Notes under the pieces: generated by a model | The model's input: only the letters and a program-made list of their open reading frames with translations | Database searches by the model: none | What the model was told of the DNA's origin: nothing | Translations under genes and position numbers: made by a program | Assembly: GCF_907164915.1 (NCBI RefSeq) | Contig: NC_061863.1 | Coordinates: forward strand, 4,022,340-4,086,339 | Direction: 5' to 3' | Length of the DNA stretch: 64,000 bases | Source: Impatiens glandulifera | Lineage: Eukaryota; Streptophyta; Magnoliopsida; Ericales; Balsaminaceae | Shown: in pieces, positions 1 through 64,000 of the stretch | How positions within the stretch are numbered: the stretch's first letter is position 1 | How the letters are laid out: each line of letters begins with the position of its first letter

Positions 1-2860
1 GCCTCCTCGTGCACGGCCTTGGAAATTGGGTTCCTGATTGTAACCTCCTCCTCCTTGGTTATTATCAAACTGACCGCCATCATCATTATTATTATAACCG
101 CCTCCTCTTCCACGGCCGCGAAAACCGCGACCTCGGCCACGACCTCTACCCCGAGCATATCCTCGATTGCGGTCCCAACCTCCATCCTCGTGCTCCCCCG
201 ATGCGATAAACCCATTACCTAAACAAAATATATATTACTAATATATGATCCACTTTATACATCAAGTATATAACAAACGTAGCTAGCATAAATCGTTGTT
301 AGAGGTGAATGAATGGTCATTGGCATTGGTTGGATTGAATAACTAAAATGCCCCTTTGTACTTAAAATATAAATTATATAAAAAGTATATGCATTTTTCT
401 GTTGATAGTGATGTGATTGAGGTTTTTTTTAATCCCTAAAAATCCAAGACCAAACAATCTCAAGTTGCTAAGATTGAAATGAAATCACATACCACCATAA
501 CCACCTCTAGACCTTCCTCCCCTCCCTCGGCCACCACGACCCCTTCCACGAAAACCACCAGGAGATTCTTCTGCAAAACAAAATGGAATCACAGATCACA
601 ATCCACACAAATAGAATTGTAACAAACAGGTAATAATAAGAAATGTGGTATTTATGTTAATACCTCCTTCGTAATCGAACTCAGGTGTTGTCCGCACCTG
701 GTCAGCTGGTAGTGGAGCCTGGTACCTATAGCATAGTACAAATTGATTGGTGGAATATGAGCTCTCTTTATTTATCATCTTACTAATAAATAATACATAA
801 CCTTATAAAGTAAGAAGTCTGTGTACATAATTAGGATCTCGGGTTATTTCAAAATACTCAAAATTGGGTTATTTGGCTAGGAAGGCATTAGGGGTATAAT
901 AAATATATAAAGAAACAATAATATATATCTTTTAGATATAAGGTATTTTGGTTGATGATGGGATATAGGGTTATAATCTCAAAAAACTCAGATATATCAA
1001 GAAATACATTTTACCATTAAAATTTATATCTTTGATTGTATAGATGCATCATGTGTATATTCATATCTACTAATAAGTTGTAATGTAGCAAAAATGAACA
1101 AACAGTAAAATAAATAAATAATGTGTTCAATAAATATAAAAAACTACTTGAAACCTACCCAATGGAGGATGTATCGATTTCTTGCTTTGACAAAGTTATA
1201 GTGATCATTGAAACATGCCTAGTTGTTTCCACACTGCAGGCATCAAAGAAACACTAAGAGAGCAATAGCCAAAAAGCAACGAACATAATAATCTGTTGGA
1301 AAGTGATTCTTCGCAAGGAACTGTCATTAAGAGACTTACGGGTTTAGACCTTCTTCAATAGGCTCCCAATTATCAGTGATATCGGTTGAACAAATTGAAG
1401 TAACTTGATGAATACCAACAATCCTTCGCTGTATTGTCCACATAAAAAGATTTTAGATAAAATTAAACACGTGAATAAGGGAAGACAAACTTAGATTGAG
1501 CCAAAAATACCTTTATCAACTCCACAATGGTTACAGTTTTATTTATTGCTCGACCCATTGCCTTGAAAACAATTTCATTCGATCCCTTATCCTACAATGA
1601 AAAATTTCGAATTCAGAGGTTGGAAGTAAAGAAAACTATAGATGTATAACTAACGCAATAATTCAAACTCTAGAAGACTAGACCCAAGACTGCAGTGGAT
1701 AAACTATTGGTTTTGGTACAAATTGACTTTATGTTTAAACATAATTATCAAAAGGAGTTCTATCTTCTCCCGAAAACAGACATCTCTTTGAGATATAAAA
1801 TTTACTGAAGTGCACAATTTTTTTTTTATCTTCCAGGACAGGAAACAAAGACATCTCCCATAGTCAAACAAATAAAATAACAATAGATTACCAGAAATGC
1901 CTTAATATAGATGAATGATTGTTATCATTTTCTTGCAGTTTTTCTACAAAATCTAGAATATCTGCAACTATCAAATATTTGACATAAAAACTATGTATAC
2001 ATCAATATCACAAAGTGAAATTAGCTATAATTCAATATTCATGATTATATACAATATAAGTACACCAAAATAAGCATTTAGAATTAGCTTATTAAGATAA
2101 GAATATCCATGAGACAGTGAAAATCTCAAACACATTATGAAAACAACAATGGAGAGATTATACAAGTTGACTAAAAAGAAGATTATTGAGTTAAGTGTTG
2201 CAATAATAGCACAATAATAGCATTATTTACAGTTATCATAAAGAAACATGTATAGAAGAAGATTACAAGAGCTCATACAAATGAATTAAGTGAAGAAAAT
2301 AAGTATACCTGAAGCAGACTCATAGCATATGTGATGTACATATCACATATGCTATAATTCAATATTCATGATTATATACTACATATACATCAATATCACA
2401 AAGTGAAATTAGCTATAATTCTATATTCATGATTATATATAAGCTTATGAAGATAAGAATGTACACGAGAGAGTGAAAATCTCAAACATTATGAAAACAA
2501 CAATGGATATATGATACAAGTTACTAAAAGCAGATTATTGAGTAAATATAAGAAAAATAATGGCATTAAGAGTTAGTTTATGAAGATAAGAATATCCATG
2601 AGACATTGAAAATCTCAAACACATTATAAAAACAACAATTTAGAGGATGTATTAAGTAAATATAAGAACAAGAATAGCGTTCTTAATAGTTATCATAAGG
2701 AAACATATATAAAAGAAGATTGCAAAGAACTAAGTACCTGAAGCAGACTCATAGCATAAGTGATGTAGTTTCGCATCCTTCCTTGGCTAGTAATTCTGAT
2801 TTCATTCTCTTCAATCGGTGTATCCACCTTAGGTTTCTCGATCCTTCTGTACCGATCCAT
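1..2860 (-). CDS. Alba-family DNA/RNA-binding protein with RGG tail (3' end outside window)
   Basis: Seven coding exons on the minus strand: 2738-2860, 1511-1591, 1340-1428, 1159-1233, 664-725, 493-570 and 218 to beyond base 1. All junctions are GT-AG and phases agree. The start ATG is 2858-2860; the protein opens MDRYRRIEKPK and runs into the Alba fold (NEIRITSQGRMRNYITYA, then KAMGRAINKTVTIVELIK), followed by a C-terminal Arg-Gly-rich tract (repeated RGRG/GGRGRGG) that continues to the window edge. Plant Alba proteins of this long RGG class bind RNA and DNA and act in the nucleus and cytoplasm; that role comes from the family. The stop codon is not in the window. Intron 1 is unusually repetitive and holds a copy of the end of exon 1 (see repeat entry). 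Family identity is secure; the exact paralogue is not. Confidence 0.93.
2010..2740. repeat. Tandem repeats inside Alba intron 1, including a copied exon-1 splice donor
   Basis: Intron 1 contains two to three diverged direct copies of a several-hundred-base unit (shared blocks around ATATTCATGATTATATA and GAAAATCTCAAACA, near 2035-2150, 2370-2500 and 2575-2640). The segment at 2307-2340 copies the last about 30 bases of exon 1 with its GT donor (true junction at 2737/2738), so the offset is about 430 bp. Beside it, 2321-2352 is a palindrome with 13-base arms (TAGCATATGTGAT and its complement). Confidence 0.75.
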
Positions 2861-3195
2861 CTTCTATCCTAAATTAACATGAAATAGACTTAGATAATGC
2901 ACATACTACACACACATACTCAAATAAGGAAAGAAATATACAGGAAGAACAACTGGAGACACGTTTATCCAAGAACGAAAGTTAGGTTTGAGGATAGAAA
3001 GAGAAGCACACGAGTGATTGCTTCAATTGGATCTGAAAGAGAGGCAGAGAGAGACAAACTTACCTTCTTCAATAAAGATTTGAGATTAATGCGCTCCACG
3101 AAGTTAAGCCTTCTTCTTCGGCTATGTATATCTTTGTTTGCGCTCTCAAAAAGCACTGAAATGAAACTTTGGGATATATTTATATATATAGCAGA
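2861..3195 (-). promoter_or_regulatory. Leader and probable core promoter of the Alba gene
   Basis: On the minus strand a splice donor of the form AAG|GTAAGT lies at about 3056-3063. This implies a 5'-UTR exon upstream of it and a leader intron ending shortly before the ATG at 2860. A TATA-rich stretch (TATATATATAAATATA) lies at about 3170-3190, a suitable distance upstream of the leader exon. Exact transcription start is inferred, not seen. Confidence 0.5.
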
Positions 3196-4429
3196 CATTT
3201 GCTTATAACTGCCCTAAATCTGGTTCATAATGGGCCGATTTTTTATGAAGCCCAATTATTACTCACGTGAAAGTTGCCGTTAAAACTTTACAGATGTAAG
3301 CTTACGACTTCAAAATATATATCTCATTTATTTTAAAATTTAATATCTTAATTTTTTTTTTAAATATATAATTAATGTCATTCAATAAAGTTTAAAAAAA
3401 TATAAAGTCAATATTTGTCATTTAATTTTAATGTTAAAAGAGATTTAATTTTTATATTTTATGTTTGTATGTAACAAGCTATGCCAATACACAATTTAAA
3501 AACTAATATAATTGAAGTGAAGTTAAAGAAAAAAATATAAATATTACTTATTAAGTTTAAAATAAAGCATGTTTACATCTAATTTTAATAAAATTAAAGA
3601 TTTGTTTTATAAGAAAAGGGAGTGTTTCACTTATTTCACTGTATTAGTGCATTTAGTATTCTAAAAGACACTAAGAAACTCATTATTTTATTTTATTTTA
3701 AAATTTTACAAAATTTCGTGCCATTATCTTTTATATCATATTTTTTAAAATTAAAATTATTTACAATAAAATTATTAAAATGATATTTTAATATAATATA
3801 TTTAAAATAAATTTAAATATTATATATATATATTGACAATTTTATATATTTATTAGAGTTATTATCCTCACCTGTCCTCAAATAAAAAATACCCCAAATA
3901 ATAAAAAATGATGAGACAAAATATAATTTTATCATAATATATAATATATAATATATAATATATAATATATATATATATATATATTATTTTAGCTTAGGGG
4001 AATACGCATAAATGGACAACAAAATAATAAAAAATATATAATAATTTTTTTTAAAGATTATTAAATGATAAAATAAATATTTTTTAAAATAAATAATATT
4101 TTAATTAATGAATTAATTAATATGATTAAGGAAAGATAATAAAGTTATATTTGATTAGAATTGAATTAAAAAAAAACAAAAAAACTTTTATTGAATAAAT
4201 ACATTTTCTACCCATAAATGGAAATAAAAGGGTCTAATTTATAAAAAACAAATAAAATGGGACCAATTTATCAATTAGGGCAATTTAACCTTTTTTTGTG
4301 TATGTTTGCTTAATTCAATTCATAAACCCCTGTTCGTCTTCCTCCGGACCTTTGTTCATCGCCGGCGGCTCATTCTTCACTTCTCTCCGGCCAGTCTTCC
4401 TTCAAATCCTCTGTTTTTGTAAGAACATA
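3196..4429. other. Divergent intergenic region with an AT microsatellite
   Basis: AT-rich spacer between the divergently transcribed Alba and PPR genes. A TAATATA/(AT)n microsatellite occupies about 3935-3986. The last 130 bases before the PPR start are CT-rich and probably form its 5' leader. I see no other gene or conserved element. Confidence 0.6.
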
Positions 4430-6040
4430 ATGTCGATGGCCATTTTCAGATCGAAATTATACTGTCTTTGTCCTCGATTACACACTTCTCTTTCCATCAA
4501 TGGATCCTATTACTCTTCTTCATCATCATCTTCCTCTCCTTCACTCGATATTCACAACGAAGATTCTGATAACGAAAGATCTCCAGCAGTATCTCTCGAG
4601 TTATCCCTAGCAGACAATCAAATGGCAGACAATTTCCACAACCTAATCAAAGAACACCATCGCAAAAACCCTAGTCCAAACACCTCTCCTATCCCTTCCT
4701 TCACCAACTGCTCTCTCGCATTTGAATTCTCAAAGATCTCCGCTTCAAATCCCGTCCCCGCCTCAGTCTTACGCCGCGTCGTTGAGAAATCCAGTAACAT
4801 CAATCACGGTACCCCGTTCCTACCTACTCTCGCTTTCTTCAATTGGACCATTAATAGTGACGGTTTTATATCAACTCCAGAACCTTACAATGAGATGATC
4901 GACCTCGCTGGTAAGGTAAGACATTTCGATATCGCTTGGTATTTGATTGACATGATGAAATCACGAAACATAGAAATCCCAATTGAAACCTTCACGATAC
5001 TGGTCCGTCGCTATGTTCGAGCAGGTAAGGCCGCAGAGGCTGTACACACTTTTAACCGAATGGAGGATTACGGTTGTAAAGCTGATCGAATTGCATTTAC
5101 AAACGTGATTAGCATTCTCTGTAAAAAGAGAAGAGCTGTTGAAGCTCAATCTTTCTTCGATAGCATGAAAGATAAATTCGAACCTGATGTTATAATCTAT
5201 ACAAATTTAGTCAATGGTTGGTGTAGAGCTGGTAACATTTCAGAAGCAGAAAGACTATTTGGTGAGATGAAATCAGCTGGTAATAAACCAAATGTATACA
5301 CGTATACTATAGTAATCGACGCTCTATGTAGAAACGGGCAGATAACTCGCGCACACGATGTGTTTGCTGAAATGCTCGAAGTGGGTTGTGAACCGAACTC
5401 AGTAACATTCAATAACTTGATGAGGGTTCATGTGAAAGCTGGTAGAACAGAGAAAGTCTTGCAAATTTACAATCAGATGAAGAGACAATCATGTCCTGCA
5501 GACACAACAACCTACAATTTTCTCATTACCAGCCATTGCAAAGATGATAAATTCGATGAGGCGATTAAGGTTTTGAATACGATGGTCAAACAAGGTTGTA
5601 AGCCAGATGTACACACGTTTAATCCTATCTTTAGGGTTGTGTCGAAAGCCAGAGACGTGAATGGTGCTCATAGGTTGTATACTAGGATGAAGGAGTTGAA
5701 ATGTAAACCAAACACGGTTACATTCAATTTGTTGATGCAGATGTTTGTGGATTCGAAATCGACTGATATGGTTTTGAAGCTGAAGAGGGAAATGGATGAG
5801 AATGAGATTGAGGCTAATGTGAATACTTATAAGGTTTTGATTTCGATGTTTTCTGGGATGGGGCATTGGAATAATGCTTATAAGTTCTTTAGAGAAATGA
5901 TCGAGGAGAAGAATTTGAGACCTGGTAGAGCTGTTTATGAAATGGTTTTGCAGGTTTTGAGGAAAGCTGATCAGATGAAGAAACACGAGGAACTGGTGGA
6001 GAAGATGGTTGATCGAGGGTTTGCTATTCGTCCCATTTGA
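4430..6040 (+). CDS. P-class pentatricopeptide repeat protein, probably mitochondrial
   Basis: Single uninterrupted exon of 536 codons. I chose the ATG at 4430 (MSMAIFRSK) over one 44 codons upstream because it gives a typical basic, Ser-rich organelle-targeting N-terminus (Arg/Lys near the start, then a run of serines). About ten to eleven consecutive 35-residue P-type PPR motifs follow, recognisable by repeats such as [22 protein letters not shown] and [14 protein letters not shown], each ending in a (C/G)xPD/PN signature. There is no E, DYW or SMR tail. P-class PPR proteins bind organellar RNA and affect its stability, splicing or translation. Length and arrangement resemble the intronless mitochondrial family of Arabidopsis At1g20300; that assignment is from memory of the family, and the RNA target is unknown. 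Confidence 0.93.
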
Positions 6041-7307
6041 TGCATAAAATCAAGGTGATTGAAATCAATCCAGTTTTAATGTTTATGTTGTATTTGCAAG
6101 ATCTTATTATGGTTCATTTTTAGTTTTTGTTTTGAACCATTTTATTGTTAGGTTTGATATGGAAACATCATTACTTGCCAATTTCTCATTTTTGTTGTCG
6201 ATCTTACTATTGGAAATAGCGGTTGAATAACCCGAGGGCTGTTCGAAGTAGATTTAAATTCAATGACTCGTGGACATTAGTGTTTCTAGTTGTGTTGTTA
6301 GATTTAAATTCAATCTCATTTTTTTTTCATATTATATTGATTTTTTTTTCAAATCTTTTTAAATTTAAATTTAATAAAAATAAAAGTAAGAGTATTTTGG
6401 TATTTTGATTAAGTTATTTAATTATTAAAATTATGGGTGACAATTGAGGTTAGGTCGACGATTATTAACGTGACATTTTTAACATTAACCTACTCTACTT
6501 AACTTGATTTCAAATTTAACTTAATGTAATTAATCACAATTTTTTTATTTCATATTAAAATTACATTAACACAAAACAACGATGAATTCGAAATAAGTGA
6601 ATGAGTATGAAAGATATATATAAGTCTAATTTTGACTCAAAACAACGATGAATTCGAAATAAGTGAATGAGTATGAAAGATATATATAAGTCTAATTTTG
6701 ACTCAGATCTTGATCGGTTTATTAATTAGGTTAAACGAATGAACATGATTTTAACCCGAATTTAAAAATATATTACCCTAATCTGAATTTTTCGTATTAT
6801 GTTCGGATTGTAAACGACATTTTAATGTGAGATCAAATCCTTCAAACAGATTATAAATTTTGAAAAAACAAAAAAGGTGTAAAGATTTTTTTAAAATAAA
6901 AACCTAAAATCAAACTATCTCTAAAGAGTACAAGTATTAAACTAAATTTAATGACATCTTAGCCTAGTAGATTATTGACGTGGACAAAGAGTCTTCCAGT
7001 CAACTAAAGAACTCAGCATTAGATCCCTCAATTAGTTACCACTCAACTCCACCATCCACGTGTTCGGTTAAGATTCCACTTTACAAAAAAAAAATAAAAA
7101 AACAAAAAAAACAATATTAACTGATTTTTTTGGCGCCGACTGTTTCTCATTTCGTTATATCCCTCCCTCTTCCCTCTCCCCCATTTTAGTAACGGCGGAG
7201 AAACCGTACGGAACCATCTTCTCCGATCACAATAACCGTTTCCCCCTCCCTAGGGTTCCTACGGTCGTCGCCGTCGTTCTCAACCATTTCATCTCTCTTA
7301 ATTTCTC
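6041..7307. other. Intergenic region and PLD leader
   Basis: The PPR 3' flank is followed by AT-rich DNA, a perfect two-copy tandem repeat (6573-6704, separate entry) and, from about 7140, a CT-rich stretch (CCCTCCCTCTTCCCTCTCCC) that is probably the PLD 5'-UTR. No gene was recognised. Confidence 0.55.
6573..6704. repeat. Perfect 2 x 66-bp tandem duplication
   Basis: The 66-bp unit beginning AAAACAACGATGAATTCG occurs twice in direct succession, at 6573 and 6639, with no differences that I can see. Perfect identity points to a recent duplication. Confidence 0.9.
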
Positions 7308-10300
7308 ATGGTAGAAGAGGAATTGGACGGTGTCGTTTATCTTCATGGAGATCTCGACCTTAAAATCATCGAGGCTCGTGCCTTACCTAACATGGATTTA
7401 CTAACTGAAAGAATCCGTCAATGTTTCACCGCTTTCGATTCTTGCCGAAAACCTTTCGCCGCCAGACGTAAACGTCAGCAGGCTCAACGCGACCATCGCA
7501 AAATCATCACCAGCGATCCGTACGTTACCGTATGTCTCGCCGGAGCTACAGTGGCTCGTACACGCGTGATTTCGAACTGTCAGAATCCGGTATGGAAAGA
7601 GAATTTCATTATCCCTTTAGCGCATCCAGTTTCGTTGGTTGAGTTTCAGGTGAAAGATAATGATGTATTCGGAGCAGATCTGATTGGAATCGCGACTATT
7701 TCTGCTGAAAGGATTAAAACTGGTGAGATGATTAACGAATGGGTGCCTATAATTGGATCTAATGGTAAACCGCCGAAACCTAATTCTGCTGTACGGCTTC
7801 AGATGCAGTTTATTCAATGTGATCGGAATCCGGCTTATAGTCATGGAAATGCGCCGGATACAGAGAGGTTTGAGGTGAAGCAGAGTTATTTTCCTGTGCG
7901 ACGTGGAGGTTTGGTAACTTTGTATCAGGATGCTCATGTTCCTGATGGTATGCTTCCTGAGATTAAAGTGGACGGTGGGATGGATTTTAAGCATGAGAAT
8001 TGTTGGGAAGATATATGTCATGCAATATTGGAGGCTCATCATCTTGTTTATATTGTGGGGTGGTCGATATTCCATAAGGTGAAGTTGGTTAGAGAACCGA
8101 GCAAGCCATTGCCGAGCGGTGGAAATCTCATACTTGGGGATTTGTTGAAGTATAAATCGCAGGAAGGCGTTAGAGTCTTATTGTTGGTTTGGGATGATAA
8201 AACTTCTCATAGCAAATTCTTCATTAATACGGTATGATAGATACTCTTTCTCATTGTAGGTCAAGGATGATTCAAATCTTGGAAATAGCATATTTAACCT
8301 ACTAAGTTAGCTATAGTGGTTCTTAATAGATTAAATTCACGGGTTTAATTCTCACTTAGAACGACAAGTTAGCTATAGTGATTCCTTGATTCCTAAGAGA
8401 ACAAAGTTCATTGAAATCAAGATAATGGTCCTAGTAATTCATGCTGGTTTACAGCATCAAAACAAATACATAGTCTTTTTGCTTGTTTAACTATTGATAA
8501 ACTTGTTTTTGCTTCCTAAAAATGAATCAAATTACTTACTATTATATTTAACTAATTGAGATAATATCTTGATACATGCTCTAAAAGAAAAAAAAATGAT
8601 ATTAAGGAGCTGCAAAAGTTGGGTATAGATGACATGAAGTCTTTTAAGCCAGTTTTTTATAGTAAATAATTCAAAACATGCTCTTTTGATGAACTTTTTT
8701 TTTTTATATAAACTTGAAAAAATCAAATACTAAGACTCTTTTTACTTGTGTTAAATTTTGATATTAATGCACTTTATTTTTCAAAGTCTTTTTTTCGAAT
8801 TTTGGTAAGTTAGTACTACCCACATTTAGGGCGGCAATTCAAGATATTTGCTCTCTTAGACAAATAGTCTTTCTACTTCAGCTATGAGTCGTCAAAATAA
8901 TTTCAAGTTTAAATTGTTCTTGTTGAGAATAATTGAATAACAAAAATGTCACTCACAGATTTTGTCAATTTGTTTTTGTGCAGGCTGGAGTAATGCAAAC
9001 TCACGACGAAGAAACTCGTAAGTTTTTCAAACACTCGTCAGTGACTTGTGTTTTGGCGCCTCGTTATGCAAGCAGTAAACTTAGCATTTTCAAGCAACAG
9101 GCATGCATGCTTAGCATTTTCTCAACTATATTCTTAATTTTCAAAACAGTCAAATCTATACAAACAAATCACAATAAATATACATATTTTTCAAGCAGTG
9201 AAAAATCATTGATCAGGTTGTTGGGACTCTATATACACACCATCAGAAATGTGTAATAGTTGATACACAAGCACATGGAAACAACAGAAAAATCACTTCT
9301 TTTCTAGGCGGTTTGGACCTCTGTGATGGCCGTTATGATACCCCTGATCACAGATTATTTACTGATCTCAATACTGTCTTTAAAGATGATTATCATAACC
9401 CTTCATTTTCAGTAAGCACCTAAATTGGATCAAATTTATGTTGAAAGTCTTAGTTCTATTGCTCATTATTAACCTATCAAGTGAAAAGAGTTTAATTTCA
9501 TTTTATAGGCAGGAACTAAGGGACCAAGACAACCATGGCATGATTTGCATTGTAAAATAGAAGGGCCAGCATCATATGATGTCCTTCAAAACTTTGAGCA
9601 GAGATGGAGAAAAGCCACAAAATGGTCAGAATTTGGTAAGCGTTTTAAAAAGATGGCTCATTGGCATGAAGATGCTTTGCTTAAAGTAGAAAGGATTTCA
9701 TGGATTCTCAGCCCTTCCGCATCTGTTCCATGTAATGATCCTCAATTGTGGGTTTCCAAGGAGGAGGATCCTGAGAACTGGCATGTTCAGGTTATAAATT
9801 ATTGATTTATAATAATTCGATTATCACTAAAAACGTTTTAAGTTGAAGTACAAATACTAATACCATTCACTATTTAATATGACAACAGATTTTCAGATCC
9901 ATAGATTCAGGTTCTGTGAAAGGGTTTCCTAAGCAAGTTCAATTAGCAGAGTCACAGGTTTGTTTATTTATTTAACATTCAATTTTGTCACCAGTTTCAT
10001 AATTAGTTTAAAATTGGCAGAATCTAGTGTGTGCAAAGAATATGGTAATTGACAGAAGCATTCAGACAGCGTATGTTCAAGCGATAAGATCGGCACAGCA
10101 TTTCATTTATATCGAAAACCAATATTTTCTTGGCTCCTCTTATGCCTGGCCCTCCTACAAAGATGCAGGTTTAAATTCATTTCATTACCTTGCCATTCTT
10201 TTCGATACCTATAAAAACTCGAACTCATGACTTTGTGAACACGAGTTTTTACGCCATCAAATCTCTTACAAACAATTATTTATTTGAGTTGCAAATTTTG

Positions 10301-12274
10301 AAAGCTAAATGATAACATGTTGTCTGCAGGAGCTGACAATCTAATACCGATGGAGATAGCATTGAAGATTGCTAGTAAAATAAGAGCAAAGGAGAGATTT
10401 GCAGTTTATGTGGTTATCCCAATGTGGCCAGAGGGAGTTCCCTCTTCTGCTGCTGTTCAAGAAATTCTCTATTGGCAGGTAAGTATGTTTTCAAAAACAT
10501 AATTTAATAACACAACTTATCATTTAAGTACTTAGTTTCACTTAAGATCATTATTATTTGATATCACTTGTTTATTTAGATTTAACACAATTGAAGCTAG
10601 TTTAATTCGGTGAGTTATGAAAGACTTGATTCAGTAGTAATAGTGTTAAAAAATAAGTTAGCATATGTCATTTAAGTGCATTTGATCAAATCAATTATAT
10701 ACAAATCATTCAAATTTATATACTTTTACTTAGTTGATTGGATATTTATTTCCCAAAAACATACTTATTCTACACTCATATTTCAGTATTCAATGCTTAA
10801 TTATCAATCTCACTTAACCTATTTGTTTTGTAGGGACAAACCATGCAAATGATGTATGACATTATTGCTAAAGAGTTGAAATTCATGAACATTAAAGATG
10901 CACATCCTCAAGACTACCTTAATTTTTACTGCCTTGGTAAACGTGAAGAATCTCCATTGGAAAATTCCCAATCCAGCGACCAATCTTCTAAAGGAGAAAC
11001 GGTAACACTATTTTCGCAAAAATCATACAAATTTGGTGAAACCCATAACAAACAATTAAGATGAAGTTATGACATCTTAACAAGATGAAAACATCGATGT
11101 TAACAACTCATAAGAAAATAACCATCATTCGTCACCCTTTATGTTCAGAATTCGCTCAATAAGTTGGAATTTGAAATGTTTTTAGACATTTGATTACAGA
11201 TTTCAGCTTCCCAGAAATCTGGACGATTTATGATCTATGTACATGCAAAGGGGATCATAGTAGATGATGAGTATGTAATTTTGGGATCTGCAAATATAAA
11301 CCAGAGATCTATGGCGGGTTCAAGAGACACAGAGATAGCTATGGGTGCGTATCAACCCCATCATACATGGACTAAGAATAATCATATGCATCCCCATGGC
11401 CAGGTTTGCCTATATTTTAAAGTTTCTTGCTTGCTTAATTTTCGTTCAAGGAAGTTAAATTTTTTGTTTACATAGTCAAATATGAGAGTAGAAAAAAGCT
11501 ACCCTCAAGGTCAAGCAGATGCTCGGTAAAATACACTCAATGAAAATGACATGACTCCTAATTTTCTAAAAAAAAAACCCACAAAATACACATTTTATTC
11601 ACTCATTCTATCCAAATTATTTTGAAGTTTAGTAACTCATGAGCCTGACTCATTACCGACCCAAGGTAACTTATATTTTATGTTAGATTGAATAAAAAGA
11701 ATAGTTTTGTGATATTATTAACAAAAATAACTTATTATAGTTATTTAAATGTTATATGAACACATATTGTAATCGATTGTTCAAAACATATTAGGGCCTT
11801 ATTCTCGGTCATGTTTTGAATTGATTTGGTTCGATATTCCAGTATATGGAAAATTCTAACTTTAACAAAAGAAGGGTGCTTTTATACCCATTTTTCCTTT
11901 TTATTTTTTAATTTTTTTGGTTACTTTTGATATAATAAATAACAAATTACCTATATTGGTATGTTTTGTGATGAAATTAGATATACGGATACAGAATGTC
12001 GTTATGGGCAGAACACCTAGAGAGTATCGACTACTGCTTCAATCATCCCCAAAGTTTGGATTGCTTGAGAATCGTGAACAAGATTGCGAATGATAATTGG
12101 GCTAAATATGTAGCCGATAAATTCACTCCCATGGTGGGACATCTAATTAAATACCCAATTGAAGTTTCCTCTGACGGTGAAATTGGCAATTTGCCTGGCC
12201 ACGAGTATTTCCCCGATCTTGGTGGACGTATTCTTGGTGGGAGAACCAACCTCCCGGACGCCTTAACCACTTAA
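7308..12274 (+). CDS. PLDDELTA: Phospholipase D delta-type
   Basis: Ten exons: 7308-8231, 8984-9100, 9217-9411, 9509-9790, 9889-9957, 10021-10168, 10330-10478, 10834-11001, 11200-11403 and 11981-12274. They encode 849 aa. An N-terminal C2 domain (about residues 10-170; [21 protein letters not shown]) is followed by two HKD phosphodiesterase motifs: H356-Q-K358 with D363 ([10 protein letters not shown]) and H699-A-K701 with D706 ([10 protein letters not shown]). The [15 protein letters not shown] block typical of plant PLDs lies before the second. The protein hydrolyses membrane phosphatidylcholine/ethanolamine to phosphatidic acid. The closest family I recognise is PLD delta, a plasma-membrane, stress-responsive form. 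Exon 2 ends CAG|GCATGC, so intron 2 (9101-9216) is of GC-AG type; phase and protein homology both require it. All catalytic residues are intact. Confidence 0.97.
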
Positions 12275-12553
12275 CACCGTTCAATCTTCTTCTTTATTTT
12301 TTCTCGGCAAATGAGCGTTGAGAAAACGTAATGCCGATGTACTTGAGCCTAACTTAACTAAATAATATATATTATATTATATATAGAAGGCATCCAAGAT
12401 CACAATAATGATCAAGTTAAGCTTTGTATAACGATTCATATATCATACAAATCTCTCATTGTGTATAATGGTAAGGTGATTCCTTTTGAGTCTATATTGT
12501 TTAATCTAGTTACTCCAAATTTAATAATTTAAAACATTTATATTTAGTTTAGT

Positions 12554-12562
12554 GATGAATAG
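12554..12562. repeat. Left 9-bp target-site duplication
   Basis: GATGAATAG immediately before the left inverted repeat; identical to the 9 bases after the right inverted repeat. Confidence 0.95.
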
Positions 12563-13136
12563 CAGTTCAGATCTTCTGCTACCGATTGCCGTGTTCCCCT
12601 GTGGCGGACCAATCAGATTGCAGCATTATTAATTTAATAATAAATCAATCTGGGCAGGAGACGGAGGGAGGGAGAATCCGGAATCCGGGTTTAGGCCCGG
12701 GTTCACACAAGACGCCGTTAACGGAAGCGCCTGTTAACGCCAGGAAATAATATAATATTCAGATGATAAACAGATAAGATATCTTCGCTCCGGGCACCGT
12801 GTCAGAGGGGAGGGTGAGATACGATGGGAGCGAAGATCTACACGCCCGTTGCACTGACCCTCATGTAAACCCCCCATACCCACCCATGAGAAGACCGCCT
12901 GCCGTTCATGAAAATACACTTACACGTCTATGTAAAGATCGAATTGACAGGGATATTATATTTACGTTTATTAAATATTAATTTAATTTATTAAAAAACA
13001 CATGCAGCGATATAATATTCGCTTCAAGTAATTCAATCTTTTTTTTTCAAGGAATTTTTATTTAATTTTTTTATTTAAATTTTTTTTGCCTCGAGACTCT
13101 CTGGAGCGAAGATATATTTGCTTCAATTCATTCTAA
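12563..13136 (+). repeat. Left terminal inverted repeat of the giant MULE
   Basis: About 575 bp matching the complement of 34164-34738 with few substitutions and one-base indels. It contains a GC-rich outer part, a pair of GTTAACG-like sites (12716-12745), half-sites of the GCGAA/TTCGC motif, and a block built on CATGTAAA...CCCATGAGAAGACC...CATG...TATGTAAAGA (about 12862-12950) that recurs elsewhere in the element. Confidence 0.93.
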
Positions 13137-13834
13137 TAAAAACCTCATGTAAAACCCCTCTACCCACTCATGTAAAGACCGCTTGCCTACCATGTAAAGA
13201 CACTTACCAGTTTATGTAAAGACCAAAATGACATGGATTTTCTATTTCCGTTTATTAAATATTAATTCAATTAATTGAAGATGACATGCAGCAACCGAAC
13301 AATTCTTCGCCTCAATTACCGGCTAGATTTTTTTTCCTCTTTTTTTTTTCCCGTTTATTAATAAATGTTAATTTAATTAATTTAAATTGACAATCAGTAA
13401 ACGACCAAATATTCGCTTCAATTTTGTTTTTCGAGTAGACGATTGAAAGCGAAGATTTTTTCTTTTCAAATATTTTTAGCCTGACGTTCATGTAAAACCA
13501 CCTCCCCTCCCATGAGAAGCCAACTTGCCTGTCATGTAAATTCACTTACCCGTGCATTTACATTCCGCGAATAAATCTTCGCTTCTATGAATAGTTTTTA
13601 TTTTCCATTTAATTTTATTATTATTTTTGGAATTTACGATATCGAACGAATATTTATTCGCTTCCATGAATAGTTGATATAATTTCAATTTCCCGCTACA
13701 AGCCGACTCTCCCTCAATTTCATTTTCATAAGCAACTGTTCATATTCTTCTCTCTCTATCTCCCGGCGATAATCCAAACACTGAACGTCGAAACCCTAGA
13801 TATTTCGTTTATACTACAAGGATTTCTTCTGAAC
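13137..13834 (+). repeat. Left subterminal modules and leader of Ulp1-like gene A
   Basis: Two further diverged copies of the TIR block CATGTAAA..CATG(A/T)(G/A)AA..CATGTAAAGA occur at about 13145-13240 and 13488-13560. Each is bordered by GCGAA or TTCGC half-sites; 13567-13582 is a complete GCGAATAAATCTTCGC palindrome. From about 13690 the sequence becomes pyrimidine-rich and probably forms the gene's 5' leader. Confidence 0.7.
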
Positions 13835-16800
13835 ATGTCGGGTAACCAAGGCAACAACATGGAAGTGGATCATCCCATCGACTCCCGAGAGGTCGTCTTG
13901 CAAGTTTGTAGGAGCATAAACGAAAACGAAACTGCACCCACTCCGGCATCCAACGTCAATCCCAGCACTAAACCAGAGAGGTATGTTCATCTTATTGTGT
14001 TTATACTAATTTTACACATGTTTATTCAATTTATTTCGTATAATACTGATTTATGCTATCCCACCAAAATTAATGACTTCGAGGACCTATGAAAGGAAGA
14101 GGAAGAGAAATCCGAAGACGAATACTAAGTCGTCATCGACTGCTGAATCAGTTTCCACAGTTGCTGTCGAAGCTACTGATGTTGCTGCAGGTACTGATGA
14201 GATTTTACCACCACCTTTTCCCCCTAAAAAAAAAACCAAATGTTATTCCTACCTCCACTCCAACAGTCGATGAAGAGTTACCAGAACCACCCCCAGAAAC
14301 CACTAATATTTCTCCGTCTACTACCCCATTCGATGAAGAGTTTCCCCCATCTCCCCAAAAAACCCAAACCCGCAAGAAACGTAAACTGACATTTCTAACC
14401 AGATCATCACCTCATGGCCTCGCTCAACTCATTCCTCAATTGAGCGTAGAACAGAGGGAAGCCGTGAAGGAAATCGGGTTTGGTTCTCTTCTTACAATGG
14501 GCGTCTCCAAGTGCCTGGCTCATTTTTCCAGACACGTAATCCAATGTTTTGACCCGGATAAGAGTTCTCTGGTGTTGGCCAACGGTGATGAGATCCGTAT
14601 CGATGAAGATCTCGTACAGCTCGTGATGAACCTCCCTAGAGGGGCAATGAACGTAGTCGAGTCCGTTGGGTTGGACAAGACTAAGGACCCTGATTATTTT
14701 AATTTCTTGAGGGATTGGAAGACCAGATGGACCGGGGAAGACTCAAAAGCTCCCGAAACACTTTCTATGATCCCCAAGATATTAAGTAACACAAGTGCAG
14801 ACAACGATTTCAAAATAGACTTCGTTGTCTTTGTTGTCTCAAGTTTTTTATGTCCTGTTCAAAATTCACGAGCCAGGTAAACATGTATTCAAACCTATTA
14901 TATATCTAATTGTATTTTTGAATACTGACAAATGTGTTTTTTTCATTTCAGGTTCAAAATTCTCAAATCCTTAATGGAGGTTGATAAAATAAAGGAACTG
15001 AACTGGTGCCACTTTACACTACAACGATTGGTTGACAGTGTAAGAAGTTGGAAAGAAAAAGCAAGTAAAGATAAAAATCCATATTTCGATGGACCTATAA
15101 CCCTTTTATCGGTAAGTATTGTTGCCTCTCTTATATATGATTTATAGATATGTAATATTTTCTAACATGTTTCCCACTCCTTTACTCCAGATTTGCTACC
15201 TAGATGGTGTTTTTGTGGAAGGTGAACGTATCCCCTACGAAAGAAAATTTCCAATTATCTCCTGTTGGGATGACGTCAGCGTGTTAGAGTTTACCAACTT
15301 AGAAGGTCGTGCCGGTGGTTTTGGGCTGGGCAGGGCAAGGGCGCGCCTAGCAGTTAGACAACCCGAGAATCCAGTTGACTCGGTTGAAGTAAAAGAAGAC
15401 GATAATGAGGTATGTGGAAACAATAAATTGACTCCCATTGTTCTTTATTATCCTGTTTTCAAGATTAATGATCTCTGTTTTTCATAATGTACAGATGTTG
15501 ACATCCAAAATCCTGCAAACTTTTAAAGATACAGCCCAACAGCTGAATTACCTATCAGGGGAGTTGGAGAAACGCAACATCGATCCGAAGCCCTTTTTTG
15601 AGGCCGGTTTCCTGAACCTCAGAGAGTCTGAAGGGTTCATGAAACACTTGAAGGTGGTGATCGATGGTCCGGTTCATGTAGGTGTGGAAGATCCTACAAG
15701 GGAGGCACTTGGGGACACTTTACAGTGTGCGGGCTTGAAAGTCAATAGTCCCCGGGTTGATTACACATGTGAGACTGCATTGGAGGACCATGCAGACAAT
15801 CCAACAACACGGGTTGAACAGAATGATTTAGAGGATGCAGTTATGCCCCATCAAGAAAATCGTTCAGATCACGTGGAACCGAATGATCTCGATGATGCAG
15901 TTCTGCACAATGAAGATCAGTCACTCCCTGTTCAAACGAAAGATGTTGAGGATGTAGGTCATGACATTGACGATGAATCACTCCTTGTTGAACAGGAAGT
16001 TGTACAGGCTGCATTTCAGCCCATTCAAGCCAAGTCACCCCCTTTTCAACCGGACGAACCTGAGGATGCAGTTATGCCCCATCAAGAAAATCGTTCGGAT
16101 CACGTGGAACCGAATGATCTCGATGATGCAGTTCTGCACAATGAAGATCAGTCACTCCCTGTTCAACCGAAAGATGTTGAGGATGTAGGTCATGACATTG
16201 ACGATGAATCACTCCTTGTTGAACAGGAAGATGTACAGGCTGCATTTCAGCCCATTCAAGCCAAGTCACCCCCTTTTCAACCGGACGAACCTGAGGATGC
16301 AGTTCTTCCCAACAAAGATGCCTCACCCCGTGTTGAACCAACTGATCATGAGGGCGAAGTCAAGGAACCGGATGAGGTAACCCCAGTGCAGACACCCACT
16401 CTTGAAGACGATGATCAGGGTGAAGGGAAGGAACCGGTTGAGGAACCCAAAGCGCAGCATGTTGAACCAAATGATCAGGGTGAAGGGAAGGAACATGTTG
16501 CGGAACCCAAAGCTCAGTCTGTTGCACCAAATGATCAGGTTAAAGGCAAGGAAAAGGTTGAGGCTTCTAATGCCGTTGAATCTTCTGAAGATGAAGATGA
16601 AGGTGATGGGGGGGGGATGCATCAACATTAGAGAATATCCTAAGAGGAAGATCACGAAAATTCCTGTGCACCTTCGATCCCCCTACATGCAACATGTTGC
16701 AGATATGTTGGACCACAACATAACCAACAAGGAACAGAGATTAGCCGATTTTGTGTTCGATGAAGACCTGCCTCCAATGTAAGTTACCTCTCATGCTTTT

Positions 16801-17811
16801 CGGAATTTCAAATATGAAATTAGTTAGTTATGGTCTTGTAAATGAATGTATTTTGCAGGGACGTTCTGTACGAAGGTGCACCGGGTAATATCACCCGTAA
16901 GCTATTTCAAACAGTGAAAATGGGTCGCGAAATTGCGAGCGAAGTTGTGGACGCTTGGTCCATAATTGTGCACTTCAAATGCCGTAGGTTGCCAAGGCAT
17001 GAACCACGAATAATATGTTTTTCAACAATTTCACATGTAAGTGCTTCTCTTGTTTTGTTCTATGTATCCTTCAATGTTCATGACTTTGAGTCTCCACCCT
17101 TATTTTCCAGGTTAATCTGCAGTATGATAGGACCTTATTTTGTCAATCCCTTGAAAAAGACATGAGAAACTACCATGTCACAAAAGAAGACATCATCTTC
17201 GCTGACCTGGTATGTACATATCCCTCAATTCCAAGTAACGAGACTGCCATAAAATAACAAATGTTTATGTTCTTTTTGCAGATATTCCTACCTGTCGTCA
17301 CTTCTGGACATTTCTTTCTTGTATGTGTGAATATTAAAGACTCCCAAATAAATGTCCTAGACAACTCCGGTCGTCCGCATAGAATGAAAATTTTGGACAA
17401 GTATGTCCAGTTGAGGAATCAAATCGATAGTTTTTCGACTTTCTTGGAAAGGCAAGGCATACAAAGATTTGCAGAAAAGGTTAAGATGTACAAGATAACG
17501 GCCCCAAAGCTGCCTTGGCAAGACCAAACAAACAAGACCGACTGCGGTGTATATTTAATGAGACATATGGAAACATATAGAGGAAAGATGAAGGGTTGGT
17601 CATGTGACATCAACGAAAATAATGTGAGTGTTTTTTATATGTTATTCTATGACATTTAACAATTTTAAATGTTCTTATACTTTCTCTTGTTCTTTTGAAG
17701 GCCGACGAAGCTTTGAGTACATTGAGGATAAAATATTTATACAGAATTCTTATGTCTGAGCACAATGTCAATAGGTTCAAGTTAAAGACTGCAATTAGAT
17801 CAAGATATTAG
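13835..17811 (+). CDS. Ulp1-like (peptidase C48) protease gene, copy A; frame broken at two homopolymers
   Basis: Exons: 13835-13980, 14084 to 14876 (interrupted, see below), 14952-15111, 15191-15409, 15495-16778, 16859-17036, 17111-17209, 17282-17623 and 17701-17811. A conserved N-terminal domain (GFGSLLTMGVSKCLAHF, then the FKILKSL and CYLDG blocks) and an acidic, proline-containing linker precede a C-terminal Ulp1-type fold. The catalytic His (SGHFFLV), Asp (VLDNSG), Gln (LPWQD) and Cys (TDCGVY) are all present. Ulp1 enzymes cleave SUMO-like modifiers; substrates of transposon-borne ones are unknown. The frame changes at an A10 run (14226-14235), which could be bypassed by an intron 14191-14266 that fits both phase and splice consensus. 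It changes again at a G9 run (16608-16616), for which I find no splice solution. Both may be sequencing errors or real damage. A 231-bp unit is duplicated in the linker. Paralogue of copy B. Confidence 0.82.
15834..16297 (+). repeat. 2 x 231-bp in-frame duplication in Ulp1-like gene A
   Basis: A 77-codon acidic unit (EDAVMPHQENRSDHVEPND...) is repeated in direct succession with only a few base changes. The unit length is a multiple of three, so the frame is kept. Confidence 0.9.
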
Positions 17812-19284
17812 AGTTTTGTATGTGTGATACGGAATTATACTTGTACAGTAATTCTTATGTTCACACAGGTCAATTGACCTATTTTTAATGTATGGATGTT
17901 TGATATTGATTTATAACTTATAATGCAATTCAGATCTTAATGTATGGAAGACAGTTCAGATCTTAATGTATGGAGTTATAATGAATTGCTTATAATGTAT
18001 TGATGTTTGATATGTCTTCTTGTACACATATTTGTGAAATCCTAAACGATGTTATTTTCTTAACTGTATCTTTTAATATTCTTAAACGAAGATATATTCT
18101 TAACATGATGAAACTGATAAACTTGCAACCGTAATATTGACATGATGACCACCTCTTGAAACGGAATTATCTTGTTATGTCTTCTTGTGGCCCTCTTCTT
18201 AACTATCAATTTTCAAATTCCTAAACGAAGATATCTTCTTATGTTCCTTTGTGCAATCCTTATTTTGAAAATCAGAGACGAAGATATCTTCTTCAATATA
18301 TGTTTGCAAATTCCTAAACGAAGATATCTTCTTCACTATATATTTTGAAATTCCTAAACGAATATATCTTCTTAATTTATTTTGGGGTACAGTCGATATT
18401 TCGAAACTAGGAGACGAAGATATCTTCTTCAATATATGTTTTCAAATTCCTAGACGAATATATCTTCTTCACTATATATTTTGAAATTCCTAAACGAATA
18501 TATCTTCTTAATTTATTTTGGGGTACAGTCGATATTTCGAAACTAGGAGACGAAGATATCTTCTTCAATATATGTTTTCAAATTCCTAGACGAATATATC
18601 TTCTTCACTATATATTTTGAAATTCCTAAACGAATATATCTTCTTAATTTATTTTGGGGTACAGTCGATATTTCGAAACTAGGAGACGAAGATATCTTCT
18701 TCAATATATGTTTTCAAATTCCTAGACGAATATATCTTCTTCACTATATATTTTGAAATTCCTAAACGAATATATCTTCTTAATTTATTTTGGGGTACAG
18801 TCGATATTTCGAAACTAGGAGACGAAGATATCTTCTTCAATATATGTTTTCAAATTCCTAGACGAATATATCTTCTTCACTATATATTTTGAAATTCCTA
18901 AACGAATATATCTTCTTAATTTATTTTGGGGTACAGTCGATATTTCGAAACTAGGAGACGAAGATATCTTCTTCAATATATGTTTTCAAATTCCTAGACG
19001 AATATATATTCGTATTGACAAGAAATAAAAAATATAATACGAAGATATCTTCACAACATGTAATGCACCTACCGGAGTTATGTATTGATGTGAATTCAAG
19101 AATGAAAACTCATTTATTACTTCAACTACTGATGTATCAACTTCATCACTCTCATACCCTCACTCTCACTCTCACTCTCACACTCCACTCTCACTCTCAC
19201 CTCTCTCTCTGTTTTGACTCTTTCCTTCCCAAATCTCTATCTACCGGTGTCTTTCCTTCATTCCTTTAGCGTAAAACTCATAAG
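17812..19284. other. Spacer between Ulp1-like gene A and the PMD-like gene
   Basis: Holds the 3' flank of gene A, the 136-bp satellite and, at 19146-19212, a (CTCACT)n/CT-rich microsatellite immediately upstream of the PMD-like start. The CT tract probably lies in that gene's 5' leader. Confidence 0.6.
18200..19010. repeat. 136-bp satellite array built from GAAGATATCTTC motifs
   Basis: About five near-identical units of 136 bp; the landmark GGGGTACAGTCG starts at 18384, 18520, 18656, 18792 and 18928. Each unit holds three smaller blocks, each with a CGAAGATATCTTC or CGAATATATCTTC motif (GAAGATATCTTC is a perfect palindrome), so the satellite appears to have grown from a shorter ~45-bp repeat. 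The left flank (18200-18320) shows more diverged blocks. No coding potential. Confidence 0.92.
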
Positions 19285-20451
19285 ATGGATGTAGAGATTG
19301 ACCCAGACATGCTTGTTTTATCGCAGCAACAGCTGGAGCGATACTTAAGTCTGATCAACGATGACCCTGTACCTTTTAGTGTCTATCATGTAGATGAGAT
19401 TCTTCCTCTATTACGAATAAACGTTAACGACGGACTGATGGCCCACATGCAAAGCAGATGGAATACGGACTCTCGTTCTTTTGTTATTGGGGAAATGCAC
19501 ATATGCCCGACGCTAGAGGACTTTGCTTCAATCCTTAGGTGTGGTAGTCTTGCACTCATGATCTTGCCTGTCCATCAAGATCCTCATATGGCCGCCCACA
19601 TTTATGACAGCTTCTATGGATGTACAATGTTTGATGCTCTTTTGTTTACCCTCCAACATGGATTTCTGAATATGACAAACATAGACGAGTACATTTGGCG
19701 TGTCCAGGGAGCTGAGAGGACCATCAACCACACACAAAGCAAACTGATCATGCTTGTGGTTCTGGCTCATTTTTTTTTATGTCCGGCTGCAGGACGCCGA
19801 CCTTCGGAAAGGATCCTGCAGGTAGTTCCTGCACTGATGGGAAACGCCCCAAACCTGGCTAGCCTGGTACTTGCTGAGACATTAATTGGTCTTAACGAAT
19901 TTGTTCCCGAGGAAAACAACTATTCTCGCCGTGGATCACCTTTGGTTCTATACCTCTGGTTGTTAGACAAGTTGCATTGGTTGCCCCGTCCTTCAATTCC
20001 ATACACTTCCTTTGCCAATCTACAAGTGCAAAGGGTCAATGGACTCGTGCCTCCGAATTTTATTTCGGATATTCACCCAATTAGGTTCATTGTTCCGTGG
20101 TATCTGTTTACTGAAATGATGTACGAGATGAGGGGTTCTCCATTCATCATTTTGTTGGGCCTTCAGGGAACTACCTCCTACTGCACAACTGTCATATACA
20201 GACAATTTGGCCTACGGAATCCCCTACCTTCAAATGGACACAATCCTCCGGAGGACTTCATGTTTACTCCTCACCATCTTTACTTTGAGTACGCATCAAT
20301 AATTGAAAATTCTTTGACGGTTTTCATCCCCAACCGATGGATCAATGCTGTGAACGAAGCCATTCAGCTATACATTCCACCCGTCATCGAACATGAGGTC
20401 GTGTCGCTGACAGGACCGATAGACGAGTCATCCTCTCATGAATCAGACTAG
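19285..20451 (+). CDS. Plant mobile domain (PMD)/DUF7745-like transposon protein
   Basis: Single-exon gene of 388 codons starting MDVEIDPDM. The N-terminal third has the hallmark of PMD and DUF7745 proteins: a helical segment, then a Trp-Asn pair with SRSFVIGE and CPTLEDFASIL (about residues 50-80). A central region (LIMLVVLAHFFL...LVLAETLIGLN...YLWLLDKLHW) matches the general layout of the DUF7745/aminotransferase-like PMD families. The tail is acidic and Ser-rich. These domains are abundant in transposons; the domesticated Arabidopsis relatives MAIN and MAIL1 act in gene expression and transposon silencing. No catalytic motif is visible and no function can be assigned. The leader contains a CT-repeat. 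The reading frame is intact, and it lies on the same strand as both Ulp1-like genes. Confidence 0.7.
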   Translation: MDVEIDPDMLVLSQQQLERYLSLINDDPVPFSVYHVDEILPLLRINVNDGLMAHMQSRWNTDSRSFVIGEMHICPTLEDFASILRCGSLALMILPVHQDPHMAAHIYDSFYGCTMFDALLFTLQHGFLNMTNIDEYIWRVQGAERTINHTQSKLIMLVVLAHFFLCPAAGRRPSERILQVVPALMGNAPNLASLVLAETLIGLNEFVPEENNYSRRGSPLVLYLWLLDKLHWLPRPSIPYTSFANLQVQRVNGLVPPNFISDIHPIRFIVPWYLFTEMMYEMRGSPFIILLGLQGTTSYCTTVIYRQFGLRNPLPSNGHNPPEDFMFTPHHLYFEYASIIENSLTVFIPNRWINAVNEAIQLYIPPVIEHEVVSLTGPIDESSSHESD

Positions 20452-21009
20452 AGCTTCATTTGTATTGTTGAACAGTTATATTGTTGGTTAATCTGTGCAG
20501 TACTTATGTAAACGGATTATGGAATGTTTTTGTGTATTCAACAATATTATGAAGTTATGTTTGATTATAGTCTGAAGTTATATTTTACATTATGTAGTTA
20601 GTTTATTCTGGAGTGATATAAATCGACTCATTGTCGTTATGTTTGATTCTTTGATTGCAATTTGGATGTCATGATCAATTCAAAGTATAATGTAAAACAA
20701 CTGATCTGTTCATGTAAACCCCTTAGATTGATCCATCGATTGGTTGTTCGCTTCCTTACACAGTATCTAATCAGTAAATCGAACGGACATTTCTTCGCCC
20801 GTAAAACCCTTGAAAACAAAGATGATGTCGCATCCAATCTTTGAAGTTACATATTATTGTTGACACTTTCATGTCATACTGTAATGAATTTGAAAACGAA
20901 GAATCATTCGCCTGTAAGTTTCTATATTAAACACAACATTGTTACGAAACGAAATACTATTCGCTTGATATTCATATTTGAGGTCGACCACATTGAACGA
21001 AAATGTATT

Positions 21010-21270
21010 GAAATTATATTTCATCATTGAAAAAAGAAGTGTGTTTTCGTATAAAACCCTATAAAGAAATCATTTCATATCTATGGATTACTGTATTAAG
21101 CCTTTCATGACATATCAAATCGGAACAGTGTGCAGTATTGTTGTCACATCACAAAAATTAATAAATATTATATTTTAATAAAGTTGCAAATTATGTTTTT
21201 TTTTCAATTTTTAAACACATGAATTCATCTAATTATATATGAAAAGAAGCGAACATATATTCGTGTTCAG
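21010..21270. repeat. Internal direct repeat, copy 1
   Basis: About 260 bp closely matching 22760-23010. Both share TATAAAACCCTATAAAG, the CAAATCGGAACAGTG block, and an ending ATGAAAAGAAGCGAACATA. A shorter diverged piece of the same family is at 22245-22300. Confidence 0.85.
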
Positions 21271-21334
21271 TGAAAATTGCAAATTATTAGGAACTAATTT
21301 GAAGCGAATAAATCTTTGCTTGAATGAATTCTAA

Positions 21335-21480
21335 GTTGACGTACATGTGAATCACACAACCCCTACATGAGAAGACCCTTTACACCTGATGTAAGTACAC
21401 CAACGCTTGTATGTGAAGACCAAAATGATGAATGAATGTGGGAGGAAAATACACGCCGCGAATAAATCTTCGCTACAAAC
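21335..21480 (+). repeat. Internal TIR-like module 1
   Basis: Diverged copy of the TIR block (ACATGTGAATCAC...CCCTACATGAGAAGACC...TGTATGTGAAGACCAAAATGA) in the orientation of the left TIR. It ends in a complete GCGAATAAATCTTCGC palindrome at 21458-21473, the same 16-mer as at 13567-13582. Confidence 0.7.
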
Positions 21481-21843
21481 AATTTTTCAATTTCTATCCG
21501 TTAATCACATTTAATTTTTATTTATAATCGTTACACATCGAATCGGACCAAAACTTACATTTAAAATTATGGCAATGATATGACTTATGGGCAACGTATA
21601 CTTAGCCAGAAGAGTAGATATGATAATACTTTATTATTTTTAACAAATTCGTTATTTTATTAATGTTTAATGACATTTGCATGAAAATATAAATAACAAA
21701 TAATTATTATAATTCGACGTACAAATTTTCATTACAAGTTTCATAAACATTTCCCCGTTTCATAAACATTTGTACATTTTAACAATATTCATCTGCATCT
21801 CCAGCTTCAAGGCATCTCCATTGAAGCAACCACAGCGGATCTC

Positions 21844-22134
21844 TCACGCATAACTGGGGTCATACACATGTTGAGTTATCTCTTGAGATGTTTTCCATCC
21901 CAGGGAATCTCCCACAGTTGGCGCTTCCCACCAGCAGTGTACACGCATGATCTTCATTTGATCGGTAGTTTCTACTTGAGTTACCAAGCATTCGTGGTAA
22001 CTGAAGATGTTTTCCACCAGTTGATCTTCATTGTACAAGTTTTCCATCACAGAGAATCTCCCAAATGATACATCCCAACAAACTATATGAAAAAAACACA
22101 CACTCTCAACAAAAACGCTCAATAGATATTTCAT
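21844..22134 (-). CDS. Possible small gene in the MULE, function unknown
   Basis: An uninterrupted 96-codon frame on the minus strand, starting ATG at 22132-22134 (MKYLLSVFVESVCFF). A good TATA box (GCTATAAATGTAG) lies about 30 bases upstream of the ATG, an unusually short distance for a translation start. The frame looks compositionally plausible (acidic, Trp-rich towards its end) but resembles no family I know. It could be the remains of a captured exon or chance. Confidence 0.3.
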   Translation of the reverse strand: MKYLLSVFVESVCFFHIVCWDVSFGRFSVMENLYNEDQLVENIFSYHECLVTQVETTDQMKIMRVHCWWEAPTVGDSLGWKTSQEITQHVYDPSYA

Positions 22135-22499
22135 GCTGCCGACGAAGATTGTTCATATAATCCCTACATTTATAGCAAACAGAAAATCTGTTTTCTTCAT
22201 AAAATATTTAGATCTATTGATTTAGAAAAAGTAAATTTCCCGTGATGAAATATCAAATCCGAACAGTGTGTAGTCACTTTGTCACATCATGAAAAAGTAA
22301 TTTCATTCACGAAAAAGTAATAACACTTAATAATATAAAATAAAATAAATAATTCAATATTGTCATTCACATTATATTAGATAAAAAATTATTTCAACAT
22401 TAATAAAAATATTTTCATGAATAATTATAAAATTATATTCAATATAATACTATAATAGTATTGCTATACGAACAGGGAAGAGATCTGAGCTAAACTAAC

Positions 22500-22710
22500 T
22501 CAATAAGCGAAGAAATCTTCGCCACAATTGTTTTCGACCTGTCCCCCGTGTACACCCCCCATACACAACAATGAGAAGCCCACTTGTCTGTCATGGAAAG
22601 ACACTAAACCGTGTATGTGTAGACCAAAATTAAATGTATTTTAAATTTCCCTTTATTTCATATTATATGAAATTATTATAACTGACATTAAGCGAACAAA
22701 TATTCGCTCA
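22500..22710 (+). repeat. Internal TIR-like module 2
   Basis: TIR block copy (GTGTACACCCCCCATAC...ACAATGAGAAGCCC...GTCATGGAAAGACAC...TATGTGTAGACCAAAAT) in left-TIR orientation. It starts with the palindrome GCGAAGAAATCTTCGC (22507-22522) and ends with AGCGAACAAATATTCGCT (22691-22708). Confidence 0.7.
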
Positions 22711-22759
22711 AATGACCTGGCGGATCAGTAGGCAGTCCTTTGTTTTGTCACATCATGCA

Positions 22760-23010
22760 GAAATTATATGTCATCATTGAAAAAGAAGTGTGTTTTTGTA
22801 TAAAACCCTATAAAGAAATCATTTCATATCTATGGATTCAGTAAAAGTATTAAGCCTGTCATGACATGTCAAATCGGAACAGTGTGCATTATTGTTGTCA
22901 CATCACAAAAAGTTAAAAATAGTATATTTTAATAAAGTTGCAAATTATTTTATTTTTCTATTTTTACACACATGAATTCATGTAATTATAGATGAAAAGA
23001 AGCGAACATA
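22760..23010. repeat. Internal direct repeat, copy 2
   Basis: Second copy of the 21010-21270 unit, about 1.75 kb downstream and in the same orientation. Together they bracket the small minus-strand reading frame and two TIR-like modules. Confidence 0.85.
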
Positions 23011-23519
23011 CCATCGAATCAAATGTCATTCCTTTAGATTGGATACGATCTGTTAGATTGGCAGAGCGAAGATTTGTTCGCTTATTCAGCATTGAGAAGC
23101 AAATAGTTGTTCATTTTGTGCGAATTTTTTTTCAAATAATGTGAAACAAGAAAGACATGTACTAAGCGAAGATATATTCGTACATTGCGGAGTTCTGCAC
23201 GAATACATCCTCGTCTATTGTAGTATGTTACTTTTCATAATGCATAATTACCTTTCACACTACAAAAGCGAATATCGCTTCGACTCGTACGAAGTTCATG
23301 AGAAACTCCTTATTCATGTTTGTGAAATCCGATACGGCCTCATGAAAATACATTCACACTAACAGTGCACTTTGCAAAGTAAAACTGTAAAACATCTGAA
23401 GCCCGAATCCGGCCGTAATACACCCAGGTTATTCTACCATCTGACCTAGCGCTTTCGTCTCCGGCATTTCGACTACGAACCCATTTCTATTCCGGTTAGT
23501 ATCTTCGGCTCCAGCGAAA

Positions 23520-26500
23520 ATGGTAAGAAGTGTTTACGGTTGCATGCTTGTGTCTATTTCGTTTTCTTAGTTTAGGTCGTTCGAATCTAAATGTGACTTT
23601 AACATCTCAGAATCAGGATTCCGATATGCAAATAGTTCCATATACTGAATCCACGACTGAAGTGAACACACTAAGGTAATTACGCGAATGTTACAATTGT
23701 TAAAATTTGACTATATTTGGATTAGGTAAGTAATCCAATTTGCTAATGATAATTTAGTGTTCAACAAAGGAAACGAAAACCCGATGCATCAGGCGCGCCC
23801 ACGACACCACTGGATATTCTGGCCAACGCGGCGAATGAAGCACTTAGTGAGAACCAGGTTCAGAAGAAAAGAAGAAGGACTCGTGACCCTGATGTCGATT
23901 TCAAGAGCAGAACCTCTCCATCGGGCCTTCATCACCTGATTAACAGGTTATCTGAAGAACAGAAGCAGGCTGTGAGGGACATAGGATTTGGTTCCCTTCT
24001 GTCACTTGGCATATCAAAATGCCCACTTCAATTCTCACGGTGCATTGTGAGTCTATTCAATCCCAGAAGGAGGAGCATCGTCCTACACAGTGGAGAGGAG
24101 ATGCAGATTGATGAAGAGGATGTTCAATGTGTATTGAACATACCCAGAGGTGAATTAGTTGTGGCAGAGTGTTTAGGAAATCACACGGACGACAAGGTGT
24201 ACAAGGACCATCTCACGGCGTGGAGAAGGAGATGGGGATTCGAGAACAGTGGAGGTCCTTCAACCTACCAAATGCCTGACAAAATTCTACAGAACACAGA
24301 AGGAGACAGTAACTTCAAGATGGACTTCGTGGTGTTTGTTGTATCCAGTTTTTTGTGGACATCCCAAAATCCACAGTGCAGGTAAACCCAAAGAACCTAG
24401 CATTAATTCTGTGATCTCATTTAGAACTTCAATATCATTTTACATGGCTTGAGTCACTACTTTTTTGTTTTCAGATTCAAAGTACTGAAATCCCTCCAGG
24501 ATGTATCTAAAATCAAAGACTACAACTGGTGCAAGTTCACGTTAGACGGGCTAGTCGACAGTGTTTATAAGTGGAAAGCAAAGAAGACATCCTATTTCCA
24601 TGGACCATTAACCTTTCTTTTGGTGAGTGTAGAAATCTATTGGCTGGAGGTTGTCCATTCATAATTTTTTGATGACTTTGAACGTAACATATATTTGTTC
24701 ATGCTAATGTATCAGTTGTGCTACTTGGACCGTGTGGTTGAGTTCAAGGTAAACAGTAAGATCTCAAGGAGTTTTCCTATTCTAGGATGCTGGGACGAGA
24801 AGAAGATGTACGAAAGGGTTGAGTATGAGGCTGCACAGGGGGGGTTTGGACATGGTAGGGTGGTTGCTCGCATAGCCATTCCGAATGAGCAACCACCGAT
24901 GCAACAAAATGTGCAGCCAACACCACCACAAACTGGAGATGACCATCCAACTGAGCATGCTCCAATTACACAAAACATGGCGTCATGTTTGAGGAAGGTT
25001 GCTGCCGCTGCCGAAGAATTGGCACAAGGGGCTAAATATCTGAATGAGATGCACCAGATAAACGCCATGGAACTTGTACAATCTGCATTTGAGCCATTGG
25101 CCACGGTGCTAAACTCCAATGCAATCCTGAGGGAAGGCTTACAGCGGAGTCTGGACCAAAACAAAAAGCAGCAGCCTAGAGGAAGTGGCATTAACCCCAA
25201 CACGGAAGCCACCACCCAAGGGAAAGGGAACACCCTTCCTACCAACAACCCTGCCAACACCAATCCAACGGCCCCATCGAACAAGAACACATTCACCCCC
25301 ACCACCGAAACGAAGACAAAAGCCAACCACCCACCAACGGCCCCATCCAACAAGAGCACACTTTCTCCCAACATTCAAAAAAATATCAACGCAGACAACC
25401 AAGCCAAATCCAACACCCATCCTCTAAACACCCTAGACCACACACAACCCACCCTCACACCAACACCCCAATCCCACAAGAACCCCCTTCCACTCAAAAC
25501 AGATACCAAAACCCCAGCCCCACCCCCTCCAATGGCACAAGCCAAAGCCAACTCCCTTCCTCCAATCAAAACCACACCCCCTCCAGTGGCACAAGCCAAA
25601 GCAAACCCCATTCCTCCACTCAAAACCACACCCCCTCTAATGGCACAAGCCAAAGCCAACCCCATTCCTCCACTCAAAACCACACCCCCTACAATGGTAC
25701 AAGCCAAACCCAAAGCAAACCCCATTCCTCCACTCAAAACACCAGCCCCTACAATGGCACAAGTCAAACCCAACCCCATTCCTCCACTCAAAACCACACC
25801 CCCTCCAATGGCACAAGCCAAAGCCAACCCCATTCCTCCACTCAAAACACCAGCCCCTCCAATGGCACAAGCCAAACCCAAAGCCAACACAATTACTCCC
25901 AAAACAGAAACCAACACGAACACCAGCGCTCCAACCACCCCAGCCTTGCCTTCTACCCAAATTATCCCAAATAAAGAGGAAGCCGGACCTTCAAAGGCCT
26001 TAAATGTTCAAAGAAAAGTCCCCCGAAATTTGAAAACTGATTGGTTAACCGATGTCATCAAAACCGAAACCAACAAAAACTCCCCTTCTTTGGCGATAGT
26101 TAAAAAGGAACCTGAAGAATGCATCTCCAGTCTACCACCGCCACTTCAAACGGCCTCTTCTTTGGAGATAGTAAAGAATGAACTGGAAGAATGCATCTCC
26201 AGTCTACCATCGCCACTTCAAACGGCCTCTTCTTTGGAGATAGTAAAGAATGAACTGGAAGAAGGCATCTCCAGTATACTACCGCCACTTCAAACTGGCT
26301 CTTCTCGTCCAAACATGCAAACCAAAGAATGGCTTAAAGCATTGGAATTGCCTCAAGCTTTGAAAACCCCATATTTCAATAAAATGTTTAGGGATGAAAA
26401 AAAACTAACAAACTTTCAGAAGATTTTCGTGGGTTTCGTATTTGCTGGAGGACTTGATCCAAGGTAATGTTTCCTGCAAATGCTTAATTATTCCTAAAAA

Positions 26501-27545
26501 ATAGGATTTGTACACCATTTTGAAACATGTTTTGCTGTTTTCATGCAGTGAAATGTTATTTATTGCGGATAACCTATGTCTACACGTGACGCGCGGGGAC
26601 ATGCTTACAATGGCTGATCAAACCTGGGTAGACAGTATGATTATTGACGTTTGGTCATACATTTTGCACGACCTTTCTAGGAAAAATGTCAAACGTCGTT
26701 ACAAGAAGATTTTCTACACAACCGTGCTCACCGTAAGTTGTACTAGCACTGTTATTTATCAATTATGTTATTCTTGTGAGACTAAAGACTGCTGTAAACA
26801 GATTTTTCGTGAAGGTGGGATAACTACGCGAGAAAAATTCAATGACAGGTTCTGTCTAGAAGGTCGGGCTTTCCAAATTTCAAAAATGGACCTCTGGGAA
26901 GTGGACCTCGTAAGTACATCTCTGGCTGTCATACCTTATAATATCATTTACCACTCAGTTCAAATCTAATCTTTTTTAATTCTATCTACAGTTGTTTTTC
27001 CCAATCATTGATGACAGACATTTCTACCTTGTTTGCTATAACTTCATACAAAGGCAATTTCAAGTAATTGATAACCGGCAGTCACCTATGCAATCGCCCT
27101 TCGAAAGAAGATATAAGAATGCACAAATCTTGGTATGACACTACAATTAAAATTTAAAATAGTTCAATTTTGGAATTCTAGTAGCACTAAAATGCATTAC
27201 ATAATGTTGTTTGTAATGATGTATCAGGATGACTACATTCAACAATATATGAACGACGTAGACCCCGTTCTTGCTAAAAAGTATGGCGGTTTGGAAAAGA
27301 TATGTCTGAAATTGCCGTGGCAGGATTCAAAGAATTACACTGACTGCGGCATTTTTTGCATGAGACACATGGAGACGTATGAAGGTGAGGTGAAGGGGTG
27401 GAAAACTGGCTTTGGAGTTAAAAGAAATGTGAGGAACCAAATAAAGACATTGAGGATGGAATACTGTTGGCGTGTCATTGGCTCGGAGCTCAACAAGGCC
27501 AGGAGCAAGGTCTACAATTCCTGCCGTAAATGGATAAGTCAATGA
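23520..27545 (+). CDS. Ulp1-like (peptidase C48) protease, copy B, intact
   Basis: Ten exons: 23520-23522 (ATG only), 23611-23675, 23758-24381, 24475-24622, 24716-26463, 26549-26732, 26802-26909, 26992-27132 and 27228-27545 make nine listed blocks plus any leader exon. All are GT-AG in consistent phase and encode 1112 aa. A basic N-terminus (KRKPD, QKKRRR) precedes the same GFGSLLSLGISKC domain as in copy A. A long Pro/Thr/Lys low-complexity linker follows, with repeats of MAQAKANPIPPLKTTPP (about 25530-25880) and three 24-residue repeats (26100-26300). The C-terminal protease has the expected H970 (DRHFYLV), D987 (VIDN), Q1039 (LPWQD) and C1047 (TDCG). Catalytic competence as a SUMO-type protease is likely from family knowledge; its role in the element is not known. 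No frame damage is seen. Confidence 0.9.
25530..25890 (+). repeat. Pro-rich minisatellite in Ulp1-like gene B
   Basis: Seven or so imperfect in-frame copies of a ~51-bp unit encoding MAQAKANPIPPLKTTPP and variants. Strand composition is strongly C-rich, which creates a long meaningless reading frame on the opposite strand. Confidence 0.85.
26100..26305 (+). repeat. 3 x 72-bp in-frame repeat in Ulp1-like gene B
   Basis: Three direct 24-codon units related to SSLEIVKNELEECISSLP, just before the protease-domain exons. The unit preserves frame. Confidence 0.85.
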
Positions 27546-28630
27546 ATTAGGAACTGTATACATATTGTGTAATTTAATTTTACAAAGAATTTTAGTTCAC
27601 ATGAGTACAATAATGTACTCATAGACAGATGGGGTAATTAAACTATTCCTATAATTGTAATGATTTATTGTTACAATAAAGAATATGTTGTGTAATTTCA
27701 ATTCTCAAAAATTGTTACTTCACATCCTCACACTAATGAACGTGTATACATGAAGTGTGTTTTTTATGAAATTTGATTTTCAAATACTTGTTCAATTATG
27801 TGTTAAATGAATAAATTAAGTGAAATAAACATGAGCCGCATAAATATTCGCTTCAAAGACCTTCTCTTCATAAAATATGTATGTGAAGCCTCGAATTTCA
27901 TGAAAGAAATATGAAGAGAATAAATATTCGCCTCTAATACATATTTTCGATTAAGCGAATACATATTCGCCTCAAATTATTGATAATGTAAAGCAACCAT
28001 CTCATCCATGAGATGCGGGATGACTTGTCATGTCACTGCACTTACCCCGACATGTAAATACTAGTTTCAACATAAAGATCAATTTCATCAGACAAATATG
28101 AGGAGAATAAATATTCGCCCGAGATACATGGTGAGGTTCAAGCGAACACATATTCGCCTCAGTTTTATGTTTCATTTTCTCAATAAAACACTAAAAGGAT
28201 ACTTAATATTAGTTCACTGGGGGCGAATAAATATTCGATTGATTTAGGTGTTTGTAATTTTTTAGAAATGAATTAGTGTGGTCATTCATTTGGTATTTCA
28301 TAAAACTTCGCATGCATACATTCGACCTTATTCTTTGTTTCAAATCCACCGTACATACAATACTATATACATATCAGATTTCACATGAAACTGGAATTCG
28401 ATAGTTGAGATGACAAAAGAACAGTGAACGGAGTATTGGCGTCCATGCTGAAACTTTTGTCCCATTGTTGAGGAGTTGAGAACTGAGGAGTTGTCGTTGG
28501 CATTGCACTTGATGGATGGAAAGGAATATCAAATTTATTTAAAAGTATGTTATTATATGAATATTAATAACACAATTATTAGTAAAGAAGGTAAGTCAGC
28601 AATTTCATACCGGAATATGTGATTCACTAG
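27546..28630. other. Convergent spacer between Ulp1-like gene B and the transposase
   Basis: Contains the 3' flanks of both genes, a TIR-like module in left-TIR orientation (about 27980-28070) and a cluster of the palindromic motif: 27955-27970 (GCGAATACATATTCGC), 28142-28157 (GCGAACACATATTCGC), 28223-28237, and half-forms at about 27835, 27915 and 28105. No gene recognised. Confidence 0.7.
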
Positions 28631-31132
28631 TTATTCTTGTTGATTTTCGTTTTCTTGAGTTCTTCTCCAGTCCACTTTCCTTCTCTTACCAGACTTTGTT
28701 GGCTTCTTAGTTTTCATTCCTTTTGCTTGAACAGGGGCACCCTCGGCAAAACGTGATAAACCAGTTGGTGGAGTTTGCATATTTATACTCTCCTGCAATT
28801 TTTTATCCACAAATGTGCACTGGCTCAGCATGATTTCTTTGACATGATTGTAAGTGTCATCTCTTTCGGCTGCCTTGGTAAATAAATGCATGGACAACCC
28901 ACACAAATCTCTGTATCTTATGTTATGAAGCTCACTCGGATCAACATTAGTACTGTCCACGATTGGATCAGTTCCAAATATTCCATCTTTGGCTGTTCTT
29001 GTCCACCTCTTCAATATCAACGCCGGAGGAATCTTCAACACGTCAATCGTTGTGAAAATCTTTAGGATGTGAGCACACAAAATCCCTCCAAATTCAAATT
29101 TACAGCAGCTACACTCGATATTCTTATCGTCATTCTTATGAACTGTAACTGTATGAGAGCATCTCCTAGTGTGGGGTGTTACCTTGTATTTTCTGTGTGT
29201 GTCGACATCCTCTAACATTTCTACACCACAATCATGCGACATAAACCATTGTTGTTCAAAGCACTTGAAGACCTCTGGGGTGTAAACTTTGCAGGCATCC
29301 TTTAAGATCAAAACTGGATAGTTAAGACTTGGTTGGCTGGTAATTGATTTGAAATCAGCCTTCAACACATCATATCTTCTTTCATCGAGTAGTCTTTCAA
29401 AGTGTTTGAAAAATTCTAAATACTTGTGTTTGTAGGAGCAGTACCGTTTCAACATACTGTTCATACTCTCACTTCTCTGTGTTGTCGTCATATCAGCACA
29501 AAACATTTGTCGTCCATACACTAATGCCCACTTTCGCCTGATGCTAAACATGCGTTTCAACCAATCGTTGTTTTCAAGCCCGTAGTTTGTCAACATTTGA
29601 TTCCAAGCTTCAACAAACTCTATCTCTTCTTCAAAATCATATATACACGAAGAAAAATCCTTAGAAAAATCTCTGAAATTATGGAACACCGAGCTAAGAT
29701 GTATGGCTGCATTTTGAAATATGTGCCAAATACAGAGACGATGATTTGTTTCGGGCCATTGAGACGCCAAGGCCTTAGCCATGGCCGCGTCTTGATCTGT
29801 AAGAATGGTTTTTGGTTTTTTCCCATGCATAGCTTTGGTGAAAGTCTCAAACAACCAATCAAAAGTGATCGCAGTTTCATCGTATAATAGAGCTGCTCCA
29901 AAAAGAATTGATTGTTTGTGATGATTGACACCTACAAAAAGCGCAACTGGACGACCTTCATTATTCTTCTTGTATGTGGTGTCAAAACTGACCACGTCTC
30001 CGAAGTATGAATAATCGGACCGCATGTTGGAATCACACCAAAAAATATTCGTTATCAAATCGTCCGCATCAAGTTGAAAAGCATTATAAAAACCAGGATC
30101 ATTGGATTGTTTTTTCTGCAAATACTCTAATACACCCCCTGTTTCCCCAAAATTACACTCTCTGGTTCTTTTCGTGCGCAGGTAATTTTTGTAATCCTCA
30201 GGAAGAAAACCTAGATTCTCCCTTCCACCGATTTGTTTAGACATTAGAGCATGTGATGACTTAGGAGGAATTCCCACGTTAGTGGCCATCTCGATATGTA
30301 AGCCTGCAACTGCAGAAATATTCCTATGGCATCTATACAGATGAGTTTTCTTTGGACTTGCAAGAGGATGACTATGATCACTAATAAAATTTACCACTTG
30401 GAACTTTCCATTGTCTGCCCTCTTTATCCTCAATTTCGCTTCACAACAGAACCGAGTCACAGAACGTCTACGTTTCACATAGACATCACGTTTGTCCTTT
30501 CCCCGTTCACCCTGTGCACTACAACAAAAAACTCTATCCAGTATTTTACCCTCCTTGTCTACATGTTTTGAACTGCGCCTTATACCAAATCCTATTAGTT
30601 TAGCGTATGCTAAGTAGAATACGTAGCCTTCTTCTTCACTCTCAAATTCTCTACCGAAAAGTGGAATTAAGTTGGATTCGATGTCCTCCAAAGGTTGGCC
30701 GTTTCCATCGAAATTCAATTGACGACGACAAGTAGCAGATTCGCTGTTCAGTTTGAACACGTGGAAATTTAGGTTCAACTAACCAGAACTTGTAGATTAT
30801 TGGAAAATGAAAACAATATAAGCGAAGAAAGCTTCACTTCAACAGTATGAAGATTGTAATATCAGGCGAATATAGTTTCGCTTCATAAGATATTATCTAA
30901 TAATATATTAGTGAAGAGATCTTCGCTTACATGTGCACTACAAAAATTGGAGAAGTTAAACAATGTTACCTTAAATCAATAATATCATTCTCGTCCATAT
31001 CATTCTCGCTGATACGTATTCCTTCCTGATAATCAAACAGAACAGAACATTTCATGTCGAGTATTCAAAAAACATAGAAAAGGTTGGGACGAAAAGTAAA
31101 GAAGGTGTAGATGACATTCAAAAACATACCAT
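28631..31132 (-). CDS. MULE transposase of the FAR1/FHY3 (FRS) type
   Basis: Three coding exons on the minus strand: 31130-31132 (ATG only), 30970-31025 and 28631-30743, giving 723 aa. The long frame has no in-frame ATG at its 5' end and meets a stop just upstream; the acceptor at 30744-30745 joins the two small upstream exons in phase. Domains: FAR1 DNA-binding WRKY-GCM1-type zinc finger (about residues 55-145; EEEGYVFYLAYAKLIGFGIR, DHSHPL), MULE transposase core with D274 (VSFDTTY), D336 (LTDQD) and E445 (TQRSES), and a SWIM zinc finger C564-C566-C576-H578. The tail is basic (KSGKRRKVDWRR). It would bind the element ends and catalyse cut-and-paste transposition. No frame damage, so it may be active; it may also act on related non-autonomous copies. 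Confidence 0.93.
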
Positions 31133-31702
31133 TTTATAATTTAGGAAGATGGATTGATATTATAATGAAGTCTCCGGCGAAGGAGAGGTCGATGGTAGAC
31201 AATGTAGTATAGCTCCGGCGAAGAAATGGTCGTACAGTAGAGAGAGAGAAGAGTACAAAGTTGTCTAGCTTAGCAGCATGGCTTGCTGCATGCAGCATTT
31301 AATGAAAAGGTGGCAGGTGTTAGGTGGCGGTGAGGTGACTTGTTAAAAAAATTATTTCATTTTAATAATTAAATGACAAAAATTATTATGAAATTAAATT
31401 AATAAATCAATCAATCAATCAGTAAGCGAAGATTTCTTCACATTATTATTTTGACAATTGTTTTACAAATATTATTTTGACAGTAGTTTTAAAAAATATT
31501 AATTATTTATCAAATTTATACTTCAAGTTATACAGTATTTCTTAATGTTTCAAGATTTAGTTAAATATAAGGCTCATCTTTTAAAAAAAAACAATTCGAA
31601 GAACAAAAAAGATAATTCTGAAATCAAATATGACATTGAATTTTCAAGAATGCAAAATATTCAAATAATTTGTAAGTAACAAATTAAACCGACATGTGTC
31701 TA
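30744..31702. other. Transposase 5' region and BRCT-gene 3' flank
   Basis: Contains the first two introns and leader of the transposase (leader upstream of 31132) and about 570 bp up to the BRCT-gene stop. Motif copies occur near 30820, 30862 and 30905 (GAAGAGATCTTCGCTT) and near 31424. Nothing else coding. Confidence 0.6.
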
Positions 31703-32873
31703 TTACAAAAACAAAGGCTGCAAATCACAAGCAGCAATGGATTCTAGCAAGCTTGTGTGAGGAACACCAAACACATCCAAATATGTCTTCAGAGGATTCT
31801 CTGCCTCAAATACCCAAACAAGTTCATTAACATCGTGCCGAGACTTGTCGTATACAACTATAGTTTTGTCGTCCTCGGGCTCGACAAATGGATTCTCCAT
31901 TTCTTTAGTTGTACCTCCTCCAGCAATTACAAACCCCATAAGATCAAGTTTGTAAGCCGGGATGAATTCCCCTGCAAATATGAAGGTGTAACTGTCGAAG
32001 AGTTTGGGCAGCTGAAAGAAAATACAAAACATTATTAGTAATCATGGACAATTGAATATCATATGGAGGAGTAAGAATAAGACAAAACTTACATTGTTCA
32101 AATACCGCATTCTGCCAGCTCTTGGACCGCCCACAGTCCCATGATTATCTCGCTGCACCTCGTATGGTTCCTCGTCCACGTAACAGTTAAATCTGATTGA
32201 TGATTTTATCCCTGTATAAAAGCAATAGGTGTTTTTAGTTTCATATATGTTAAAATGAATATTGAGTTAACAGTAAAGGGTTAAGAATAACAGAGTCTCA
32301 CAATCAATGGTAAGGACCCAACTCCCGTTCAATATGCCCTTCAATACTTTGATAGTGCGACCGCATCCACCATTAGAATCAGTGGATGCTATGACGTGGG
32401 TCACATCGTCTCTCCACCTCATTGACACCGTGGCACCACATGTGTTAGCATATTGTTGCATCAAGTGCTGTTTAAGAACAATCATAAATATTTCAGTTAA
32501 ACAGGATGAAAACTTAAACAATATGGAAAAAAAGGGAGAAATGTCACGAAGAGTACTATCTCTTCACTTGTTAATTGATTTGGGCATAAAATCCAGTCTT
32601 TGTCAAAGTTTTGGACGGATGCTGAGGCAGTTGCCTGCACGTGCATTAAAAAAAACGGTCCTTGTTAGTATGTACTAGGGTTTCATGGAAATAATATCCC
32701 AAAACATAACAATAGGTAATTTATCCTAAATAACATTGATTTACAGTGAAGGTGACATTTTGAGAGTAGGGTTTCCTAAAGATTAAAGAGACAACAACAT
32801 CACATAACATAATCTAGTGTAGTAGTTCCTTAATCCTAAATATGAAAAGTTACTATTCAGGAATACGTACCAT
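31703..32873 (-). CDS. Captured tandem-BRCT protein related to plant BRCA1/BARD1 C-terminus
   Basis: Five coding exons on the minus strand: 32871-32873 (ATG only), 32557-32634, 32302-32467, 32093-32211 and 31703-32011. All junctions are GT-AG with matching phase; the product is 224 aa. BRCT 1 (about residues 14-105) shows DWILC...LTSEE, VTHVIAST, CGRTIKVLKGILNGSWVLTIDW and VDEEPYEV. A GPRAGRMR linker follows, then BRCT 2 (about 122-224) with PKLFDSYTFIFAGEF, VIAGGG, IVVYD and LLESIAACDLQP. This is the C-terminal pair of plant BRCA1/BARD1, which binds phosphoproteins at DNA breaks, without RING or PHD parts. The Ser-Gly expected before LT-x-EE is Pro-Asn and the last BRCT Trp is replaced by Ser, so phosphopeptide binding may be altered. 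The open frame and intact splice sites argue for retention rather than simple debris. Confidence 0.85.
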
Positions 32874-33299
32874 TGTGGAGTCGTGAAGATGTGGATTCAG
32901 GTTCGGTCGACGGGGAGCCGGTTACGAATCGCCGTGAAAAGGAGGCAGGAAGAGAGAGAGATGAATCGGGCGGAAATGATTATAAAATAATCATATTATG
33001 GGGTATATATATTCATGTAACCGGGGCGAACATGTCTTCTTTCGAAAAGCGACTATTCATTCCATGTAACATGACACAGGGACCAGGGGCGAATAAGTGT
33101 TCTCTCGAGAAGCGACTATTCAATCCATTTTACATGGAACGTGGTCTAGGCGAACAAATATTCTTTTCCAGAAAAAAAATTTAAATAAATAAAAAAAGTA
33201 ATGAATTAATTGAAGCGAATATTATATCGCTGCATGTCATTTTAAATTAATTAAATTAACATTTATTAATAAACGAAAAACAAAAAATATTAAAAAAAA
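32874..33299 (-). promoter_or_regulatory. BRCT-gene leader and 63-bp subterminal repeats
   Basis: Upstream of the ATG on the minus strand is a pyrimidine-rich leader (32880-32960) with a TATA-like ATTTTATAATC near 32975. Beyond it, 33015-33165 holds about two and a half copies of a ~63-bp unit (landmark GGGGCGAA at 33023 and 33086) containing GCGAA half-sites and TTCGAAAAGCGAC. Confidence 0.55.
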
Positions 33300-34163
33300 T
33301 CTAGCCGGTAATTGAGGCGAAGATTTGTTCGGTTGCTGCATATCATCTTCAATTAATTGAATTAATATTTAATAAACGGAAATATAAAATCCATGTCATT
33401 TTGGTCTTTACATAGACGGGTAAGTGTCTTTACATGGTAGGCAAGCGGTCTTCTCATGGGTGGGTAGGGGGGTTTTACATGAGGTTTTTATTAGAATTAA
33501 TTTAAGCAAATATATCTTCGCTCATGAAGGTCTCCAGCCAATAAAATTAAAATAAATAAAAAAAGGAAAACAATAGAAAAGTAATTGAGGCGAAGATTTG
33601 TTCGGTTGCTGCATGTCATCTTCAATTAATTGAATTAATATTTCATAAACGGAAATATAAAATCCATGTCATTTTGGTCTTTACATAGACGGGTAAGTGT
33701 CTTTACATGGTAGGCAAGCGGTCTTCTCATGGGTGGGTATGGGGGTTTTACATGAGGTTTTTATTAAAATTAATTTAAGCAAATATATCTTCGCTCATGA
33801 GGGTCCCCAGCCAAAAAAAATGAAATAAAAAAAAAAAGTAGCCAAGGAATTGAAGCGAAGATTTGTTCGGTTGCTGCATGTCATCTTCAATTAATTGAAT
33901 TAATATTTAATAAATGGAAATATAAAATCCATGTCATTTTGGTCTTTACATAGACGGGTAAGTGTCTTTCCATGGCAGGCAGGCGGTCTTCTCATGGGTG
34001 GATTGAGGGGTTTATATGATGTTTTTATTAAAATTAATTGAAGCAAATATATCTTCGCTCCAGAGTGTCTCGAGGCAAAAAAAATTAAATAACAAAATTA
34101 ATTACAATTAATTAAAAAAAATATAAATTAATTGAATTAATATGTAATAAACGGAAATATAAT
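33300..34163 (-). repeat. Amplified right subterminal repeat (about 3 units of ~270 bp)
   Basis: Three direct units start near 33314, 33587 and 33852 (landmark GCGAAGATTTGTTCGGTTGC), each carrying the inverted TIR block (GGTCTTTACATAGACGGGTAAGTG...CTTCTCATGGGTGG...TTTACATGAGG). A partial fourth, shorter unit lies at 34060-34200. The left end has fewer copies, so the two subterminal regions are unequal. Confidence 0.88.
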
Positions 34164-34738
34164 TATTAAAATTAATTGAAGCAAATATATCTTCGCTCCA
34201 GAGAGTCTCGAGGCGAAAAAAAATTAAATAAAAAAATTAAATAAAAATTCCTTGAAAAAAAAAGATTGAATTAATTGAAGCGAATATTATATCGCTGCAT
34301 GTGTTTTTTAATAAATTAAATTAATATTTAATAAACGTAAATATAAATTCCCTGTCAATTCGGTCTTTACATAGACGTGTAAGTGTATTTTCATTGAAGG
34401 CAGGCGGTCTTCTCATGGGTGGGTATGGGGGGTTTACATGAGGGTCAGTGCAACGGGCGTGTAGATCTTCGCTCCCATCGCATCTCACCCTTCCCTCTGA
34501 CACGGTCCCGGAGCGAAGATATCTTATCTGTTTATCATCTGAATATTATATTATTTCCTGGCGTTAACAGGCGCTTCCGTTAACGGCGTCTGGTGTGAAC
34601 CCGGGCCTAAACCCGGATTCCGGATTCTCCCTCCCTCCGTCTCCTGCCCAGATTGATTTATTATTAAAATAATAATGCTGCAATCTGATTGGTCCGCCAC
34701 AGGGGAACACGGCAATCGGTAGCAGAAGATCTGAACTG
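34164..34738 (-). repeat. Right terminal inverted repeat of the giant MULE
   Basis: Inverted counterpart of 12563-13136. High identity between the two ends, together with the perfect target-site duplication, indicates a young insertion. Inward of this end the subterminal block is amplified (see 33300-34163). Confidence 0.93.
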
Positions 34739-34747
34739 GATGAATAG
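34739..34747. repeat. Right 9-bp target-site duplication
   Basis: GATGAATAG immediately after the right inverted repeat; identical to the left copy, with no mismatch. Confidence 0.95.
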
Positions 34748-36044
34748 AACCATTCTTTTATTTTAAAAAAAAGAATAAAAAAAAGGGACAATTAATACTT
34801 TTTTTCTTCTTAAATAAGGCATGTGAGCATCCATTAGTGTTCATAAGTTCTCAGAATCAATAGTAAAATCAGTTGTCAATTATATGGTTTGTCAAATACC
34901 TTATTATTTGCAAAAATCTTATAAATGTGTATTCAATCACCCCAATCCTAAGCACACCCTAGCTGAAACATCAAACTGTTATCGACTCATTTTGAACTAA
35001 AAAACATCAAATTTTTATATAAGTTCGAATATAAGGTTTTGATATATTAAAAATCGATATATTTTTGTCGAATATATAGTCAATTCAAATAATCGAACAA
35101 ATATGATTCATACTCAACAAATATATTAATTAAATTAAGTTAGATTCATGAATAAGTTGTACAAATATACCACTTTCATATTTGTATTTTTTAATAAGAA
35201 AAATTGTTATTGTGTTGGTTATAGTTAATTATGTTGATTAATAACAAAGTTGATTAAAATGAATTTATAATGACGGTGATAATATGATTTATTTGATTAA
35301 TATATATGGTCATATATCTAATTTTTTATTCATTCTACTCCATCTCATACATCCAATCTATTTCATCTAAGTCTAAATATAGTAGGTGGGAGACAATAGT
35401 TTGTTATGGTGTTTATTGGTGATCATTTTGTTTTATGTATTAATTGTTTTCTAAATTGTTAACTATAGTTGTGTTTCAAGTATTTCAAATATGTTAAATG
35501 ACATTTTAGGTTTCATTTGCTTTTTTGTATTGGTTTTATCGTAAATTAAGTTAACTACTCTCGTTTATCACTTACAATTTTTTCTTCTTATCATGAACTT
35601 TGTTATTGAACATTCTCATCTTAGCTAGTATATCTCATTGAATTGATTATTTCAAGAATAAAGTATAACCAATTAAGTAGTATGTCCGGATTTAAATATA
35701 TTCAAAAATTGACTTAATTTGATTTATGATTAGTTTTATCTAATTGTTTATTATTTTACTTGAAAAATATGCATGCTGAATTAAAACTTACTTTTAAGAG
35801 CATTAGTTTTTATATATGTTAAAATGACCTCACCATAGTTGCCCTTATACAACATTAATATATCTAGCAACCTATCATAGACAATAGAGTGCATGAAACT
35901 TATTATTCAATAGTAATCATAAGTAACTAGTCACTTCTTTAGCTTCTCCAACCATCCTCTAGCCATCAAACCCTACATGTGAAAACACACAAATGAATAG
36001 GGGTAATAAAAACAATAAAAATTTATCTTAAAAAAATGAAAGAA
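34748..36044. other. Intergenic region right of the giant MULE
   Basis: AT-rich DNA from the insertion site to the lipid-transfer gene. No coding or RNA feature recognised. Confidence 0.55.
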
Positions 36045-36413
36045 TTACTTGTTGCAGTCGACGTGAGGGTCGATAGGGATATTGGTGACTAGTTGGCAAG
36101 TCTTTGGAAGCTTCTTAGCATTGTTATAGTTGATTGTAGTGTCGGCCTGAGCTGTTTGCTTAAGACATTGACACAAAATCTTTCGATCACTCTGTGAAGC
36201 AGATGCTATCTTATCTAACGCTTTCGCTCCCAAGCAACATTGAAGACTCGGGGAGGCAGAGTTATCCGGATTTCTAAGGAATGTGGAACACGATGACAAT
36301 TGCGACACAGCATCCTGGCAAGTTACAGCGGATTCCACCGTGGGCATCAATAGCATCACACTCGAAGATATAACAAGAAGCCCAAAAACGAACACAATTG
36401 ATCCCTTCATCAT
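36045..36413 (-). CDS. Non-specific lipid-transfer protein, type 1
   Basis: One exon of 122 codons, beginning with two Met codons (MMKGS). A hydrophobic signal peptide of about 28 residues (IVFVFGLLVISSS...VESA) leads to a mature protein with the eight-cysteine motif C-X9-C-X16-CC-X20-CXC-X22-C-X13-C, close to type 1 nsLTPs. These are small secreted proteins with a lipid-binding cavity, involved in cuticle formation and defence. A TATA box lies on the minus strand at about 36500-36509. Type 1 genes often have a late intron: a GT follows the last Cys closely (AACAA|GTAATTC), so a short second exon replacing the last residue cannot be excluded. Confidence 0.92.
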   Translation of the reverse strand: MMKGSIVFVFGLLVISSSVMLLMPTVESAVTCQDAVSQLSSCSTFLRNPDNSASPSLQCCLGAKALDKIASASQSDRKILCQCLKQTAQADTTINYNNAKKLPKTCQLVTNIPIDPHVDCNK

Positions 36414-36499
36414 GGTTGGTTGGTTGGAATTGGAGTAATTGCAAGTTTATGTATGTTTCTTCTTCTTTGTGGGTGTGGTTATGCATGAATGAAGCTATC

Positions 36500-36510
36500 A
36501 TTTATATAGA
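36500..36510 (-). promoter_or_regulatory. TATA box of the lipid-transfer protein gene
   Basis: TATATAAATGA on the minus strand, about 90 bases upstream of the first ATG, a normal plant TATA-to-ATG distance. Confidence 0.6.
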
Positions 36511-38389
36511 TTATTCATGAGGGTGTTTTAGTCAACTACATAGTATATAATTTGTTTATTTGGAAGGTTTTGATGTTACTTTTTTGCATCAAGGTGTACA
36601 TTTGGAAATAAATTAGTTTTTGGTTATAGACAAATTTGATTTCTTTGCTTACCTTTATTTTATGCTTTCTTTAGCTACCTAAAAAAATAAGTTAAATATA
36701 ATAAATAAATAAATAAATAATCACAAAATAAGGAGTTCTTAGATAAGTTAATTTAAATATTGACCCTCACTTAAAATTTAAAAAAATGTTAATCCAATAT
36801 TTATATTTGAAAGATAAAAGATTGAATGGTCTAAAATGTCACTAGACATCTTGAAGTTTGTTTGATTTTTTTTTTTTTTTTTTTTATTAGGTTTTTACCA
36901 AAACTCAATCATCCAATCATATATATTTTTTACTTTTATTAATTAAAATATTAAATATTTACTTTATTTTTATAGAATTTATATTTGAAATAGGCTCGAT
37001 ATTATTTGAGGCTGGACTATCATAATTTAGCCATTTAAGTTTTTTCACACACCAATGAACACATATTTTTCTTCTTACTTCAACCTAATATTTTTTTAAT
37101 TAGTTTATCATATTTGTAAAAAAATACAATTTTTTCCACATATATTTTTTTTTAAATATTCAAACGTATTTGGAAATATTAAACGCAAATATCTCAAAAA
37201 ATTACTTAATTTAAAATACAAATACGTTCAAATTGGTAAACCCGCACACAAAATTTTGTCCTTATAAACTTTTTTGAAAAATAAACAAATTTCATTCAAA
37301 TATTTCTTTATATTACACATTTTTTAGTCACCCAAACTAATTCAACAAATTAAAATGATAAATAAAAAATAATACTCAATTTTTAAAAATTATATTCAAA
37401 ACTTTTCTCAGTATAATTTCATTTAAAAACGTGACAAATTAATTAAAAATTAAAAACAATATAACGAATGTTTTTGTCCATTTGAGACTTTTTCAAATGA
37501 CTAAAAATTTAATAATTCGAACTTAATAGAAATAATTCAAAATTCGAACTCTATTTAATATAAATAATCAAAGTTTGAGTCTCAAATATCAATTTAGTTA
37601 TTTAAAAAATTATTATATTAATTTAACTAATTAAAAATCAAAATAATATATTTTCATATGATATATATTTTTTTAAAATTCACTAAAAATCTTTAAATAA
37701 CTAAAAATATTCAACTAAAAATACAAAGATAATATTGTAAATAGTATTACATCGTCTCACTAAATTATTCATGTCATTGAATAAAAAGTTTAAACAAAAT
37801 TAAGATAATGATAGTAAAAAAATGGGTTTTAATAAATTACAAAAATAGAATATTAATTTTTTTTTATCTTATAAACTAAAAAAAGAAAATAATGTTAATT
37901 GACCGAATACCCGACCTAATGAATATAATTGTTATACATAATGACTAATAATAAAAAAAAGAATAATAAATTAAAAAAATGCCTGTCCTTAATAAAATAA
38001 TATTTAAAGATTTATTAAATAAACCAATAAACTTTTAATTTAGTAAATGGAGCCAAAATTTGAATAGTTAAAAAAAATAAAATAAAAATTTCACTTAACT
38101 CAACTTTTTTTTCTGTAAATTAAAATTTTATTATAATGATACTATATATTTTAAATATTAAAAGTAAAAATACTTTATTTATATTTATTATAAAATGAAA
38201 TAAGTAATTTTTTAAATAATGTTACATAATATTTTTTACTAAATAGAATTTTTAGAAAAATAAAATTTTTAAGATACCAAACAACTGGCGAACAACCAAA
38301 CCCGCCTAATCCTTTCTATCTAATGGATCTCTGACCCGACGTTTCCACCCGCCCGATTTCCGACCCGTGATTCTGCAACCCTACTACAG
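36511..38389. other. Long AT-rich intergenic region
   Basis: Very AT-rich divergent spacer between the lipid-transfer gene and UTP21, with a T18-20 run near 36870. No conserved element recognised. GC content rises sharply near 38290, close to the UTP21 leader. Confidence 0.55.
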
Positions 38390-38601
38390 GTCTTCTTCGA
38401 TAGAAAGGAGTAAGCTTTCAAGTAAAAATACGCGCGCCAGAAAGACAGAAAGAAAGAGAGAGGTTTCCTCCGCCGCCCCTTCATACAGGCCGGAAACTGT
38501 ATTCATCCTTCCTTTCTCTTTCCGTTGCGACTTGTAGAAGACAGGTCGGAAGCTGTATTCATCTTTTATCAACAAATTTCATTAAGAAAGTGAAGAACGA
38601 G
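38390..38601 (+). promoter_or_regulatory. UTP21 5'-UTR exon
   Basis: A transcribed-looking GC-richer segment ends in the donor GAG|GTATGT at 38601/38602. The matching acceptor TTACAG lies five bases before the ATG at 38810. The 5' limit is a guess. Confidence 0.5.
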
Positions 38602-38809
38602 GTATGTCAACATATGTTATTGATTTTAACTGCTTAAAACTCACGAATTCTCTTACTAGATTAACAACATTGAGTAGGACGATTTGTCCGTCATTAGATG
38701 CATCAAAGATAGTAGGAACTAAACAAATTCACTTTCCAAACTATTTTTTTATGTGGGTATATCTATCTGTACATTAAAACAATTTTCTTTTTGTAATCTT
38801 ACAGAAAAA

Positions 38810-41800
38810 ATGGGTATATTTGAACCTTTTCGAGCAATTGGATATATAAGCTGTGACGTCCCCTTCTCTGTTCAAAGGTTGGGCACTGAGACATTTGTGA
38901 CCGTCAGTGTGGGCAAATCCTGGCAGATATACAATGTAAATGCTTGTCTATTTGTTATAGTTATGTACCTTCTTGTCGATTCACAGTAATTTTGCTATTT
39001 TGACATTGATTTTTTTTGTATTTTGTGCAGTGTGCAAAGCTCAACTTGGTTCTTGTTGGTATGATTCTTAAAGCTTGATAATTTGTTTCCTTGTCTATTA
39101 TTCATTGTTTCTGTCTCCTTGTGGTTCATATAACTTTGGATCAAATACTTGATCAATTCTGTAGTACTGCATTGAACATCGAGTTGGGATTTTGTTTGAA
39201 CTGAGATTTTGCAGCTCGTTAATAGTCGTTTGATCTTTGTTTGTTGGCCAACCCTTAATTATTGGTGTACTTGTAAATTAGGTCCTCAGCTGCCAAAGAA
39301 AATAAGGGCTCTTGCTTCCTACCGGGACTTTACTTTTGCTGCATATGGAAGCAATATTGGTGTTTTCAAACGTGCTCATCAGGTTAGTTGTTTAGATTCT
39401 TCTTTTTATGTGAAGACTTACATGCTTTTATTGACTGTTTGGATGCTTTCACCCTTCCAGTGTTGATAATGGAGTTGTTTGTGATTTTTCTACCTGTCTG
39501 TGTTGACTAATTAGATTACTGATTTGTAAGTAATACAAGAAATTCAGATAGAACGGTTAATTTCTCCATGTAGTTGGTACGGATGAGTTTTAGATGATAA
39601 TGAAGAATCCCATCTACAATCATCTTTTCGTTTCATGCTATGTTCCCATCTCTATATGTTTCAACTCAGTTAGTTTTCTTAGTCGCACTCCATAGGAGCA
39701 GCGGAACACAGCGTTCTAAAAAAAAAATAAACTCAGTTAGTTTTCTTCTATATCACAACATAGTTTAGTTGTTTCCTAGTTCGTAAATTGAAATTTGTAA
39801 TAGTATGAGGCTATCATTATAACGTGCTCTGTGTAATATGTGATCATATATAGTTGTATATCTGCCCCTGTTGATATCACTGTAAAGGAGTAGCTATTGA
39901 TATGTATACCTGAACAGGTGGCAACATGGAAGAATAATGCTAAGGTCAACCTGCTGCTTCTTTTTGGAGATCACGTACTTAGCGTGGATGTTAATGGCAA
40001 TATTTTTATTTGGGCCTTTAAAGGAATTGATGACAATCTTTCTTCTGTTGGACATCTTATGATGGACGAGACATTTATTCCAACTTGTATAATGCATCCT
40101 GACACCTACCTAAACAAGGTGATTCTACATTATGCTTGCTGACGATTAGTCTCTTTACTTGCATCCCTTACAATTCTTTCAAGTCAACCTCATTCTTGTT
40201 CTCCTTCAACAGGTGTTACTTGGAAGTCAACAAGGTTCCTTACAACTATGGAACATCAGCACACAGAAAAAACTTTACGAGTTTAAGGGATGGGAGTCAC
40301 CAATAGCTTGTTGTGTTTCATCACCAGCACTAGATGTTATTGCAGCGGGATGTGCTAATGGAAAGATTCATGTCCACAACATTAAATTTGACAAAGAGAT
40401 AGTCACATTTAAACATTCTACTCGAGGATCTGTGACTGCTTTGTCATTCAGAACTGGTAAGACCTATTTGTCTGGTTTTTGTAGTTTGCATCTCTCCATT
40501 TCCCAGCATTTGGTTATATATACTATTGATTTTGGCCTTGGGGACATCAATGTGATGACCTATTCTTAAAGACATATCTAGCTTTAACAAGAATGCCTAT
40601 TTCTTATCTGGAATGCAACTTCCTTTTGTAATTGCAGATGGGCAACCTCTTTTAGCATCCGGAGGTTCATCTGGGGTCATAAACATTTGGAATCTCGAGA
40701 AGAGGAGGCTCCAATCTGTCATTGGTGACGCTCATGACGGTTCAATAATTTCATTGCACTTCTTTGCCAATGAGCCTGTATTAATGAGTTCGTCCGCAGA
40801 CAACTCTGTGAAAGTAAGTTTTGCTATGCCCTCTTTTCTATTGTTGTTTTATTTTAGATCTCTAGTTTTCTTGGAAGTACACATTCCCATTATTATTTCT
40901 TATTTCAGATTGAACTTAAACTTCCCATTGTAGAATGACTTATTGTAGGATTTTTTAGATAATCCATTTTTTCTTCTATTATTGGTTTGATGATAAATAT
41001 AACAGAAGGAATATTTCAGGCTTCAGTCCATGCTCATTGATAATAGTTGTCCAGTCCCTATGACACAAACAAACTGATTTATGGGACAGGCTACTTCTTG
41101 ATCAATAACCAACCATCTTTAGCCACATTGCTTAAAGAAACTGCATGCATTTTATTTTCAGTAACCATCTATGGCAGCAAGTCAAAGTTTGATGCAGATG
41201 GACATTAACAAAATGTTTATTGTTAGGTGATATTGAATTACACTGGGTCTTGAATTCTCCTTTTTCTTTTATTGCAACATTTAAGCATGTTGCACTGAGT
41301 TGTTTGTTTCTTGTAACATATTTGTGTCATTGTTCTATAATTTCACAAGGTCTTGTTATCCTAATGTTTGATTGGTAATAAGTAAATGATTGGACTTATT
41401 ATATTGCTGATTAATTTTTGCACCGGATTATATTTTGAAAAAACTATTTGTTGAATGCAAAGGTACGGATTACTTAAGTCTGGCGTAAGGTTTGAAGCGT
41501 AGAAATACTCAGATCTATTGGTTAAATTATAATATATTTTGGATTTATGTGGTTGAAAATATTATTATCCTAGATAATTATCCCATGTTTTTAGGAAGTA
41601 ATACTATCCTAGAGTCATCTGTGTTTTATTTATTTTGCATGACCCATTGAATAAAATGCAACACAATTTATCCTCTCTTACTTTCCGTATGAAGTATTAC
41701 CAGATTTCTCAATTAACTTTCTATTGATACAATGTAAAAAACGACCTCTTAAACTATCCTTGTCCAAATGAAAATCTTTTCATTCATCCTGCGGAGAGTT

Positions 41801-44800
41801 AAATCTCTTTATAAATGCATCTTTTATAGTTTATTTATTTCTGGTTTATTCTTCAGATGTGGATTTTTGATACAAGTGATGGTGATCCTCGTTTGTTACG
41901 TTTTCGAAGTGGACATAGTGCACCTCCTCTTTGTTTAAGGTGATTTCCACTTTGCAGCTTCATTCCATATAATGTACAATATAGGGTAACTCTGAACTTC
42001 AATCTTACCAACTTAGATGGTAGAAATAGATGCATTTGAACCTGCCAGAATCTTAGTCCTTGTTGTGATATGATCGTATCTCATTTGGAAGTGAAAAGAT
42101 TAGTTTATTTTCATTGAAGTTGCATTCTATTTATACTTTCACTAAGGGTTGACTCTTTTATAGTTTGGGAACCCATATGTTAACTCTTCATGCCCTTTGT
42201 AGATTCTATGCTAATGGGAGACACATTCTTTCTGCTGGTCAAGATCGTGCTTTTCGTCTCTTCTCAGTTATTCAGGTATGTTGCATTTCAATAAACCTCC
42301 CTTTAGTGGTTTATGAAAGCCATCTTATGCTAATTGTCAGATTTTGGTCCATAATAACCTTTCATCTTTACCACTGTTTGATTATATATTTTTCTTCCAA
42401 TTGGTTCTTCTGTTTCTTCAATCATGTCCTAGTGAATTTGTTCACATGCAATTTTATGATCCTATTAGTTGATGAGTTGATTTTTGTTTCAACCATTTAA
42501 GCTTCTGTAAAGTGCATGTCTATTTAGTATGTATTTTAGGTTTCATTTCTCTTATGTATTGAATTGACCATTCCAATCTCAAGTAGCCTTTGCATTCTTT
42601 GATCATAGTTTGGATCCTCTTAAGCATATTAATTACCTTGTTTTTCTAACAATTTTTTTATGTTGTATTGTTATGTAATTATCAGGATCAGCAAAGCAGA
42701 GAGCTTTCTCAACGGAATATATCCAGAAGAGCAAAAAAACTGAAAATGAAGGTAAGATTTGAATTTTTTTCTTATCTTTGCTTAAATCGATGATTATGGT
42801 AACTGCTTTCTCTCTAATTTGTTTTCTTATCACTCAACTTGGCTTGCACCTAATTTTTTCTTTCTGTGATTGACGAAGGATATGAAATAAGCTGGTCATG
42901 TTTCTTTCCTTATGTTTTCAGGAGGAAGATATTAAGCTGAGGCCTGTAATTGCATTTGATGTTGGTATGCACAATCTTATCTCTTATGCATGAAACTAAT
43001 ATCCAAAAAATTCTAGTTATGTTGTGTTATTTTTTAATTCCAAAATTATGTTCTGACTACAATATTTTGAATATGTTTAGATTTTCTCTCTTTTTATGCT
43101 TATATTAAATAGTTAATTTCTTTTATTGTTTGACGTTCCTGTGTGATCTGTCACTCCGTCTGAGCATTCTTGGAACTTGGTAGTAACTTGTATACTAAGT
43201 TACTATTTAATATAAGCATTAAGCTAACTTGTACAATTTTTATGCTTCATGCATAATTAATATTCTTGCAAGCAAATTTGGTCTCATATAATGTAGAGAC
43301 GTCATAAGCTAGATAATGCAAAGAACTATCTGAATAAATTTGGTATAATATATTTGTAACTTGTCATTGAACTATTATAGTATTAATTTGGTCTTTAAGC
43401 TCTGCAAGTTGGGGAAGCCTTCGAGTCTATATTCCTGATCATATGAGCTGAACTTTTTGATTGATAACACAATTACGATAGAAGTTGATTTTTAGGGTTG
43501 AGGAGATGTAAAATTGGGTAGAATCTAGCATGAGAAATCAGAAAATTGCAGATGAAGAAACCAAGGGTTATTCAGTAATCCCACATTCTGATTTATTTTT
43601 TCAAGTAAAGTATGAACCTTTTATTAATGTCATAATCTGATTTTACACAGCATTATGTGACGATGTTACAAAATAGTATTAACTGAGATAGATAATCAGC
43701 ATTTTGTGACGATGTTACCGAATGAACAGTCTCAGGTTGATTTCATCCAACACATGACAGATTTAACCTTTCAAGGAATGTAATTCTACATAATATTTCA
43801 TTCCTTAACATAGCCTAAGAGAAATAAAACGAGGGATATGCACTTGGAACAGTCTCAGATTGATTTCTCTAGTGCATAGTGGCATTTAATGGTAGTTAAC
43901 TCTTTTATTTTAGATGCATATATGAGATGCATTCTTCTATATTTTCTTTCACAGGTATTCTAAATTGTGCATGTGACTTTTTTTCATTTTTAATATATTA
44001 CAGCTGAAATTAGGGAGCGTGACTGGTGCAATGTGGTCACCTGTCACATGGACACTGCACAAGCTTATGTGTGGAGGCTTCAAAATTTTGTCCTGGGTGA
44101 ACACATCCTGAAACCATGCCCAAATAACCCAACAAATGTTAAGGTAATCTTCTGATGCTTCCTAATAAGTTCTCAAATATATCATTCTTTAAATAATGTA
44201 TCTGTGTTTTATCCTCTTTCACCAAAGTTAATGGAGCTCATTCCACAGAAAATGACTCCCTTAACTATCTATCCTTCATGAAGCTAGGCTCTATTGAAAT
44301 TGATGACATTTTATTTTATGTTAGGCTTGTGCCATTAGTGCTTGTGGCAACTTTGCTATTATAGGGACAGAAGGAGGCTGGATTGAGAGATTCAATCTTC
44401 AATCTGGAATTAGCCGAGGCAGTTATGTTGATTTATCTGAAACAAGGGGCTGCGCTCATGATGGGGAAGTAATTGGTCTTGCTAGTGATTCAACAAACAC
44501 ATTGATGATTAGTGCTGGGTATCATGGTGACATAAAGGTATGTGAACCAACAATTTCTTCTTAATTCTTTATTGTTTTTTGTTTCTTTCTCTCGTTAATA
44601 AAATATGCTTGAAATATGAAGTTTTCAAGTGCCAGTGATGTACTTTTGAGATCTGTATTCTGTTTTCTTTGACTGGAAGGATTTTTTAACACTAAAACAT
44701 AACTTACTTTTTTAAAGACCACAGTCAAATGGATATTGTTTTAGGCAAATTTCTATGAAGCATTAAACACATAATAACTTGAATTGTGATTGATAATCTT

Positions 44801-46786
44801 AGGGATAGTAATAATCCTTAATTGATATCTTAAATTCCTTCATTCGGAATTTATTTTATTCATGTTCTTACATTATTTGTCAGAGCTTCCAATCCTAATC
44901 TTGCTCCCTTCATATTTGCTGGCATTTTGTTAGCTGTGTTAGATTTTTTACGATGCTTATTTTGCACAAATTTCTGCATTTAAGTGTTTCTTTCTCAATT
45001 TTTCTTCTTTTTCCCTATTAACAGGTGTGGGACTTCAAGAAACGAACCCTAATTTCCAGATGGGATACAGGCTCTTCTTTGGCAAAGATTGCATATCATC
45101 GTGTTAATGGTAATTTGTAATTGTATCCAATTCTCTTCTCAGAATCTATGTTTTTTTTCTCCTCATATGCAAACTTATACAGTTGTTTGTATTATCATTT
45201 CAGGTCTCCTAGCAACTGTGGGGGACGATTTTGTAATTCGCATGTTTGACGTTGTTGCATTGAGAATGGTTCGTGAATTTGAAGGTCATACAGATCGTGT
45301 TACTGATATATGTTTCAGCGAGGATGGAAAATGGCTTTTGTCCTCGAGCATGGATGGGACTCTCAGAATATGGGATATTATATTAGCAAGGCAAATTGAT
45401 GCTATTCGAGTTGATGTTTCTATTACTGCTTTGTCATTGTCTCCTAATATGGACATTTTAGCAACATCCCATGTTGATCAAAATGGTGTCTATCTTTGGT
45501 AATTTCCTTTTTAATTCTTTTTTACTGTAGTTGATGAATCAAACTCCATCCAATAATATACATTGGAATGTTTTTCAGGGCTAATCAGGCAATGTATTCT
45601 GGAATGGGTAATGTTGAGTCCTTCGGAAGTGGGAAGGAAATAGCAAGCATTAAAATGCCATCTGTTTCATCAACAAAAGGAGGATCACAAGATGATACAG
45701 AAATGTCAATTGACTCGAAAATTGCTGAGAATTCTGATGTGCCAGAGTTAGTCCATAGAAGAATCCCCGATCTAGTCACTCTATCAATGTTACCCAAGAG
45801 CCAATGGCAGAGCTTGATCAATTTGGACATTATTAAGGTTTCTTCTCTCCCTCTATCCTTATTATCTTTGTTTATTCATTTAATCCATATTTATTGATCA
45901 TTTTCTTAACCATTATTATTGTTTGACTTTGTGTGTAGGCCCGAAACAAACCCATTGAGCCCCCAAAGAAACCTGAAAAGGCACCTTTCTTCCTCCCTTC
46001 AATTCCATCACTTTCTGGCGAAATACAGTTTAAACCTTCTTCTGATCCAGCTGCTGCTGCTTCTGATACTGCTACTGCTACTGATTCGGAGAATCAATTA
46101 AGAAGAGAGAACCAAGACGATACCAAATTCGTGCAATATCTTAAGTTGGCTGCTAATACAGAAAGCTGTAAGTTTGAGCAGCAGATCATTTACTTGGAAC
46201 CAAGTGCTTGAATAAACTAATGGATTGTTTAAAAAATTCTTGATTTGTGGTGATTTTGAGAAAATGAGTTTTTTAGGTTAATGCAATTGATAATAGAGTG
46301 CTTTTTCATTTATTTTCTGAATTTTATTTGTGATTGCAGTTTCAGAATTCACGGAATACATCAAAAGCTTGTCTCCTTCTGCGATGGACATGGAACTTAG
46401 GATGCTTCAGATTATAGATGATGTTGACAATGAAGAAGAAACTGATTCGGAGAGATCTGAGTTGCATGTTATACAGCTGCTACTGGATTATTTTATCCAC
46501 GAGACCTCAACCAGAAATAACTTCGAATATGTACAAGCAGTTATTAGATTATTTTTGAAGGTACAAATAAATAACGCTTCACTTTTTTTTCTTCTTTTTA
46601 TTACACATCTCTTTAAAACATGTTTTCTTTTTACAGATTCATGGCGAGACAATTAGGCAGCAGTTGAAGTTACAGGAGAAGGCCAAGAAGCTTTTGGAAG
46701 TTCAATGTGCTGTGTGGCAAAGAGTCGACAACTTGTTCCAAAGTTCTAGATGTGTCGTTGCCTTTCTAAGTAATTCTCAGTTTTAA
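38810..46786 (+). CDS. UTP21: U3 snoRNA-associated WD40 protein UTP21 (WDR36 homologue)
   Basis: Eighteen coding exons: 38810-38935, 39031-39058, 39282-39382, 39918-40118, 40213-40456, 40638-40813, 41857-41939, 42203-42275, 42686-42751, 42922-42964, 44004-44143, 44325-44537, 45025-45109, 45204-45498, 45579-45837, 45939-46167, 46340-46560 and 46637-46786. All are GT-AG, in phase, and encode 910 aa, the size expected for the plant protein. Two WD40 propellers (for example GVINIWNLEKR, LLSSSMDGTLRIWD) are followed by the Utp21-specific C-terminal helical domain (FVQYLKLAA, EFTEYIKSLSPSAMDMELR). In yeast and animals it is part of the UTP-B complex of the nucleolar small-subunit processome, needed for 18S rRNA maturation. 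The copy looks fully functional. Confidence 0.96.
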
Positions 46787-47464
46787 GGTAAGTTCTTTAG
46801 CAATCAGCTTTTAGCAAAATTTTGGTTCATTTTTGATTTAATGGTTTATGCCATAGTTTGTTTGGGAGGGTGTAATGACAAACTGACCTAATTTTCTTGA
46901 ATGAATTTGCTATGTGTTGTAATTCTTTAAAAAAATATATTATTTCTTTATATATATGGCATTTTTTCCCCAAAAAAAAAATGTTTGGAAAGACAGTAAA
47001 TTAAAAATTCAAACTGGTTCGAACGGTTGAGTATCATCCAATTCGAACCGAAAACATTCAATTGGTTGAATTAAGTCTTATTTTATATTTCGAGAACGCT
47101 GGTTATGCAACTCCTTCAGAGTGCGACTAATTTTTGCGGGTTAATCACATTAACCCGTAAAACACACTCGGATTAACCTAACCCGTAAAAACACTTGAAC
47201 CCAGAACCTTAGTGAGATGGCGATGTCTGGATGAAATAGGTCTTATTTTGAGGTTTATGTTAAATGTGAACTTTGAAATGTGCCCATTATATAAGGGTTT
47301 ACAAGAAACTAGTACATAAATATATCCATTAGTGTTGTATAAAAATAATTCCACATTTGCCTTGTCAAGAACAATTAATCAAAGGAAGAAAACCTACTTT
47401 GTATATGAGAATCAAATATATACACACAAAAAAAGAGAGGATTTTTCAGTATTTTTGTTCAACC
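46787..47464. other. Convergent intergenic region
   Basis: 3' flanks of UTP21 (+) and the DNL zinc-finger gene (-). It includes GGTTCGAACGG- and TTAACCCGTAAAA-type repeated phrases (47010-47200) typical of old dispersed repeats. No gene. Confidence 0.5.
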
Positions 47465-48331
47465 TCAAAAGAGTGGAAAGATGCCATTGTTACCTCCTTC
47501 ATCCAAATCATCCTCACCAAGATCATCATCATCAGCTGCTGTATCATTATCGATATATTTGAAGGTAACATTGTTATTACTATTACTCACTTGATTAGGG
47601 TTCTTGAAGCTAGGATCCACATAACACTTCATATCATTGAACAAGTTCAAATTGTCCACCAATTTATGGAAAACATTGCATCCACAACACTGAAACAAAA
47701 CAAACATCGAATCAATACATACATAGAAAGAAACACAAAGAGATAAAACTAGGGTTTTACTTGTACGAAGACGGTTCCGTCAGTATAAGCATGAGGATTA
47801 ATGGCACGAGTCGTCCTCTGACCACAAACGTTGCAAGAAAACGCGACGAGCATTCTCCGACGAGGAGATTTCGTGAAGAGAGACCACGGGAAGGTAGAGA
47901 CTCGCGAAGTACCGGATTCCGGCTCTGTAGGTACAGAAGGTCCTTCTAAACCAGAATCTGTTTTCCAACCGCCTACAGACGCCGCGCTAAGAACCAATCC
48001 CATCGCCTCATCCTAAAATTACAATTCATTAGTCCGATTAACCTAATCGATCATTATAAATTTGGAAACGATTACCTTTGAAAGAGTACGATTTACGATA
48101 AGCGGATCGATGCTCTTATCGCTTGAATTTCCTGTGAGATCTGATCCGAATCCATTACCTGAAGGAGGATCGAATGATAAGAAGATGGTGGAAGGAGAAA
48201 AGTGAAAAGGAGAATTGAAACAACTTACTGTTGCAAGGGACCGTGAATCGAAGAAATCTTGTAGGCTGTGGTTTAGGTTTGGGAGAGAAGATTGCTAGCG
48301 AGGAAGGAGATGAAAACGTTAATCCTTTCAT
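47465..48331 (-). CDS. DNL-type (Zim17/HEP) zinc-finger protein, probably plastid
   Basis: Four exons on the minus strand: 48229-48331, 48076-48158, 47761-48012 and 47465-47689; 220 aa. The N-terminus (MKGLTFSSPSSLAIFSPKP) is Ser-rich, basic and lacks acids, as in chloroplast transit peptides. The zf-DNL domain spans the exon 3/4 junction: CNVCGQRTTRAINPHAY, then CCGCNVFHKLVDNLNLF, giving the two zinc-binding CxxC pairs. The C-terminus is acidic. Proteins of this family are HSP70-escort proteins that keep organellar HSP70 soluble. Plastid rather than mitochondrial location is inferred from the N-terminus. Confidence 0.92.
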
Positions 48332-48364
48332 GGCGATCTGTAAAAATGACCTGAAATCTTGATC

Positions 48365-48390
48365 GAGAGAGAGAGAGAGAAGAGAGAGAG
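48365..48390. repeat. (GA)n microsatellite
   Basis: Uninterrupted GA dinucleotides with one AA break, just upstream of the DNL gene start, probably in its 5' leader. Confidence 0.85.
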
Positions 48391-49173
48391 TCCCCAGCCA
48401 AAGATACCCCCAATGAGTAAAACAGACAGAATCTAGCCGACTTATTACGTGGCCTTTAATTATTCCAAGAAATGGTTGGTTATAAACTTATATCAAAATA
48501 AATATAATATTCAAATTTAAAATAACTTGTTTCATTTAAACAAGCTTAGTTCTTTGATTTGTGTTGTCAAGGTGTACTACTGGTGCCATCGTTAGGGTTT
48601 CGTCAGACACCACTGTTGTTTGCTCCTATTGGGATGGTGGATTAGTCGTCACACCACCGTCGGTCTCGTCGTTGTGTGTCATGTTTCTTTTATAGCGTGT
48701 TTCTCGAACCTTAGGTTTCGACGTAGTAGATGAAAACAAGACAACGAATGGCCGTCTTTTAATTCGGTTATTGTTTATCATGAAAGATGGGAAGACTGAA
48801 AGAACAAGAATAGATAGACACCTTGGAAGAGATTAGAGAGAAATGCATGTTTAAAATGTTGGGTTCAAAAATATAACCGTATTGAAGTTAAAAGAAGGTT
48901 TTGAAAACCGTTCCGGTTATCGGCCCGGTTTTCTGGGCGAACTCCGGTTCAACCACTGGTTGGACCGAATTTTAAATTCATTAAATTTAAGTTCTCCTCT
49001 CTCCGCCTCCTTCCATCTCTATTGATTAAAATATAGCAGTTGAATGTAGATCAACGGAAATCCTAGGTCACCGCGGGGTGAATAAACTCTACACCTAAGG
49101 TGCTGTCTCTACAAGAAGGACGTTAGGGTGAGTGTCTATACAAGAAGGACATCAACGGAAACCCCAGGTCTGA

Positions 49174-49379
49174 TTATTTGAGGGTATTGATTTCTATTCA
49201 ACTATCGCTCGTGCAAGATTTGAGAACTTGAAAATGGATTTGTTCAGAAAGTGTATGGAGCCAGTTGAGAAGTGTTTGAGGGATGCTAAGATGTACAAGA
49301 GCACCATCCACGATGTTGTCCTTGTCGGTGGGTCCACCAGAATTCCAAAGGTGCGACAACTCCTTCCACTTCACTGACC
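49174..49379 (+). pseudogene. HSC70 gene fragment
   Basis: About 67 codons in one frame match the substrate-ATPase border of cytosolic HSP70: [19 protein letters not shown], then [19 protein letters not shown] and [14 protein letters not shown]. The match ends two residues later and a stop follows at 49377-49379. Both sides lack further HSP70 sequence. It is a captured or retroposed piece rather than a gene. Confidence 0.88.
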
Positions 49380-49498
49380 TTCTTCTTTACTGAATTGATA
49401 AAGTAGATCCAGTCTTGAGAGAGAGGAGAAGATCTGACCTGCTTCTTCTTTACTGAATTGATAAAGTACATTCAGTCTTGAGAGAAAGGAGAAGATCC
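49378..49498. repeat. 2 x ~63-bp tandem repeat
   Basis: The unit CTTCTTCTTTACTGAATTG...CAGTCTTGAGAGA(G/A)AGGAGAAGATC occurs twice in direct succession with few changes, directly after the HSC70 fragment. A shorter duplication (CAAGAAGGAC) is on its other side (49110-49165). Confidence 0.8.
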
Positions 49499-50500
49499 AA
49501 TTGAGAGATAAAGAGAAGATGTCCAGAGTTTTATTGTTTAGAATAATACCTTTCAGATCGGATATTTCGGGTTCGTTTTTTCGGTTGAACCGTCCGGTCG
49601 GACCGGAATTTGACCGGTTTGAAAGGTAACCGCATTAAAGTTAAAACCCGGACCGTCCCCTCAACCTTTCGCGGTCGGACCGGTTGAACCGACGGTCCGA
49701 CCGCGTATTTTAAAACCTTGGTTAAAAGTCATTCAACCAACTATTTTAAAATTATGATTTATATTTAAAATAAATAAATTAATTAAATATTAATACATTT
49801 AAAATATTTTTATTAATTTTTATTTTTATTTATTTATAAAGAAGATAATTAACTCAATATTCAAAGAAATAATACCAATTATTTGGTTAACTCAAGCTAT
49901 TAAACATGATGCATAAACTAACTTTTGTTAACACCTAAATCCTAATGTCTATTAGGGATAGACATGTAGCGGTTTGGAATCGGAAAATTTTACTATCTAT
50001 ATCTGTCCGATTGGGATGAAGATTTTAGGTGGTTCATAAAATATTTATATTAATAAAAAAAATAAAATGTTCGTTAAAATATTTTTAGATAGATGGATGT
50101 TGAGAAATTTAAGCGATATTAGATGAGTTAGTGCATAAACAGTGGGATAGTGGTATTTCTGTCCCGATTTCCGACGAGAATTTTTATTATATTCCATCTC
50201 GAGAGAATTCATGTGTGGCACCAAATATTAAATTATTTTTTAATTATTTAAACAAATATTTTTAATGATTTACTTTGAATAGCCAGAAAAAAAAATATTA
50301 ATGCTTGAACATAGAAAAAAAAAACGTGGAGATGAAGAAGAAATATTTGTCTAAAATTTAATTTTTAGTTAAAAATTAGTTTCATTAGTAGTAGAGAATG
50401 TGCTGAATAAAATAAGATTTGATTATTTGAGGTTAAACATATTTTCCCGATCTGTCACAATCAAACGAGCTTGTACTTACGATAAAATGCCTGCTTTTAA

Positions 50501-50610
50501 TGGGAAATTTGACGAAATGGCCCGAAAGATTTCCTTATTTGCATATGTGGTCACCGCATAAATTTTATTGCGTTGGTGATCACTTTATATTTTTTTGACG
50601 AAAATACTCC
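50501..50610 (+). repeat. Left inverted repeat of the decayed MULE
   Basis: About 110 bp, roughly 80 percent matching by eye to the complement of 55781-55890. Confidence 0.8.
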
Positions 50611-51043
50611 TTCGCATTTCGCGAAGGGAAAATGTTCTTTATATAAATACTCAATTTTTTTTTCATTTCGTTATTTTTCTTTCTCTCTTCTCTTTCTCTC
50701 GCGACGGCCACGACGACGGCGACGAAACTCTAAACGAACACATCATACAGATCGACGACCAAAATCCATTCTAATATCATGTGTTCATCATACATGTCGA
50801 TTTATGTTCTTATTTCGTTCATCTTCAAACCCTAAATCATGAGGTTGTTCTTATTGTTCATCTTGTTGATATTTTGTTCATCTTGTTCATATTGGTTGTT
50901 CATCTTATTCTTCATATTGATATTTACATATTGATGTTTATGGAAGATTCATGTTCACGATGGGACCAAATTTGATGATGCTATGAATCAGTTTCGTTTC
51001 AGGGAAGATTCGATACCTCATCCTTCCCCACCGGTTGGACATT

Positions 51044-51134
51044 AATCGCTATTGTCAACTTGTTTGTGTTTGATCAAATTCGTGATAACATATCACGAAT
51101 TTGATCACACACAAACAAATTGACAAGAGCGGTT
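51044..51134. repeat. Short hairpin, 44-base arms
   Basis: 51044-51087 pairs with 51091-51134, four mismatches in 44 and a three-base loop. The inner arms read TGATCAAATTCGTGATA and its complement. A near-perfect foldback in the element's untranslated 5' region. Confidence 0.9.
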
Positions 51135-51220
51135 ACTTCACGTTTCACAATGGAGCTTCACGTTTCGCGATGGGCCAAAATTTCTTATTTTTTATAGTTA
51201 ATCATGACTTCATTTGGGAA

Positions 51221-51618
51221 GGTATCAACATCACTCATGATTTTGAAGAGAATATGTCTTAGCAAAATAAACCTTAATAATTTTTACATGAAAAAATTTA
51301 TATTCTTTAGAAAAGGCCTTTGGAGAAGCCATCACTGAGTTTCAAATAAAAGATGATGGTTTCAAATCGATTTGTAAGTCAATTGAAGAAAGTAAAGAAG
51401 AAGTTGAGTTGTTAAACAGAAGATTAACAACTCAACTACTTCTTTACTTTCTTTAATGAACTTACGAATCAATTTTAAACCATCTTCTTTTACCTGAAGC
51501 TAAATGATCGCTTCTTCAAAAGCCTTTTCTGAAGAATCTAAATGTTTTCATGTAAGATTAATAAGATTTATTTTGCTAATATAGATTCTCTTCAAACCCA
51601 TGACATTGTTGGTGATAC
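51221..51618. repeat. Large inverted duplication, ~195-bp arms
   Basis: Left arm 51221-51415 and right arm 51424-51618 are inverted copies (for example GTTGAGTTGTTAA against TTAACAACTCAAC at the loop), with an 8-base loop and scattered mismatches. The left arm reads as a coding-like frame (EKAFGEAITEFQIKDDGF, SIEESKEEVELLN), so the arms look derived from a gene segment. Confidence 0.85.
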
Positions 51619-51919
51619 ATTGTCAAACGAGAGAGATTACCTATAAATAATTTAAAAAAATTGTATTTCGCGATCGGAAGTCCCTTCGCGATGTGACTTC
51701 ACGTTTCGCGAAGGAAGTCGAAGAGGCGCGCGTTATACTCTATTTATAATTATGTTATGCGCGCGATGAACATTTCATTTCTTCACTTCGCGAAGACCTC
51801 GTCTCTCTCTAGCCTCTTCTTAACTTCACTGCTCCCTGCCTCGACGATTTTTCCTACTCGTCTTCTCGTTCCTTCATCGTCTTGATCATTAATCAGGTTA
51901 GTTTAGTTTTTGATTTAAA

Positions 51920-52275
51920 CCATTTAGGGTTTATGTTTATGGTTTCGCATATGCTTTCGCGATGGTTTTAGGGTTCATGTTCATGGTTTCACTATGAGTA
52001 AGTGTTTATGTTTATGGTTTCGCGATATGCTTTTGCGAATGGTTTAAGATTTATGTTCATGGTTTTGCATGGGTTAGGGTTTATGTTTATGGTTTTGCGA
52101 TATGATTTTGCGAATGGTTTAGGGTTTATGTTCATGGTTTCGCATGGGTTAGGGTTTATGTTTATGGTTTTGCGATATGCTTCCCTAAATGGTTTAAGGT
52201 TTAGGGTTTCACTATGGGTTAAAGTTTATGTTTATGGTTTCGCGATGGGCCTCTCGCTATGGGTTTAGGGTTTCG
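51920..52275 (+). repeat. Degenerate repeats upstream of the DUF1985 gene
   Basis: Multiple imperfect copies of GTTTATGTTTATGGTTTCGCGATATG and TTCATGGTTT(C/T)GCATGGG, spaced about 50-100 bases. They probably lie in the leader/intron of the gene that starts at 52332. They look telomere-like in places (GGTTTAGGGTTTA) but are not telomeric arrays. Confidence 0.8.
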
Positions 52276-52331
52276 CTATGGTATTTGTATTTGTATTTGT
52301 TCTTATATTTTTGTTGTTGTTCCTTTCGTAG

Positions 52332-54720
52332 ATGGAAAAAACTACCGTTATTGAGTTTCCTAGTAGGATTTCTTGGAAAAGCGTCCACTTCCTCAAGAAG
52401 ATAGCTAAAAAGTTCAATACAATTGATATTTTGGAGAGGGTTTATAACACCCAATTCAAATATTTATTCACAACCCCAGTCTTGCAGTTCTCATGGACTA
52501 TAGTCCATCATATGTTGCTTAGAATGGTAAGCTCAAACTCAAAGGAGATGGCATTCATGGTCAATGGGCAGGAACTTGTATTTGGTATGAAAGAGTATGC
52601 ATTGGTTACAGGCCTAAACTTCAGACAGATTTCCTATGCCGAACGAAGAAATAGATTTTCTAAAGGGAATATGAATGTACGAATGAATGAGTTTGAGTCT
52701 CGTTTTCTGTCATGCACTGACATGGAAGATGAGTTTGGTATGGCTGATTTGTCAGTACCTATTTTCATTTGACCAAAAGAGGATTGTATTTGTCAAAATC
52801 CTCCACATGGTGGAAGACGTGGAAACTTTCCTCCGTTTTCCATGGGGGAAGGTCTCCTTTAGAGCCACCATGAAAGGTCTGAATAGAAACATGAAACGTC
52901 TCAATTCCTTATATTTTAAGAAGATCGAGGAGAAATTGAGTTCTGATCCTTTTACTAATTTTGCTTATAACATTTATGGGTTCGCACTAGCATTTCATGT
53001 GTGGACATATGAGGTCATCAAAGGCTTTGTCCCTAAATTCTCCAACATGAATGAACTTAATGAGCCTCTACGCCCAAGGTTGTTAGTCTATCAATCCAAC
53101 AAGAAGAACACCTTGCAGGAGATAAAGTCTATCCTTCAGACCACTGATCTGACTAAGATTGAAGAGTCCTCCATGGAGAAGAGGTTATATAGTGGGGTGG
53201 ACTTTGAACAAATAGACGAGTCAACTGATGATTTTTTTGAGGGATTTACAGATGGGAAGAGATCCAAAGGTGAAGATGAAGATGCAGAACCTAAACATGA
53301 ATATACTCCCAAACCTGTCACCAGGAAGAGAAAGGATGAAGCTACTCTCATAGAAGTCAACCTGAAGAGAATGTTTGCTTATAGTCCCCCCACTACGACG
53401 TCAAGTCCTACATCACCTCCAACACCTTATGTTGGATGTAAATGTGATGAGATGAATGAGGAGCTAAAAGATCTGAAAAATAGAGCTGAAGGAGGAGCTA
53501 AAAGAGTTGAAAATCACCATCAAAGAAACTCAAGAAACTCACCATTCTTATATGAAAAGGTTGGTTATTAGTATGTCCGAATAGTTATTAGCCAAATCCA
53601 ACCAAAAGATGGCCATATTATTAGCCAAATTAGATAATATGGAGGAGAAGAAGAAGAATAAAAAGAAGAAGAAGGAGGAGAAGAAGAAGGAGGTTTATAA
53701 AGAATATTTTAAAATTTGACAAGGGCGTCTCTTCGCGAAAGGCCTTCACATTTTGCGAAGGCCCTTCATTTTTTGCGAAGGCCCTTCACGTTTCGCGAAT
53801 GGACTTCACGTTTCGCGATGAAGTAATGCAACTGACATTGTTTTTCCATTTTGTAGGAGATCAAGAAGAAGGATGAGGTGGAGGTGGAGGATGAGGAGAA
53901 TGTGGAGAATAAGAAGGATGTGGAAAAGGTGGAGGAGAATATGGAGGTGGAGCAGAATGTAGAGAAGGAGGAGTCCAATGAGGTATATTAAAATTTGACA
54001 AGGGCATCCCTTCGCAAAGGGCCTTCACGTTTCGCGAAGGGCCTTCATGTTTTGTGAATGCCCTTCATATTTCGCGATGAAGTAATGCAATTTACATTGT
54101 TTTCCATTTTGCATAAGATCGAGAAGAAGGATGCGGTGAAGGTGGAGGATGAGGAGAATGTGGAGAAGATGGATGTGGATGTGGAGAAGAAGGAGGATGA
54201 AATGGTCCTCAGCGAAATTATGCGACAAGAGATTGAGAAGAAGGATGAAAATGATGATGATTTTAAAGTATACAATACTCCTCTTAAAGCAACATTTGAG
54301 CGAAATAAGAGGATGAGGAAACCGACGAAGGATGACTCGTACACCTATTCTTCGGGAAAATTGGCAAAGACAAATGATCCAATAACAGTCAATCCCCTTC
54401 AAAAATTTTAAAATCATCTGTTGGTTGAAGTAAAAAAATGGATGAATGATCTAGATACCACAAATGGAAAAAAGTTACTCCATACTTGCGAAGCAGGGAA
54501 GGACTTGTTTCAAAGAATTCTAACAAGGTTCACATGGCTTCAAGATATGGTAAGTCAAGTCGTGCAATTCATCATTAATGCTATTCTAACAAGGTTTTTT
54601 TATATAAATACTGAATGTTTTCTCCTTGTGTAGGAAATTGACGCACGTTGCCACTTGTTGAGAAAAGGATTGCAACATATCCCAAGACTTTCAAAGACAT
54701 CCGAGGGTAAAACTCCTAGT
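52332..54720 (+). pseudogene. DUF1985/Ulp1-type transposon gene, frameshifted and lacking the protease domain
   Basis: The frame opens at 52332 (MEKTTVIEFPSR) and shows a DUF1985 domain: VHHMLLRMV, EMAFMVNGQELVFGMKEYALVTGLN. It must change frame by one base near 52755-52765 to continue into VEDVETFLRFPWGKVSF and NIYGFALAFHVWTYE, which belong to the same domain. Downstream are Lys/Glu-rich exons (about 53640-53695, 53858-53983, 54118-54410) and a segment WLQDM|EIDARCHLLRKG (exon junction after 54549; acceptor near 54633) that normally sits just before the Ulp1 protease. The His-Asp-Cys protease itself is absent: the sequence runs directly into the minus-strand MURA remnant. The gene therefore cannot encode an active protease. 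Confidence 0.78.
53711..54200 (+). repeat. Tandem duplication of an intron-exon unit (~279 bp)
   Basis: Two direct copies starting AAAATTTGACAAGGGC at 53711 and 53990. Each contains an intron full of CTTCACGTTTCGCGAA motifs followed by an exon starting GAGAT(C)AAGAAGAAGGATG. The second copy's acceptor is changed from TTGTAG to TTGCATAAG. Confidence 0.82.
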
Positions 54721-54739
54721 ATATTTTTTTCAGTAAGTG

Positions 54740-55619
54740 GTAGACTTTTTTGAGTAAATGATGGTGGTAATATACTTTCTTGAGTTGGGTATGTAAGTAG
54801 TGGTATCTTTTGGGGTAAATCAACTGTGATAAATATGTGTTCACATCCTCATCTTGATCAATAACAACAGGGGGAGGATTTGTGATACGCGGAATATCAT
54901 ACTTGACTTGAAACACTAAATCATATGTAGATTTTTCACGTTAAGTCAATCATAGAGGATATCAACTAATTCAGCAAACGTAGTATTTTAGGGTAAATCC
55001 AAAGTTTTTATTGAAGTTGCATGAAAATACATTATACCATCAGCAACAAATTTCCACTCTCCATTATAGAAAACAAATACTCCAGTTGCAATAGAAAACA
55101 TGAATGGATAAATAATCTTATTGAAGTCATGCAATTATTCATTAAATGCGAAATGGGATGGCCCTTCGCAAAATAGGAAGAAAAATTTGCGAAAAGGGAA
55201 GGGACCTTCGCGAAACGGGAAGGGACCTTCGCGAAACGGGAAGGGACCTTCGCGAAACGGGAAGGGACCTTCGCGAAACGGGAAGGGACCTTCGCGAAAA
55301 GAAGGAATGTCCGAAAGGGGGGAAACTTCGCGAAGGGATGTCCCATAGCGAAAAGGGAAGTCCTTTCGCGAAGAGATGTCCCATCACGAAAAGGGAAGTC
55401 CCTTCGCGAAAAGGGAAGTCCCTTCGCGAAGGAATATCCCATTATGAAAAAGGAAAGTCCCTTTGTGAAGGGATGTCCCATCGCGAAAAGGGAAGTCCAT
55501 TCGTGAAAGGATGTCCCTTTCGCGAGAATAAAAGGATCATCAAATATCATCATCGAGAATAAAACAACTAACAGATCGAGAGTACCAGTTGCCAAAGTGC
55601 TCGTGCTCGTCGTATTCAT
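54740..55619 (-). pseudogene. MURA-type transposase N-terminus, ruined
   Basis: On the minus strand, 55110 down to 54770 shows the N-terminal Mutator module: FYNGEWKF (about 55050-55075), TTFAELVDILYD, and VKYDIPRITNPPPVV with DEDVNTYLS (about 54840-54915). In-frame stops separate these blocks and nothing of the DDE core remains. A candidate first exon, ATG at 55617-55619 (MNTTSTSTLATG), precedes an intron filled with 21-bp repeats; its leader upstream is CT-rich. The 3' end abuts the truncated Ulp1-type gene near 54730, suggesting an internal deletion removed both C-termini. Confidence 0.7.
55180..55530. repeat. 21-bp minisatellite of TTCGCGAA motifs
   Basis: Five perfect or near-perfect 21-bp units of GGGACCTTCGCGAAACGGGAA type at about 55200-55300, followed by more spaced copies (AAGTCCCTTCGCGAA, GGGATGTCCCAT(C/A)GCGAAAA) to 55530. 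They lie in the presumed first intron of the MURA remnant. Confidence 0.88.
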
Positions 55620-55780
55620 GGTGGTGTCCGTCGCCGTCGAAGATTGTCGCTATTTAGAGAGGAGGAGAAGAGCGGGAAGAAAGTGAAGGAGAAGAAGAGA
55701 AATGAAAAAAAGTAAGGTTATTCTGGACTTTTCACACTTTTTCCCTCCGCAAAACGTGAAGGCCCATCGCATTTCGCGAT

Positions 55781-55890
55781 GGGGGTATTTTCGTCAAAAA
55801 ATTATAAAGTGGTCACCAGCGCATTAAAAGTTATGCGGTGACCACAGATACAAATGAGGCTATCTTTAGGGTCATTTCGTCAAATTTCCA
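55781..55890 (-). repeat. Right inverted repeat of the decayed MULE
   Basis: Inverted counterpart of 50501-50610. The Mutator-type gene remnant starts about 160 bp inward. Confidence 0.8.
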
Positions 55891-55999
55891 TTATTTATTA
55901 TTACTCTGTTTCTCACTATTAAATAACTATTAAATAATTAATGAAAGAACAATTCATTTTATTTATAATATTTTTTTAGTTGACATCCAAATTATCTTT

Positions 56000-56316
56000 T
56001 TAGGAACAATCTCCCACACATACACACACAACAGAATTACAATATCCATCATAGTTGTGAATTGATTCACTCAAACATTTCTTCCTGCAATTTATAGTCC
56101 AAAAACACGGGCCTTTAAAAGTAGCACTATTGTTATAACACACTTTTGCAATTACGGTATGGTTCTCTGTAAAAAAAAAAAATAATCACATATATTTTCA
56201 TTAATAAGTTCTATCATCATATCTTAGCTTATTCTGAAAATATAGATAATATTAATAAACTTACGAGAAACAAGAATAATTATCGTTAAGAAAAGACCGA
56301 AGAGTAACTTGTTCAT
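56000..56316 (-). CDS. Defensin-like cysteine-rich secreted peptide
   Basis: Two exons on the minus strand, 56265-56316 and 56000-56166; 72 aa, too short and split to stand out as an open frame. Exon 1 is almost entirely signal peptide (MNKLLFGLFLTIIILVS). The single phase-1 intron after the signal peptide is the classic plant defensin gene structure. The mature part has eight cysteines in the order C-X10-C-X5-C-X3-C-X11-C-X5-C-X-C-X3-C, the defensin/DEFL arrangement. A TATA-like TTTAAATAG lies near 56370-56378. Likely antimicrobial or signalling peptide; the target is unknown. It lies only about 110 bp from the decayed MULE end. Confidence 0.85.
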
Positions 56317-56399
56317 GTTGTTTTCGTTAATGTTGGCTTAGAGTTACTTGATCTAAGAACTTGAAGGTCTATTTAAAGTCATAGATTGTGTGAATATAT

Positions 56400-57250
56400 T
56401 GTGAATCTTATATATAGATTATATCAATCTCTTTAAAAGTATTTTATATATAAATTATATCTATCTCTCAAAAAGGTAAATCTTATTAAAAGTTGAATTT
56501 TATATATAAATTATATTTATCTCTCAAAAATGTTAACAAATAATTAGGAAAATTCTCGTGCGATGCACATGATAAAAATATATACAAAATAAATTTAATT
56601 GTTTTTATAATAATATGTATTTAATGTTTAAAATTCATAATATATTAAAATAAAACATTCTCATTTCATATTTAATTCATTTCGATAAACAACTCACTTG
56701 TGCAATGCATATGAATAAAAATATAAACAAAATAATTAAATATATATATATATATTATGTATTCAATGTTTAAAATTTTAATAAATTACGAATAATATAT
56801 TATAATAAAAAATAAAATACTCTAATTTCAAATTTAATATAATTCGATAAAACAACTGACCCGTGCAATACAAGGGATAAAAATATAAACAAAATAATTT
56901 AAATATATATATATATAATAATATGTATTCAATGTTTACAATTCTTAATAAATCATGAATAATATATTATAAAAAAAATAGAACACTATCATTTTACATT
57001 TAATTTATTTAGGTAAAATAACTCATCTTCTCACATATCTCATTACATGTTTTTTTCCAATAAAAACCTCTTATCTCGTGACCTTATATTCATATTTTTT
57101 AATATTTAGTATTGTGTGTTAGATTAAGTTAAAAAGGGAAAATGGGGGAATTTAGATTAAATGGGAAATCGTTAATTAAGTCGAGTTAAGAAAAGTATTT
57201 TAATTGATTAAATGAACTTATGATAATTAAAATGAATATACATAGTTTTG
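56400..57250. other. AT-rich intergenic with diverged direct repeats
   Basis: Two or three diverged copies of a ~120-160-bp block (ATATAAACAAAATAATT(A)AATATATATA...TATTCAATGTTTA) around 56560-56640, 56700-56830 and 56850-56970. No coding potential. Confidence 0.6.
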
Positions 57251-58700
57251 ATGATGACTTTAATGAAGGAATAAAACTAAGTTTAATATTGTTTGAATGC
57301 GCAAGAAAAGTTGAAGACTCGCTAGCAGTAGAGTCACTCAAACAGCTGAGCTGCCGTCATCAAAGATACACCATCAGCAGAGCTGACATCATGCGCTAAC
57401 AGTTGAGTAGCCCAATAGATGAGTAGCGTTAACAGTTGAGTAACCTATCAGATGGGTAGCGCTAACAACTGAGTAGCCTATCAGATGAGTAGCGCTAACA
57501 TCTGAGTAGCCGATCAGTAGAGTTGCGCTAACAGATGGGATGCCATCAGCAGTGCTGAAGAAACGACAACAGTTGTGTTGCGCCAACAATTGAGTTGCCA
57601 TCAGCAGGGTTGCGCCAACAACCGTGTTGCGTCAACAACTTAGTTGCTATCAGTAGGGTTGTGCCAACAACTGGGTTGCCATCAGCGGGGTTGCGCTAAC
57701 AGCAGAGTAAGCAAGCAGTAGACTCATTCTAACAATTGGGACGCCAAAAGTTGGGTTGCCATCAGCAGGGTTGCGTCAATAGCTATGTTGTGTCAACAGC
57801 TGACTTCCTTATCATGAAAACTGATCATCAGTAGAGCTCGATATCAGCCAAGTTCCACGTCAGCTAAATACAACAAAAACGTACTATATTCCATTCGTCT
57901 GCGCATTACCCAGTACGAACGAATATTCGAATTCCAGGCGCACTACCCCGTATGTTAGGCGTACGACGAATGTACCACTCCCACGTGTCAACAAAATAGA
58001 TTTGACCATTGTCATGCAGAAAATATAAAAATAGCATCAAAGGACAACGAAGAATTTCTCCGTACCCGTATGCTAGGCGTACGATGAATGTACCACTGCC
58101 ACGTGTTAACAAAATAGATTCGACCGTTGTCATGCAAAAAATATAAAAATAGTATCAAAGGACAACGAAGAATTTCTCCTTTTTGAATCTATGAATTACT
58201 CTCTCTTTAGCCCGCTCTTCGCAAGTGAATACGTCAAGCATACATGTTACGATATACGTTGAGAGATAATCATTTGTATTATTGCATAAACAGTTGATTT
58301 GTGTAAGTTGAACAGAACGTTGTCTATTTAACAGGAGAATGTGATAGCTAGAAGTTTAGACTGGCATTTGTGAAGACTTATGATCTAAGTGGGTTTGTGT
58401 AGAGGCTATATAAATCAAAGTCTTTTAGTAGAATCCTTCTGAAACAGAAGAATGTGTGACATAGAAGTTTTATCTTAGAACATCCATAAATCTTGTGTTA
58501 TCTTTTAGTTTCTTTACTCCGTCTTATATCTGCCGCTTCAAATCCCGCAAACATTTTTTGCACTTGAAACCGTTCAAGATCTAGCTGCGATTTGTTCATG
58601 AATAGAAACAGATTTTCAATCTCTAACAGGATTAAAATCGAATTTACGTGAAAAATTGAACAACAATATTCAACCCCCCCCCATTTTATTATTGTCATCG
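57250..58700. repeat. Degenerate LTR-like block with minisatellites
   Basis: Opens with GTTTTGATGATGACTTTAATG and closes near a C9 run preceded by AATATTCAA, phrases common in plant Copia-type LTRs; that classification is tentative. Between them are many degenerate ~25-36-bp units (AACAGTTGAGTAGC, ATCAGCAGGGTTGCG) at 57370-57800, and a two-copy ~117-bp direct repeat at about 57950-58180 (landmark TAGGCGTACGA(C/T)GAATGTACC). No gag or pol. Confidence 0.4.
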
Positions 58701-59228
58701 ATCATAACATCGTGACCTCACACTTTGGTCAATCAAATATTTGATTTATATTTTTTAACTAATATCAATTGTTATCAGACTATTATCCATCGGCTAACCA
58801 CATCCAAATCACACTTGGTTAAAGGGTTATACTTGTTTTTATTATATATCCAAATTAACAATAGATCTCGACCCGGCAATCCGGACACTTTAAAAATTAA
58901 GCATCATTATATATATATATATATATATTAGTTAGTTAAAAAGTTGAACTTATTTGTTAAAGTGTTTCACGTTTATTTAATTTGGTATTAAATTTAAAAT
59001 ATAAATGTTATTAGTATAGTTGGTTAAACGATTGTACTTGTTTTATTATGTTGCAAGTTCAAAACATACATATAGCATTAATTGTTTATAACATTTATTT
59101 TTAACCGTTTTAAGTTTATGGATGGATCAACCCATAATCCGACTCAAGTATCCATTACTCTCACATATATATCCAAATTAATCACAGCTATCGACTCAGC
59201 AATCCGGACAATTGAAAATTTAAGCATC

Positions 59229-59267
<39 letters not shown>

Positions 59268-61790
59268 CTAAGGTCTATAACTCTATATACGAATTCATTG
59301 ATTGTTGTATTATTGGAAAACATGTGAGTATTTTACCGGTTGTATAATGAAATAATACTATTTTACTTATAAAAATATTATTTTTAAGAACAAATATAGT
59401 AGATTCGATTTCAAGATAAAAAAGCGTTGCCTACTCACTGAAAGGAGAGCAACTATAACAACTTTTGCGAAGGCAGAAAAAATGACTACTAAACTGAATA
59501 GACCGAATTTTTATCTATCAAATTTGAAAATTTGAATTTGAATTTTATTTTCGGTTTCGAATTGAATTTTAAACCAATTCGAATTCAAATACGATTATCG
59601 AGTTGATTTCAACTCGAAAACCAAACTAAAAATCAATTATTTTTTATTTTATTTTATTATATATAATTAAATTAAATTATTTAATTTATTAAAAAAAATT
59701 GAATTTGGTTCAAATTCATATTATTCGATTTGAATCGAAAATCAAATTCGAATTCGGTTTGATTTTCGAATTGGTTAAAAAAATTCAAAGAATTTGAACC
59801 GAGAATTTCGAATAACTCAAAAACCAAACCGATTAACACCCCTAATTATTACTTAGGAGTTAGAGGTAAGTATATTTTAATTTTATATATATATATATAT
59901 ATTGCAAAATTAAAAGCATTAAGTAACAGTATACTTATAAAGATATTATATAAAGTTTCTTTACTAATCAAGACATTAAAAAAAAGTAAATAAAGTTTCT
60001 TTACTAACTATCAAGAGATTAATTAAAGTGTCTTTAATGTTAGGAGTATACTAAAAAATAAAGGCATAATAAAATCAATAAAATACAAAAAGTAAAGACA
60101 AAATTGATGTATAACCGAACTAATGCAATCTTATTCAAAATGATTAAAATATATGCATCACAAACCAATAAAAATATATAACTAACCAAAGTTAAGTGAG
60201 TGACATAATAAATTAGAATGAAATGAACATGACATGATTTGTTCTATAATATAATTTGATTAGATATAAAGTTCTACCAAAACATAATAATATTTAATGT
60301 ACTTGATGTCAAATTAAGAACAATGTAATTCTTTTCGGCAAAACATAGTCTATATATAGGACCGGCCCTAGGGTAAGCCTGACAAGCCGGACAGCACATT
60401 TAATAAAATATATAATTTATATATAGATAAATATATAAGATATACAGATAAATATATGATCTTTAAGCATATAACATTGTAGCATAGTGGTTTCTCTATA
60501 ATTGCGTCATCTTAGTCGGTCCGCCTCATCCCCAAAGTTTTGAGGCCCAGTTGAAAAAATAAATTATTATTATTTTTTATTTAATTTATTTGTTATATTG
60601 AAACATAATAGTTTTGTAATTAAATTAATATAAATGATTTAATTAATTGGTTAAATAATTTAGAAGTATTGTTAAAGTTCTGAGTTCAATATCAATAGTT
60701 TTATTTTTGTAGAAATCATAAGAGTTATGACAAATTCGTCTCACCTTCATCATAATCGACCTTAAGTGAGGTAGTTAGGCCGGCTAGGATCACCATTTCC
60801 TCAAGCACAAAATAAAAAAGTGCACTAATAAAGTTGGAATCTTTTGGCTACAACGTGTAACCTACCAATTTAACCAACTATATTAATTTTTATTTTATTT
60901 TTTATTATTAATACTTATACAAAACTATTATATTTAATAAATTTAATATAAAATATACATACTAAAAAACACAATAATAAATTTACTTTTTTTTCACTTA
61001 AGACATCTCAAAACCTCACTATCAACTTGTGTTATTAATACAAATTCAAACAAATAAAGATATGCATCGAAACACAAATACATATTAAATTTTCAATAAA
61101 TCATAAAAGATTGATTAAATTTTTGAAAATTTATTAAATGTTATTATCATTTTTTAACATGATGTTTTATTTTGATGAAAGAGGTATAGCTATGTCTACC
61201 TCAAAATTTTGATAAAAAAAAATAAGAAATAAATAAATTGATTAAATTATTGTTGTGATGGTTGAGTTTTGAGATAAAATTGGATTTTATCTTAATAACT
61301 CATTCATCAAAGTCTTTGAGTATTTTGTAATAATTATTTTTAAAATTTATTAAAAGAAAAAGAAAAAATAATTTCATTTTATTATGAAAATTATATTGAA
61401 TTATAATAAACTTTTTAGTTGGAAAGTGTATTAAAAAATTGATTTTTAACAAATTTTTAAATAATATGAAAAAAAAATTTAATTATTATTTTTATATATT
61501 TTGCTTTGACTTTTGACAAAATATATCATATTGTTAAAATATATTATAAAATTAGAATAATATTTTATAATATAATATTAATATATATATAATTAGATTT
61601 AATTAATGTATTATTTATTATCATATTTGTTTTTTTAATGAGAGATGACTTAATATGTTTGGAATCCATAAAATAAAAATAATAAAGAGTTTTCATTTTT
61701 TTAATTCCATCTTTCGTTGCCTCATTGGTGGCGGCCAGAAGAGTGTGTTTGATTTATTTTAATAATTGTTTTACTCATACCAAATGTGTT
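58701..61790. other. AT-rich gene-free region with microsatellites and old repeats
   Basis: (AT)n microsatellites at about 58908-58930, 59236-59264 and 59883-59901. A block rich in AATTCGAATTTG/TTCGGTTTGATTTTC phrases (59520-59845) and one with GGACCGGCCCTAGGG and GTCGGTCCGCCTCATCCCC (60358-60560) resemble old non-autonomous elements. No gene or RNA recognised. Confidence 0.5.
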
Positions 61791-61883
61791 CATTAATATG
61801 AATTACAACTAAACATTTTCAAATGATTAACCATTAGACTAAAATTTCTAAATATTAGGAATTTAAATTTATTAATACATTAA

Positions 61884-61922
<39 letters not shown>

Positions 61923-63700
61923 TTTTATTCTTTAAATCTATTGAATACATTGAATTTCATTATATTTTATTTATTCAGTTGCTTAATTTATTAACTAAAA
62001 TATCAAACTCTTCTTATTTTATAAAATAAAAAAATATATTTATAACAATTTAACCAATTAAAATCTCAAACAAATTATATTTTATTAAACAATTTTTAAA
62101 AAATCAATTAAATTTAAAATACCTCAACATCAAACACGCTCTTAAAGGTGGTTGTTGAGTGATTATTTGAAAAAACAAAAAACAAAATTTGATCAAATAA
62201 AAGATATTTTAATAATTGAGATGATAAATTAAACAATTTAATTAAAAACTAATATACTTGTTTGATAATAGGCTATAAAAATTAAATTGAATTATAAATT
62301 TAATTAAAAACAAAATAATTTAATATTTTTATTAATTAATTAAGTAATAAAGATATATAATATTACTTGAAAATCAATCAAGAAATGATGTAGATTAAGC
62401 ATTTAACCTTTAATAGCCAAGTGTTTAATTCTTACTTGAATAATGAAAATTATATAATTAATTATTAATTATGATATCCATTTTGAATTTGATCAGACGG
62501 TCACTTTCAGCAAATTGAAATGATCATTACAAATGGACGGTTTTGATTTCGGACAATTGTAATAAATTAATTTAGATGTTATTATCATTTATCACTATGG
62601 TGTTTTATTTTAATAAGAGAAGTATAAAACCTAAAATCAAACTTGGTTTTTTCTTATTCATTACATCATAACCAACTTTTTTTAAAATTAAAATTCAGAA
62701 GAAAAAAATACATCAATTGATATGTAATTTATTTTTTTATGATATTTTAAATTATTAAACAAAAAAATATTTATAAAATATTTTTATGTTTATACATAAA
62801 CTGTTTTTAGATAATAACATATATTATTTTTAATTAGGAACCATTGGACTTAACTTTCTAAATATTAAGAATTTAAATTTATTAATATAAACCATTTTAT
62901 CTTTAAAAAATCAAATAATTTCAAAATAACTATGCAAATAATCTCTAAGACTTCGTTTGAAGTTGAATAGAGTTTATTTATTTAAAAATCTTTATATTAT
63001 ATTGATTATTTAATTTATTAATTAAAATATTAATTTTTTTTATTTTATAAAACATAAAAATATTATAATAATTTAATTAATTAAAAACCCAAATAAATTA
63101 TATTTTTATTAAATAATATTTTTCAAAAATCAATTAAATTTAAAACAACTCAATATCAAGCTCTTAGAGGTGGTTGATATGTGATTATTTGAAAAAAAAA
63201 AAAAAAATTATATTTGATCAAATAAAAGATAAATTAAATAATTCAATTAAAAACTATTTATTTATTTGTAAAATAAAATAAAATTGAACTATTAATTTAA
63301 AAATCTCATTTAATAACAAATCAAATTATCCCAAACCATAAAAAAGAGTGCTTATGAGAAAAACAAATTTCAATTCCCAAATAAAAGCATTTTCAATGAA
63401 AGTAGATTTTCATTTAATGTAATGGTAGTTATCTTTAATTCATAATAAAATATTTTATTATAAAAAATAAATAAAAATATTTTGATTAAGTGATAAAGAT
63501 ATATATAATACTACTTAAAAATCAATCCAGAAATTATCTAGATAAGTACATAAGTCCTTAATCTTTAATAGACAAGTGTGTAATTATTTTGAATTTAATC
63601 AGACGGTCAAGAATCTATCACTTCCATCATATTCAAATGGACGGTCTAGATTTCCGACAATACTTTACCCATTTATCAATTCAAGAATCTTTACCCTCTT
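61791..63700. repeat. Diverged ~1-kb tandem duplication
   Basis: Blocks in 61800-62580 recur in the same order about 1.02-1.1 kb downstream: TTTCTAAATATTA(G)GAATTTAAATTTATTAAT, GTGATTATTTGAAAAAA followed by GATCAAATAAAAGAT, and TTGAATTT(G/A)ATCAGACGGTCA followed by AAATGGACGGT. A further partial copy of the last block is at 63695-63740. An (AT)n tract is at 61884-61920. Non-coding. Confidence 0.65.
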
Positions 63701-64000
63701 TATTCAAATGGACTGTCTAGACAACAGTACCTTTACCCTCTTTATCAATTTTTATCACTTTTTATTTAACATTTAATCATTAAACCCCCTTTAATCATTA
63801 AAAACCGACAAGAGAAAAAGAGAAAGTGAAATATTGTAGAACACTAGAACTTGTATTATAAAAGACACGGGTGATAGAGCATATAACAAAAAAAACATTA
63901 AACTTGAGATCAAGTATCTCTAGACACCTCAACTTTTTTTTATGGATTTTGGAATATATGTTAGATACAAACTCTTCAACCGCAAATGTTTCAAGTGAGT

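Follow-up and report, generated by a model that had tools for sequence, protein, structure and literature searches.

The window, by which we mean the whole 64,000-nucleotide stretch of DNA that was analyzed, contains a single bounded MULE that carries a transposase gene, two Ulp1-like genes (Ulp1a and Ulp1b), a gene with a DUF7745-like product, and a gene encoding a tandem-BRCT protein (Table 1). Its terminal inverted repeats (TIRs) are 97.2% identical over 577 aligned nucleotides, and the element is flanked by GATGAATAG, a perfect 9-bp duplication that is identical on both sides. The inverted ends with their duplication, as well as the presence of these five genes within one bounded element, had been proposed in an earlier sequence-only reading of this DNA, and both were borne out. 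The element is assigned to the MULEs by the MULE domain of its transposase (Pfam PF10551, 1.7e-29) and by the TIRs and ~9-bp duplications common to its copies. The spacer that follows the DUF7745-like gene contains TIR-like stretches at 21300-21497 and 22539-22721, the latter in left-end orientation, which is compatible with a two-element composite. We rejected a composite in which each of two elements has its own Ulp1 gene, as 22539-22721 is only 71 to 76% alike to the end regions.

Table 1. Positions of the element, its genes, and its repeats within the window
Feature	Position	Strand	Description
Whole MULE	12563-34738		22 kb
Target-site duplication, left copy	12554..12562		GATGAATAG
Left TIR	12563..13139	+	577 nt, bears palindrome sites
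Left subterminal region	13140..13834		Diverged TIR-like repeats
Ulp1a	13835..17811	+	N-terminal domain, repetitive linker, C48 protease end
Two-version stretch	15950..19200		Exists in two versions
Tandem array	18194..19011		136-bp unit, 6 copies
DUF7745-like gene	19285..20451	+	Single exon, 388 aa
Spacer after DUF7745-like gene	20452..23519		Many palindrome sites, 20735 to 23267
Ulp1b	23520..27545	+	9 exons, 1112 aa, tandem-repeat linker
Palindrome cluster	27835..28239		Between Ulp1b and transposase
Transposase gene	28631..31132	-	FAR1/MULE/SWIM (Pfam), 3 exons
Tandem-BRCT gene	31703..32873	-	5 exons, 224 aa, BARD1/BRCA1-type
Right subterminal repeats	33191..34162		~270-bp units with palindrome sites
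Right TIR	34163..34738	-	
Target-site duplication, right copy	34739..34747		GATGAATAG

A genome search for copies with the same ends, which had been suggested with the earlier reading, uncovered a family, of which we read 13 further copies besides that of the window. All five genes are present, in one common order, in 10 of the 11 full-length copies read, and this recurrence of ends and gene order in the genome is more than chance would give and contradicts the refuting case named with the earlier reading, in which no other copy would share them. The element belongs to a large, long-TIR family of FAR1-type MULEs in which a five-gene kit is resident. With copy ends free to move by up to 3 bases, the 9-bp duplication was matched at 9/9 positions in 8 of the 14 copies and at 8/9 in 2; the 4 without a clear duplication include one with an N gap and one that is a whole contig. 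None of the 13 gene-bearing copies has all five genes open together. The description of the element as young was not sustained, because the window copy diverges by 2.6 to 4.5% from 12 other aligned copies and because TIR identity cannot serve as a clock for a cut-and-paste element. A 2.5-kb copy in which no gene was mapped (c14) was left out of the gene counts, and a copy on an unplaced contig with many indels (c4) was left out of the selection and motif-variation counts.

The transposase gene, found in 13/13 gene-bearing copies, has its main exon at 28631-30743 (minus strand), preceded by two short 5' exons. In addition to MULE, the product matches FAR1 (9.6e-21) at its N terminus and SWIM (7.7e-8) at its C terminus, which is the architecture of the Jittery/FAR1 group. 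These three domains agree with the previous description of an intact FAR1-type transposase, but the C terminus does not: the final ~14 codons of the window copy are in a different frame compared with 11 of the 12 other aligned copies (the frame in c4 was not judged because of its many indels). Omega for this gene was 0.42 (12 copies), and a search against plasmids gave no match.

Ulp1a and Ulp1b are paralogues, with 51% amino acid identity in the N-terminal domain. The 3' part of Ulp1a matches C48 above the cutoff (4.9e-10), and the match of Ulp1b lies just below it (0.0018, 18.6 bits; cutoff, 20.7). The reading frame of Ulp1b is open in the window copy, with an omega of 0.38 (12 copies). In the simplest gene model, a run of G near 16610 interrupts the reading frame of the window Ulp1a. 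The break can be bypassed by other splice solutions, but those ranked best have weak acceptors. The N-terminal part of Ulp1a had an omega of 0.99 among copies, i.e., no constraint was visible. DUF1985 matched Ulp1b weakly (E 0.16), and the domain search gave no DUF1985 match in Ulp1a. Nothing was found when the profile of the Ulp1 N-terminal domain was compared with those of the DUF1985 ORFs of a neighboring element, and a protein search with Ulp1b residues 40 to 345 returned nothing at E <= 0.001.

The DUF7745 match for which the fourth gene is named (2.5e-4, 20.6 bits) is below its cutoff of 26. A protein search with this ORF returned nothing at E <= 0.001, AlphaFold run from the single sequence gave a pLDDT of 36, and omega was 0.44 (12 copies). 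The label PMD-like, applied previously, was overstated: PMD was matched at E 0.17 by the DUF7745-like ORF and at E 0.084 by Ulp1b, and scores of 11.4 and 12.5 bits do not reach the PF10536 cutoff of 34.9.

The BRCT product matches the BRCT domain at 4.2e-10, its nearest PDB structures are BARD1 (5.6e-15) and BRCA1 (2.4e-11), and its best seven database relatives are 42 to 46% identical. The spliced product gave BRCT matches only, with the RING and PHD parts of a full BARD1/BRCA1 protein absent. A search for a host parent gene did not find one: the places listed with a BARD1-type query fit element copies, and the PHD part of this query matched three genome places, the best of which showed no BRCT exon in the 2.5 kb read there. 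A shared "ATG then intron" leader of Ulp1b, the transposase, and BRCT was also considered and rejected, the matches being only 9 to 15 bases long and mostly pyrimidine runs.

It is possible that the BRCT and DUF7745 pieces are passive host-gene passengers acquired by ordinary Pack-MULE-like capture. Homology to BARD1/BRCA1-type proteins in a BRCT-only piece is consistent with this, as is the change of 14 of the 57 columns at which 8 relatives do not vary, the Trp of the second BRCT being among those changed (in the same test, the other relatives each changed 0 to 5 of 43 to 48 columns). A count of distinct changes over the whole BRCT gene was likewise not significant (P 0.10, 12 copies), the whole-gene omega being 0.45 (12 copies). 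However, the gene is present in 13/13 gene-bearing copies and open in 10, and stops are absent from the last exon at 141 of its 150 listed places in the genome, which are the best candidates only. For 41 of the 106 scored DUF7745-like copies, a listed BRCT copy lies 6.9 to 15.1 kb away in the geometry of the window, versus 0.13 expected. In addition, the last exon had an omega of 0.29 (CI, 0.15 to 0.64; a value of 1 or more in 7 of 2000 bootstraps) in a set of 20 sequences, 8 of which were hand-picked from stop-free places. We therefore regard passive capture as quite improbable. The last exon appears to be under purifying selection, selection appears to maintain the passenger genes in working order, and, judging from these copies, they are not a one-off capture. 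The previous suggestion that the cargo serves the element, in that reading possibly against SUMO- and PMD-linked silencing and in break repair, gains support in its general part because omega is below 1 in four of the five genes (transposase, Ulp1b, DUF7745-like, and BRCT). Host-gene capture by transposons is common, but captured genes have seldom been shown to be under lasting selection as parts of an element; here, a host-type BRCT gene was found in every gene-bearing copy read.

One stretch of the element, which contains the Ulp1a linker together with the protease half and reaches the tandem array, exists in two versions. In 150-bp windows, the window copy and c8 differ here by ~6 to 23% from c1 and c6, compared with 0 to 5% to either side of the stretch. 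Between the window copy and c8, the Ulp1a half is nearly identical (0 to 4% difference), but the alignable windows of the array core (18200 to 18900) differ by 12 to 32%, in a part that has unequal copy numbers and aligns poorly. Because of this mismatch, an exchange of the Ulp1a half jointly with the array is suggestive only, and the interval from 15.8 to 19.2 kb is not treated here as one swapped block. How such proteins and their targets evolve could be followed in the two Ulp1a versions, which amount to a natural experiment. The array itself holds 18 sites of ACGAA-N6-TTC, a variant of the palindrome described below.

When gapped four-base palindromes were ranked (256 x 21 spacings, repeats masked, single-letter words skipped), CGAA-N6-TTCG came first in the element, with 18 occurrences versus 0.24 expected (log10P -27). 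Across spacers of 0 to 12, CGAA-Nk-TTCG occurs 21 times at k = 6, three times at k = 10, twice at k = 11, and at no other length. The longer form AGCGAA-N6-TTCGCT, at up to one mismatch, has 22 sites in the element (4 in TIRs, 15 intergenic, and 3 at 30821, 30865, and 30910 in the transposase intron before the main exon) and none in 10,597 exon nucleotides or 41.8 kb of flanks. At up to two mismatches there are one exon site and two flank sites, with left subterminal sites at 13294, 13400, 13448, 13566, and 13645; at up to three, the flanks have 14 sites versus 52 in the element. The 22 sites at up to one mismatch fall into 14 clusters by flank similarity, and sites reach up to ~10 kb inside the element, in most spacers. 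As evidence independent of the window, the exact palindrome occurs 2177 times genome-wide, compared with 1 for a reversed control and 19 for a spacer-5 control. The sequence-only reading does not mention this palindrome.

Variation among copies at palindrome sites was about half that of other intergenic windows (0.0125 versus 0.0268). Of 5000 random draws, 44 gave a value as low, a number that rose to 86 on omission of the window copy and to 162 when c8 was omitted as well; 7 of the 25 sites were more variable than their own flanks. The non-coding part might consist of old copies of a palindrome-bearing repeat, or the motif might be a host-factor site, in either case without function for the element. 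The TIR and subterminal repeats have clearly been amplified by duplication, and the reduction in site variation is only modestly significant and weaker without the two most different copies. Against this, the spacer is fixed at a length of 6 while its letters vary, the genome-wide counts for spacers of 6 and 5 are far apart, and exons are free of sites at up to one mismatch, so we consider a lack of function fairly unlikely. The palindrome may instead be where a protein encoded by the element itself lands, and we think that it is a better clue to mechanism than ideas built on SUMO, PMD, or repair.

As a transposase must bind the ends of its element, the FAR1-type transposase is an alternative binder. 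The palindrome would then have a subterminal origin, would have spread by repeat expansion, and would serve transposition or autoregulation, not anti-silencing. Sites are found in both TIRs, the subterminal repeats, and the transposase intron, some internal sites fall within TIR-like stretches, and FAR1 is annotated as a DNA-binding domain. On the other hand, many sites are far from the ends, in most spacers and in the array adjoining Ulp1a, and the clusters have different flanking sequence. We hold this explanation to be possible, if on the doubtful side.

The explanation that we favor, tentatively and at somewhat below an even chance, is that the five-gene kit includes VANC/KIU-like Ulp1 factors that would lift silencing via the palindrome, with the BRCT protein acting at chromatin or breaks. 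One element protein, most likely of the Ulp1 type and via its N-terminal part, would bind, as a dimer, to palindrome sites in both the spacers and the tandem array. The bound protein would lift silencing from the element so that transposase can be made, and the Ulp1 domain would take off SUMO, or a mark akin to it, where the protein is bound. The BRCT protein, putatively a shortened and diverged BARD1/BRCA1 relative, would act at chromatin or at transposition breaks, which is the weakest step. Points in favor of the anti-silencing model are the enrichment of the palindrome in the element and the genome, its lower variation among copies, the existence of VANC genes with an Ulp1 domain, and the omega values below 1. 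Points against it are the weak DUF1985 match in Ulp1b with none in Ulp1a, the unconstrained N-terminal part of Ulp1a (omega 0.99), the different TIRs and MULE group of the VANDALs, the non-significant count over the whole BRCT gene, the exon and flank sites seen at two and three mismatches, and the sites that vary more than their own flanks. In a more far-reaching form, which we consider unlikely, the MULE would run a self-contained program in which two Ulp1 anti-silencing proteins read the palindrome and its array variant, protein halves and neighboring target DNA are swapped between lineages, the BARD1-like BRCT protein, an old host capture, is required for transposition, and the palindrome, with its 2177 genomic occurrences, is a code common to several element families. 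Under the anti-silencing model, the palindrome makes a candidate for the DNA target of sequence-specific anti-silencing in MULEs other than VANDALs, here a group with long TIRs.

VANDALs are described as having degenerate TIRs and belong to a separate MULE group. The combination of two Ulp1 genes with the palindrome resembles VANC anti-silencing proteins and the motifs that they target, in this case within a FAR1-type, long-TIR MULE. VANC of VANDAL/Hiun and KIU of Kaonashi are transposon-borne proteins with repetitive variable regions, and their systems have short motifs that recur across non-coding DNA and tandem arrays, as seen here (PMC13317346, PMC10398659); KIU are reported as VANC genes with an Ulp1 domain (review, PMC13317346). 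The element differs from these in its transposase group, its long TIRs, and its motif, a spaced palindrome with CpGs. DUF1985, which is drawn as a VANC domain, is matched only weakly in Ulp1b and not in Ulp1a.

Like Pack-MULEs and other cases of transduplication, the element is a MULE that encloses an intron-containing piece of a host-like gene. Pack-MULEs are non-autonomous and lack a transposase, whereas here the transposase is kept and the BRCT piece is in 13/13 gene-bearing copies, apparently under purifying selection. MULEs with PMD-C, described as fused to the transposase in several grasses and Amborella (PMC5418596), share with our element a transposon gene that is possibly PMD-related, which here is a separate DUF7745-like ORF with a weak PMD match.

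Finally, Jittery-like, FAR1-type plant MULEs, which are group 36 of PMC6446971 and include Jitvine of grapevine (PMC2528002), share the FAR1 N terminus and SWIM, and some of their grapevine and melon families are described with ULP sequences (PMC2528002, PMC6446971). The sizes given are 11.9 kb for Jitvine-1 and 14.4 kb for Jitvine-2 (PMC2528002), versus 22 kb with five genes here, and the TIRs listed for the plant subgroup are 39 to 292 bp (PMC6446971), versus 577 nt. Our element is further set apart from Jittery-like MULEs by its 9-bp duplication, two Ulp1 genes, and DUF7745-like and BRCT genes.

The element belongs to a real MULE family. Its inverted-repeat ends are 97.2% identical over 577 aligned nt, and GATGAATAG flanks it on both sides, which upholds the bounded element with inverted ends and a 9-bp duplication described in the sequence-only reading. 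The duplication starts 280 bp past the stop codon of a phospholipase-D-type gene (PLD_C, 5.4e-29). All modelled introns are GT-AG, and introns, gene types, and genome size together point to a plant. Judging by eye, both Ulp1 proteins appear to have the catalytic His, Asp, Gln, and Cys of C48, and the transposase its D-D-E.

Features of the element and of its neighbor
Feature	Position	Description
Element	12563-34738	22,176 bp
Gene set, in order		Ulp1a (+), DUF7745-like (+), Ulp1b (+), transposase (-), BRCT (-)
Tandem array beside Ulp1a	18194-19011	136-bp unit
Direct repeat, spacer before Ulp1b	21010-21257 / 22760-23010	~250 bp, 91%, 1.75 kb apart
Ulp1b, modelled first coding exon	23520-23522	ATG only, then phase-0 intron
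Transposase, modelled first coding exon	31130-31132	ATG only, then phase-0 intron
BRCT, modelled first coding exon	32871-32873	ATG only, then phase-0 intron
Second element	50498-55893	113-bp inverted ends, 88%
DUF1985 matches in second element	52332-53571	two frames, 8.5e-7 and 2.2e-8, both just below family cut-off

A search of the same assembly (653.9 Mb, 1110 contigs) with the left terminal inverted repeat (TIR) gave 157 matches from the best 40 of 1211 candidates, and 13 further copies were read, making a set of 14 with the window. Eleven of the 14 are 21.9-23.0 kb long, and the others 14.9, 13.2, and 2.5 kb. With end positions allowed to move by up to 3 bases, the target duplication matched at 9/9 positions in eight copies and 8/9 in two, and four had no clear one. 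The five genes stand together in 10/11 full-length copies, the gene set thus recurring between common ends; in the exception, c11, no DUF7745-like gene is present. Ulp1a and the DUF7745-like gene are both missing from the 13.2-kb copy and Ulp1b from the 14.9-kb copy, and the 2.5-kb copy (c14; C4:12448294-12450810) has the family's ends, several subterminal-repeat matches, and nine palindrome sites. Identity to the window is 95.5-97.4% for the 12 other copies aligned (c14 left out), and a divergence of 2.6-4.5% does not fit the label "young" first given to the element.

Coding content is incomplete in every copy read, since none of 13 aligned copies has all five genes open under the window's exon model. 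By that model the BRCT frame is open in 10/13 copies, the transposase as far as its C-terminal end in 8/13, the DUF7745-like gene in 4 of the 11 copies having it, and Ulp1b in 3 of 12. The 5' part of Ulp1a continues beyond a G run in 4 of 12 copies having the gene, and stops short in the window. Judged by substitutions among 12 copies (c4, with many indels, dropped; limits from codon bootstrap), the passenger genes appear to be kept. Omega was 0.38 (0.29-0.50) for Ulp1b, 0.42 (0.27-0.70) for the transposase, 0.44 (0.24-0.83) for the DUF7745-like gene, 0.45 (0.22-0.96) for BRCT, 0.56 (0.40-0.80) for the Ulp1a protease part, and 0.99 (0.72-1.41) for the Ulp1a N-terminal part. A cruder count of distinct changes gave P values of 2e-6 (Ulp1b), 0.0016 (DUF7745-like), 0.008 (transposase), and 0.043 (Ulp1a protease part), and was not significant for BRCT (0.10) or the Ulp1a N-terminal part (0.76). 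The BRCT last exon alone had an omega of 0.32 (0.12-1.36; 100/2000 bootstraps at or above 1) in the 12 copies, and of 0.29 (0.15-0.64; 7/2000; count P 0.013) in 20 sequences, the eight added being chosen by hand from stop-free places in the genome.

The BRCT product (224 aa, two BRCT parts) has BARD1 (5.6e-15) and then BRCA1 (2.4e-11) as its closest solved structures. Ten relatives were found and eight aligned, seven of these from named plants; in one, P0002, a PHD-like domain (PF13771) precedes BRCT, the layout expected of plant BARD1/BRCA1. The element's protein is altered at 14/57 columns invariant in the eight relatives, including the Trp of the second BRCT (every other row, 0-5 of 43-48), and so is a shortened, diverged BARD1/BRCA1-type relative, now conserved among its own copies. 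We infer that it derives from a host gene; BARD1-type and PHD-part genome searches did not find the parent.

The BRCT query gave 529 matches (each exon counted) from the best 150 of 1576 candidates, these 150 places being last exons at 90-99% identity. They were stop-free in 141/150 cases, as were 88 of the best 106 of 3050 DUF7745-like candidates (85-100% identity), both shares being biased upward because only the best candidates were scored. For at least 41/106 DUF7745-like copies, one of the BRCT copies listed lies 6.9-15.1 kb downstream and on the opposite strand, the window's layout; random placement on contigs C1-C7 gave a mean of 0.13 such pairs (maximum 1 over 200 trials). Many DUF7745-like copies at 95-96% identity have longer frames (429-461 aa), and a number of these have no BRCT neighbor among the matches listed, so the gene may also reside in another element.

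The Ulp1a half exists in two versions. Over ~15.95-19.2 kb the window differs from copies c1 and c6 by 6-23%, against 0-5% on either side (150-bp windows). In 600-bp windows c8 groups with the window; copies c3, c7, and c12 group with c1 or c6. The window and c8 are alike (0-4%) throughout the Ulp1a half, which has thus been exchanged. In the array core, which may have moved with it, window and c8 differ by 12-32% where alignable, with unequal copy numbers.

The noncoding parts carry a palindrome, AGCGAA-N6-TTCGCT, first picked up by comparing k-mers of element and flanks, so within-window tests of it are not blind. Among 256 x 21 gapped palindromes its core, CGAA-N6-TTCG, ranked top in the element (18 occurrences, with 0.24 expected, when repeats are masked; 21 unmasked) and outside the top eight in the window's four other stretches. 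One of the 21 lies in the DUF7745-like exon, and the flanks hold one additional site. With at most one mismatch the longer form has 22 sites (4 TIR, 15 intergenic, 3 within an intron of the transposase gene), which flanking sequence sorts into 14 clusters, and none in 10,597 exon nt or 41.8 kb of flanks; two mismatches give 39 (one exonic) against 2 in the flanks, and three give 52 against 14. Sites with up to two mismatches yield the consensus TTGAAGCGAA-N-ATAT-N-TTCGCTTCAA, and a variant, ACGAA-N6-TTC, occurs 18 times in the array. The 14 copies hold 9-23 sites each, and their flanks (up to 600 bp each) one in total. Outside the window, the exact palindrome occurs 2177 times genome-wide against 1 for the reversed pattern; with a spacer of 5 the figures are 19 and 2. 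Divergence among copies was 0.0125 at 25 palindrome sites against 0.0268 in other intergenic windows, a value as low arising in 44/5000 random draws (86/5000 without the window; 162/5000 without the window and c8); 18/25 sites were less variable than their own flanks and 7/25 more. Palindrome clusters also lie outside the copies read (e.g., C1:21337441-21351509 and C1:10319305-10331464), which may mean that the motif is common to further element families. The second element, for which an 8-10-bp target duplication was looked for and not found, has a dense palindrome of its own, TTCGCGAA, present 15 times and nowhere else in the window (log10P -30).

ULP sequences have been reported from grapevine and melon, where MuDR-like and Jittery-like MULEs carry them, and also from rice and Arabidopsis MULEs (PMC2528002); MULE transposases fused to PMD-C proteins are likewise on record (PMC5418596). 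The open-licence literature, outside which most subscription papers lie, yielded no Pack-MULE together with BRCT and no combination of Mutator-like element, plant mobile domain, and Ulp1; for a Mutator-like transposon with BARD1, or a MULE transposase with BRCT in plants, it gave only papers unrelated by title. VANC proteins of VANDAL elements are reported to bind short noncoding motifs that often form tandem arrays, and to cause methylation loss (PMC5735166, PMC10398659); a review from 2026 describes KIU, VANC genes that carry an Ulp1 domain (PMC13317346). By analogy, the element could use a VANC-like system in which the Ulp1 genes act with the motif and methylation is lost, a reading to which we give slightly less than even chances. 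The element's Ulp1 genes with their repetitive linkers, its motif, and its array conform to the VANC and KIU pattern. For DUF1985, a domain assigned to VANC, Ulp1b gave a weak match (E 0.16) and Ulp1a none, and comparing profiles of the Ulp1 N-terminal domain and the neighboring element's DUF1985 ORFs turned up nothing. The main rival, that the transposase binds the palindrome, is somewhat less likely than the VANC-like system.
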